This document shows, piece after piece, positions 1 to 41,260 of a DNA stretch of 41,260 bases (the first letter of the stretch is position 1; each line of letters begins with the position of its first letter). Source of the DNA: Polaromonas sp. (GTDB lineage Bacteria; Pseudomonadota; Gammaproteobacteria; Burkholderiales; Burkholderiaceae_C); assembly GCA_025363315.1 (NCBI GenBank), contig JANYED010000191.1, positions 1-41,260 of the forward strand, in the 5' to 3' direction. The position numbers and the translations under genes were made by a program. Under the pieces are notes generated by a model. That model saw only the letters and a list, made by a program, of their open reading frames with translations. It did no database searches and had not been told where the DNA came from.

Positions 1-1152
1 GCGCTGTGCCGCCTGCTGTTGAGCAAGCCCGACATGCTGCTGCTAGACGAGCCGACCAACCACCTGGACGCGGAATCGGTCGACTGGCTGGAGCAATTTT
101 TGCAGCGCTATTCAGGCACTGTGGTGGCCATTACCCACGACCGTTACTTTTTGGATAACGCGGCCGAATGGATTTTGGAACTTGACCGCGGTCACGGCAT
201 TCCGTGGAAGGGTAACTACAGCACGTGGCTGGAGCAAAAAGGCGAACGCCTAGCCACTGAGCAAAAAGGCGAAGAAGCGCGTGCCAAAGCTTTGAAGAAG
301 GAGCTTGAATGGTCACGCCAAAACCCGAAAGCGCGTCAGGCCAAAAGCAAGTCACGTCTGGCACGGTTTGAAGAACTCAGCGATTTTGAATACCAAAAGC
401 GTGTGGAGACGAATGAGATTTTCATCCCCGTGGCCGAGCGTTTGGGCGCGCAGGTGATTGAATTTAAAAACGTCACCAAGTCGTTTGGCGACCGGGTGCT
501 GATTGATGACTTGAGCTTTACTGTGCCTGCCGGCGCGATTGTCGGCATCATCGGCCCGAACGGTGCGGGCAAGTCAACGCTCTTCAAGCTCATAGCAGGT
601 AAAGAGCTGCCGGACAGCGGTGAAGTCATCAAGGGCTCGACCGTGCGCATGGCCTTTGTGGACCAAAATCGTGACGATCTGGCGAATGAAAAAACCGTGT
701 GGGAAGACATCTCGGGCGGGCTGGACATTTTGAACGTCGGCAAATTTCAAATGCCAAGCCGTGCTTATGCAGGTCGTTTTAATTTCAACGGTGGCGACCA
801 GCAAAAGCGTGTGGGGACGCTGTCAGGGGGCGAGCGCGGGCGCTTGCATTTGGCCAAAACATTGATTGCTGGCGGCAACGTGTTGATGCTTGACGAGCCG
901 TCAAACGATTTGGACGTTGAAACCCTGCGCGCACTTGAAGACGCGCTACTGGAGTTCGCGGGTTCAGTGATGGTGATCAGCCACGACCGATGGTTTTTGG
1001 ACCGTATTGCCACGCATATTCTGGCGGCAGAGGGCGACAGCCAGTGGACGTTCTTTGATGGCAACTACCAAGAGTACGAAGCGGACAAGAAAAAGCGCCT
1101 CGGAGAAGAGGGTGCCAAGCCAAAACGCATGCGCTACAAAGCGTTGAAATAG
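1..1152 (+). CDS. ettA: Energy-dependent translational throttle protein EttA (ABC-F ATPase), 5' end outside the window
   Basis: The reading frame is open from base 1, so only the last 383 residues are present; full-length EttA is about 555. Visible parts in order: Walker B of ATPase domain 1 ([11 protein letters not shown]) followed by the ITHDRYFLD switch; the charged interdomain linker with [17 protein letters not shown]; then domain 2 with Walker A (GPNGAGKST), signature [13 protein letters not shown], Walker [12 protein letters not shown] and SHDRWFLD. The Lys/Arg-rich tail ending KRMRYKALK is typical of EttA rather than Uup. EttA binds the ribosomal E site and gates entry into elongation according to ATP/ADP level. 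It is cytoplasmic with no membrane segment. The missing part is the N-terminal Walker A and signature. EttA is the best fit among ABC-F members. Confidence 0.93.
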
Positions 1153-1157
1153 TGCCC

Positions 1158-1243
1158 CCACGGTTGTTCACTTCGTGTAACGCCCTGCCCCCCGAGGGGG
1201 CCGCTGCGCCTACGGACTGGCAAAGCCAGATCCGTGGCCCCTG
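1158..1243. repeat. GC-rich dispersed repeat, family 2, copy 1
   Basis: Lies between ettA and the DUF1415 gene. It contains the self-complementary stretches CCCCCCGAGGGGG and CTGGCAAAGCCAG. The 18 bases at 1217-1234 recur exactly, in reverse complement, at 22999-23016. This type of GC-rich intergenic element is familiar from Comamonadaceae. It may form an RNA hairpin after ettA. Confidence 0.6.
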
Positions 1244-1267
1244 TTTGAATGAATGCGGGTTCGGGGC

Positions 1268-1804
1268 ATGACCGACGAAGAAGTTCTGACGAAAACGAGG
1301 CATTGGCTAGAGGCTGCCGTGATTGGCCTGAACCTTTGCCCGTTCGCCAAAGCCGTTTACGTTAAAACTCAAGTTCGCCTGGTAGTTAGCAAAGCCCGCC
1401 ATGCAGACGACTTGCTGGAAGACCTTGACCGCGAGCTTGACTTGCTGGTTGCCACGCCTGCGAGCGAGATCGACACCACGCTGCTGATTCACCCGACGCT
1501 GTTTGAAGACTTTCTCGACTTTAATGATTTTTTAGAAATCGCTGAAGGCGTGGTTGACGAGCATGGCCTGGAAGGCGTCGTTCAGCTCGCCAGTTTTCAC
1601 CCTCAGTTTCAGTTTGATGGCACTGAGCCGGACCACATCAGCAACTACACCAATCGCGCACCATTCGCGATATTGCATTTGCTTCGCGAAGACAGCGTTG
1701 AGCGGGCTGTGGAGGCTTTTCCTAATGCTGACGCAATTTTTAAAGCGAACATTGCCACGCTTGAAAAGCTTGGGCATGCAGGCTGGAAATCTCTTGGGCT
1801 TTAG
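1268..1804 (+). CDS. DUF1415 family protein
   Basis: About 178 residues, the usual length for DUF1415, a conserved proteobacterial family of unknown function. The family hallmark is the N-terminal block WLEAAVIGLNLCPFAKAV. The block FLDFNDFLEIAE in the middle and SFHPQFQF near the C-terminal third also fit. It is probably cytoplasmic, with no signal peptide or membrane helix. The ATG at 1268 is preferred because a GGGG-containing stretch sits just upstream; an ATG at 1253 is in frame and adds five residues. It ends in a 4-base convergent overlap with the LysR gene on the other strand. No catalytic role can be assigned; the conserved Cys in LCPFAK is the obvious residue of interest. Confidence 0.85.
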   Translation: MTDEEVLTKTRHWLEAAVIGLNLCPFAKAVYVKTQVRLVVSKARHADDLLEDLDRELDLLVATPASEIDTTLLIHPTLFEDFLDFNDFLEIAEGVVDEHGLEGVVQLASFHPQFQFDGTEPDHISNYTNRAPFAILHLLREDSVERAVEAFPNADAIFKANIATLEKLGHAGWKSLGL

Positions 1805-2700
1805 GTTGCTCCCAGCACTTCAGCCTCAGACCGCCTGAGCAGCGTCTTCAAAAGCGGTGGCTCGAAATGCCGCTGTACCGTTATTGCATAGAAGTTTTCA
1901 TGCAGCTGCGGCACCACGCAATACTCCTCCAGCTTGCCGCTTTTTAGCTCGTCCTGCACCACCACGGTGGGCAGTAGGGCCACGTTTCCAGAGTCACGCG
2001 CCAGCAGGCGCAGCATGGCCATGTCGTCTACTTCGGCCAGCACCTGGTAGCGCAGGCCGAGTTGTTCGCACAGCACGTCAAACCCAGCGCGAATGTCGCT
2101 GTCACGGCCAGGTAGTAACAAGGGTTGCTCGGCCAACTCTTCTGGGAAACGAAACGCCTTGGCCTTGGTTCTAGGCTTGCCTACCAAGCTGACGGCCTGC
2201 CGCGCGATGCGCCTGCAGCGCCACGGGTGGTGGCTACTCGCGTGGACTTTGCGGTTGCTCAGCACCACGTCCAGGTTGTGCACCGCCAGCCGAGTCAACA
2301 GTTCGTCCAGTCCGCCCGACTGCAACACCAGCTCCACATCATCGCGCTTGAGCAGCGGCTTGACAAAGTTCTCCTGGAAGTTACGCGACAGTGTGGCCAC
2401 ACCGCCAATGCGCAGCACCTGCCGCGCCAGCCGCTGACCGTCGCGCAGCAGCGCAGTCAGCTCATTGCCAGTTTCAAAAATCGTGTCGGCGTAGGTCAGT
2501 GCCACGCGGCCGGCTTCGGTCAGTTGCAGTGCCCGGCCTTCACGGGTAAAAAGCGCTTGGCCCAGCCGGTCTTCAAGTTGCTTTATTTGTGTTGACAGCG
2601 CAGATTGAGACACATGCAGCTGCTCAGCAGCCCGCGTCAGGTTGCCTTCTTTGGCAACAGCCCAGAAGTAATGTAGGTGGTGATAGTTAAGTCTGGACAT
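1801..2700 (-). CDS. LysR-family transcriptional regulator (NhaR-like), probable regulator of dabBA
   Basis: 299 residues, standard LysR size. The N-terminal winged helix-turn-helix occupies about residues 5-65 (NYHHLHYFWAVAKEGNLTRA then QLHVSQSALSTQIKQLE). The periplasmic-binding-like effector domain fills the rest. The opening MSRLNYHHLHYFWAVA resembles the NhaR branch of LysR. The gene is transcribed away from dabB across a 103-base intergenic region, the usual arrangement for a LysR regulator and its target. It therefore probably controls the inorganic carbon transporter; bicarbonate, CO2, Na+ or pH as the signal is inference only. Confidence 0.88.
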   Translation of the reverse strand: MSRLNYHHLHYFWAVAKEGNLTRAAEQLHVSQSALSTQIKQLEDRLGQALFTREGRALQLTEAGRVALTYADTIFETGNELTALLRDGQRLARQVLRIGGVATLSRNFQENFVKPLLKRDDVELVLQSGGLDELLTRLAVHNLDVVLSNRKVHASSHHPWRCRRIARQAVSLVGKPRTKAKAFRFPEELAEQPLLLPGRDSDIRAGFDVLCEQLGLRYQVLAEVDDMAMLRLLARDSGNVALLPTVVVQDELKSGKLEEYCVVPQLHENFYAITVQRHFEPPLLKTLLRRSEAEVLGAT

Positions 2701-2803
2701 CTCAATACATCTTTAAAAAAGAACGTTAACGCGATGAATATGTATTTTACAGAATTGAATCAAATAGGCATAGTTACGCTACTTAATAAAAAAGGAGCGG
2801 ATT
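2701..2803. promoter_or_regulatory. Divergent LysR/dabB control region
   Basis: AT-rich 103-base spacer. AATACAT at 2704-2710 is matched by its inverted copy ATGTATT at 2740-2746, a plausible LysR operator arrangement. A strong ribosome binding site AGGAG at 2793-2797 lies six bases before a TTG codon at 2804, which decides the dabB start. No convincing -35/-10 pair could be fixed. Confidence 0.5.
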
Positions 2804-4354
2804 TTGCTGGCCTCACCCGACTTTTTACAACCCTTGCGCGGCTCACTGTTGCTGGCCATTCCACTGCTGTATGCGGTGGCGGCTCTGTTGGCCAAGTGGC
2901 GTGTGGGCAGAGCCTGTACCGGGCTGGCGCTTGGTTTGGCGGCTGCCTCTTTGGCGCTGTTGGCTGCCGGCAAGCCGCTGATTGGTTACAGCCTGCGCGC
3001 TGATGCACTCGGCTGCATTCTGCTGCTGTTGGTGACTTTTATTGCGTGGGTCATCACCCGCTATTCACAAAGCTATATGGGCGGTGATGCATCGCAGCCG
3101 CGCTATGTGCGCTGGTTGATGGCAACTTTGGCAGCTGTCAGTGTGGTCGTGGTTACGAATAACCTGGCGGTGCTGGCTGCGGCCTGGCTGGCGACCAGTC
3201 TGGCGCTGCACCAGTTGCTGACGTTTTTCTCAAGCAGGCCGGCGGCTTTGATCGCTGCGCACAAAAAGTTTTTGGCCAGCCGCTTGGGTGATGTGTGCTT
3301 GTTTTCTGGTGTGGCTTTGATTGGCATGAGCCTGGGTAGCCTGGATATCAACGTCGTCATCGCCAAAGCGCAAGCGTTGCCTGATTATCCCCTGGCGCTG
3401 AAGGCTGCTGTGTACCTGATCGTCATCAGCGCCTTACTCAAGTGCGCGCAACTGCCCGTCCATGGCTGGTTGATCCAGGTCATGGAAGCGCCTACGCCGG
3501 TGTCGGCCTTGCTTCATGCGGGCATTGTTAATCTGGGCGGTTTTTTGATGATTCGCTTGAGCCCGCTGGTGGCCGACGTCGCTGGTGCGCAGACCCTGCT
3601 GGTGGTGGTGGGTAGCTTGACAGCTGCTTTGGCCGCACTGGTGATGATGACGCGCATCAGCGTGAAGGTGATGCTGGCGTGGTCGACCTGCGCGCAAATG
3701 GGTTTCATGTTGATGCAGTGCGGGCTCGGGGCTTACGACCTGGCGCTGCTGCATCTGGTGGCTCATTCTCTGTACAAGGCGCATGCATTTTTAGCGGCAG
3801 GCGGTGCAGTGGAACAAGCCCGCCTGAAGGCCATGACAGCACCCCCAGAACCTGTCAGCCTTAGCATGTTTGTGGTCGGCGCTCTCAGCGGTTTGGTGAT
3901 GGTCGCAGCCGCTGGCGCGTTGTGGGGCGTGGCTTTCGACAGGCTCAGCGCGCTGTGGGTGCTCGCGGCGATTGTGTCCTTGGCCATAGCGCCATTGCTG
4001 ACGGCGCAAGCCCTTAGCATAAAAGGGCTGTGGCCGCTAAGTTTGATGCTGGGCGCGTTCGGCGTGGCGTTTGTCTACTTTGGTTTGCATCGCGTGTTTG
4101 GCTGGTTGGTTGACATGCCCCAAACCAGCGCCGTGAATACGTTCGACATTGCCTGGGTGATGCTGTGCTTTGCGCTGCTGTTCGTCATGCAGTGCCTGAT
4201 ACGAGCACGGCCTCACGGCACCGTGGCCAGCCGTTTGTATCCCTGGTTCTATGCCGGCTTGTACTTGGACGAGTGGTTTACCCGCATGACGTTTCGCATC
4301 TGGCCTGCCAGGTTGTCCCGCACATCAATACCTGCTGTAGGAGCCATTAAATGA
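2804..4354 (+). CDS. dabB: DabB, proton-channel subunit of the DAB inorganic carbon transporter (NuoL/MrpA-like)
   Basis: 516-residue polytopic membrane protein of the NADH-quinone oxidoreductase subunit 5/antiporter family, with about a dozen hydrophobic segments. The family core is seen around residues 210-245 (CAQLPVHGWLIQVMEAPTPV, then ALLHAGIVNLGG), matching the conserved proton-channel helix region of NuoL-type proteins. No other complex I gene is nearby. Instead dabA follows with a 4-base ATGA overlap, which identifies this as DabB. Established family knowledge: DabA and DabB form a membrane complex that uses the cation gradient to accumulate inorganic carbon. The start is TTG, supported by a well-spaced AGGAG. 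It is probably under the divergent LysR regulator. Confidence 0.92.
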   Translation: MLASPDFLQPLRGSLLLAIPLLYAVAALLAKWRVGRACTGLALGLAAASLALLAAGKPLIGYSLRADALGCILLLLVTFIAWVITRYSQSYMGGDASQPRYVRWLMATLAAVSVVVVTNNLAVLAAAWLATSLALHQLLTFFSSRPAALIAAHKKFLASRLGDVCLFSGVALIGMSLGSLDINVVIAKAQALPDYPLALKAAVYLIVISALLKCAQLPVHGWLIQVMEAPTPVSALLHAGIVNLGGFLMIRLSPLVADVAGAQTLLVVVGSLTAALAALVMMTRISVKVMLAWSTCAQMGFMLMQCGLGAYDLALLHLVAHSLYKAHAFLAAGGAVEQARLKAMTAPPEPVSLSMFVVGALSGLVMVAAAGALWGVAFDRLSALWVLAAIVSLAIAPLLTAQALSIKGLWPLSLMLGAFGVAFVYFGLHRVFGWLVDMPQTSAVNTFDIAWVMLCFALLFVMQCLIRARPHGTVASRLYPWFYAGLYLDEWFTRMTFRIWPARLSRTSIPAVGAIK

Positions 4355-6882
4355 ACGACCAGATTGAACAAGCTCTCAACCTGGCAATCAACCTGGCAAT
4401 CAACCAGGCCTGCCAGCGTATTGCCCCTACCTGGCCACTGGACCAGTTCATTGCCGTTAATCCGTACTTGGGTTTTGTGGATCAACCGATTGCTGCCGCT
4501 GCCAAGCAACTAGGTCAGCTGTCGGGCACGCCGCTGGTCATGCCGCGCTCTTTTTATGGGGCCGAGTGGCAGGCCGGTCGCTTGACGCAAGCGCATTTGC
4601 AAGCAGCGATTGATGCAGCTGGTGCAGATTGCAACATCGACGAGTTGATCGACAGCATGACGCGCAACGCCCCAGCGGCCAAGCCACACGTGCTGATGAC
4701 TACATTGGCAGACAGCCAGCGCGACCTGACGCACGCCCTGGCGTGGGTTGACTTTGTCACGCACCAGATCAGCCAGCACTGCGCGGCCTACTTTGATGTG
4801 AGCCAAGCCGCCTGGAACCCAGAACGTGTGGGCCTTTATGCCAGCTGGGCCCGGCAATTGGCCAACGACCACAGCACCGCGCTGCTGATGGGCTACAAGG
4901 GCTTCAACCAAAAGGCAGCCAGCTTGCCGCATAACCCGCGAGCGCTGATCGCTGCCGCGACGCAGGCGCTCGGTTTGAAAGCTGAGCACTGCGCCGACTA
5001 CTACACCGCACTCTTGATGAGCATCAACGGCTGGGCCTCGTGGTGCGCTTACGAGCGTTGGCAAGCACGGCTGGGCACGGCGGCGGGCCGGGCAGATGAC
5101 GACAACATCATTGAGCTGCTGGCTGTTCGCCTGGGTTGGGAATGGCTGCTGCTGCAAGACCCAACTAACAAAGCAATTGCTATAAAATGGGGAGCTGCTT
5201 ACACCCGTGTTTATTCGGCTCCAGCCTTATTTGATACTCAAAACAAGCATGATTGGATGCTTCAGGACGCTTTGGAGCGAGCTTATCAGGAAGGCCTGGT
5301 CAAGGGCTTGACGAACGGGCCTTTGCCGCAGCTGTTCAAGCCGAACAACACGAAAGAGCTGCCAACGGTACAGGCTATTTTCTGCATTGATGTGCGCTCC
5401 GAAGTCTTTCGCCGCGCGCTAGAAGCCAGCAGCCCGACCATTCAAACACGCGGCTTTGCGGGCTTTTTTGGTTTGTTTATTTCTTACTCAACCACCGGCA
5501 CGGCCATGGTGCGGCCGCAACTGCCCGGTTTGCTGGCGGCAAGTCGCTGCACAACTGACGTGTGGGATGCTACGGATAAATGCGATTCTGTCTCGCTAGG
5601 CCAAGCTATTGCCCAGAGGCGCAAGCAAAACCTGACTTGGCGCAGCACCTGGCAAAACTTTCGCAGCACGGCCAGCAGCGGCTTTAGTTTTGTTGAAACC
5701 TGCGGCCTGCTGTACGCAGGCAAGCTCTTGAAAAACACGCTGCCCAGTTACGCCACGCCAAACACGGTGGAGAAAACGGGTTTGTCAGGCGATGAGGTCA
5801 AGGCAGCCCGGCCACGGCTGCAAAACCTGGCTGGCACAACACCAGAAGCTGAACTGCAATCACGTGCAGACATGGCTGCTGGCATTCTGGGGGCCATCGG
5901 CGTGACCAAAGACTTTGCCCGCATCGTTTTGCTGGCTGGCCACGGCAGCCAGACCGCCAACAACCCCCACGCCGCTGGGCTGGACTGTGGTGCGTGTGGT
6001 GGCCAAACGGGTGAAGTCAATGCCCGGGTGCTGGCGGCGCTGCTCAACGATGCGGCGGTGCGCATAATGCTGCTGGCCAAAGATATCAGCGTTCCTGACA
6101 CCACCTGGTTTGTAGGCGGCATGCACAATACCACCACTGACGAGTTGACTTTGTACGACACCGATTTGATGCCCGCCAGCCATCATGCCGACTTGCAGGA
6201 ACTTCGCATCGCGGCAGTCATGGCAGGCCAGCGCGCCAGAGCCGAACGCGCACCTGCGCTGGGTCTGGCGCATTTGGCACGCGATGCAGAGCAGCTGGAA
6301 AAAGCTCTCAAAGCCAGAGCCAACGACTGGGCTCAGGGGCGGCCCGAATGGGGCTTGGCCAACAACGCGGCCTTTATCGTCGCGCCGCGCACGCGCAGCC
6401 AGCACATGAACCTCGCAGGCCGCGCTTTTTTGCACGACTACGACCACAGCCAGGACCCCGGCCTTGGCGTGCTGACCCTCATCATGACCGCTCCCATGGT
6501 AGTGACGAACTGGATCAACATGCAGTACTACGCCAGCGTGGTTGACAACGTCAAATACGGCAGTGGCAACAAGGTGTTGCACAACGTGGTGGGTGGCAAG
6601 CTGGGCGTTTTTGAGGGCAATGGTGGCGACTTGCGGATTGGCCTGCCGATGCAGTCGCTGCACGACGGCAGACAATGGCAGCACACACCGCTGCGTTTGA
6701 GTGTGTTCATCGAAGCGCCCAAAACGGCGATTGACAGCATCATCGCAAGCCATTCCGTCGTCAGGCAGCTGGTAGATAACCAATGGCTGCATTTGTTTCA
6801 GATCGATGCACAGCCGGGTACACAGAAAAGCACAGTGTTTCGTTATGCACAAAATCGCTGGTTCAAAATGCCGTCGGACTAA
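4351..6882 (+). CDS. dabA: DabA, zinc-binding carbonic-anhydrase-like subunit of the DAB inorganic carbon transporter (DUF2309/UPF0753)
   Basis: 843 residues, normal for DUF2309. The zinc-site residues known for DabA are present: Cys345 and Asp347 in IFCIDVRSE, and His531 and Cys546 in the segment from GHGSQ to LDCGACGG; the His-to-Cys spacing of 15 matches the family. DabA is a peripheral cytoplasmic protein thought to hydrate CO2 to bicarbonate vectorially while coupled to DabB. The gene overlaps dabB by four bases and has its own RBS (AGGAG at 4339-4343). Oddities: a perfect tandem 12-base duplication at 4381-4404 gives a duplicated Leu-Ala-Ile-Asn near the N-terminus. A dispersed repeat (5179-5235) adds about 19 residues before the first zinc ligands. 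Confidence 0.95.
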   Translation: MNDQIEQALNLAINLAINQACQRIAPTWPLDQFIAVNPYLGFVDQPIAAAAKQLGQLSGTPLVMPRSFYGAEWQAGRLTQAHLQAAIDAAGADCNIDELIDSMTRNAPAAKPHVLMTTLADSQRDLTHALAWVDFVTHQISQHCAAYFDVSQAAWNPERVGLYASWARQLANDHSTALLMGYKGFNQKAASLPHNPRALIAAATQALGLKAEHCADYYTALLMSINGWASWCAYERWQARLGTAAGRADDDNIIELLAVRLGWEWLLLQDPTNKAIAIKWGAAYTRVYSAPALFDTQNKHDWMLQDALERAYQEGLVKGLTNGPLPQLFKPNNTKELPTVQAIFCIDVRSEVFRRALEASSPTIQTRGFAGFFGLFISYSTTGTAMVRPQLPGLLAASRCTTDVWDATDKCDSVSLGQAIAQRRKQNLTWRSTWQNFRSTASSGFSFVETCGLLYAGKLLKNTLPSYATPNTVEKTGLSGDEVKAARPRLQNLAGTTPEAELQSRADMAAGILGAIGVTKDFARIVLLAGHGSQTANNPHAAGLDCGACGGQTGEVNARVLAALLNDAAVRIMLLAKDISVPDTTWFVGGMHNTTTDELTLYDTDLMPASHHADLQELRIAAVMAGQRARAERAPALGLAHLARDAEQLEKALKARANDWAQGRPEWGLANNAAFIVAPRTRSQHMNLAGRAFLHDYDHSQDPGLGVLTLIMTAPMVVTNWINMQYYASVVDNVKYGSGNKVLHNVVGGKLGVFEGNGGDLRIGLPMQSLHDGRQWQHTPLRLSVFIEAPKTAIDSIIASHSVVRQLVDNQWLHLFQIDAQPGTQKSTVFRYAQNRWFKMPSD
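5179..5235 (+). repeat. Dispersed repeat family 1, copy inside dabA
   Basis: The core GGAGCTGCTTACACCCGTG resembles the family core AATAGCTGCTTGCGCCCGTA. It is in frame and encodes roughly residues 277-295 (AIKWGAAYTRVYSAPALFD). Confidence 0.6.
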
Positions 6883-6989
6883 ATTTGCCGGCAGCTTTGC
6901 ACCAGACTTTAAACATGAACGAACTTACGCGAGCCACTCCACCGCCATCAGCACGCCATTCAACGTCAACGGTCAGCGGTGCCGACCAG

Positions 6990-7028
6990 GCCTGTCTTGA
7001 CCAGTCGCGGCAGCAGTCAAGCTTAGGC
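6990..7028. terminator. Possible imperfect hairpin between the convergent dabA and TAXI genes
   Basis: CTTGAC at 6996-7001 pairs with GTCAAG at 7016-7021, with outer partly complementary CCTG/CAGG. There is no T-run, so intrinsic termination is uncertain. Confidence 0.25.
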
Positions 7029-8369
7029 AGGCAGAGTGTTGTCTTTTGCGGTGTCGCTGCGCGTCAGCTTTTTGCGCACCAGCGCAATGTTGCTGCGCAG
7101 TGCGTAAAGTTCGTCGGTGTACGACAGCGGCACGGTGATTTTTTCAGCCCGGCTTTCCAGCGCGTTCAGTTCTTGCATCAGCGCAGCTTTGTTTTGCAAG
7201 GTAATGCGCAGCTCAATATCGCGCAGTTGGCCGTACCACCTGAAAATGCGCGACCGCACCCTGAAGGTATATAGCGGCGGCAAAATGCGTGACAGCGGCA
7301 GCAGCAGCGCCAGAATGACACCCATCGCCAGCCACATGCGTTCTACTAGATTCGCCATCCAAAAGCTCAGGTAACGCTGAAGCAATGGCGGGCCGTTTTT
7401 GATCGCCCGCTCGGCTTCTTTGGCAATCGGGAGCTCGTTGTTTTCAATGTTTGGGTAAGCACGTGCCCGCTTGAACCATCCTGCCCCGCCATGCAGTGCG
7501 TTACCGGCCAGCGCAAACAATTGCAGCAAGGCAGGGTGAGTCGTGGCTCTGGACACCAGCGCGGTGGTTGGGCCGACCAGCCGCACATCATCAGGCGGAA
7601 TGTTGGCTGCCAAGTCGACCACGCCGCGCGGCAGGCGGGTCGCGCTTAAAAAGTCAAAGCGCCGCGAATACGCGTCGCTTTGCGGAAAGTTCATCAGCTT
7701 GACACCCGGGGTTTGCAGCAGCATTTGCACCATCAGCGATTCAGGCGCTGAGGCAAACACAATTGCGTCAATGTCGGCTGCCAAAAAAGCCATCGTCGCA
7801 GGCGTTTGCTCTAGGCTGGACACTTTCAAGCTGGCGGGGTCGACCCGGTTGCTCTCCAGCAATTTGTTCACCAAGCTGGGTACGCCGCTGCCGGGCGTGC
7901 CGGTGTTGATTTTCATGCCTTGCAATTGCGTTAACCCTGTCAGCACTGCGGTGGTGGTAATTTTGCGCGCGGCGTCTTCGCGGTAAAACAGCCACAGGGG
8001 CTCCAAAAACAAGCTGCCGAGCGATTCCAGATTGCCTTTGTCAACATCGGTGTAGTCGCTGGTGCCGCCCTGCACAAAGCCCAGGTCCACCTTGCCCTCA
8101 CGCAGCAGCTGCAAGTTTGCCGCAGAGCCTTCGGTGGGGATCAGCTCCACCGTGATGCCGTCCAGCTTCAGCGCTTTGGCATAGCGTTTGCCAAACTCCT
8201 CATAAGCGCTTTGCGCGGGGCCAGTGGCCAGCGTGACACGCTTGGGCGGGTTTGGGTCGAGCCACCAGTACGCCAGTGCCAGCAAGGCAAGCGCCAAAAA
8301 GACAAAAGGGCCAAATGAAACCGCCAGGTCGCGGATGGATAGCAAGGTGTAGCGTATGGCTTTGGACAT
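7023..8369 (-). CDS. TAXI-family TRAP transporter solute-binding protein, membrane-anchored
   Basis: About 448 residues from the ATG at 8369 (MSKAIRYTLLSIRDL); ATG 8381 and TTG 8429 are alternative starts. A hydrophobic helix lies at about residues 17-38 (FLALALLALAYWW). The substrate-binding part follows (VTLATGPAQSAYEEFGKRYA, then TEGSAANLQLLREGKVDLGF), which is the TAXI (NMT1/THI5-like) fold opening. A second membrane helix sits near residues 340-360, then a cytoplasmic-looking coiled tail. Secreted TAXI proteins normally deliver solutes to a TRAP DctQM permease. Here there is a membrane-anchored version and no TRAP permease in the window, so substrate and partner are unknown. The gene is convergent with dabA. 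Confidence 0.8.
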   Translation of the reverse strand: MSKAIRYTLLSIRDLAVSFGPFVFLALALLALAYWWLDPNPPKRVTLATGPAQSAYEEFGKRYAKALKLDGITVELIPTEGSAANLQLLREGKVDLGFVQGGTSDYTDVDKGNLESLGSLFLEPLWLFYREDAARKITTTAVLTGLTQLQGMKINTGTPGSGVPSLVNKLLESNRVDPASLKVSSLEQTPATMAFLAADIDAIVFASAPESLMVQMLLQTPGVKLMNFPQSDAYSRRFDFLSATRLPRGVVDLAANIPPDDVRLVGPTTALVSRATTHPALLQLFALAGNALHGGAGWFKRARAYPNIENNELPIAKEAERAIKNGPPLLQRYLSFWMANLVERMWLAMGVILALLLPLSRILPPLYTFRVRSRIFRWYGQLRDIELRITLQNKAALMQELNALESRAEKITVPLSYTDELYALRSNIALVRKKLTRSDTAKDNTLPA

Positions 8370-8435
8370 GGGCAGCACCATAACACGCTCGCTGTCGTTT
8401 GCTTGACAAAAACGCGGCTTAGGTAACAAAAGAGC

Positions 8436-8483
8436 CCATAGCCCAATTGATACGGGCGCGAGCAGCTACTTAATATGTAGCAA
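8436..8483 (-). repeat. Dispersed repeat family 1, intergenic copy
   Basis: Contains TACGGGCGCGAGCAGCTACT and a small inverted repeat GCTAC/GTAGC at 8464-8481. It lies between the TAXI gene start and the end of the metal cluster. Confidence 0.75.
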
Positions 8484-8492
8484 TTACAGAAT

Positions 8493-8888
8493 TTATCGCA
8501 TAGTAAGCAGCGGCTGTACAAATGCAAACCAGCCCCCCACTGCAAACACCAACACACTGGCAACGTAGACGTGCTGAGACGTTTTGCGGCTGCGCAGGCA
8601 GACGTCCCGCAGCGACGGGTTGACAGGACATGGCGCAAAGCGGGCACGCCATTGCAACCACCCACTTAACGCCAGCATCACACCTGCAACCCCAAACACG
8701 GCTTCTTTGTATTCACTTACCCACACGAGGCCGGGCACAAAAGCCACCAGCGTTGACAGCGCTGCTCCCGCGCCCAGCGCCACAAGCAGTGCTGGCAGCG
8801 CGCAGCAAAGCAACGTGCCAGTACTGGTGAACAGGCTGACGAAAGTCAGCCACTTGCCAGATAACTGAACATCAGGTGATGCGGTCAT
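8493..8888 (-). CDS. Small MerT-like integral membrane protein
   Basis: 131 residues with about four hydrophobic helices. The first helix carries an adjacent cysteine pair in STGTLLCCALPALL, as in the MerT family of metal-ion importers. A later loop has FAPCPVNPSLRDVC, two further cysteines. The start overlaps the stop of the upstream HMA protein gene by four bases, so the two are translationally coupled. This mimics the merT-merP pairing of membrane transporter and periplasmic HMA carrier. It is the last gene of the copper cluster. Mercury resistance proper is not supported, as there is no merA or merR. Copper or another soft metal is the likelier substrate, by context only. Confidence 0.6.
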   Translation of the reverse strand: MTASPDVQLSGKWLTFVSLFTSTGTLLCCALPALLVALGAGAALSTLVAFVPGLVWVSEYKEAVFGVAGVMLALSGWLQWRARFAPCPVNPSLRDVCLRSRKTSQHVYVASVLVFAVGGWFAFVQPLLTMR

Positions 8889-9247
8889 TTTTTAGCTTTC
8901 ATCGCCGCTTTGATGTCGTCAACTGACTGAGCCGTATTCTCCAGTTTGACCACGTCGTAGCCTGCGTCCTTGATCTCTGCTGATATTTTTTTGCCATCCA
9001 GCGCCTGGCCTTCTTTGGCTTCAACCGCAACAATTTTTTTCTTCAAATCGACAAATACGGATTTAGTCTCAGGCATTTTCAACAGGCTTTTTTCAATGCC
9101 TTGCGCACAAAATGCACAAACCATGCCGTTGACGGTGGCTTTGACGCTTTCAGCGGCGACTGGCGTACTAAAAGTGCCTGTAACCCAGATAATGCCGGCG
9201 CTAAAAGCTACTGATTTCATAGCGGTTAAGTTAATTAAGGTTTTCAT
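8885..9247 (-). CDS. Periplasmic heavy-metal-associated (HMA) domain protein
   Basis: 120 residues. A signal peptide of about 33 residues ends in VAAES. A single HMA domain follows, with the metal motif GMVCAFC (Cys44, Cys47) and the fold's usual IEKSLLKMPE and VFVDLKKKIV segments. A lysine-rich tail ends the protein. The start is supported by GGAG seven to ten bases upstream on the minus strand. It is probably a MerP-like periplasmic Cu or Hg carrier that hands metal to the MerT-like protein encoded immediately downstream (4-base overlap). Confidence 0.85.
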   Translation of the reverse strand: MKTLINLTAMKSVAFSAGIIWVTGTFSTPVAAESVKATVNGMVCAFCAQGIEKSLLKMPETKSVFVDLKKKIVAVEAKEGQALDGKKISAEIKDAGYDVVKLENTAQSVDDIKAAMKAKK

Positions 9248-9262
9248 GATGCTTTCTCCAGA

Positions 9263-9916
9263 TTAAAAAATGTACATAAAGTTAAACCGTCCCTGCTTCA
9301 TGTTGTTCACGCCGAACTCCACAAAGTAGCGGTTGTGAATCAACCGGAGCATCGGTGTGATCTCGGTTTTGTCAGACAGACCGCGCATGCGCCGCGCCTC
9401 CACAATCAGCCAAGGCTGGGTTTCTTCGTAGTCAACTTCGTAAAACGAAAAGCCCGTGCGCGCCGATACAAAGTCGTGGTTGATGCCGTTACCACCCAAG
9501 TTTTCGCGATAAAGCCTTGCTGTAGCCGACGCATAAAACCGGGTGGTTTCATAGTCCGCCGACACGCCTGGCGCTAGCATGGTTTTGCTGCCTGCAAAGT
9601 CGTTGCCGGTAACTCGGCCCACGCCACCAAGAAGCCAAAAGTTGGTCTGCGAATGCTCACCATTGATGCGTTGCACCAGCCGGGTGTAGGTCAGCTCTTT
9701 GAAGTCGCGCGTCAAACGCTTGTCATCGGACCGCATCGCCACGCTCCCGACGCCAAACGCATCGCGCGGTGTCACGGCATGGTTAACCCAAGCTTCCTTC
9801 CAGTTGGGTGAAAAGTCACCCATCGCCATCGTGCTGCCGTTAAAGCCCATCGGCCCCGCCTGGGCTGCCGTGACTACAGAAAGAGAAGCAAGCCACAAAA
9901 AACACAGGCGCTTCAT
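9263..9916 (-). CDS. Exported hypothetical protein, possible outer-membrane beta-barrel, in the copper cluster
   Basis: 217 residues. A signal peptide of about 20 residues ends in AAQAG. The mature part has alternating hydrophobic/polar strands and aromatic-rich segments (TNFWLLGGVGRV, TRFYASATARLY). It ends in FNFMYIF, a terminal phenylalanine typical of outer-membrane barrel proteins recognised by BamA. The N-terminus is Met-rich (GPMGFNGSTMAMG), which could bind copper. The start overlaps the upstream CusF-like gene by four bases (ATGA) and the HMA gene follows closely. No named family is recognised. Confidence 0.65.
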   Translation of the reverse strand: MKRLCFLWLASLSVVTAAQAGPMGFNGSTMAMGDFSPNWKEAWVNHAVTPRDAFGVGSVAMRSDDKRLTRDFKELTYTRLVQRINGEHSQTNFWLLGGVGRVTGNDFAGSKTMLAPGVSADYETTRFYASATARLYRENLGGNGINHDFVSARTGFSFYEVDYEETQPWLIVEARRMRGLSDKTEITPMLRLIHNRYFVEFGVNNMKQGRFNFMYIF

Positions 9917-10221
9917 GGCTTGGCCTTGTTGCTGTTCGCCACATCAAGTTGGGTGATGACCAGTTCATCCTGAACCATGGCAACAGAAAAGCGAACTCTA
10001 TCGCAAGGTTTCACAGCTTGAAGCATGGACGCATCGCTTACTTTGAACGGCATGGTCATGGCCGCCATATCAATGCTTTTGATGGGTCCATGTTTCAGCG
10101 TAACTTTGCCGCGCCCGGCATCCACCTTGACAACCTGGCCAGAGACCAGTTCAGGTTTGTCGGCAAACGCTGGCGGTATCGCCAGTGCCGTTACTGCTAG
10201 AAGTCGTATAAATTTGTTCAC
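9913..10221 (-). CDS. CusF-like periplasmic copper-binding protein (second copy)
   Basis: About 102 residues from a GTG at 10221. That start is favoured because AGGAG lies exactly six bases upstream, whereas the in-frame ATG at 10227 directly abuts the same AGGAG. A signal peptide ends in PAFADK. The CusF/OB-fold copper domain follows, with KHGPIKSIDMAAMTMPFKV. Ligand-equivalent residues are His44, Met55 and Met57, and Met52 stands where E. coli CusF has its Trp. It probably chaperones Cu(I) or Ag(I) in the periplasm. It overlaps the next gene by four bases. Confidence 0.85.
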   Translation of the reverse strand: MNKFIRLLAVTALAIPPAFADKPELVSGQVVKVDAGRGKVTLKHGPIKSIDMAAMTMPFKVSDASMLQAVKPCDRVRFSVAMVQDELVITQLDVANSNKAKP

Positions 10222-10270
10222 ATTCATCTCCTGATTAAGCATAGACCCCCTTGCGGTTGGCCATTTCAAA

Positions 10271-10294
10271 GCGTCTGCCGCCTGTAGCGGACGC
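10271..10294 (-). terminator. Hairpin after the second Cys-rich gene, before the CusF-like gene
   Basis: Read on the minus strand, GCGTCCGC pairs imperfectly with GCGGCAGACGC and is followed by TTTGAAAT. It could be a terminator or an intercistronic attenuator or stabiliser. Confidence 0.4.
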
Positions 10295-10310
10295 ACTTTG
10301 GGCTTGTGAG

Positions 10311-10667
10311 TCAGGAAATCGGTGGCTTTTGGCTGATAGCCTGAATGGCGCTGCTGAAACTGATGTTTAGCGCTGGTGGTGACGCATGCCGTACCGCCTC
10401 GTGTTCAGTCCCGATGGTGGACGCCAAATTTGCAACAGACAGGCATAACTCGCACGTGTCGCAGCCGCCGCACAAGGATGTCGTGTCATCGGCCAAGGCT
10501 TGTGTGTGCATTTCACAATCAGCAGGCATGGCCGTTTGATCGGTCATGTTGGCTTGCACTACGGCAACTTTCGCCATGTCTATCACCATGATGTTGCTGG
10601 CCCATCCGCGCAAAGGCAGCACGATCAGCATCAACACAATTAACAGACAACGTGAAAATTTAGGCAC
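10311..10667 (-). CDS. Small exported Cys-rich protein B (paralogue of the protein at 15488-15901)
   Basis: 118 residues. A hydrophobic N-terminus ends in LPLRGWAS, a likely signal peptide. The mature part holds CEMH and a cysteine cluster CGGCDTCELC. The last residues are SQKPPIS, the same ending as the paralogue upstream (GQKPPIS). The start is GTG at 10667 and is uncertain because no clear RBS is seen. It resembles the loosely defined CopL-type Cys-rich proteins of copper loci, but similarity is in layout, so the function is inferred: periplasmic Cu(I) binding or sensing. It is followed by a hairpin. Confidence 0.65.
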   Translation of the reverse strand: MPKFSRCLLIVLMLIVLPLRGWASNIMVIDMAKVAVVQANMTDQTAMPADCEMHTQALADDTTSLCGGCDTCELCLSVANLASTIGTEHEAVRHASPPALNISFSSAIQAISQKPPIS

Positions 10668-10716
10668 ATATTTATGACAAGAAGAAATTAAAAAAGTTCA
10701 GCTTTACAAGTCAGCA

Positions 10717-11073
10717 TCATTTGGCAGACTCCAAACTGGTTATGACAATAGCACCACGTTCCTTTTCTGCTGTGAAGCGTACTTTATCGCCTGCCTTGAC
10801 CTTGTCCAGCATCGCGGTGTCCTTGACTTGAAACACCATCGTCATGCCCGGCATGTCAAGATTTTTGATTTCGCCGTGCTTGATAGTGATCTTTTTGTTC
10901 TCCATGTCCACTTTGCGAATTTCTCCGTCAGTCATTTCTTTTGACATGGCCATAGGCATTTCTTTTTTCATTTCGTCCTTTGCCATGGGTGCGCCTGCAT
11001 GCGATGCAGCAAAGGCATGTGCTGTTGCTAACAGCATGGCAGAAATGGCGAGCATTGATTTAATGTTTTTCAT
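10717..11073 (-). CDS. CusF-like periplasmic copper-binding protein (first copy)
   Basis: 118 residues. The signal peptide ends near AFAAS. A Met/Lys-rich segment (about residues 30-47) is followed by the CusF domain KKITIKHGEIKNLDMPGMTM. His66, Met77 and Met79 match the Cu(I) ligands of CusF, and Met74 replaces the tryptophan that stacks on the copper in E. coli CusF. It is probably a periplasmic Cu(I) chaperone. It lies between the DUF411 gene and the Cys-rich B gene. The presence of two CusF-like proteins in one cluster suggests different partners or affinities. Confidence 0.88.
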   Translation of the reverse strand: MKNIKSMLAISAMLLATAHAFAASHAGAPMAKDEMKKEMPMAMSKEMTDGEIRKVDMENKKITIKHGEIKNLDMPGMTMVFQVKDTAMLDKVKAGDKVRFTAEKERGAIVITSLESAK

Positions 11074-11108
11074 AATGTTTGTCTTTCAGTGAATAAGTAA
11101 CGATTTAA

Positions 11109-11633
11109 CTACGATTTACTAACGGGATTAGTTGCAGATTTCGCCGCGTAGGACTCATAAACGCGCGAGTTGCCGTCTGGGGTGACAAGCAACACGTTGT
11201 AGGCATCACGCACACCCAACATATCGCCGCGCATTTCCATGCCTGGTGACCCAACAGGCATGCCGGGTACTGCCAGCCCAACGGCTGCAGGCTTTTCGCG
11301 GAGCAGTCGCTTTACTTGTCGCGCTGGTACGTGGCCTTCCAGCACATAGCCGCCGACTTGCGCGGTGTGGCAAGAACCAAACTTTGCGGACAACCCCAGT
11401 TTTTGGCGAACAGGCGCGTTGTCATTTACGTCGTAGGTGACAACGTTAAAACCTTCCTTGCGCAGATGGATGACCCAGTCTTTGCAGCAGCCACAGCTGG
11501 GCGTTTTCCAGACCGTCACCACGTCAGGCGGGTTGCCGGAGTAGCCAATCGTTGAGTAGCCCAAAGACGCAAGGCTAAGCGCCGTCTGCACGACGGCCCG
11601 GCGCGATGGAGATTTAGTGTTTGTGAGCGCCAT
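11109..11633 (-). CDS. DUF411 (CopG-like) periplasmic copper protein
   Basis: About 174 residues from the ATG at 11633, chosen because AGGTG lies six bases upstream; ATG 11639 and GTG 11642 are alternatives. The N-terminus carries an Arg-Arg pair before a hydrophobic stretch (SPSRRAVVQTALSLASLG), so export may use Tat or Sec. The DUF411 core has TPSCGCCKDW (Cys47, Cys49, Cys50) and GSCHT (Cys88, His89), then GHVPA. These are the copper-cluster ligands known in CopG-type proteins. The role is periplasmic copper handling, perhaps redox-linked. The start overlaps the cupredoxin gene by 20 bases. Confidence 0.88.
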   Translation of the reverse strand: MALTNTKSPSRRAVVQTALSLASLGYSTIGYSGNPPDVVTVWKTPSCGCCKDWVIHLRKEGFNVVTYDVNDNAPVRQKLGLSAKFGSCHTAQVGGYVLEGHVPARQVKRLLREKPAAVGLAVPGMPVGSPGMEMRGDMLGVRDAYNVLLVTPDGNSRVYESYAAKSATNPVSKS

Positions 11634-12117
11634 GACCATCACCTGTTTTATTGCTAGAAACGTTGACCAAGCCCTTCATGCCAGCATCGTAGTGGCCAGG
11701 CTGCAAGCAAGCAAAATCGACTGTTCCCGCCTTGGTGAACTGCCAGATAATCTCGCCTGTTTTACCCGGTGCAACAGTCACCATATTGGCATCAGCATGT
11801 TCCATTTCTGGGTTTTTCTTCATGACTTCGTAGTGGTCTTTGAGTTCTTTTGCGGTGCCCAGAACCATTTCATGTTTGACCTTGCCAGTGTTTTTGACGA
11901 TGAATCGAATCGTCTCTCCTTGTTTGGCATCAATCTTGGCAGCGCTGAAGCGCAAGTTGTCGGTCATATCGACCAAAACGATACGCGTGACCTTAGCAGC
12001 TGCACCGGGTTTGCCGATAGCTTCATCGTCATGACCTCCAGCATGGGTGCCAGACGCCATCGCGGTGAGAGACAGCAGGAGTGCTGGAAGCGCAATAAGA
12101 ATTGATTTTGATTTCAT
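11614..12117 (-). CDS. copI: Periplasmic cupredoxin, CopI-like copper-tolerance protein
   Basis: 167 residues. The signal peptide ends near TAMASG, and a His-rich N-terminal stretch (GTHAGGHDD) follows. The cupredoxin fold carries a complete type 1 copper set: His82 (VKHEMVLG), Cys137, His142 and Met147 (FACLQPGHYDAGM). The C-terminus is again His-rich (GDGHGAHKH). The sequence pattern matches CopI-type cupredoxins, which protect periplasmic functions from copper in Burkholderiales. GAAGG six bases before the ATG supports the start. It follows the multicopper oxidase gene by 45 bases, so oxidase and cupredoxin are probably coexpressed. Confidence 0.85.
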   Translation of the reverse strand: MKSKSILIALPALLLSLTAMASGTHAGGHDDEAIGKPGAAAKVTRIVLVDMTDNLRFSAAKIDAKQGETIRFIVKNTGKVKHEMVLGTAKELKDHYEVMKKNPEMEHADANMVTVAPGKTGEIIWQFTKAGTVDFACLQPGHYDAGMKGLVNVSSNKTGDGHGAHKH

Positions 12118-12162
12118 AAGAAGCCTTCTACAAAGTGAATTGAAAATGTTTGCTGAAAAATA

Positions 12163-13587
12163 TCAATGTTTCATGCCTCCCATGCCGTTCATATTAGGTT
12201 TGCGAATTTGAACTTCAACCTCCTTGGCGGGCATGTTTTGCGCTTTCATTGATTGCCCGCCTTCTGATACCAACCGTTGCGGATTGGGTAACGCACCTGT
12301 CCATTCATACGCCACCGTACCGGGCGGGTGCTTGTACCAGCCGGGGTCTTTGTAGTCACCAGCGTTTTGGTCTTTGCGCACCTTGACCATGCTGAACATA
12401 CCGCCCATCTCTACGCTGCCAAACGGCCCTTCGCCGGTCATCATGCGTGCGGTGTTGTCAGGCAGTGGCATCTCCATCTCGGCCATGTCGGCCATACCGC
12501 GCTCACCCATCACCATGTAGTCGGGGATGACGTTGGTTATTTTTTTGACAATGTCGCGGTGGTCAACGCCAATCAACGTCGGGACATCGTGGCCCATCGC
12601 ATTCATGGTGTGGTGACTCTTGTGGCAATGAAAAGCCCAGTCGCCTTCTTCGTCGGCCACAAACTCGATTTGTCGCATTTGGCCTACTGCCACATCGGTA
12701 GTGACTTCTGGCCAGCGTCCGGCCTTCGGTGTGGCCCCGCCGTCAGTGCCTGTGACGGTGAATTCATGGCCATGGATATGAATCGGGTGATTCGTCATCG
12801 TCAGGTTGCCCATGCGGATGCGCACCTTGTCGTTCTTGCGCACCACCAGCGGGTCAATGCCCGGAAAGACACGACTGTTCCAGCTCCAGATGTTGAAGTC
12901 GAGCATGGTCATGATCTTGGGCGTGTAGGCACCGGGGTCAATGTCATAGGCATTCAGTAAAAACACAAAGTCGCGGTCTACCTCGTCAATCAGTGGGTGT
13001 TTATTTTTTGGATGCGTAATCCAAAACCCCATCATTCCCATCGCCATTTGCGTCATTTCGTCGGCATGCGGGTGGTACATGAAGGTACCGGGGCGGCGCG
13101 CGACAAATTCGTACACAAAAGTTTTACCGACGGGAATAGCAGGCTGATTCAATCCGCTGACCCCGTCCATGCCATTGGGCAGGCGCTGACCATGCCAGTG
13201 CACGCTGGTGTGCTCAGGCAACTTGTTGGTGACAAATATGCGCACACGGTCGCCTTCCACCACCTCAATCGTCGGACCGGGTGACTGGCCGTTGTAGCCC
13301 CACAGGTGGCCTTTAAAGCCCGGTGCCAATTCACGCACCACGGGCTCAGCTACCAAATGAAACTCTTTCACGTTGTTGTTCATGCGCCAGGGCAATGTCC
13401 AGCCATTGAGCGTAACCACCGGGTTGTACGGCCTGCCTGTGTTGGGCACCAGCGGGGCCATTGTGTCGGGCTTGGTTTGCATAACTGGCTCGGGCAAGGC
13501 AGCCATGGCTACCCGGCTGACTGCTGCTGCGCTGACGGCGGCGGTGATCACTCCTGCGCCAGCTAAAAAGTTTCGTCTGTTGTTCAT
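12163..13587 (-). CDS. Periplasmic multicopper oxidase (copper resistance, CopA/CueO type)
   Basis: 474 residues from ATG 13587. The Tat-type leader begins MNNRRNFLAGAG. All four copper-binding blocks are present: HWHG (His130, His132), YHPHADE (His172, His174), HPIHIHG (His267, His270, His272) and HCHKSHHTM (His320, Cys321, His322, His326). A Met-rich segment at about residues 370-415 (MADMAEMEMP, MGGMFSM) is typical of cuprous oxidases. It probably oxidises Cu(I) to less toxic Cu(II) in the periplasm. The start lies 17 bases after the TolC stop codon, within one operon. At about 474 residues it is shorter than PcoA/CopA. Confidence 0.92.
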   Translation of the reverse strand: MNNRRNFLAGAGVITAAVSAAAVSRVAMAALPEPVMQTKPDTMAPLVPNTGRPYNPVVTLNGWTLPWRMNNNVKEFHLVAEPVVRELAPGFKGHLWGYNGQSPGPTIEVVEGDRVRIFVTNKLPEHTSVHWHGQRLPNGMDGVSGLNQPAIPVGKTFVYEFVARRPGTFMYHPHADEMTQMAMGMMGFWITHPKNKHPLIDEVDRDFVFLLNAYDIDPGAYTPKIMTMLDFNIWSWNSRVFPGIDPLVVRKNDKVRIRMGNLTMTNHPIHIHGHEFTVTGTDGGATPKAGRWPEVTTDVAVGQMRQIEFVADEEGDWAFHCHKSHHTMNAMGHDVPTLIGVDHRDIVKKITNVIPDYMVMGERGMADMAEMEMPLPDNTARMMTGEGPFGSVEMGGMFSMVKVRKDQNAGDYKDPGWYKHPPGTVAYEWTGALPNPQRLVSEGGQSMKAQNMPAKEVEVQIRKPNMNGMGGMKH

Positions 13588-13603
13588 GGTGTTTTCTAAA
13601 TGT

Positions 13604-15040
13604 TTAGTGGGGCTTTTCAGCACTGCCTGCTGACGCGGGGGCGGCCATCATCATGGCGGTGGGCTTGCCTGTCATGGATGCGCTGAGTGCAGCATCTGCC
13701 AGCCAGAACTGCTGGTACGCATTGATGGCTGTGACCACGCTGCTGATCTGGTCACGGGTGTCGGCCAACAATTCAAACACGCCTATCAGCATGCCGTTGT
13801 AGCGCAGCACGTTTTCTTCCGCCATGGTTTTGCGTAGCGGCACGACCTCATCGCGGTAATGGCGGGCCACGTCATACGCGGTGCGGTAGGCCGAGTAGCT
13901 TTCACGCAGCTGCGACGTGGCGCTGCGCACAGTGCCTTCATAGCGATTCGCTGCAGCGAGCGACTGCGCGTTCATCGCGTCGCGTTTGGCGTTGCCCCAG
14001 TCAAAAATCGGCAGGCGTATCCCCAGCTCATAGCCGCGCCTGGCTGCAGCGCTACCCACCCCGCCTGCGTTGTCAAAAACAGTGTCACGCCGTATGCCAA
14101 CTTCCACGTCAACCAGGCTGGTGATCAGATTCAGGCCCTGCGATTTGCCTGCTGCATCAAGCTGGCTACGCGCAAGTTGCACATCCAGCCGCTGGTCAAC
14201 CGCTACGCCATTGACGACGTCGGCGGCACGGGCCTCTTTGGGCAAATCAGGCAGGCGGTCTGGCAGCAGGAGCTGCGCGGACTGCGCATCTGCCAGGCCT
14301 AAAAGCCGTGACAATTCCTCCCGTGCAGCCAGTGCGGCGTGCTGAGCGGATGCAAGACGCACCGTGCTGTCAGCATAAAAAACCTGCTGGCGGGCACGCT
14401 GCAGTTTGTTAAAGTTGCCGACCTGCTGCATTCTCTTGGCTAGATCGGCACTTGCCTCAGCGGCGGTGTTGATTTGCTCAGCGTATTGCAAAGTCTGGCG
14501 GGCGGCTACCGTCCGTACCCAGGCCTGCCTTACTTGCGTCACTTGCTCGACCACGTTGGCAGACAATTGAACCTGCGACTGCGCGATTCTGCTTTGCGCA
14601 ATCGCCTGGCGGCGCGGTAGCGTGAGTAAATCTAGCAAACCAAACGACAGCAAGCGCCCCAGTTCAAGTTCATCTTTAAAGGTGAAGCGTTCAAAAGCAA
14701 ACACTGGGTTGGCAATGCGTCCCGCCTGATTGGCAGCAGACATGTCAGCCCAGCTTTGTGCCAGCAGGGCTTGCACAGCGGGGCTATTGGCTAACGCAAC
14801 CCGCACGGCATCATCAGAGCTCAGCGGCTTTGAGAGCAAATCGTTTGTCAATTTAGCTCTGGCTTGTTGCTGTTCCGCAGTGCGGCTGAGCTCTAATTTC
14901 CCACCCGTGAAGGCGCCAGCTGTCTGATTAGCATTGTTCAAGGCCTGGTCAAAGTTGACTGATGCGCAGCCAGCCAGAACCACCGCAGCGGTTGCTAGCG
15001 CTAGTAATATAAATGCTCGGGGTTTCATGACGGTCTTCAT
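13604..15040 (-). CDS. TolC/CusC-family outer-membrane efflux lipoprotein
   Basis: 478 residues. The lipoprotein signal ends at LAGC with Cys25. The rest is helical with the repeated outer-membrane efflux layout, including LLSKPLSSDDAVRVALANSP near the N-terminus and the second half beginning near VGIRRDTVFDN. It should form the trimeric outer-membrane channel of a tripartite exporter. The start overlaps the upstream small gene by four bases, and AAAGG is seven bases upstream. No RND pump or membrane-fusion gene lies beside it, so it must use a pump encoded elsewhere or act differently in this copper cluster. Confidence 0.9.
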   Translation of the reverse strand: MKTVMKPRAFILLALATAAVVLAGCASVNFDQALNNANQTAGAFTGGKLELSRTAEQQQARAKLTNDLLSKPLSSDDAVRVALANSPAVQALLAQSWADMSAANQAGRIANPVFAFERFTFKDELELGRLLSFGLLDLLTLPRRQAIAQSRIAQSQVQLSANVVEQVTQVRQAWVRTVAARQTLQYAEQINTAAEASADLAKRMQQVGNFNKLQRARQQVFYADSTVRLASAQHAALAAREELSRLLGLADAQSAQLLLPDRLPDLPKEARAADVVNGVAVDQRLDVQLARSQLDAAGKSQGLNLITSLVDVEVGIRRDTVFDNAGGVGSAAARRGYELGIRLPIFDWGNAKRDAMNAQSLAAANRYEGTVRSATSQLRESYSAYRTAYDVARHYRDEVVPLRKTMAEENVLRYNGMLIGVFELLADTRDQISSVVTAINAYQQFWLADAALSASMTGKPTAMMMAAPASAGSAEKPH

Positions 15041-15363
15041 GGTTTAGCCTTTCCGCCGGGCACAGATAGGGGCTGCTCCGGCTTGACTGAGGACGCAGGT
15101 GTGTTTTCAGGTTGTTGCGATTGTTTGGCGTATTCGCGCCACCCTCCAACGTTAGCCGTGGTGTCATTGGCTGCTTTCCAGTTGACGAGGGGGTCGTCTG
15201 TGTAGGATTTGTAGCCCTTGAAGGCTGAAGGATATGGCGCAGTTATCTCGGGCAATGCTGGTGCCGCATTGCCAGGCAATTGTGCATAAGCCATATGCGT
15301 CAACACAAGCGATGCTGTCCATCCGGCCAGCCAGCGTTTTTGAATAAAAATAGATAAAACCAC
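15037..15363 (-). CDS. Small periplasmic hypothetical protein preceding tolC
   Basis: 108 residues. The signal peptide ends in AYAQL. The mature protein is proline-rich and contains YPSAFKGYKSYTDDPLVNWK and NDTTANVGGWREYA, a conserved block I associate with genes placed directly before TolC-type genes in Burkholderiales copper loci. It has no Cys or His cluster. A 4-base ATGA overlap with tolC implies coupled translation. The function is unknown; it may be an accessory of the outer-membrane channel. Confidence 0.75.
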   Translation of the reverse strand: MVLSIFIQKRWLAGWTASLVLTHMAYAQLPGNAAPALPEITAPYPSAFKGYKSYTDDPLVNWKAANDTTANVGGWREYAKQSQQPENTPASSVKPEQPLSVPGGKAKP

Positions 15364-15394
15364 GGTGATATTTCCTGAAAGATTTGCAAATGCT

Positions 15395-15420
15395 CACTGC
15401 CAATTGTCAAAATTGCAGTG
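15395..15420. promoter_or_regulatory. Inverted repeat upstream of the small-protein-tolC-oxidase operon
   Basis: CACTGCCAATT (15395-15405) and AATTGCAGTG (15411-15420) are inverted copies with one extra base. It sits 32-57 bases before the 15363 start on the minus strand, where an operator would lie. The regulator is unknown. Confidence 0.4.
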
Positions 15421-15464
15421 TTTTTGGTAGCGCACGGGCGAGCACCAGCCAAAAGGCAAAGGTA

Positions 15465-15483
15465 CAGGCCCAGTTTGGGCCTG
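15465..15483 (-). terminator. Hairpin directly after the first Cys-rich gene
   Basis: A perfect 8-base stem CAGGCCCA/TGGGCCTG with a 3-base loop, starting five bases past the stop codon. Read on the minus strand it is followed by a T-rich stretch. It probably ends or attenuates the CDF/HMA-MauE/Cys-rich transcript. Confidence 0.55.
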
Positions 15484-15487
15484 GAAG

Positions 15488-15901
15488 TCAGGAAATCGGT
15501 GGTTTTTGGCCCAGCGCTGTAGCTGCGCTGGTAAATGCTGCGGCGTGCGTTGGGCGCAGCTGGGGTGGCGTGAAAGATGTCATCACGTCAAGCGATGAAG
15601 GAAACAAAGCCACCGTGTGGCACGCCTGACAGGCTTGACAGGTACCGCAATTGTCGTTGTTAGCAGTTTCATCTGTCTGTGAATGCGTCGACGCCTGCTG
15701 GTGGCAATCAACCATGGCTTGAGGCGCCTCAAAATCCTCATTTTGATGCCCGAAAGAGTCTACGGCCCTTATTTCATGGGCGCGAGCAGCTCCTGCTTTT
15801 GTAGCAATGGCTGCATTCGCCATCTGCGTAGCCATTGCATCGCCAGCCCAGCCGCGCAAAGGCAGCAGGACGACCACGAGGACGAGAACAAAAAAGCGCA
15901 T
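15488..15901 (-). CDS. Small exported Cys-rich protein A
   Basis: 137 residues. A hydrophobic leader contains VLLPLRGWAGDAM. The mature part has VDCHQQ and the cysteine cluster CGTCQACQACHT, and ends GQKPPIS. Layout, leader motif (LPLRGWA) and ending are shared with the protein encoded at 10311-10667, so they are paralogues. The residues AIATKAGAARAHEIRAVDSF after the leader are encoded by a degenerate copy of the dispersed repeat. It is probably periplasmic and metal-binding. A CopL-like role in copper resistance is inference from the cluster. Confidence 0.7.
   Translation of the reverse strand: MRFFVLVLVVVLLPLRGWAGDAMATQMANAAIATKAGAARAHEIRAVDSFGHQNEDFEAPQAMVDCHQQASTHSQTDETANNDNCGTCQACQACHTVALFPSSLDVMTSFTPPQLRPTHAAAFTSAATALGQKPPIS
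15760..15812 (-). repeat. Dispersed repeat family 1, degenerate copy in Cys-rich gene A
   Basis: The core GGGCGCGAGCAGCT at 15778-15791 is intact and the flanks are degenerate. It is translated in frame. Confidence 0.5.
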
Positions 15902-15938
15902 CAGGTAATGATACCGGGCTGCGGAAAAAGTTCAACCC

Positions 15939-16712
15939 TCAACGCGTCACCACCAGCATCACCGCAGCCATCAGCACCATGCCCACGTCTTCCACGATGG
16001 TGACGGTGCTCATCGGCAGCTTGAAAACCGTGCCCAGACAAGCGCATTGAATCTGCGTTTTACTGGCCACTGCACGAATGACCCCAATCGCTGAAAAGCC
16101 CATGACGAGGATAGTGACCCAGTGGGTTAGCGTCGGGCTGAAATGCGCCAAATAGGCGATACCCAAGCCTAACTCTACAAATGGATACACCAGAGCCCAA
16201 CCGCGCCAGCGCTTGGCCAGCACGTCGTAGCCCGCATACGCATCGGCAAATGCTTTGATGTCCAGCAGCTTGAAAAACGAAAAGACCAAAAAGAAACCCG
16301 CCATGAAATAGCGCATGGTGTCCATGGTTGTGATGCTGGCCAGCCCACCCATACCGATTTGCAACATCAGGCTGCCACCCAGGATGTAGGCAACGATCAA
16401 CAACAGCGGGCTGTAAATGGCCAGCCAGCTCTCTGGAGATTTTTCATCTGCTATGTTTAAAGGAGCTGCTTGCGCCCGTATTGATTGGGCTAGAGGCGTT
16501 TTCAACACCGGATTTCGAATCAATACATACTTGCCCGCGCCTGCAACAACATTTTTCAGTGTTTCAAAGTCTGCTGTCGCATCGGTCAGTACGACTTGCA
16601 TCGGGTTCAAGGTGACCGTCACGCCAGATGCCAGCGGCTCCAGGCTTTTGGTCACGCGGCCTACGCAGGCGTTGCAGTGCAAGCCTGTCAGGGCAAAGGT
16701 TTGGGCGGTCAT
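15939..16712 (-). CDS. HMA domain fused to a MauE/DoxX-like membrane protein
   Basis: 257 residues. Residues 1-65 are an HMA metal-binding domain with LHCNACVGRV (Cys13, Cys16). A linker of about 25 residues follows. The remainder has four hydrophobic helices of the MauE/DoxX redox-associated type, with a Cys pair in IQCACLGTVFKLP. Such proteins are thought to move electrons or metal across the inner membrane, perhaps reducing periplasmic thiols or copper carriers. The linker is encoded by a copy of the dispersed repeat (16450-16498). The gene follows the CDF gene by 15 bases and is probably cotranscribed with it. Confidence 0.85.
   Translation of the reverse strand: MTAQTFALTGLHCNACVGRVTKSLEPLASGVTVTLNPMQVVLTDATADFETLKNVVAGAGKYVLIRNPVLKTPLAQSIRAQAAPLNIADEKSPESWLAIYSPLLLIVAYILGGSLMLQIGMGGLASITTMDTMRYFMAGFFLVFSFFKLLDIKAFADAYAGYDVLAKRWRGWALVYPFVELGLGIAYLAHFSPTLTHWVTILVMGFSAIGVIRAVASKTQIQCACLGTVFKLPMSTVTIVEDVGMVLMAAVMLVVTR
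16450..16498 (+). repeat. Dispersed repeat family 1, copy in the HMA-MauE linker
   Basis: A near-consensus copy with GCTTGCGCCCGTATTGATTG. It encodes the interdomain linker PLAQSIRAQAAPLNI on the minus strand. Confidence 0.85.
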
Positions 16713-16727
16713 TGTGATGTGTCCTGA

Positions 16728-17354
16728 TTAAGTCGCTGGGGCGTGTCTGATTTCGTCGCGAGCCTGCCTGACAACAGACCAACCCCCCGCCATCGCCAGC
16801 ACGGCCATGCCGCTGGCCACCAGCAGGTCTGGCCAGGCGCTGCCCGTAGCCGCAACGCCCAGCGCTGCCAGCATCACCGCAATATTGCCGATCGCGTCGT
16901 TGCGCGAGCACAGCCACACGCCGCGCATGTTGGCGTCACCTTCGCGCCAGGCGTACAGCATGGCCGCTACTGCCACGTTTGCGGCCAGCGCCAGCAGGCC
17001 AATGCTGCCCATGGTGAGTGCCTCTGGCGTGCCGCCTTGGGCGTACATCCACGCGGCGCGCCCTAACACAAACAGACCAAAACCCATCATGCAGGCGCCC
17101 TTGATCAGCGCAGCTCTGGCCCGCAACAGGGCGCCAGCTGACAGCACCGCCAGCGACACACCGTAGTTGGCCGCATCGCCGAAAAAATCTATCGCATCGG
17201 CCAGCAACGAGGTCGAACCTGACTGAAAGCCTGCGCCAATTTCGACGCCAAACATGGCCAGATTGATGACTAGCGCCGCCCACAAAATCTTGCGGTAGCG
17301 CGGGTTGCTGGCGCTCCTGGTGTCTGCGTGATTGTGGTTGTGATGGGCTGACAT
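16728..17354 (-). CDS. Short cation diffusion facilitator (CDF) family transporter
   Basis: About 208 residues from ATG 17354, with AGGA six bases upstream. A His-rich N-terminus (MSAHHNHNHA) precedes about six membrane helices. CDF metal-site motifs are LLADAIDFFGDAANYG in helix 2 and CSRNDAIGNIAVM in helix 5. The usual cytoplasmic C-terminal domain of CDF exporters is missing, the protein ending soon after the last helix. It probably exports a divalent metal ion. It is the first gene of the minus-strand metal cluster and is divergent from the His-tailed DMT gene, with which it shares a 64-base promoter region. Confidence 0.85.
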   Translation of the reverse strand: MSAHHNHNHADTRSASNPRYRKILWAALVINLAMFGVEIGAGFQSGSTSLLADAIDFFGDAANYGVSLAVLSAGALLRARAALIKGACMMGFGLFVLGRAAWMYAQGGTPEALTMGSIGLLALAANVAVAAMLYAWREGDANMRGVWLCSRNDAIGNIAVMLAALGVAATGSAWPDLLVASGMAVLAMAGGWSVVRQARDEIRHAPAT

Positions 17355-17418
17355 GGGCTTTCCTGGTTTCAATCGATGGCATGATCAACACTTTAACGCA
17401 ACGCTAAGGGCAAGCCAC

Positions 17419-18549
17419 ATGGGCAAGAAACGTTCCATCGCCGGGCATGAGGGCGTTTGGGCGGCACTGGCATCGGCAGTTTTGTTTGGTGCTGGTACGC
17501 CGTTGGCTAAAAGCCTATTGGCAGCCTCGCCTGGCCAGGCTGTCCCTTGGCTGCTGGCCGGTTCGCTGTATGCGGGGTCGGGCCTGGGGTTACTAGTTTA
17601 TCGGCGGCTGAAAAACCTGCCAACGCCGCAGCTGAATCGCGGCGAATCATTTTGGCTGTTGGCTTCCGTGGTGTGCGGCGGTGGTGTTGCCCCTGTGTTG
17701 CTAATGTCTGGACTGACACGCATGACTGCAAGCCATGCGTCGCTGCTGCTCAATGCCGAAGCGGTGCTGACATCACTGCTGGCCTGGGCGCTGTTCAAGG
17801 AACATCTGGGCCGCCGCATTGTGCTGGGCATGGCGCTGATTGTGGCGGGCGCAGTACTGCTCAGCTGGCCACAAAGCGGCGGGGGTGCCAGCCTGCAGGC
17901 AAGTGAGCTGTGGCCCGCGCTGGCGGTGCTGCTGGCGTGTGCTTTTTGGGCCCTGGACAACAATTTCACGCGCAAGGTGGCGCATGTAGATGCAACGTGG
18001 ATAGCCTGCATCAAAGGTCTGTCGGCTGGCTTGACCAATTTGCTGCTGGCTTTTTTATGGGGTGCCGCATTGCCGTCGCTGGCGGGCATGTCTGCGGCCA
18101 TGGTGATCGGCTTTCTGGCTTACGGCGTTAGCTTGGCGCTGTTTGTGGTGGCGCTGCGGCACCTTGGGGCATCGCGCGCTGGCGCTTATTTTTCAACTGC
18201 GCCGTTTGTGGGTGCGGTGCTGTCGGTACTGCTGTTTGGCGATGCAGTCACGGGGAAGCTTTTGGCCGCCAGCGGCCTGATGGGGCTGGGTGTGTGGCTG
18301 CATTTGACGGAAAACCATGCGCACGAACACCATCACATCGCGCTGGCACATGCGCATGAACACACGCATGATGCGCATCACCAGCATGAGCACCAGCATG
18401 AGCACGAGCATGAGTCCAATGGCGGCAGCGTTGTGCCTGCTGGCACAGCGCATGAAGCTGGCCATAGGCATAGCCATGATCACAGCCATGCGCCGTTAAG
18501 CCATAGCCATCCACATTTCCCTGACGCCCACCACCGGCATCCGCACTGA
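17419..18549 (+). CDS. DMT-superfamily (EamA) transporter with long His-rich C-terminal tail
   Basis: 376 residues from ATG 17419, with AAGGG eight bases upstream. Ten hydrophobic helices form two EamA repeats of about 140 residues each (first WAALASAVLFGAGTPLAK, second WPALAVLLACAFWALDNNFT). The last 80 or so residues are extraordinarily His-rich (AHEHHHIALAHAHEHTH, then several HEHQHEH-type runs). The tail suggests metal sensing or buffering, so the protein may export a metal or metal complex. It is divergent from the CDF gene, which also has a His-rich end. Confidence 0.85.
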   Translation: MGKKRSIAGHEGVWAALASAVLFGAGTPLAKSLLAASPGQAVPWLLAGSLYAGSGLGLLVYRRLKNLPTPQLNRGESFWLLASVVCGGGVAPVLLMSGLTRMTASHASLLLNAEAVLTSLLAWALFKEHLGRRIVLGMALIVAGAVLLSWPQSGGGASLQASELWPALAVLLACAFWALDNNFTRKVAHVDATWIACIKGLSAGLTNLLLAFLWGAALPSLAGMSAAMVIGFLAYGVSLALFVVALRHLGASRAGAYFSTAPFVGAVLSVLLFGDAVTGKLLAASGLMGLGVWLHLTENHAHEHHHIALAHAHEHTHDAHHQHEHQHEHEHESNGGSVVPAGTAHEAGHRHSHDHSHAPLSHSHPHFPDAHHRHPH

Positions 18550-18659
18550 GCCCCTGCTCAATGGCCACCGGCGCCGGTCAGGTTGGCTGCACCACAGCAT
18601 GGGTGAAGCAACGGCAGCGACAATAGCTGAATGTTGAAAAGTAACCTCGTGGAGTTGCC

Positions 18660-19472
18660 GTGTTGAAAAGTAGTTGGCTGGCCGCCATGCTGTGGCTTGT
18701 ATGTATGGGCGTGCCCGCGCTGGCACACGCGCAAAGCAGTGTTTATGTTGAGGAGCTGACCACCCAAGAAGTCAGCGCCGCCCTGCGGGCCGGTAAAACT
18801 ACGGTGTTGATCCCCATTGGCGGTACTGAGCAAAACGGCCCTCACATGGCGATTGGCAAGCACAACATCCGCGCCAAAGCATTGGCGGGCAAGATTGCAC
18901 TGTCGTTGGGCAATGCCCTGGTGGCTCCGGTACTGAACTACACCCCAGAAGGCAACATTGACCCACCCACCGAGCACATGGGCTTTGCCGGCACGATTTC
19001 TATTTCAGAAGATACGTTTAAAAACATTCTGCTGGGCACAGCGCGCAGCTTAAAAAAGCACGGCTTCGTTGACGTGGTGCTGCTGGGCGACAGCGGCAAC
19101 TACCAAAAGGCATTGGCAGCAGTAGCCGCGCAATTCAACCGGGAGGCCGCCGCATCAAACGCGCGCATGCACTATGTCGCTGACTACTACCGCACCACGC
19201 AGACCGCCTACCTTGATGCGCTCAAAGCCAAAGGTCTGACTACCGCCGAGATTGGCACCCACGCGGGTTCAGCCGACACGTCGTTGTTGATGGCGATCGA
19301 CAGCACTCTGGTCAGGCCAGAGCGATTTGCAGACGCGGCCCGAGGCGGATGGAAATCAGGCACGCTGGGCGACCCGCGTGCGTCAAGCGCCGCTCTTGGC
19401 CAGTTGGGTGTGGATGCGGTTGTTAAAATCACCACAGACGCCATCAAAAAGGCGACAACCGCACCGCGCTAG
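18660..19472 (+). CDS. Exported creatininase-family protein with altered metal ligands
   Basis: 270 residues from a GTG at 18660 with GTGGAG five bases upstream. The signal peptide ends near AHAQS, unusual for creatininase, which is normally cytoplasmic. The family block is IPIGGTEQNGPHMAIGKHN: Glu57 is kept, but the canonical EQH is EQN (Asn59) and the canonical GTD aspartate is His68. The later GHGGN-type block is LLGDSGNYQ, with Asp144 in place of His. It may bind metal differently or have another substrate. It precedes the beta-propeller gene by 72 bases, and the two are probably cotranscribed. Confidence 0.8.
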   Translation: MLKSSWLAAMLWLVCMGVPALAHAQSSVYVEELTTQEVSAALRAGKTTVLIPIGGTEQNGPHMAIGKHNIRAKALAGKIALSLGNALVAPVLNYTPEGNIDPPTEHMGFAGTISISEDTFKNILLGTARSLKKHGFVDVVLLGDSGNYQKALAAVAAQFNREAAASNARMHYVADYYRTTQTAYLDALKAKGLTTAEIGTHAGSADTSLLMAIDSTLVRPERFADAARGGWKSGTLGDPRASSAALGQLGVDAVVKITTDAIKKATTAPR

Positions 19473-19544
19473 CGCAATGCCTGTCGTTCTTGCTGCCATT
19501 CATTCAATTTTTACACTGACCGTTCAAGTCAAAAACTTATTTAC

Positions 19545-20864
19545 ATGCTTCACATGCAACAAAATTATTGGAAAGCTGGCTTGGGGTTGGCGCTGGGCTG
19601 GGCTGTCGCTGTGTCGATCAGCATGGCGCAAACACCTTACAGCAAACCCGTCATTCCGCCGGCTGGCCCGTTGCCAACTGGCGCGCTGGACATGGTCAGC
19701 GGCATGCCGCCAGCGGTTGACAAAACCAATTTGTACGGTGAGATAGCGCCCGGCAAATTCAGCCCCAATGTCGCTGGAGCGCTTGAACGGGTGTACGTGC
19801 CCAACCGCGGCGAAAACACCGTGTCAGTGATTGATCCCAACACGCTCAAGGTGGTTGACAAATTCAAGGTTGGTGTGCACCCGCAGCACATCGTGCCAGG
19901 CTGGGACTTGAAAACGCTATGGGTGGCCAACAATGCAGAAGGTCGCCTGGACGGCAGCCTGACCCCGATTGACCCGAAAACCGGCAAGCCCGGCCCGGCC
20001 ATTCCTGTTGATGACCCGTACAACCTGTACTGGTCGCCTGACGGGCAGTTTGCGATTGTGGTGGCAGAGGCCTACAAGCGGCTGGACTTTCGGGACGCCA
20101 AAACCATGGCGATGAAGTTCACCCTTCCCACGCCTAAATGCGCAGGCATCAACCACGCAGATTTTTCGATTGATGGCAAATTTGTTCTGTTTACCTGCGA
20201 GTTCAATGGGTCTGTCACCAAGATTGACATGGTCAACCGCAGAGTGGTGGACACCCTCAAGCTCAGCGCCTACTTTGACCGGCCGGATGCACAGGCATTG
20301 ATCGCCGCTCCGGGCAAAAAAGCCCGCTACATTCCTGACCCGGCCAACCCGGCGGGCGCTGACATTTGCACCACGCCCGGCATGCCGCAAGACGTACGCA
20401 TTTCGCCTGACGGCAAGACTTTTTATGTGGCCGACATGATGGTTGACGGTGTGCATGTGGTTGATGGCGACAGCTTCAAGCAAATTGGTTTTATCCCCAC
20501 CGGCGTGGGCGCGCACGGCCTGTACCCCAGCCGTGACGGCAAAAGCTTGTATGTGGCCAATCGCGGCAGCAACAAGATTCGCGGCACGCCGAACGGCAAA
20601 GGCAGTGTCAGTGTGATTGACTTTGCCGCCCGAAAAGTAACCAAGACTTGGCCGGTACCGGGCGGAGGCAGCCCCGACATGGGCAATGTCAGCGCAGACG
20701 GCAAGTACCTGTGGCTGGGTGGACGCTACGACGACGAGGTGTACCGCTTTAACACCGACAGCGGTGCAGTAGACAAAGTCAAGGTCGGGCGTGAACCACA
20801 CGGGTTGACGGTGTGGCCGCAACCTGGGCGCTTTTCGTTCGGGCACACAGGTAATTTGCGCTGA
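19545..20864 (+). CDS. Exported YVTN/YncE-type beta-propeller protein
   Basis: 439 residues. The signal peptide ends in SMAQT; ATG 19554 is an alternative start. Repeated propeller blades of about 45 residues show the YVTN pattern: VYVPNRGENTVSVIDPNTL, LWVANNAEGRLDG, ISPDGKTFYVADM, SLYVANRGSNKI and LWLGGRYDDEVYRFNT. Such periplasmic propellers are often adaptor or binding proteins, and some partner with quinoprotein or copper enzymes. Cysteines occur only in the middle (PKCAG, FTCEF, ADICTT). It ends two bases from the convergent ABC ATPase gene. Confidence 0.85.
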   Translation: MLHMQQNYWKAGLGLALGWAVAVSISMAQTPYSKPVIPPAGPLPTGALDMVSGMPPAVDKTNLYGEIAPGKFSPNVAGALERVYVPNRGENTVSVIDPNTLKVVDKFKVGVHPQHIVPGWDLKTLWVANNAEGRLDGSLTPIDPKTGKPGPAIPVDDPYNLYWSPDGQFAIVVAEAYKRLDFRDAKTMAMKFTLPTPKCAGINHADFSIDGKFVLFTCEFNGSVTKIDMVNRRVVDTLKLSAYFDRPDAQALIAAPGKKARYIPDPANPAGADICTTPGMPQDVRISPDGKTFYVADMMVDGVHVVDGDSFKQIGFIPTGVGAHGLYPSRDGKSLYVANRGSNKIRGTPNGKGSVSVIDFAARKVTKTWPVPGGGSPDMGNVSADGKYLWLGGRYDDEVYRFNTDSGAVDKVKVGREPHGLTVWPQPGRFSFGHTGNLR

Positions 20865-20866
20865 AT

Positions 20867-21661
20867 CTAGTCTTGCAGTGACGATAAAAACTGCTTTAGC
20901 TCTGGCGTTTTCGGGTCGCTGAAAAGCGCTTTCGGTGGCCCCACTTCATGCACGCGACCCTGGTGCATAAAGATCACCCGATCGGACACCTTGCGCGCAA
21001 AGCTCATCTCGTGCGTCACCATCAGCAGCGTCATGCATTCCGCTGCCAAGCTTTCTACCACGCGCAGCACTTCGCCCACCAGTTCAGGGTCTAACGCACT
21101 GGTGATCTCGTCACACAGCAATACGGCAGGCTCCATCGCCAGTGCGCGTGCGATGGCGACGCGCTGCTGCTGGCCGCCAGACAGCTGGTCGGGCATGGCG
21201 TCGAATTTTTCAGCCAGGCCTACCCGATCCAGCAGTTTTTTGGCCAGCGCTGTGGTCGCAGTGATATCGGTTTTTTTCACCAGCGACGGCGCCAGCATGA
21301 TGTTTTTACCCACACTCAAGTGAGGAAACAAATTAAAGCTTTGAAAAATCATGCCCACTGTCTGACGCAGCGCGCGCATGGCCTGCGCGTTGCCCGGCAG
21401 CAGGGGCTTGCTGTCCACTGTCAGTGCGCCGTGCTGAAACGCCTCGAGCCCGTTAATGCAGCGCAGCAGCGTGCTTTTGCCCGAACCGCTTTTGCCGATG
21501 ATGGCAATCACTTCACCACGCGCAACCTGCAGGTCAATGCCTTTGAGCACTTCATTACTGCCAAAGGATTTGCGCAATCCGGTGATGCTGATGATCGCCT
21601 CTGGTCCTCCGTCCGCTACTGAATCAGTAGCTGCTCGTACCCGATTATGCTGATCTGGCAT
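20867..21661 (-). CDS. Polar amino-acid ABC transporter, ATP-binding protein
   Basis: 264 residues. Walker A is GKSGSGKST, the signature [15 protein letters not shown], Walker [15 protein letters not shown], and the switch [13 protein letters not shown]. This is the GlnQ/HisP type. The first 18 residues ([18 protein letters not shown]) precede the normal ATPase start ([12 protein letters not shown]) and come from a copy of the dispersed repeat. The start also overlaps the upstream permease gene by 17 bases. It powers uptake by the two permeases encoded next. Confidence 0.93.
21615..21655 (+). repeat. Dispersed repeat family 1, copy at the ATPase start
   Basis: GCTACTGAATCAGTAGC (17-base inverted repeat) followed by TGCTCGTACCCGATTATGCT. 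It covers the N-terminal extension of the ATPase. Confidence 0.75.
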
Positions 21662-22298
21662 TGATTTTTCTTTCTAATGTCTTGGCATACAGGCTGATGG
21701 GAAAGCACAGCGCAAAGTACAGCAGCGCCACACAGCTGTAAACAATAAAAGGCTTGAACGTAGCGTTGGTGATCATGGTGCCAGCTTTGGTCAGCTCGAC
21801 AAAGCCAATCACTGACGCCAGTGACGTGCCTTTGACCACTTGCACCAAAAACCCCACGGTTGGCGGGATGGCGATTTTTAAAGCTTGCGGCAGCACGATA
21901 TATTGCAACTGCTCCCAAAAGCTCATGGCCAGTGACTGGCTGGCCTCCCACTGGCCTTTGGGAATGCTTGCGACACAACCGCGCCAGATTTCAGTCAAAA
22001 AAGCGCTGGTGTACAGCGTCAGCGCAAACGCTGCAGCGACCCAGGCGGACGTTTTGATGCCAAACAGGGCAATGCCAAAGTATGTCAAAAACAGCTGCAT
22101 CAACAGTGGCGTGCCTTGGAAGACCTGCACGTAAGCGCCGACGAACACATCGGTGCCCGGCGCTTTTGACAAGCGCGCCATAAGCAGCACCAGGCCCACA
22201 ATGCCGCCGCCGATAAAGGCCACCAGCGACAGCGCAACCGTCCAGCGCGCGGCCTCCAGCAGGTTACGAAAAATGTCCCACAGCGTGAAGTCAACCAT
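21645..22298 (-). CDS. Polar amino-acid ABC transporter permease (HisM-type), second subunit
   Basis: About 217 residues from ATG 22298, four bases after the stop of the first permease gene; a TTG at 22331 would extend it. Several membrane helices are present. The EAA-type loop reads WRGCVASIPKGQWEASQSLAM and the periplasmic-binding contact includes VFQGTPLLMQLFLTYFG. It forms the membrane channel with the neighbouring permease. The substrate is a polar or acidic amino acid by family only. Confidence 0.9.
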   Translation of the reverse strand: MVDFTLWDIFRNLLEAARWTVALSLVAFIGGGIVGLVLLMARLSKAPGTDVFVGAYVQVFQGTPLLMQLFLTYFGIALFGIKTSAWVAAAFALTLYTSAFLTEIWRGCVASIPKGQWEASQSLAMSFWEQLQYIVLPQALKIAIPPTVGFLVQVVKGTSLASVIGFVELTKAGTMITNATFKPFIVYSCVALLYFALCFPISLYAKTLERKINARSA

Positions 22299-22302
22299 TT
22301 GG

Positions 22303-22965
22303 TTAGCGCCCGAAAATAAAACGCGGACCAAGCCAATTTAAAAACTGTCTCACCCCTATGGCCAGCGCCAGATAAACCAGCGTCGCAACGATGTACGCCT
22401 CAAACGCGCGAAAGTTACGGCTTTGAATCAGGTTCGCGGCGTAGCTCAGCTCTTCGGTCGATATTTGCCCACACACGGCTGAACCCAGCATGACGATGAT
22501 GATCTGGCTGACCAGCGATGGCCACACCTTGCGCAGCGCGGGCGGCAGCACCACGCGTACAAACGTCTGCATGCGGTTCATCGCCAAACTCATCGCGGCC
22601 TCAATTTGGCCCTTGGGCGTGGCGTCAATGCCGGCGCGAATAATTTCAGTGGCATACGCAGACAGGTTGATCACCATCGCCATGATGGACGCCACTTCTG
22701 GCGACAGCTTGACACCCAGCGCCGGCAAGCCGAAGTACACAAAAAACAGCTGAACAATAAACGGTGTGTTGCGGATCAGTTCAACATATGTGCCGACCAC
22801 CCATTTGGCCCACGCAGGCCCGTGCGAACGCGTCCAGGCAAACAGCACGCCCAGCGCCACGCCAATGACGCTGGCAACAACCGTCAGCCCAACCGTCCAC
22901 GCCACGCCCTTGGCCAGCAGCGGCCACTGGGCAAGTACGGCGAGAAAGTCAAACTCAATGCGCAT
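22303..22965 (-). CDS. Polar amino-acid ABC transporter permease (HisM-type), first subunit
   Basis: 220 residues. The membrane helices and family blocks match the HisM/GltK type: YVELIRNTPFIVQLFFVYFG and IRAGIDATPKGQIEAAMSLA. It is paralogous to the next permease, so the transporter is a heterodimer of two permeases. The downstream permease starts four bases after this stop. Its own start lies 123 bases after the substrate-binding protein gene. Confidence 0.92.
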   Translation of the reverse strand: MRIEFDFLAVLAQWPLLAKGVAWTVGLTVVASVIGVALGVLFAWTRSHGPAWAKWVVGTYVELIRNTPFIVQLFFVYFGLPALGVKLSPEVASIMAMVINLSAYATEIIRAGIDATPKGQIEAAMSLAMNRMQTFVRVVLPPALRKVWPSLVSQIIIVMLGSAVCGQISTEELSYAANLIQSRNFRAFEAYIVATLVYLALAIGVRQFLNWLGPRFIFGR

Positions 22966-22995
22966 GTGGAGAGGAGAAAAATCAGATTCAAGGCC

Positions 22996-23082
22996 GCCGC
23001 GGATCTGGCTTTGCCAGGCCGCTAGCTGCGTCCCCTACAGGGGGGGGTGAGACTACACGAAGTGAGGCTCCGCAGGGGTGTT
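22996..23082. repeat. GC-rich dispersed repeat, family 2, copy 2
   Basis: Bases 22999-23016 are the exact reverse complement of 1217-1234. CCCCTACAGGGG follows as a hairpin. It lies between the binding-protein gene and the first permease, where an intercistronic hairpin could set the protein-to-permease ratio. Confidence 0.6.
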
Positions 23083-23088
23083 CAACAG

Positions 23089-23889
23089 CTACTGAGGCAA
23101 ATCACCCGCTGGCCGGCCCAGCCACTTCACCGCCATCTTGTCCAGGTCGCCCGACTTTTTTGCCGCTTCAATGATCTCATTGACTTTCAGGCGGAGTTTG
23201 TCTTCACTTTTGCCTACGCCTATAAAGTTGGGCGAATCTTTCAGCAGCAACTTGTACTCGGTGTTCAGCTGCGGGTTTTTGGCCATCATGTTGCCGGCAA
23301 CCGATGCGCCTGTGGCAACCAGTTGCACCTGGCCCGACACGAAAGACGACACGGTAGCGTTGTTGTCTTCAAAGCGTTTGATGTCGGTGCCAGCTGGGGC
23401 CAGCTTGGTCAGTTCCTGGTCTTCAATGGCGCCGCGGGTCACGCCGATACTCTTGCCCGTCAGGTCGGCAAAGCTTTTGATGCTGGTTGATTTGGCAGCA
23501 AACACCGCCTGGAAAAACGGCGAATAAGCCGCGGTGAAATCAATCACTGCCATGCGCTCGGGGTTTTTGCCAAGCGTTGAAATCACCAGGTCAGCCTTGC
23601 GCGTTTGCAGGTAGGCAATGCGGTTGGCGCTGGTCACCGGGGCCAGCTCGATGGCCACCCCCATCTTGGCGGCGATGTAGTTCGCCATGTCAATGTCCAG
23701 GCCTTGCGGCTTTAAATCAGTGCCAACGAATCCATACGGCGGAAAGTCGGTGGGGATGGCAATGGTGATTTTTTTCGCCTTCATCACCTCGTCAAGTGCC
23801 GTTTGCGCGTGAGCGCCGACGCTGGCAAGCAAAGTGGCAGACAGCAGGCAAAGTGTGAACAGGCGTTTGGTTATGGTGGTGGTTTTCAT
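23089..23889 (-). CDS. Amino-acid ABC transporter substrate-binding protein
   Basis: About 266 residues from ATG 23889 (MKTTTITKRL). The signal peptide ends in GAHAQ. The family 3 solute-binding fold opens with KKITIAIPTDFPPYGF, continues with GLDIDMANYIAAKMG and has the hinge segment LTGKSIGVTRGAIED. It captures the solute in the periplasm for the two permeases and the ATPase downstream. The ligand is probably a polar amino acid; no residue pattern fixes which. Confidence 0.93.
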   Translation of the reverse strand: MKTTTITKRLFTLCLLSATLLASVGAHAQTALDEVMKAKKITIAIPTDFPPYGFVGTDLKPQGLDIDMANYIAAKMGVAIELAPVTSANRIAYLQTRKADLVISTLGKNPERMAVIDFTAAYSPFFQAVFAAKSTSIKSFADLTGKSIGVTRGAIEDQELTKLAPAGTDIKRFEDNNATVSSFVSGQVQLVATGASVAGNMMAKNPQLNTEYKLLLKDSPNFIGVGKSEDKLRLKVNEIIEAAKKSGDLDKMAVKWLGRPAGDLPQ

Positions 23890-24004
23890 GGGTATGAGTC
23901 TCGCGTTATTGACGTTGTTATCGACGTTATTGATTCGGCAGGAAAAGTTGGGCATTTAGCTGCCGGGGTTTTAAAGTCTGCTTCTTGAGCAAGCAAGATT
24001 CTAG

Positions 24005-24045
24005 CCAGCTCGGCATATTGGCTTGCCGGTTAAAACCCGAGCTGG
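24005..24045. terminator. Hairpin between putA and the ABC binding-protein gene
   Basis: CCAGCTCGG (24005-24013) and CCGAGCTGG (24037-24045) are perfect inverted copies 23 bases apart. It lies after putA on the minus strand. There is no clear T-run, so terminator function is uncertain. Confidence 0.35.
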
Positions 24046-24076
24046 CGGACACATCGCCGTCGTGCGATGCACCAGC

Positions 24077-27000
24077 TCAGGCGCTCAAAAGCGCCGCATT
24101 TCCCCCTGCCGCTGTGGTGTTCACCGTCACCGTTTGTTCTGCGCAAAACCGGTACAAATAATGCGGCCCACCGGCTTTGGGGCCGGTGCCGCTCAGGCCC
24201 TCGCCGCCAAACGGTTGCATGCCCACCACCGCGCCTGTCATGGCGCGGTTGATGTACACATTGCCAATGTGCGCGCTGGCAGCAAGCGCCTGGGCGCGCG
24301 AGTCGATGCGGGTTTGAATGCCAAGCGTCAGGCCATAGCCCAGCGCGTTGATTTGCGCGATGACGGCTTCCGGCTCGCCAGACCAGCGCACGATTTGCAG
24401 CACCGGGCCAAAAATTTCATCCGTCACAGCGGCAATGCTGCGGACTTCAAAGGCGGTGGGCAGGATGCAGTTTGCTATAGTTAAAATAGCTGCTCGCACA
24501 CGTTTTGATTGGTCTAACAGCAATTTAGCCTCTGAATTAAGGCGTTTGACTTGTATCTCAATCACCTCAAACGCATCGGCATCAATCAGGGGACCCACAT
24601 CAGTTTGCAGGTCTGCTGCGTCGCCAGTAGAAAGCTCAAGCGCCGCGCCTTGCACCATGGCTATCAACCGGTCAGCAATGCTTTCGTGCACACACAACAG
24701 CCGCAGCGCTGAGCAGCGCTGGCCGGCGCTTTTAAAGGCGCTGTGCATCACCGCGTCCACCACTTGCTCGGGCAGTGCGCTGCTGTCAACCAGCATGGCG
24801 TTGATACCGCCGGTTTCGGCAATTAGCGGCGTGATGGGCCCGTCTTTGGCGGCCAGTGCGCGGTTGATGATTTTGGCTACCTCGGTGGAGCCGGTAAACA
24901 CCACGCCCGCCAGGCCCGATTGCGCCACCAGCGCCGCACCCACTGTGCCCCCAGGTCCGTGCGCCAGTTGCAGCACGCCGCTGGGCACGCCTGCATCTGT
25001 CAAGATTTGAACGGCAGCCTGCGCCACGCCGGGTGTTTGTTCGGCGGGCTTGGCAATCACGGCGTTGCCTGTAGCCAGCGCAGCCGCCACCTGACCCACA
25101 AAAATCGCCAGTGGGAAGTTCCACGGGCTGATGCACAGCCACACGCCGCGTGCCTTGAGCTGCAGCACATTGGTTTCACCGGTAATGCCAAAGGCGGTGC
25201 CGTCATGCGCCTGCGGCAAATGGATCGGCGCCATGATGCGTTCTGCCTCGCCAGCGTAGTAGCGCAAAAAATCAATCGCTTCGCGCACTTCGGCAATTGC
25301 GTCGCCCCATGTTTTAAAGGCTTCTTTGACCAGCAGGGCGCACAGTGCGGGAAGCTCACGCTGCATCACGTCAGCGGATTTGCGCAAAATGGCGGCACGT
25401 TCGGCGACTGGCGTATTGCTCCATGTTTGATAGCTGCTCGCGCCCGTAGTTATTGCGCTAGAGGCCGATTGGATGTCAAAAATAGCAACTTCGGGCACCT
25501 GGGCTGCGGCATAGGCTGCTTGCAGCGGCTGCAGCATCGCTGCAACTGCCAAGTCCACGCCCGCACTGTTTTGGCGGCTGGGGCCGAACAAGTCGGCAGG
25601 CAGCGGCAGGGAAGGTTGCGGATGCAACACCAGCGGCGACGTCAGCAGTGCATCCATGCCGACCGACTCATCGGCCAGCTGGTGCACAAAGGACGAGTTG
25701 GCACCGTTTTCAAGCAGGCGGCGCACCAGGTAGGCGAGCAAGTCTTTGTGTGAGCCGACGGGTGCGTAAATGCGGCAGGTGGCGTGCGGGTTCTTCAACA
25801 CTTCGCGGAAGACCCCTTCGCCCATGCCGTGCAGGCGTTGCAGTTCGTAGGGGCTCCTGCTCAGCTTGGCTATGTCAATGATTGCCGCAATCGTGCCCGC
25901 GTTGTGTCCGGCAAACTGCGGATAAATGGCGTCGGGCGCACTAAGTAACGTTTTGGCGCAGGCGAGATAGGCAATGTCGGTGTGGTTTTTATGCGTAAAG
26001 ACCGGGTAGTGCGGCAGGCCAAGTTCTTGGGTGCGTTTGATCTTGGCGTCCCAGTACGCGCCCTTGACCAGGCGGCACATCAGGCGCAGATTGTATTTGC
26101 GCGCCAGCACAACAACGTGCTGCACCAGGTCAAGCGCGCGGGTCTGGTAGGCCTGCAGCGCCAGGCCAAAGCCGCGCCATTCGGGGTGGTTTAGGGCAAC
26201 CAGCGCGGCCAACGCTTCAAACACATCAAGCGACAGCTCCAGCCGGTCGACTTCTTCGGCGTCAATCGTCAGGTTGATGTTGGCGCGTGCAGCCAGCTGG
26301 CACAGGCCCCACACGCGCGGCACCAGCTCGGCCATCACTCTAGCGTGCTGGGTGTGTTCAAACCGTGGGTGCAACGCGCTGAGTTTGATAGAAATACCAT
26401 CATTTAGCTCGCAAGCCCAATTGATTCGTGCGCGAGCAGCTATTGAATGTATAGCGTTTGTGTAGCTGGCTAGGTACGCTTGCGCGTCAAGCTCGGTGCG
26501 TGCGCCTTCGCCCAGCATGTCATAGGAAAAGCGAATACCGCTTTGTTTTTTCTTCGCGCTCTGGGCCTCGTCCATGGCGTCATGGATCGTCTGGCCAAGA
26601 ACGAATTGTTTGCCCAGCAACTGCACGGCTCGCAAGGTCGCTGCTACCACGGCACGTGCGCCCAGCTTGCTCAGCGCGCCGCCAGTGCCATCGGCTGCCG
26701 GCAAAAACTTCTTGGACAAACCAATGGCGCTGGACGACAGCCGCGCCATCGCTTTGGCCGATTTTTCATCACCGCCCGCAAAGTCTGCGCGGCCCAGCTG
26801 GTCGGCGGTCAGAGCAATGGCGGTGTCGACGTCTGGCACGCGCAGCAGCGCTTCAGCCAGGCGCATCAACGCCAGGCCTTCGGCGCTTGAAATGGGGTAT
26901 TCCTTAAGCAAGCTTTCCATCGCCCAGAACGGCGGCGGATTGGCGCGCACCGACTCGACCCAAGGCTTGGCCGCTACTGTCGCCGCAGCCCAGTCCAGCG

Positions 27001-27094
27001 CGTCGCCCAGCGAGTGCAAATGGGCTTTCACGACGTCGGCCTCCAGGCGGTACGGGTTGGGCAGGCGCTGCGGGTTAGTGGGAAAATGGGTCAT
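24077..27094 (-). CDS. putA: Bifunctional proline dehydrogenase / delta-1-pyrroline-5-carboxylate dehydrogenase PutA
   Basis: About 1005 residues from ATG 27094. The N-terminal ribbon-helix-helix DNA-binding domain of long PutA is absent, so it is enzyme only. The proline dehydrogenase barrel spans roughly residues 190-480 and includes RLVKGAYWDAKIKR, YELQRLHGMGE and RIYAPVGSHKDLLAYLVRR. The aldehyde dehydrogenase part begins near residue 560: Rossmann block VFTGSTEVAK, AETGGINAM with the catalytic-base Glu, and the nucleophile Cys794 in AGQRCSALR. It oxidises proline to glutamate with FAD and NAD+. Three copies of the dispersed repeat are inside the gene. It is divergent from an Lrp-type regulator. 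Confidence 0.95.
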   Translation of the reverse strand: MTHFPTNPQRLPNPYRLEADVVKAHLHSLGDALDWAAATVAAKPWVESVRANPPPFWAMESLLKEYPISSAEGLALMRLAEALLRVPDVDTAIALTADQLGRADFAGGDEKSAKAMARLSSSAIGLSKKFLPAADGTGGALSKLGARAVVAATLRAVQLLGKQFVLGQTIHDAMDEAQSAKKKQSGIRFSYDMLGEGARTELDAQAYLASYTNAIHSIAARARINWACELNDGISIKLSALHPRFEHTQHARVMAELVPRVWGLCQLAARANINLTIDAEEVDRLELSLDVFEALAALVALNHPEWRGFGLALQAYQTRALDLVQHVVVLARKYNLRLMCRLVKGAYWDAKIKRTQELGLPHYPVFTHKNHTDIAYLACAKTLLSAPDAIYPQFAGHNAGTIAAIIDIAKLSRSPYELQRLHGMGEGVFREVLKNPHATCRIYAPVGSHKDLLAYLVRRLLENGANSSFVHQLADESVGMDALLTSPLVLHPQPSLPLPADLFGPSRQNSAGVDLAVAAMLQPLQAAYAAAQVPEVAIFDIQSASSAITTGASSYQTWSNTPVAERAAILRKSADVMQRELPALCALLVKEAFKTWGDAIAEVREAIDFLRYYAGEAERIMAPIHLPQAHDGTAFGITGETNVLQLKARGVWLCISPWNFPLAIFVGQVAAALATGNAVIAKPAEQTPGVAQAAVQILTDAGVPSGVLQLAHGPGGTVGAALVAQSGLAGVVFTGSTEVAKIINRALAAKDGPITPLIAETGGINAMLVDSSALPEQVVDAVMHSAFKSAGQRCSALRLLCVHESIADRLIAMVQGAALELSTGDAADLQTDVGPLIDADAFEVIEIQVKRLNSEAKLLLDQSKRVRAAILTIANCILPTAFEVRSIAAVTDEIFGPVLQIVRWSGEPEAVIAQINALGYGLTLGIQTRIDSRAQALAASAHIGNVYINRAMTGAVVGMQPFGGEGLSGTGPKAGGPHYLYRFCAEQTVTVNTTAAGGNAALLSA
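24474..24523 (+). repeat. Dispersed repeat family 1, putA copy 1 (aldehyde dehydrogenase domain)
   Basis: GCTATAGTTAAAATAGC stem-loop plus TGCTCGCACACGTTTTGATT. In frame, it encodes LLLDQSKRVRAAILTIANC. Confidence 0.8.
25430..25486 (+). repeat. Dispersed repeat family 1, putA copy 2 (interdomain linker)
   Basis: GCTGCTCGCGCCCGTAGTTA then GCGCTAGAGGCC. It encodes SASSAITTGASSYQTW, in a different frame from the other copies. Confidence 0.8.
26405..26456 (-). repeat. Dispersed repeat family 1, putA copy 3 (proline dehydrogenase domain)
   Basis: GCCCAATTGATTCGTGCGCG then AGCAGCTATTGAATGTATAG. It encodes AIHSIAARARINWACE. Confidence 0.85.
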
Positions 27095-27195
27095 GTTCAA
27101 ACTTTTAGTAAGATTAGATAATCACGCTATTTTTTAGGGATTTATTGCAAATTAATCGCTAAAAAAGTGGCTATTTACAAAACTATTCTCTAACG
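27095..27195. promoter_or_regulatory. putA / lrp-type regulator divergent control region
   Basis: A 101-base AT-rich spacer with TTTTTTAGGGATTTATTGCA and AATTAATCGCTAAAAAAG. It is typical of Lrp-bound divergent promoters; no exact boxes assigned. Confidence 0.5.
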
Positions 27196-27675
27196 ATGAC
27201 TATTCCAAGCCTTGATCTCGACCGCCTGGACATTCGTATTTTGAACGCGCTCCAGCTCGATGGCCGCATCAGCAATCTCAAGCTGGCCGAGGTGGTGGCG
27301 CTGTCGCCCACCGCCGCGCTAGCACGCGTGCAGCGGCTGACGCGTGACGGCTATTTGCTGGGCTACGAAGCGCGTTTGAACGCCGCCAAACTAGGCCTGG
27401 GCCTCACGGTGTTTGTAGAGGTGCTGCTGGACCGCACTACCGCAAATGTATTTGATGCTTTTAAAGCCGCGGTTCAGGTGTACCCCGAAATTACGGAGTG
27501 CCATATGGTGGCGGGCGGCTTTGACTATTTGCTGAAAACCCGCATGCGCGACATGGCGGCTTACCGCGCCTTTGCGGGCAGTGCGCTGTGGCAGTTGCCC
27601 GGTGTGCGCGAGACGCGAACTTATGCTGTGATGGAAGAGGTCAAAAATACCACGCGGCTGCCTCTGGAGGTTTGA
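27196..27675 (+). CDS. Lrp/AsnC-family regulator, probable proline-responsive activator of putA
   Basis: 159 residues. The N-terminal helix-turn-helix opens with LDLDRLDIRILNALQLDGRI and continues with SNLKLAEVVALSPTAALARV. The RAM/AsnC effector domain contains VYPEITECHMVAGGFDYLLK, the family's typical block. It lies back to back with putA, and short PutA lacks its own DNA-binding domain, so this protein is the likely proline-responsive regulator (PutR/BkdR-like). The effector is inference. Confidence 0.9.
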   Translation: MTIPSLDLDRLDIRILNALQLDGRISNLKLAEVVALSPTAALARVQRLTRDGYLLGYEARLNAAKLGLGLTVFVEVLLDRTTANVFDAFKAAVQVYPEITECHMVAGGFDYLLKTRMRDMAAYRAFAGSALWQLPGVRETRTYAVMEEVKNTTRLPLEV

Positions 27676-28045
27676 TCATTCCCACGCTTTTCGTGATCGA
27701 CTCTACGGCGCGCGAGCGGGCTGTCGATCCGTTTTGCTTCGTATCCTCCACCCCTTTCGGGCTCCTTCTTGACCTACGCAAAACGCATCAACAGCCCGCT
27801 CTTTTGGAAATCTGCATGAGGTGGAAACTTTGAGCAACACACACTGTCAAGCAACGGGTACGGCGCGTCTCCCGCAGCGAAGGCAAGGCGGAGCCCCGCA
27901 GGGGTGGGGGATATGAGCGGAGGGAAATCCGCCGTAGCCGTTGCGGGTTTGGGCACGCGCTCTCCTGAACCCTGTCCTATCAGGTGCTTCCCCAATGCGC
28001 CCTACGTCAACACCGGCTAGGCTAGAGTTAATTTTCGGAGAGTCT
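27676..28045. other. 370-base gene-free stretch with a GC-rich repeat-like element
   Basis: No convincing gene. Bases 27870-27912 (CGTCTCCCGCAGCGAAGGCA followed by GGCGGAGCCCCGCAGGGG) resemble the end of family 2 copy 2 (GGCTCCGCAGGGGTG). An arm AGCGGGCTGT at 27716-27725 has a matching ACAGCCCGCT at 27791-27800, a perfect 10-base inverted pair. An open frame from 27941 runs into the ligase, but the GTG at 28046 with GGAG upstream is the better start. Confidence 0.5.
27716..27800. repeat. Widely spaced 10-base inverted repeat after the lrp-type gene
   Basis: AGCGGGCTGT and ACAGCCCGCT are exact inverted copies flanking a 65-base loop. The role is unknown; an RNA fold or the remnant of a small element are possible. 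Confidence 0.35.
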
Positions 28046-29767
28046 GTGCCTTCATCAACCTTCCCACCTCACCAGCGCCACTACGCCATCTGGCCCAAGC
28101 GTTTGCCGCACAGCATCACGCCGCCTGCCACGTCGCTGTGGCACAACCTGGCCATCAACGCGCAGCGGTTTCCTGACAAGGCGGCGCTGGTGTTTTTTGA
28201 CCGCACCTACACCTACCGCGATGTTTTGACGCAGGCCGAGGCACTGGCCGCCACGCTGGCGCGCATGGGGGTAAAAAAGGGCGACCGCGTGCTGCTAAAC
28301 ATGCAAAACTGCCCCCAGTGGGTGATTGCCCACTTTGCCATTTTGCGGGCCAACGCGGTGGTGGTGCCTGTTAACCCGATGAACCGCGCTGAAGAGCTTA
28401 AGCATTACATCCTCGACCCCGACACCAAAGTCGCCATCACGTCCGGCGACCTGGCGGCCGAGCTGGCCAAGGCCAACGCGCAGCTGGCCCCAAGCGAGCG
28501 ATTGAGGCATGTCATCGTGACCCATTACAGCGACGCGTTTGACATGGCCGCGCCTGATGCCGCCATGCCTGAAGCTTGGCGTGACTGGCTGGGCACGCAA
28601 CATGCGCTGCCGGCCATGCAAGGCGAGGGTGTCATAACCTGGGCAGACGCCTTGTCTGGCGGCACAGCCGACCTGCCCGCACACACGGCAACCCCGCAAG
28701 ACTTGGCCGTGCTTCCCTACACCAGCGGCACCACCGGCCTGCCCAAGGGCTGCATGCACACGCACGCCAGCATCATGCACAACGCGGTGGCCACAGCACT
28801 GTGGGGCAGTACAAATTTTGAGCATGTCATTTTGTCGGTCGTGCCGATGTTTCACATCACCGGCATGGTGTCGGTCATGCATGCGTCGATGTACGGCGGC
28901 ACCACGCTGGTCATCATGCCCCGCTGGGACCGCGAGCTGGCCGGCCACCTCATCAGCCGCTGGCGCGTGACGCACTGGACCAACATCCCCACCATGGTGA
29001 TTGACCTGCTGGCCAGCCCCAACTTCGACAAGTTTGATGTCAGCAGCCTTGTCTACATCGGCGGTGGCGGCGCGGCCATGCCGCAAGCCGTGGCGCAGCG
29101 CTTGCTAGACAGTTACGGCCTGCATTACGCCGAAGGCTACGGCCTGACAGAAACCGCCGCGCCGTCGCACAGCAACCCGCATGACCGCACCAAACAGCAG
29201 TGCCTGGGCGTGCCCTTCATTAGTTGCGATGCACGGGTCATCGACCCAACGACGTTGAAAGAAATGCCGCAGGGCGAGCAGGGCGAAATCATCATGAGCG
29301 GGCCGCAAATTTTTAGCGGCTACTGGAAGCGGCCAGACGCCACAGCTGACGCATTTATTGAGCTGGATGGCAAGCGGTTTTTTCGTTCAGGCGACTTGGG
29401 GCATGTCGATGAAGAAGGCTACTTTTTCATCACTGACCGCCTCAAACGCATGATCAACGCGTCAGGCTTTAAAGTCTGGCCGGCAGAGGTCGAGGCGCTG
29501 ATGTTCAAGCACCCCGCCATTCAGGAAGCCTGCATTATTTCAACGGTCGACGCGTACCGGGGCGAGTCTGTCAAGGCCGTGGTGGTACTGCGCGCCGCCT
29601 TTAAAGGGCAGGTGACAGAAGACGAGATCATTGCCTGGTGCAAAGACACCATGGCCGCCTATAAATATCCACGCGTGGTGCAGTTTGTGGACGCACTGCC
29701 TAAAAGCGGCGCAGGCAAAGTCATGTGGCGGGCGCTGCAAGAGGCAGAGGCGGCTAAGGTGAGTTGA
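28046..29767 (+). CDS. Long-chain fatty acid/acyl-CoA ligase (AMP-forming)
   Basis: About 573 residues from GTG 28046, with CGGAG five bases upstream. ANL-superfamily motifs in order: A3 LPYTSGTTGLPKGCMHTH; A5 HYAEGYGLTETAAPSHSN; A7 FFRSGDLGHVDEEGYFFITD; A8 RLKRMINASGFKVWPAEVEA; and A10 PKSGAGKVMWRAL near the end. It activates a carboxylic acid to acyl-AMP and then the CoA ester in the cytoplasm. The chain length of the substrate cannot be read from sequence. The next gene follows on the same strand. Confidence 0.9.
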   Translation: MPSSTFPPHQRHYAIWPKRLPHSITPPATSLWHNLAINAQRFPDKAALVFFDRTYTYRDVLTQAEALAATLARMGVKKGDRVLLNMQNCPQWVIAHFAILRANAVVVPVNPMNRAEELKHYILDPDTKVAITSGDLAAELAKANAQLAPSERLRHVIVTHYSDAFDMAAPDAAMPEAWRDWLGTQHALPAMQGEGVITWADALSGGTADLPAHTATPQDLAVLPYTSGTTGLPKGCMHTHASIMHNAVATALWGSTNFEHVILSVVPMFHITGMVSVMHASMYGGTTLVIMPRWDRELAGHLISRWRVTHWTNIPTMVIDLLASPNFDKFDVSSLVYIGGGGAAMPQAVAQRLLDSYGLHYAEGYGLTETAAPSHSNPHDRTKQQCLGVPFISCDARVIDPTTLKEMPQGEQGEIIMSGPQIFSGYWKRPDATADAFIELDGKRFFRSGDLGHVDEEGYFFITDRLKRMINASGFKVWPAEVEALMFKHPAIQEACIISTVDAYRGESVKAVVVLRAAFKGQVTEDEIIAWCKDTMAAYKYPRVVQFVDALPKSGAGKVMWRALQEAEAAKVS

Positions 29768-29846
29768 TCTGATCTGGCGATAGGGCAAAAGCGCGACTTA
29801 GCTGCGCCAGTGCCTCCAGGCGGGCAATATCGGTTTTAATCTAGGT

Positions 29847-30767
29847 ATGACATTTGCCCAGCTGACTCAACCTGTCCCTGCCCCCCTGACCGCCGCGCTG
29901 AGCGGTGAGCGGATCGACCTGCAAACACCGTCCGGAGCCGTGTGTTTTTACACGGCGCAACAAGCTTATTCAAATTCTCAGCCTCCGATCCTGCTGGTCC
30001 ATAGTGTGAACGCCGCCGCATCAGCCGCAGAAGTCGCCCCGCTGTATGACCACTACCGCCAGATGCGTCCCACCTATGCGATGGAATTGCCGGGTTACGG
30101 CTTTTCAGATCGCTCTGACCGGCCGTACACCATCCGGCTGATGACCGACGCGGTGCTGGCCGTGCTGGCGCACATCCGCAAGCTGCATGGTGATGCAGCG
30201 GTAGATGTGGTGGGTGTGTCCCTGTCATGTGAATATGTGGCCAGAGCGGCTTGCGAAGTGCCGGGCGCGGTGCGGCGGATAGCCATGGTCAGCCCAACGG
30301 GCTTTCGCGGCAGCAAAAAGTTTTATGGCGCGCCCGGCTCGTCACGCGGCATGGCGGGCTTTTACCGCGCTGTCAGCAATCCGCTGTGGAGTAGCGGTTT
30401 GTTCAACACCCTGACCCGGCCTGGCGTGGTGCGCTACTTTTTGCAGCGCACCTTTGGCCGCAAGCAGGTTGACGAAAACTTGTGGCGCTACTGCGTTTTG
30501 ACAGCGCGGCAGCCCGGAGCCAAGCATGCGCCTTTGTATTTTTTGTCTGCCTACCTCTTTGCTGCCGACATCAATACCCTGTATGAAAAGCTAGCCTGCC
30601 CGGTGTGGGTGTCGATGCCCACACGCGGCGACTTTACCAACTACAAGGGCCGCGGCGTGGTGGAGGGCCGAGCCAACTGGCAGTTTCATGTTGTCGATGG
30701 CGGTGCGTTGCCTTATTTTGAAGACTTGGCAGCTTTTACAGATAGATTAGACGGTTTTTGGAAGTAA
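29847..30767 (+). CDS. Alpha/beta-fold hydrolase
   Basis: 306 residues. The hydrolase fold shows ILLVHSVNAAASAAE (oxyanion region), ELPGYGFSDRSDRPYT, and the nucleophile elbow GVSLSCE with Ser125; the usual second Gly of GxSxG is Ser. The catalytic His is probably in the last 60 residues but cannot be fixed, as the canonical GH before the C-terminus is replaced by DGGALPYFED. It could be an esterase or a catalytically altered member. It faces the BciB-like gene across a short repeat-bearing gap. The substrate is unknown. Confidence 0.75.
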   Translation: MTFAQLTQPVPAPLTAALSGERIDLQTPSGAVCFYTAQQAYSNSQPPILLVHSVNAAASAAEVAPLYDHYRQMRPTYAMELPGYGFSDRSDRPYTIRLMTDAVLAVLAHIRKLHGDAAVDVVGVSLSCEYVARAACEVPGAVRRIAMVSPTGFRGSKKFYGAPGSSRGMAGFYRAVSNPLWSSGLFNTLTRPGVVRYFLQRTFGRKQVDENLWRYCVLTARQPGAKHAPLYFLSAYLFAADINTLYEKLACPVWVSMPTRGDFTNYKGRGVVEGRANWQFHVVDGGALPYFEDLAAFTDRLDGFWK

Positions 30768-30772
30768 AAGTG

Positions 30773-30820
30773 CCTGTAGCCCAATCGATACGTGCGCGAG
30801 CAGCTCCTTAAACAATAGCG
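30773..30820 (-). repeat. Dispersed repeat family 1, intergenic copy
   Basis: TAGCCCAATCGATACGTGCG followed by CGAGCAGCTCCTTAAACAAT. It sits between two convergent genes. Confidence 0.8.
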
Positions 30821-30823
30821 TTC

Positions 30824-32119
30824 TTATTTTTGCGACAAAGGTTTTTCAGCCTCAGTCGGCTCCAAACCATAGGGCTTAACCAACTGCCACACGTGCGCCG
30901 GGACCATGTTTTTCATTTTTGCCGGCATTTCGCGGCGCAGGTGAATGATGGTCTCCGCCGCCTTCATGTCGATGCGTGCGCGCGCAAACTCCAGCCCACG
31001 TGGCCCCACACGCGGCATCAGCCAGCCGACGATAGGGCGCAGCCAGTTGGGCATTTTTCTCAAGGGAAGGCCGCCTGCAGCCAGCTCTACGTTTTTGATA
31101 AAACCCTTTACCGCGCCGGCGCGTTTGCCAGCGCTGCCAGGCTCAGAGGTCACCACGTCATTACCCAGCAACTTGAGCAAATCTTCACCGCGCTGGTTGC
31201 GCACCAGCAGCCACTGCTCACCCTGGCCGCCCATGTATCCGACGGTGATGTCGCTCAGCACATTGGTGTAGTCCACACAGGTCCGGCAAGTCAGCGGAAA
31301 AAAGTCATTCGGCAGTTTTGACAGCGGCAATTGCAGGAAAGGAATCGCCTTGACGCGGCCGTCTTTGTAGCGCAACTCGACGTGGTAGTCCGCTCTGAAT
31401 TCAAGATAAGTCACATCGTCAGGGTCTTCGCCCTGGTCTTCACCCAGCAGGGCTAAAAACTCATGAAAGCGGTCGGTAGTGGTGTTGTCTGAACAAGGCG
31501 TGCCAATCACGTAAAGCTGTTCCAGGCCGAGATCACGTTTCAATTCGTCTTCAATCGCCCGCAGTGCATACACCTGGCAGGGGATGCCAATCACGGCCAG
31601 ACGCTTGTAGCCCATGGCCAAAGCAGGTTCAAGTAACGCCAGCAGCGGCGCGTAACCCATGCGCATGCCCCGGCACTCGGCCATGCCTTCGGCGCTTGTC
31701 ACAATGACTGGCTCCGGTCGCCACTTGTCGTTGGCGTCCGGCGCCATGGTCAACACCGCGTCTACAGCGCCGGTTTCCAGCAGTCGTGCGGCTAGGCCAG
31801 TAGTGATGCCGGTCCACTGCGCGCCTTTGGCGGGCGTGGCCATGCGGGCCCGCAGCATGCGGTTGTGTGGGCCAAAAAACAGCTCGTCGGGCTTTTTAAT
31901 ATCGCGTTCGCGCCCGTGTACGGCGGCTTCCAGCCGTGGGTAGTCAGGTTTGATGAACTGGCAAGCCTGGCCGCAGCGCTTTGGGTCGCTGCTGCGCGAC
32001 AAGCCGCAGTCGGTGCACAAGCCGCGCGCCGGGGCGCCGGTGATTGTGGGTTCTATAAGTGCGCTGCTGTAGGTTGAACGCGCGTGAATGGCGATGGATC
32101 GATTGGAAGTGTCGGACAT
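30824..32119 (-). CDS. FrhB-family iron-sulfur flavoprotein of the BciB / 7-hydroxymethyl-chlorophyll reductase type
   Basis: 431 residues. N-terminal Cys35, Cys38, Cys49 and Cys53 in GLCTDCGL and CGQACQF are set for an iron-sulfur cluster. Family blocks follow: GAQWTGITTGLAARLLE, GIPCQVYALRAIEDE, YVIGTPCSDN and the second Cys pair in CRTCVDYTNVLSDITVGYMG. The pattern is that of the ferredoxin-dependent divinyl chlorophyllide reductase/HCAR branch of FrhB (F420 hydrogenase beta) proteins. No bacteriochlorophyll genes are in the window, so it may act on another tetrapyrrole or isoprenoid-like substrate. It is convergent with the alpha/beta hydrolase. Confidence 0.82.
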   Translation of the reverse strand: MSDTSNRSIAIHARSTYSSALIEPTITGAPARGLCTDCGLSRSSDPKRCGQACQFIKPDYPRLEAAVHGRERDIKKPDELFFGPHNRMLRARMATPAKGAQWTGITTGLAARLLETGAVDAVLTMAPDANDKWRPEPVIVTSAEGMAECRGMRMGYAPLLALLEPALAMGYKRLAVIGIPCQVYALRAIEDELKRDLGLEQLYVIGTPCSDNTTTDRFHEFLALLGEDQGEDPDDVTYLEFRADYHVELRYKDGRVKAIPFLQLPLSKLPNDFFPLTCRTCVDYTNVLSDITVGYMGGQGEQWLLVRNQRGEDLLKLLGNDVVTSEPGSAGKRAGAVKGFIKNVELAAGGLPLRKMPNWLRPIVGWLMPRVGPRGLEFARARIDMKAAETIIHLRREMPAKMKNMVPAHVWQLVKPYGLEPTEAEKPLSQK

Positions 32120-32186
32120 GGCTAAACTTTACCTCTTAGTTTGTCGGATTGAATCCACGCCGCCCGCTACGCCGTAATGCATAAAA

Positions 32187-33035
32187 ATGAAATCGCTCAT
32201 CAACCCTTTCATCACATTGCTATTGGCCGTGATTTGCCAAGCGCCACTGCACGCTCATGAATTCTGGATCGCTCCGGTCACCGCGCCGCTGGTGGCAGGC
32301 AGCACCGTCCGCCTTAGCTTGCGGGTTGGCGAGCAGTTCACTGGAGAGCTGGTCGGCTGGTCAAAGCCGCAAACGGTGGATTTGCGCTTGGTGTCAGGGG
32401 CCGGAACGCGGGACATCAGCAGCCAGGTGCCGGCAGCGCCGGTGGCGGATTTGCCGATTGCCCTAGGCGAGCCCGGCACGCACCTGGTGGCTTTTGAAAG
32501 CAACAGCCACACCATCACCCTGTCAGCTGACAGCTTTCACGCCTATTTGCATGATGAGGGCCTGGACTTCATCAAAGCCCAGCGCCAGGCCGCGGGCAGC
32601 GCCGCAAAGCCCGGACGCGAGCGCTACCGGCGTTACGTTAAAACCCTGCTGGCGGTGCAGGGCGCCGCAGGCCCGGCAGCTGGCGTCAGTGCCGTGCCCG
32701 TGCATGCGCAAACAGTGGGTCAGCGGCTGGAACTCGTGCCGACCAACAATCCGCTGGCGATGCTGCCGGGCGACGCCTTGAACATCCAGGTGTTGTTTGA
32801 CGGCAAACCGCTGCCCGGCGGCTTGTTAAAAGCCTGGCATAAAACCACGGGCCAAACCACTCTGATCCGGGCGACCACAAACGCCGAAGGCCGTACCAGC
32901 ATGACCCTGCCGTACCCGGGCGCGTGGATGGTGAGTCTGGTCCACATGGTGGCTACAACCGGTGTAGACGGCGTGGACTGGGATAGCCTGTGGGGCAACC
33001 TGAGTTTTTCGATACCCACCGCCAACCCAAAATAG
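32187..33035 (+). CDS. Exported DUF4198-family protein
   Basis: 282 residues. The signal peptide ends in APLHAHEFW, where His-Glu-Phe-Trp at the mature N-terminus is characteristic of DUF4198 (also labelled nickel-uptake substrate-specific). The body is beta-rich: VRLSLRVGEQFTGE, the helical RQAAGSAAKPGRERYRRYVK region, then the Ig-like LPGDALNIQVLFDGKPLPGG. The family is associated with metal or carbohydrate uptake, but the function is unproven. The mature N-terminal His could bind Ni or Cu. The metallophosphoesterase gene follows after 135 bases. Confidence 0.82.
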   Translation: MKSLINPFITLLLAVICQAPLHAHEFWIAPVTAPLVAGSTVRLSLRVGEQFTGELVGWSKPQTVDLRLVSGAGTRDISSQVPAAPVADLPIALGEPGTHLVAFESNSHTITLSADSFHAYLHDEGLDFIKAQRQAAGSAAKPGRERYRRYVKTLLAVQGAAGPAAGVSAVPVHAQTVGQRLELVPTNNPLAMLPGDALNIQVLFDGKPLPGGLLKAWHKTTGQTTLIRATTNAEGRTSMTLPYPGAWMVSLVHMVATTGVDGVDWDSLWGNLSFSIPTANPK

Positions 33036-33170
33036 GCATTGCGCCCAAGCGGCGCAGGGTGATCGGCTGTCACCAAAGCGACACATGCCGTTCATAACAT
33101 CTCTTCACCGTCCCGGCTTGTATTGCGCAGACCGACCTGCTTGGGTCACGCTTGTTTTTAGAAGGTGAAG

Positions 33171-35732
33171 ATGAAAACTCTATTTTCTGGCTCTGAGAAG
33201 CCTGTCGCGCTTGCAAGCGCTGTTATTGCGGCCTTGTTGCTGACCGCTTGCGGTAGCTCTGACTCGGTGGCGCCAGCAACCGCTGCGCTGGCCCAAGTGA
33301 CGGGCCAGGTGGTCGGCTCGTATATTGAAAACGCGCGTGTCTGCATGGATGCGAACAGAAACGGTCAATGTGACGCTGGTGAACCGAATACCCGCAGCGC
33401 CAAAGATGGCTCTTTCTCACTTCCAGTCGTTGCTGGTGCTGACTTGATGGCTGATGTTGGCCCGGACGCTTTTGTGGCGGATAAAGCCGACTTTTCTGAT
33501 CGGAAAGCAGTTGCGGCCCGCTACTTTCTGCGCAGCCACAACGGTCTTTGGGCAAGCGGCATCACCACCGTCAGCGCCCCGACAACCCTTGTCAGCGCTG
33601 ATATGGATAGTGGCACCAGCCTGGACGCCGCGCGTAAAAAGTTGGCAGACCTGTTGACGGTGGACAGCGCCAAAGTGCTGACGAACTTCAACCTTGAGCC
33701 CGATGCCGTCACCAGGGGCATGTTGCAGGGCTTCTCGAAAAACCTCACAGTCGTTTTGCAAGATCTGGCGACTGCTGTTGCAGCTGGCCGAACCGCCAGC
33801 AGTGACCTGCAGGCTGAGACCAAGGCAGCTTTGACGCCCGCCAGCACTGCTGGTGCGGTGCGATATGTGTGGACCCAGGTCGGCGCAGACGACACGCCAT
33901 TCAGCAAGCTGGAAATCACCGGCATCACAGCGGCGGCCGGCACCACGCCGTCCGTGCCTACGCTGGCCACCAATCCGGCTGCCAGCGGCGTGAACATCGG
34001 TTCGGCCACCTTTGCAACGCAGCTGGCGTCTGCCAGCGCCAGCCTGTATGGCACGGGCGGCATGGTGGCACGCGCCATTGTGGTGCCGGACCCGGCTGGC
34101 AATGCCGCGTGCCCGAAGATTCGGGTCAACGGCGTTGAAGCCAGCATGTTGGTGCGGGCACCGGCCGTGACCGGCGTTGCGTCACGCGGCGACTTTTACG
34201 GCTCTGCCCGACTGGTCGACTTTCCGGTGTTGACCTGCGAGACGCGGCTGCCAGCAACCGCCACATCGGCCAGTATCAATGGTCGCCCGCTCAAGGTGCG
34301 CAGCCAGACGACACAAATTGACCGCATCGTCGTGATTGGCGACACCGGCTGCCGCGTCAAGGGGCCAACCGCATTCGTGCAGACAGCAGAGGGCACCGTG
34401 ACCGGCGGCGACCGCCTGCAGGACTGCACAAGCGAGGCCGCCTGGCCGTACAACAAGCTGTCAAAAGTGGCCGCCAGCTTCAACCCTGACCTGGTGCTGC
34501 ACAACGGCGACATGCATTACCGTGAAGGCTTTCCGGAAGGTACCGAGACGGTGTTTGGCGGCGCTGCCAACGCGGCCAATGGCGGCTTGCAGCAAGACAA
34601 CAGCACGGTCAAAGCGAAATTTGCTGCTGCTGGCATTGCAGACTCCATCACCTTTGGCTGGCGCGCCTGGGAGGAGGATTTTTTCAAGGCATCAGGCCCG
34701 TTGTTGACCGCCGCGCCCTGGGCCTTGACCCGCGGCAACCACGAGCTGTGTGACCGGGCCGCCCAGGGCTGGTACCGCTTTTTGGACACGCGCAACTTCC
34801 CAAAAGCCGGTGCGGCCTACGCCAAGTCTGACGAGCCCGAGTACGACGGCATCGATGGTGCTGCGGCCAACTTCAAATATGTGCGCGGATCCAGTTTTAA
34901 CGTGGCAAAAAGCTGCAGCCAGTACACCGACCCGGTGTCGGTGGTGCTGGGTGATTTGCATTTGGTGCTGATTGACGTGGGCATGATGAACGACGTGCCC
35001 GGCCTTTCCAGCAGCATGGGCGCGACGAATGGTGACCACGTCCGCGTGGCCCGGCAATTGACGGCGCTGAGCAACCTGCCCGCATCAAAAGACCCCACCA
35101 AAGCGACCTGGATTGTTGGCCACAAGCCGCTCTTTGCCTACAACGGCAACGCTGCAGTGGCAGGCAACGCGCCGCAGCCTGCGGTGGCGCGCACCTGGCA
35201 GTTCCAAAAAGCCATCAACCCCGGTACCGAGAGCGTTGACGCTGGCAATGGCTTGCTGCCCGCAAACACCCAGATCACCCATGCGGGTCATATTCACGGC
35301 TTTCAAATGATCAGCCAGCCGGCAGAGACCAACCTGCCGATTTCGGTGTTGATGGGCACGTCTGGAGACAACCTGGAAGGCTTGATCGAGGCCAATACCG
35401 GTAGTGCGCTGGCGCCTGTTGGCTTTGGAAACAACATCACTGGTGGCCGTTGGCCGTGGTTTGAGCAGGTCATCAACTCGGTGACGGTCAAAGCCGCAAG
35501 CTGGTACACCAGCCTGGCCAAAAACCCGCAAAACTTCAGCTCCAGCCCGATTCAAAACGCGGGCAAAAAAGAATCCGCCGTGATGTCCGAGTTCAGCTTT
35601 TTGGTGTTTGACCGCCTGCCCGCCACTACGAGCCCCGCAGCACCCAACTGGCAGTTTCAGGTGTACGACATCAACCGTAAGCTGCTGCGCACTTGCAAAA
35701 CATCAGGCAAAACTGCCAGTTGTGATGGTTGA
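33171..35732 (+). CDS. Exported metallophosphoesterase lipoprotein
   Basis: 853 residues from ATG 33171 with AAGG upstream. The lipoprotein signal ends at LLLTAC with Cys27. Residues about 40-90 form a carboxypeptidase-regulatory-like beta domain (CMDANRNGQCDAGEPNTRSA). The calcineurin-like phosphoesterase fold begins near residue 385 with its metal motifs: VVIGDTGC, LHNGDMHYREG, TRGNHELCD, WIVGHKPLFA and ITHAGHIHGFQM. It probably hydrolyses a phosphomonoester or phosphodiester at the cell surface or in the periplasm. The middle 300 residues match no family I recognise. Confidence 0.82.
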   Translation: MKTLFSGSEKPVALASAVIAALLLTACGSSDSVAPATAALAQVTGQVVGSYIENARVCMDANRNGQCDAGEPNTRSAKDGSFSLPVVAGADLMADVGPDAFVADKADFSDRKAVAARYFLRSHNGLWASGITTVSAPTTLVSADMDSGTSLDAARKKLADLLTVDSAKVLTNFNLEPDAVTRGMLQGFSKNLTVVLQDLATAVAAGRTASSDLQAETKAALTPASTAGAVRYVWTQVGADDTPFSKLEITGITAAAGTTPSVPTLATNPAASGVNIGSATFATQLASASASLYGTGGMVARAIVVPDPAGNAACPKIRVNGVEASMLVRAPAVTGVASRGDFYGSARLVDFPVLTCETRLPATATSASINGRPLKVRSQTTQIDRIVVIGDTGCRVKGPTAFVQTAEGTVTGGDRLQDCTSEAAWPYNKLSKVAASFNPDLVLHNGDMHYREGFPEGTETVFGGAANAANGGLQQDNSTVKAKFAAAGIADSITFGWRAWEEDFFKASGPLLTAAPWALTRGNHELCDRAAQGWYRFLDTRNFPKAGAAYAKSDEPEYDGIDGAAANFKYVRGSSFNVAKSCSQYTDPVSVVLGDLHLVLIDVGMMNDVPGLSSSMGATNGDHVRVARQLTALSNLPASKDPTKATWIVGHKPLFAYNGNAAVAGNAPQPAVARTWQFQKAINPGTESVDAGNGLLPANTQITHAGHIHGFQMISQPAETNLPISVLMGTSGDNLEGLIEANTGSALAPVGFGNNITGGRWPWFEQVINSVTVKAASWYTSLAKNPQNFSSSPIQNAGKKESAVMSEFSFLVFDRLPATTSPAAPNWQFQVYDINRKLLRTCKTSGKTASCDG

Positions 35733-35754
35733 TGTTTGTGACGGGTGTATAAAT

Positions 35755-35802
35755 GGCTGCAGACCAATAGAATCGGGCGCTGGCAGCTATTAAATAGCTA
35801 GC
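35755..35802 (-). repeat. Dispersed repeat family 1, intergenic copy
   Basis: GCAGACCAATAGAATCGGGC then GCTGGCAGCTATTAAATAGC. The stem GCTATTAAATAGC is intact. It lies 22 bases past the metallophosphoesterase stop. Confidence 0.8.
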
Positions 35803-35917
35803 AAATCAGCACTTGAACAGACGGGCAAAAGAACGACTGGCGCATACCGTTCGGGCGGCCAACAAGCTTTTTCGCCCTACCAGCGCCTGGCAAGCGCGTT
35901 GCTGGCCAACCGCATGC

Positions 35918-36313
35918 TTATTGCGGCCGGCGCGCCACCATGTCGATTTCTATCAACGCGCCTTTGGCCAGCCCGCTAACCCCAATGCAGGTGCGTGCTG
36001 GCCGCTGTGTAGGCTCAAAGCAGGTGGCGTAAATCGCGTTCATGGTGTCGTAGTCACGTTCAAAATGCAGCAGGTACACGCGCACTTGCACCACATCTGC
36101 CAGACCGAGGCCCACACCGGCAAGCACCGTTTTAAGGTTGTGCATCACCTGATGCGTTTGAGCTTCTATGCCTTGCGGATAAGGCTCATCGACAGAGGTG
36201 CCGCTGAACGGCATTTGGCCTGTCAGATGCACCCAGCCGTCAGCTTCAACTGCATGGCTAAATGGCGCAACCGGGTCGGGCGCACCGGCAATGATGTGGT
36301 GTTTAAGGGGCAT
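35918..36313 (-). CDS. RidA-family (YjgF/YER057c/UK114) protein
   Basis: 131 residues, the usual size. The block VHLTGQMPFSG, the central QVMHNLKTVLAGVG and the conserved Arg107 in PARTCIGVSGL with GALIEIDMVA are diagnostic. RidA hydrolyses reactive enamine/imine intermediates from amino-acid dehydratases, using the conserved Arg to hold the substrate carboxylate. Some relatives in catabolic clusters have other imine or lactam-type substrates. It lies downstream of the GntR gene on the same strand. Confidence 0.9.
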   Translation of the reverse strand: MPLKHHIIAGAPDPVAPFSHAVEADGWVHLTGQMPFSGTSVDEPYPQGIEAQTHQVMHNLKTVLAGVGLGLADVVQVRVYLLHFERDYDTMNAIYATCFEPTQRPARTCIGVSGLAKGALIEIDMVARRPQ

Positions 36314-36408
36314 GGTGTCCTTTTTTCCGTTTACAGCTTCAGTCAGGGCCGTGCAAGCCGGTGCGGGTCTGTTTGGCCATTCTGGCGCAGTTTGCCACGC
36401 GCATTGGT

Positions 36409-37065
36409 CTAGCCCGCAGCCTCAAGCCCACTGTCGATATGCGCTCGCATCGCCGCCTGCGCTGCAAATGCATTCCTGCTTTTCAACGCGGCCATGACGG
36501 CTGCATGCTCGGCCAGTGACTCTTCAATCCGCCCGGCCTTGAGTAGCGACTGTGCCCGGTTGAGCTTCATCACCTTGCGCAGGTCAGCCACTATTTGGCC
36601 TGCCCACTTGTTGTTGGCAACTGCCAGCAGTTTGACGTGAAATGCCTCGTTCAGCTTGAAGAATCGAAGGTGATCTTTTCGGTCTTTGGCCGCTTTTTCC
36701 AACTGCTGATGAAGCGCGTCCAGCTCTTGCAGTTGTTGGTCTGTCGCGGTTTGCGCAACCGTGCCCGCAGCGTCGGCTTCCAGCACGGCCATCAAATGAA
36801 ACACATCGCGCAGGTCTTTTTCATTGACTTCGGTCACATACGCGCCGCGCCGCACCTTCATGGTCACCAGCCCTTCAGTGGCCAATACCTTGAGCGCTTC
36901 ACGCAGCGGCGTGCGGCTGATGCCATATTCAGCGGCGATTTTCAACTCGTCTATCCATGCGCCCGCTACCAGTTGATGGTTAAATATTTTGTCGCGCAAC
37001 AGCTCGGCAACGTCTTCATACAACGCGCGCTGCTTGAGGTTTTGCGGAGATAACGGGGCGTTCAT
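36409..37065 (-). CDS. GntR-family (FadR/FCD) regulator, probable regulator of the methylmalonyl-CoA operon
   Basis: About 218 residues from ATG 37065 (MNAPLSPQNLKQ). A winged helix-turn-helix spans about residues 14-80 (IAAEYGISRTPLREALKVLA). The all-helical FCD effector domain has LEADAAGTVAQ, FHVKLLAVANNKW and the closing EHAAVMAALKSRN with His ligands. It is divergent from scpA across a 74-base spacer, so it probably represses the operon. The effector might be propionate- or succinate-pathway CoA or acid, by inference. Confidence 0.9.
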   Translation of the reverse strand: MNAPLSPQNLKQRALYEDVAELLRDKIFNHQLVAGAWIDELKIAAEYGISRTPLREALKVLATEGLVTMKVRRGAYVTEVNEKDLRDVFHLMAVLEADAAGTVAQTATDQQLQELDALHQQLEKAAKDRKDHLRFFKLNEAFHVKLLAVANNKWAGQIVADLRKVMKLNRAQSLLKAGRIEESLAEHAAVMAALKSRNAFAAQAAMRAHIDSGLEAAG

Positions 37066-37139
37066 ACGGCTCGAAGTGTACACGAAACTTAATTCTGAAT
37101 TTATAATTACAAATGCTGGAGTTTGGTAAGATGTGGTGT
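37066..37139. promoter_or_regulatory. gntR-scpA divergent control region
   Basis: It contains the palindrome GTGTACAC at 37076-37083 and AT-rich TTTATAATTACAAAT further on. GGAG at 37118-37121 precedes an ATG at 37131 by nine bases, so that ATG is a possible alternative scpA start. GntR/FCD operators are often short palindromes of this type. Confidence 0.45.
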
Positions 37140-39299
37140 ATGACCACGCCATTCAAACCTTCAAGCCTTTCAGATTGGGAAACCGCCGCAGCCAAATCCG
37201 CCCCCGGCGGTGATGTAGCCGCCCTGAACTGGCATACGCCAGACGGCATCACAATCAAGCCGCTGTACACGGCAGATGATGTCAAGGACTTGCCGCATAC
37301 CAACACACTGCCAGGTTTTGAACCCTTCATACGCGGCCCGCAGGCCACCATGTATGCGGTGCGGCCGTGGACGATCCGGCAGTACGCCGGGTTTTCAACC
37401 GCCGAAGAATCTAACGCGTTTTACCGCAAGGCGTTGGCTGCGGGTGGGCAGGGCGTATCAGTTGCGTTCGACCTGGCCACGCACCGCGGTTACGACAGTG
37501 ACCACCCGCGTGTGACGGGTGACGTGGGCAAGGCCGGCGTGGCGATTGATTCAGTTGAAGACATGAAGATTCTCTTCAACCAGATTCCGCTGGACAAGGT
37601 CAGTGTGTCGATGACGATGAACGGCGCGGTGCTTCCGGTGCTGGCTGGTTATGTGGTGGCGGCTGAAGAGCAGGGCGTTGCGCAGGCGGATTTGAGCGGC
37701 ACGATTCAGAACGACATCCTCAAAGAATTCATGGTGCGCAACACCTACATCTACCCGCCCGAACCCAGCATTCGCATCATTGGCGACATTATTGAATACA
37801 CGGCCAAGCACATGCCGAAGTTCAATTCAATTTCCATCAGCGGCTACCACATGCAGGAAGCCGGGGCTAACCAGGCGCTCGAACTGGCCTTCACGCTGGC
37901 CGACGGCAAAGAGTATGTGAAAACAGCCATTGGCAAGGGGCTGGATGTGGACGGGTTTGCAGGCCGCCTGAGTTTTTTCTGGGCGATCGGCATGAACTTC
38001 TATTTAGAAATTGCAAAAATGCGCGCGGCACGGTTGCTGTGGTGCCGCATCATGAAGGGCTTTGATGCCAAGTCACCCAAGAGCCTAATGCTGCGTACCC
38101 ACTGCCAGACCAGTGGCTGGAGCCTGACCGAGCAAGACCCCTACAACAACATTGTGCGCACCACCATCGAGGGCATGGCGGCCGTGTTTGGCGGTACGCA
38201 ATCGCTGCACACCAATTCATTTGACGAAGCGATTGCGCTGCCGACAGAGTTCAGCTCGCGCATCGCGCGCAACACGCAACTCATCATTCAGGAAGAAACA
38301 CACATCAGCGCGGTGGTGGACCCTTGGGCGGGCAGCTACATGATGGAAAAGCTGACGCAAGATATGGCCGACGCCGCATGGAAGATCATTGAAGAAGTCG
38401 AGGCCATGGGCGGCATGACCAAGGCGGTGGACAGCGGCTGGGCCAAGTTGAAAATCGAAGCCGCAGCCGCTGAAAAGCAGGCGCGCATTGACAGTGGCAA
38501 AGACGTGATTGTGGGCGTGAACAAATACAAGTTGAAGACAGAAGATGCGATAGAAACGCGCGACATTGACAACGTGGCGGTGCGTGACGGACAGATTGCT
38601 CGGCTCAAAGAAATTAAGTTAAAACGCGATGCAGCCGAGGTAATACGGGTGCTAGCAGCTATCAAAAACGCAGCAGAAACCAATACGGGGAATCTGCTGA
38701 ACTTCTCTATTCAAGCTGTGCGGGCGCGCGCCACGGTCGGTGAAATCAGCGACGCGCTGGAGGCTGTGTATGGCCGACACCGCGCCGATACGCAAAAGGT
38801 GACTGGCGTGTACGCTGCAGCTTATGACAGTGCCGAAGGCTGGGAACAGCTCAAAAAAGAAATCGCCGAGTTCGGCGAAACCGAAGGCCGCCGCCCCCGC
38901 GTGATGATCTCAAAACTGGGCCAGGACGGCCACGACCGGGGTGCCAAAGTGGTGGCTACCGCATTTGCAGATTTGGGTTTTGATGTCGACATGGGGCCGC
39001 TGTTCCAGACGCCGGAAGAATGTGCCCGCCAGGCGATTGAAAACGACGTGCATGCCGTGGGTGTGAGTACGCTGGCAGCAGGCCACAAGACACTGGTGCC
39101 CGCCATCATTGCCGAGCTAAAAAAGCAGGGCGCAGACGACATCATTGTTTTTGTCGGTGGCGTGATTCCCCGGCCCGACTACGAGATGCTGTACGAGGCT
39201 GGCGTCAAAGGCATCTACGGGCCAGGCACGCCAATTGTGGCCAGTGCAAAAGATGTGCTGGAGGAGATTCGCAAGGCGTTGGCTGGCTTGCAAAAATAG
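37140..39299 (+). CDS. scpA: Methylmalonyl-CoA mutase, single-chain ScpA/MutB type
   Basis: About 719 residues from ATG 37140 ([13 protein letters not shown]), matching the family length; ATG 37131 is possible. The substrate-binding barrel shows [36 protein letters not shown] and [12 protein letters not shown]. The C-terminal B12 domain has [11 protein letters not shown] with the cobalt-ligand His598 and later [11 protein letters not shown]. It interconverts (R)-methylmalonyl-CoA and succinyl-CoA using adenosylcobalamin. Part of the interdomain linker (about residue 503-510) matches the dispersed repeat core. It leads an operon with meaB and pccB, broken by a vapBC module. Confidence 0.96.
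38643..38669 (-). repeat. Dispersed repeat family 1, short fragment in scpA
   Basis: ATACGGGTGCTAGCAGCTAT then CAAAAA resembles the repeat core. It encodes [10 protein letters not shown], in the same frame as the other copies of that orientation. The length is native-like, so this may be convergence. Confidence 0.4.
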
Positions 39300-39302
39300 A
39301 TT

Positions 39303-39326
39303 TTGGTATGTATCATTGGTATGTAT
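39303..39326. promoter_or_regulatory. Direct repeats ahead of vapB, candidate toxin-antitoxin operator
   Basis: TTGGTATGTAT occurs twice, at 39303-39313 and 39316-39326, 13 bases apart. It lies between the scpA stop and the vapB RBS (GGAG 39336-39339). AT-rich TATTAA follows. Confidence 0.45.
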
Positions 39327-39345
39327 TAATAGTTTGGAGTCCCTT

Positions 39346-39606
39346 ATGAGCACAGCCGTTTTAAGCACAGCCAAAGTTTTCACCACGGGGCGTAGTCAAG
39401 CTGTACGTTTGCCCAAGGCGTTTCGCTTTGACACCACCGAGGTCACGATTGAGCGGAAAGGCGACGCCGTGATCTTGCGCCCCAAGGTCCAGACCAAAGA
39501 CGAATGGTGGGATGAGATGGATCAGATTCTGGCGGGCTTTGAGGGCATGCCCGAAGAAATTGAGCGTGATCGTACGGGTTTGAGCGATCCGGTGAGCTTT
39601 GATTGA
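39346..39606 (+). CDS. vapB: VapB/VagC-type antitoxin (AbrB/SpoVT fold)
   Basis: 86 residues. GGAG lies six bases before the ATG. The N-terminal AbrB-like swapped-hairpin DNA-binding domain has KVFTTGRSQAVRLPKAFRFD and VTIERKGDAVILRPK. The C-terminus (WWDEMDQILAGFEGMPEEIE) is the acidic toxin-binding tail. It should neutralise the PIN toxin encoded next and autoregulate the pair at the upstream direct repeats. The stop overlaps a possible TTG toxin start. Confidence 0.93.
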   Translation: MSTAVLSTAKVFTTGRSQAVRLPKAFRFDTTEVTIERKGDAVILRPKVQTKDEWWDEMDQILAGFEGMPEEIERDRTGLSDPVSFD

Positions 39607-39614
39607 TCTCGCAG

Positions 39615-40010
39615 ATGTACCTGCTTGACACCAACATCTGTGCCTATTTTTTGTCGCGCAAGTACCCCGCCGTCACTGCAAAGTTTCGCGAGCATGAGCC
39701 AAAGGAATTAGCGATTTCGTCCATTGTTGCTGGTGAGTTGGCTTACGGTGTGGAAAACAGCATGCGTATTGAATCGAATCGGCAAAACCTCGAATTATTT
39801 TTCGCAAAGATGAACATCGTTGCTTGGGACGAGACGGCTTTGTGGCAATTCGGATTCCATAAAGCCAAACTAAAAAGGGCAGGTACAAAAATTGGTGAGC
39901 TTGACTTGTTGATTGGCTGCCAGGCGCTGGCGATGAATGCAGTACTGGTCACCAACAACACGCGTGAGTTTGAACGGATTGAAGGTTTAAAGCTGGAGAA
40001 CTGGGTTTGA
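39615..40010 (+). CDS. vapC: VapC PIN-domain ribonuclease toxin
   Basis: 131 residues from ATG 39615 (MYLLDTNICAYFL). A TTG at 39603 has a GGTGAG six bases upstream and would add four residues. PIN active-site acids are Asp5 (LLDTN), Glu41 (VAGELAYG) and Asp97 (GELDLLIG). The C-terminal VTNNTREFERIEGL has Asn where some PIN proteins have a fourth Asp, as in enteric VapC. VapC cleaves RNA, typically initiator tRNA in enteric VapC, and inhibits growth when VapB is lost. Its stop overlaps the meaB start by four bases (TTGA), tying the toxin to the metabolic operon. Confidence 0.93.
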   Translation: MYLLDTNICAYFLSRKYPAVTAKFREHEPKELAISSIVAGELAYGVENSMRIESNRQNLELFFAKMNIVAWDETALWQFGFHKAKLKRAGTKIGELDLLIGCQALAMNAVLVTNNTREFERIEGLKLENWV

Positions 40011-41020
40011 TAATCACGCTGGTTGATAGCGTGGTCCACAATTCTGAGCCTCAAGCTCAGCGCCGCGCTATCGCTAAAGCCATCACACTACTCGAATCTA
40101 CGCGCACCGACCATCGCGCACAGGCAGACGAGTTGCTCACTGCCTTGCTGCCTCACACTGGCAAGTCCTTTCGCCTCGGCATCAGCGGCGTACCAGGTGT
40201 GGGCAAATCCACTTTTATTGAAGCACTGGGGTTGCACTTAATCAAGCATGGCCATCGTGTCGCGGTGCTGACGATCGACCCATCGTCAACTGTTTCAGGC
40301 GGATCAATTTTGGGCGACAAAACGCGGATGGACTTGTTGTCTGTCAACCCAAACGCTTACATTCGCCCCAGCCCGTCCAGCGGCACACTGGGCGGTGTGG
40401 CTGAAAAAACGCGCGAGGCCGTGCTGGTGTGTGAAGCTGCTGGCTACGACGTGGTGATGGTCGAAACCGTGGGTGTGGGCCAATCGGAAACCGCTGTGGC
40501 CAACATGACCGACATGTTTGTACTGATGCAGTTGCCCAACGCGGGCGACGACTTGCAGGCGATCAAAAAAGGCGTGATGGAGCTGGCCGATCTGGTTGTC
40601 ATCAACAAAGCCGACATCGATGCGATTGCCGCCCAGCGCGCGCAATTGCAAATCACATCGGCCATGCAGTTGCTGGGCATGTTCAGCGGCTATGTTGAGG
40701 CCAACTGGCACCCGAAAGCGATTCAACTCAGCGCCTTGAAGGGTGAGGGCGTTGAAGCATTCTGGGCAGAGGTGCAGGACTTCAAGGCACGGCAAATCGC
40801 CAACGGCAAGCTGTCCGCACGCCGCCAGCAGCAGTCACTGAGCTGGATGTGGGAGCGCATCGATGCGGGGCTGAAACTGGCCTTCAAGGAAAGCCCGGCG
40901 GTTAGCCGATTGCTGCCCGAAATGCTGGTCCAAGTCGCCAGCGGGCAGCTTCCAGCCTCAACAGCAGCACGAAATCTTCTTGCCGCCCGGTCAAATCGGG
41001 CGCAAGCAGCTACTGATTAA
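40007..41020 (+). CDS. meaB: MeaB/ArgK-type G3E GTPase, methylmalonyl-CoA mutase chaperone
   Basis: 337 residues. The start is TTG at 40007, supported by GGAG eight bases upstream and by coupling to vapC. The P-loop is GVPGVGKST (residues 61-69). Further blocks are LTIDPSSTVSGGSILGDKTR and VMVETVGVGQSE, with the base specificity motif NKAD. MeaB gates cofactor loading and protects the B12 mutase from inactivation. The last codons (RSNRAQAATD) and the stop are supplied by a dispersed repeat copy, so the C-terminus is probably rewritten. Confidence 0.95.
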   Translation: MIITLVDSVVHNSEPQAQRRAIAKAITLLESTRTDHRAQADELLTALLPHTGKSFRLGISGVPGVGKSTFIEALGLHLIKHGHRVAVLTIDPSSTVSGGSILGDKTRMDLLSVNPNAYIRPSPSSGTLGGVAEKTREAVLVCEAAGYDVVMVETVGVGQSETAVANMTDMFVLMQLPNAGDDLQAIKKGVMELADLVVINKADIDAIAAQRAQLQITSAMQLLGMFSGYVEANWHPKAIQLSALKGEGVEAFWAEVQDFKARQIANGKLSARRQQQSLSWMWERIDAGLKLAFKESPAVSRLLPEMLVQVASGQLPASTAARNLLAARSNRAQAATD

Positions 41021-41027
41021 ATAGCAG
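40993..41027 (-). repeat. Dispersed repeat family 1, copy at the meaB stop codon
   Basis: AAATCGGGCGCAAGCAGCTA then CTGATTAAATAGCAG. The stop codon TAA (41018-41020) is inside the repeat's loop. Confidence 0.8.
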
Positions 41028-41044
41028 ATAACTGAAACCTCAAT

Positions 41045-41260
41045 ATGCAAGATATCCTTGAAAAACTAGAACAGAAACGCGCCGCTGCCCGCCTCGGTGG
41101 CGGTCAAAAGCGCATCGACGCGCAGCACGGCAAAGGCAAGCTCACCGCGCGCGAGCGGCTGGAGCTGCTTCTGGACGAAGGCACGTTTGAAGAGTGGGAC
41201 ATGTTTGTGGAGCACCGTTGCACCGACTTTGGCATGGCCGACAACCGCCCGCCGGGTGAC
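41045..41260 (+). CDS. pccB: Propionyl-CoA (acyl-CoA) carboxylase carboxyltransferase (beta) subunit, 3' end outside window
   Basis: The first 72 residues are visible from ATG 41045; the full protein is about 510. The start [20 protein letters not shown], with [20 protein letters not shown] and [20 protein letters not shown], is the standard N-terminus of acyl-CoA carboxylase beta subunits. Together with scpA and meaB it implies propionyl-CoA to methylmalonyl-CoA to succinyl-CoA flux. The biotin-carrying alpha subunit should lie downstream. The gap from meaB is 24 bases. Confidence 0.92.

Follow-up and report, generated by a model that had tools for sequence, protein, structure and literature searches.

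A long DNA motif with a phased A/T tail and genome-specific dialects in Polaromonas and other comamonads, a candidate DNA-uptake-type signal

The window studied here, a stretch of 41,260 nucleotides from a Polaromonas sp. genome (assembly GCA_025363315.1, contig JANYED010000191.1), carries genes originally predicted to encode MeaB, DabA and PutA, and Pfam confirms these assignments. It also carries scpA, which had been read as a fragment but is a single frame encoding both a complete mutase domain and a B12-binding one. Relatives of this ScpA align over residues 15-723 with identities of up to 92%. A dispersed repeat occurs within and between the genes of the window (Table 1). Genes were called with a home-made hexamer caller, which omits the open reading frame (ORF) at 15488-15901 that contains the copy at 15791. 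The caller also starts the ABC ATPase later than had been proposed, placing the copy at 21629 at the ATPase/permease boundary. By these calls, seven copies lie within genes, three extend across gene ends and three are intergenic, rather than nine being in coding sequence as was first counted. The copy at the end of meaB is found at the same place in loci from Polaromonas, Curvibacter (two), Acidovorax and Diaphorobacter.

Table 1. Copies of the motif core (positions -16 to +39) in the window
Positions	Strand	Context
5177..5232	+	Within dabA, same-strand frame
8428..8483	-	Intergenic by the hexamer gene caller
9170..9225	-	Within 120-aa HMA-domain ORF 8885-9247; missing from the original list
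15752..15807	-	Within small ORF 15488-15901 (not called by the gene caller; no Pfam match)
16448..16503	+	HMA-MauE gene 15939-16712, opposite frame, between its two Pfam matches
21613..21668	+	ABC gene boundary: 3' end of permease (21645-22331) and start of ORF 20867-21661
24472..24527	+	putA, third site along the protein, opposite frame
25416..25471	+	putA, second site, rarer opposite frame
26402..26457	-	putA, first site, same-strand frame
30766..30821	-	Between convergent genes
35749..35804	-	Between convergent genes
38621..38676	-	scpA, in place; no insertion relative to 80 of 80 fetched loci
40972..41027	-	3' end of meaB, covering the last codons and the stop

The repeat consists of a core motif of about 55 bp and a one-sided tail of A/T tracts. 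Its consensus in this species is GCTAY-N8-[GA][TG]AGCTGCTYGCGCCCGTATTnATTGGGCTAnAGGCnnATTT. The core as first proposed occurs six times in the window with up to three mismatches, compared to a mean of 0.01 and a maximum of one in shuffled sequences. A profile built from the copies finds 13 matches in the window. The repeat predicted there is real, and its number, given as about 12, needs correction. The suggested wider scan with this profile recovers 146 copies at E<1e-3 in 718,448 bases of the genome, comprising the window and 40 other stretches. Chance resemblance is ruled out by the controls, in which the best E values are 0.71 for a first-order Markov shuffle and 0.042 for reversed sequence, with none at E<1e-3. 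A 13-mer count gives 203 occurrences against one in the control. Extrapolation suggests roughly 700 copies in the whole genome, a density that may be overestimated because the sampled stretches came from contigs already having matches. The counts observed are in keeping with the hundreds to thousands of copies per genome typical of DUS and USS.

The tail, which was not part of the original description, is formed by A/T-rich tracts that recur every ~10.4 bp downstream to about position +91. There are about six A/T peaks, fading with distance and spanning about five helical turns, and the phasing extends 60 bp past the palindrome. The signal at this period exceeds all 1000 nulls whether all copies, intergenic copies or intragenic copies are considered, and the upstream side is flat. 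The core itself is partly palindromic, with arms that can be read as complementary in four dialects and that fit a hairpin or a twofold site as well. By majority bases, positions -2 to +1 read GTAG, ATAG or GGAG.

Genome-wide, the copies do not sit mostly inside genes as had been proposed from the window. In a sample that is 86% coding, 42 of 146 are inside called genes, 18 are at gene boundaries and 86 are intergenic. They cluster just past stop codons at gene 3' ends, preferring convergent gaps and avoiding divergent ones. Neighboring copies less than 400 bp apart form only four pairs (three inverted, one direct). A strict orientation along the replicon was considered and rejected, the apparent all-plus run being a listing artefact, and copy orientation has no link to GC skew in this genome (p=0.14). 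In genome G237, among the 100 of 147 places listed, there is a milder orientation bias between chromosome halves when these are split at the midpoint (44+/29- versus 8+/19-, p=0.007). No such bias is known for DUS.

Copies inside genes are read in preferred frames, as the original prediction held. One shared frame accounts for 12 of the 16 same-strand copies and another for 23 of the 26 on the opposite strand. The resulting 35 of 42 exceed the 30.3 expected if each copy drew at random from its own stop-free frames (p=0.024). The opposite-strand frame taken alone is more skewed (23 observed, 13.1 expected, p=0.00015). Stop codons account for much of the bias, but not all of it.

Long repeats within genes are normally interpreted as insertions. 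The uptake signals of Neisseria and Haemophilus arise by letter changes within existing genes. The comparison with orthologues that had been recommended was carried out on 21 intragenic copies, which are those with usable relatives rather than a random half. No insertion is seen at 14: those in ScpA (80 of 80 loci), DUF455 (30 of 30 orthologue loci), ClpB, CoaBC, alcohol dehydrogenase/maleylacetate reductase, DabA, IleRS, PutA copies 1 and 2, and five more. In the 80 named ScpA loci (606 kb), profile matches at E<=0.01 are confined to seven. The DUF455 loci are all of equal length, and 15 have a motif match at E<=0.01, every one of them in a single clade of 23 and none in the sister clade of seven. 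Many intragenic copies seem, from these alignments, to have arisen by letter changes in existing genes and not by insertion. The other seven, in Tex, TilS, Ada/AlkA, HrpA, PutA copy 3, L058:5287 and L060:729, fall in stretches that vary in length between relatives. They include some of the strongest matches. One spacer copy lies within about 82 bp absent from relative G342. Gains that change length also occur, then. The element had been pictured as mobile or gene-converting and tolerated as protein linker; its tolerance within proteins is supported by the 42 intragenic copies, whereas mobility is not supported for most of those compared. Gene conversion, or uptake followed by recombination, is a possible copying step.

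The motif is patchy across one family, the comamonads, and even among species within one genus. Each genome examined closely has a different dialect, and the nearest relative sampled carries another dialect at the same sites. Base frequencies in copies from this genome and from G342 agree at most core positions and switch at +10, +12 and +13. Further dialects in G237 and other genomes resemble the species dialects of DUS and USS. Two motif pairs described in PMC5217627 (2017), ATAGCT(N)22CAAAAG with 125 copies in Polaromonas naphthalenivorans and GCTTAT(N)5AAGCG with 114 copies in Acidovorax ebreus, appear by their register to match parts of the comamonad motif. Both are filed there as unexplained 'potential novel motifs' and, like the copies studied here, lie close to the ends of genes, many of them in convergent gaps. 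The section reporting them does not join the two pairs or propose dialects, a tail, an in-place origin or a function. Recognition of one motif across the family, its phased tail, its dialects and its evolution in place are new here. Among the open-access papers searched, none contains a 13-letter core string and none pairs 'DNA uptake sequence' with 'Comamonadaceae'.

Several known systems share some of these properties. The DUS of Neisseriaceae also have many copies, dialects, permissive locations and stop-limited frames, and in the portions of the studies concerned many new copies face unrelated sequence or gaps in relatives (PMC2397512, PMC3630211). The limitation of DUS placement by stop codons is described by Frye et al. 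in such a passage. The USS of Pasteurellaceae, as portrayed in sections of PMC7811141 and PMC2346458, have A/T tracts on one side of the core, those beside the H. influenzae core being comparable to the comamonad tail, and intragenic copies with an orientation bias. As with these signals, the comamonad copies occupy permissive places, some in genes under frame limits, and seem largely to arise without an insertion machine, yet one-third of the intragenic copies compared differ in length. However, DUS are 10-12 bp with a CTG core and the USS core is 9-10 bp, whereas the comamonad motif is conserved over ~55 bp, from -15 to +39, and adds more helix-phased tracts. It is not filed with either because it lacks a short core of about 9-12 bp. 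Rickettsia palindromic elements (RPEs) are likewise read in frame within genes, but are described in the relevant passage of PMC3733652 as in-frame insertions, unlike most comamonad copies compared; the motif is not classed as an RPE. Bordetella and further Betaproteobacteria carry the BRE repeat, which is reported in Comamonadaceae too, with some copies in coding sequences. As described in part of PMC3110155, it appears set apart by its length of up to ~90 bp, its 69% GC content in Bordetella, its tandem arrangement and its four copies in P. naphthalenivorans.

Some protein probably reads the motif. We tentatively favor, at slightly less than an even chance, a recognition motif whose copies build up in place through molecular drive. 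The likeliest such motif is a DNA-uptake-type signal, similar to DUS and USS but much longer. Fragments carrying the motif would be taken up and recombined preferentially, and better matches would therefore spread by molecular drive. A change of receptor would pull copies toward a new dialect. Most copies would form from resident sequence altered in place, at permissive sites that lie just past stops, between convergent genes and, within genes, in the least costly frames. Copy number, the intragenic copies lacking insertions, dialects, the phased tail, the preference for convergent gaps and the frame bias speak for an uptake signal. Speaking against it are a conserved core about five times the length of DUS or USS, the segments of differing length, the complementary arms, the association of motif-rich genomes with a Y1_Tnp/RAYT-like gene, and the orientation bias in G237. 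A ComEC-family protein is present in the genome, which says little because ten of 14 control genomes, among them that of E. coli, also have a ComEC match.

It is unlikely, but worth weighing, that the copies are instead sites under selection to bind a DNA-wrapping chromosomal protein such as a gyrase-like, nucleoid-architectural or segregation factor. They would be kept for organizing or relaxing DNA, for instance at the meeting points of supercoils beyond the ends of genes, which suits their closeness to 3' ends and convergent gaps. A tail phased over several helical turns suggests wrapping or curvature, and selection acting on the sites, together with changes in the protein, would account for dialects and in-place origin. 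However, selection must then maintain hundreds of single sites, some altering residues of housekeeping proteins, and the motif is patchy among the species within a genus.

It is rather improbable that the motif is a small mobile repeat, whether of REP type and copied by a RAYT/Y1 transposase or of another kind. Such a repeat would insert mostly into intergenic DNA and occasionally in frame, with degenerate copies drifting. REP elements combine a GTAG tag with an imperfect palindrome, which the [GA][TG]AG before the comamonad core may resemble, and they likewise have hundreds of copies, dialects and mostly intergenic locations. The genome has two Y1_Tnp genes with motif copies upstream of both, and among hand-picked genomes a Y1_Tnp match is found in 18 of 18 that are motif-rich versus seven of 11 that are motif-poor (p=0.014; G324, G331 and G336 are left out, having no motif count). 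The length gains at seven intragenic copies and one spacer also fit. Nevertheless, the same kind of Y1_Tnp genes occurs in motif-free genomes, and the core (one mismatch allowed) is near the gene in few of 20 Y1_Tnp loci from 32 other genomes. Copies inside genes and lacking insertions do not agree with extragenic elements spread by insertion, nor do different dialects at orthologous sites, a tail running well beyond the palindrome or the rarity of REPIN-like doublets. The passage on repeats in PMC3733652 does not name Acidovorax, Delftia, Polaromonas or Rhodoferax.

Transcription terminators or other fixed-sequence RNA hairpins would explain copies just past stops and in convergent gaps, but are highly improbable and an RNA hairpin is rejected: tandem gaps hold both orientations equally (24 and 22), many copies are inside genes, of five folds computed for single strands with DNA parameters, only one is clearly better than its shuffles (z -2.6), no covariation is found among copies within the genome and Rfam has no match in the window.

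If the motif is an uptake signal, a large family of environmental importance would be added to those with sequence-specific natural transformation, and dialects would set barriers within it. In Comamonadaceae, DNA uptake specificity could then have a third lineage of independent origin, a more doubtful proposal in which an extended signal of ~100 bp would combine a partly palindromic core, a curved, phased A/T tail, dialects and in-place reshaping of proteins by molecular drive. Were the motif instead a site of chromosomal wrapping, it would be architectural, dense and dialect-bearing. Either way, a long DNA motif present in hundreds of copies appears to rewrite protein segments in place.

The repeat is real and abundant. 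Its 20-base core from the original prediction (at most three mismatches) occurs six times in the window, compared with 0.01 times in shuffled sequence. Iterating a profile built from 13 window copies yields 146 copies at E < 1e-3 in 718,448 bases, comprising the window and 40 other stretches of this 3.57-Mb, 386-contig Polaromonas genome. The best control scores are E = 0.71 in shuffled and 0.042 in reversed DNA. Scaling gives about 700 copies per genome, perhaps an overestimate, as the 40 stretches were taken from contigs already known to contain matches. Genome-wide, the exact 13-mer TAGCTGCTYGCGC is present 203 times, against a single occurrence of its backward control.

The profile consensus is TTGCTATTAATTTAGTAGCTGCTCGCGCCCGTATTTATTGGGCTACAGGCCTATTT. 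Counting from the A of AGCTGCT as position 0, GCT at -14 to -12, AGC at 0 to +2 and C at +9 and +11 are near-invariant, and stable mixtures occupy -2 (G/A), -1 (T/G) and +32 (C/G). Possible stems display no covariation among copies within the genome, and one of five single-strand folds is clearly better than its own shuffles.

The original description of the repeat was incomplete in that it lacked a helix-phased A/T tail beyond the core. A/T content there oscillates with a period of about 10.4 bp. Among 64 intergenic copies it peaks near +38, +48, +58, +68, +80 and +90, at fractions of 0.95-0.97, 0.89, 0.75, 0.75, 0.64 and 0.59, respectively. Its spectral power is higher than every one of 1000 nulls, whether all copies, the intergenic ones or the 42 intragenic ones are taken; the upstream side is flat in the same test. 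In G237, a genome of another genus, only the first two A/T tracts are prominent. A phased tail is the pattern of one-directional DNA curvature or wrapping. A less probable reading, one of the two main rivals to the account favoured below, is that the copies serve a chromosomal protein that wraps DNA.

Genes were called with a home-made caller. Coding sequence makes up 86% of the sample, yet 42 copies are intragenic, 18 cross gene ends and 86 are intergenic. The latter two groups (104 copies) include 27 in convergent gaps, 46 in tandem gaps (24 in one orientation, 22 in the other), 8 in divergent gaps and 23 at stretch edges, left unclassed for gap type; the sample has 42 convergent gaps of at least 56 bp. 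The preferred frames first noticed in the window extend genome-wide, with 35 of 42 intragenic copies in one frame per orientation. Were each copy to pick at random among its own stop-free frames, 30.3 would be expected (p=0.024). For the opposite-strand frame, which reads ..Q-x-x-R-A-x-A-A.., the count is 23 against a chance expectation of 13.1 (p=0.00015). Stops account for much of this preference, not all. On contig C1, the single contig of G237, orientation is unequal between halves (44+/29- versus 8+/19-, among 100 of 147 places listed).

Features and motif copies by location (L numbers denote sequence stretches)
Location	Feature	Observation
Window 40972-41027	meaB 3' end	copy covers last codons and stop, R-A-Q-A-A-T-D-stop (direct reading)
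Window 15939-16712	MauE-domain protein	weak N-terminal HMA match; copy between the two matches
Window 10294-10624 and 15471-15870	small ORFs 10311-10667 and 15488-15901	share stretches of 74 and 71% identity; apparent paralogues, both lacking a Pfam match
L058:5287	intragenic copy	length difference from G342, 15 nt
L060:729	intragenic copy	length difference from G342, about 96 nt
L045:18162	boundary copy	within about 82 bp absent from G342
L152:1112-1322 and L151:1400-1451	both Y1_Tnp (RAYT-like) genes of this genome	copies upstream, one inverted pair
L339:1493-1537	plasmid NZ_MZ513635.1, class 1 integron	copy in DUF1010 ORF between dfrA12 and aadA2

The repeat had been taken for a mobile or gene-converting element tolerated as protein linker. 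When 21 of the 42 intragenic copies were set against relatives, seven differed in length and 14 had no insertion in this genome. The best named relatives of the window's ScpA are three MAGs labelled Polaromonas (92, 90 and 89%). At the ScpA site, 78 of 80 loci are gap-free, the remaining two are themselves longer, and close relatives carry partial motif DNA. ClpB, CoaBC, alcohol dehydrogenase/maleylacetate reductase and the second of three PutA sites are gap-free against PDB homologues; PutA site 1 differs by one residue, and IleRS is shorter than its homologues at the motif. DabA has no gap against four relatives. DUF455 matched 36 genomes, and all of its 30 orthologue loci are gap-free. In 15 of them the motif can be detected (E<=0.01), and these all belong to one clade of 23; the seven sister-clade loci have no detectable motif. 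Judged by Tex and DUF455, G342 is the nearest relative; against it, 8 of 11 intragenic sites are gap-free, adding five genes without insertion.

Length changes occur at TilS (about +12 residues), Ada/AlkA (+13), a longer HrpA linker and a Tex linker with very variable length among relatives. PutA site 3 has +7 residues against distant PutA, yet the same length as three of four congeners. Since 14 of 21 copies lack an insertion, and seven plus one boundary copy involve length change, motif gains appear largely, though not solely, to have occurred in place. Neisseria offers a likeness: sections of PMC2397512 describe many new DUS opposite unrelated sequence or gaps in relatives.

The motif has dialects. 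When profiles of 149 copies from this genome (E<0.01) and 73 from G342 are compared, most core positions outside +4 to +14 agree closely in base frequency. Sharp differences fall at +10, +12 and +13; at +12, for instance, C stands at 90% here and A at 82% in G342. In six gap-free orthologous pairs, +10 is G in all six copies here and another base in five of six in G342. A change of reader protein would switch a small block at sites already there; transposition would not be expected to do so. G237 uses GCGCAnATnnnnCGGGCGC, and several other genomes GCGCTT..AAGCGC. By direct reading, the arms are complementary in all four dialects (GCCC/GGGC, GCCCA/TGGGC, GCGC/GCGC, GCGCTT/AAGCGC), and therefore recognition may involve a twofold-symmetric or hairpin contact.

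Complementary arms also count in favour of a REP/RAYT-type repeat, as do the [GA][TG]AG tag, the gains in length seen at some copies and the link between motif-rich genomes and Y1_Tnp genes (matched in 18 of 18 motif-rich versus 7 of 11 motif-poor genomes, all hand-picked; p=0.014). The in-place origin of copies, the phased tail and the presence of Y1_Tnp genes in motif-free genomes argue against this origin, the other main rival, which seems slightly less likely than a DNA-wrapping protein.

In the family sample, the 13-mer is found in 134 of 299 genomes, with at least 20 copies in 38 and a maximum of 419. Its distribution is patchy within genera (counts of 97, 0 and 0 in one; 6, 147 and 3 in another). 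Among 195 genomes from other families in an order sample of 200, 13 have a single 14-mer match and none has more. Seven of 80 named ScpA loci have a motif match (E<=0.01). Five of these, from four genera (a Polaromonas, two Curvibacter, Acidovorax and Diaphorobacter), lie at the same meaB 3' end. Composite-motif BLAST matched 1760 plasmid records, mostly Enterobacteriaceae by name, and DUF1010 is annotated at 18 of 25 matches listed. The Pfam match to DUF1010 begins at residue 31, and the motif, read antisense, makes up residues 35-47. This family may be in part repeat-encoded and its integron cassette may be of comamonad origin.

Two of the potential novel motifs in a 2017 motif-discovery paper (PMC5217627) share this placement at gene ends: ATAGCT(N)22CAAAAG, with 125 copies in P. 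naphthalenivorans, and GCTTAT(N)5AAGCG, with 114 in A. ebreus. Judged by register, each probably corresponds to a part of the present motif. No open-access paper was found that joins the two or proposes an uptake role.

The repeat is very probably a protein-recognition motif evolving mainly in place. Among known kinds, DNA uptake signals appear to match most of its features. As described in portions of PMC7811141, PMC3630211, PMC2397512 and PMC2346458, they too come in many copies and in dialects, occupy permissive places, are limited in frame by stops, arise in place within coding DNA and have A/T tracts adjoining the core. The motif is not classed as a DUS or USS, since its core exceeds theirs about fivefold in length and uptake stands as a candidate role; uptake is the leading candidate for what drives it, at slightly under even chances. 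The best account is a recognition motif whose copies would stand at a balance between mutation and drive.
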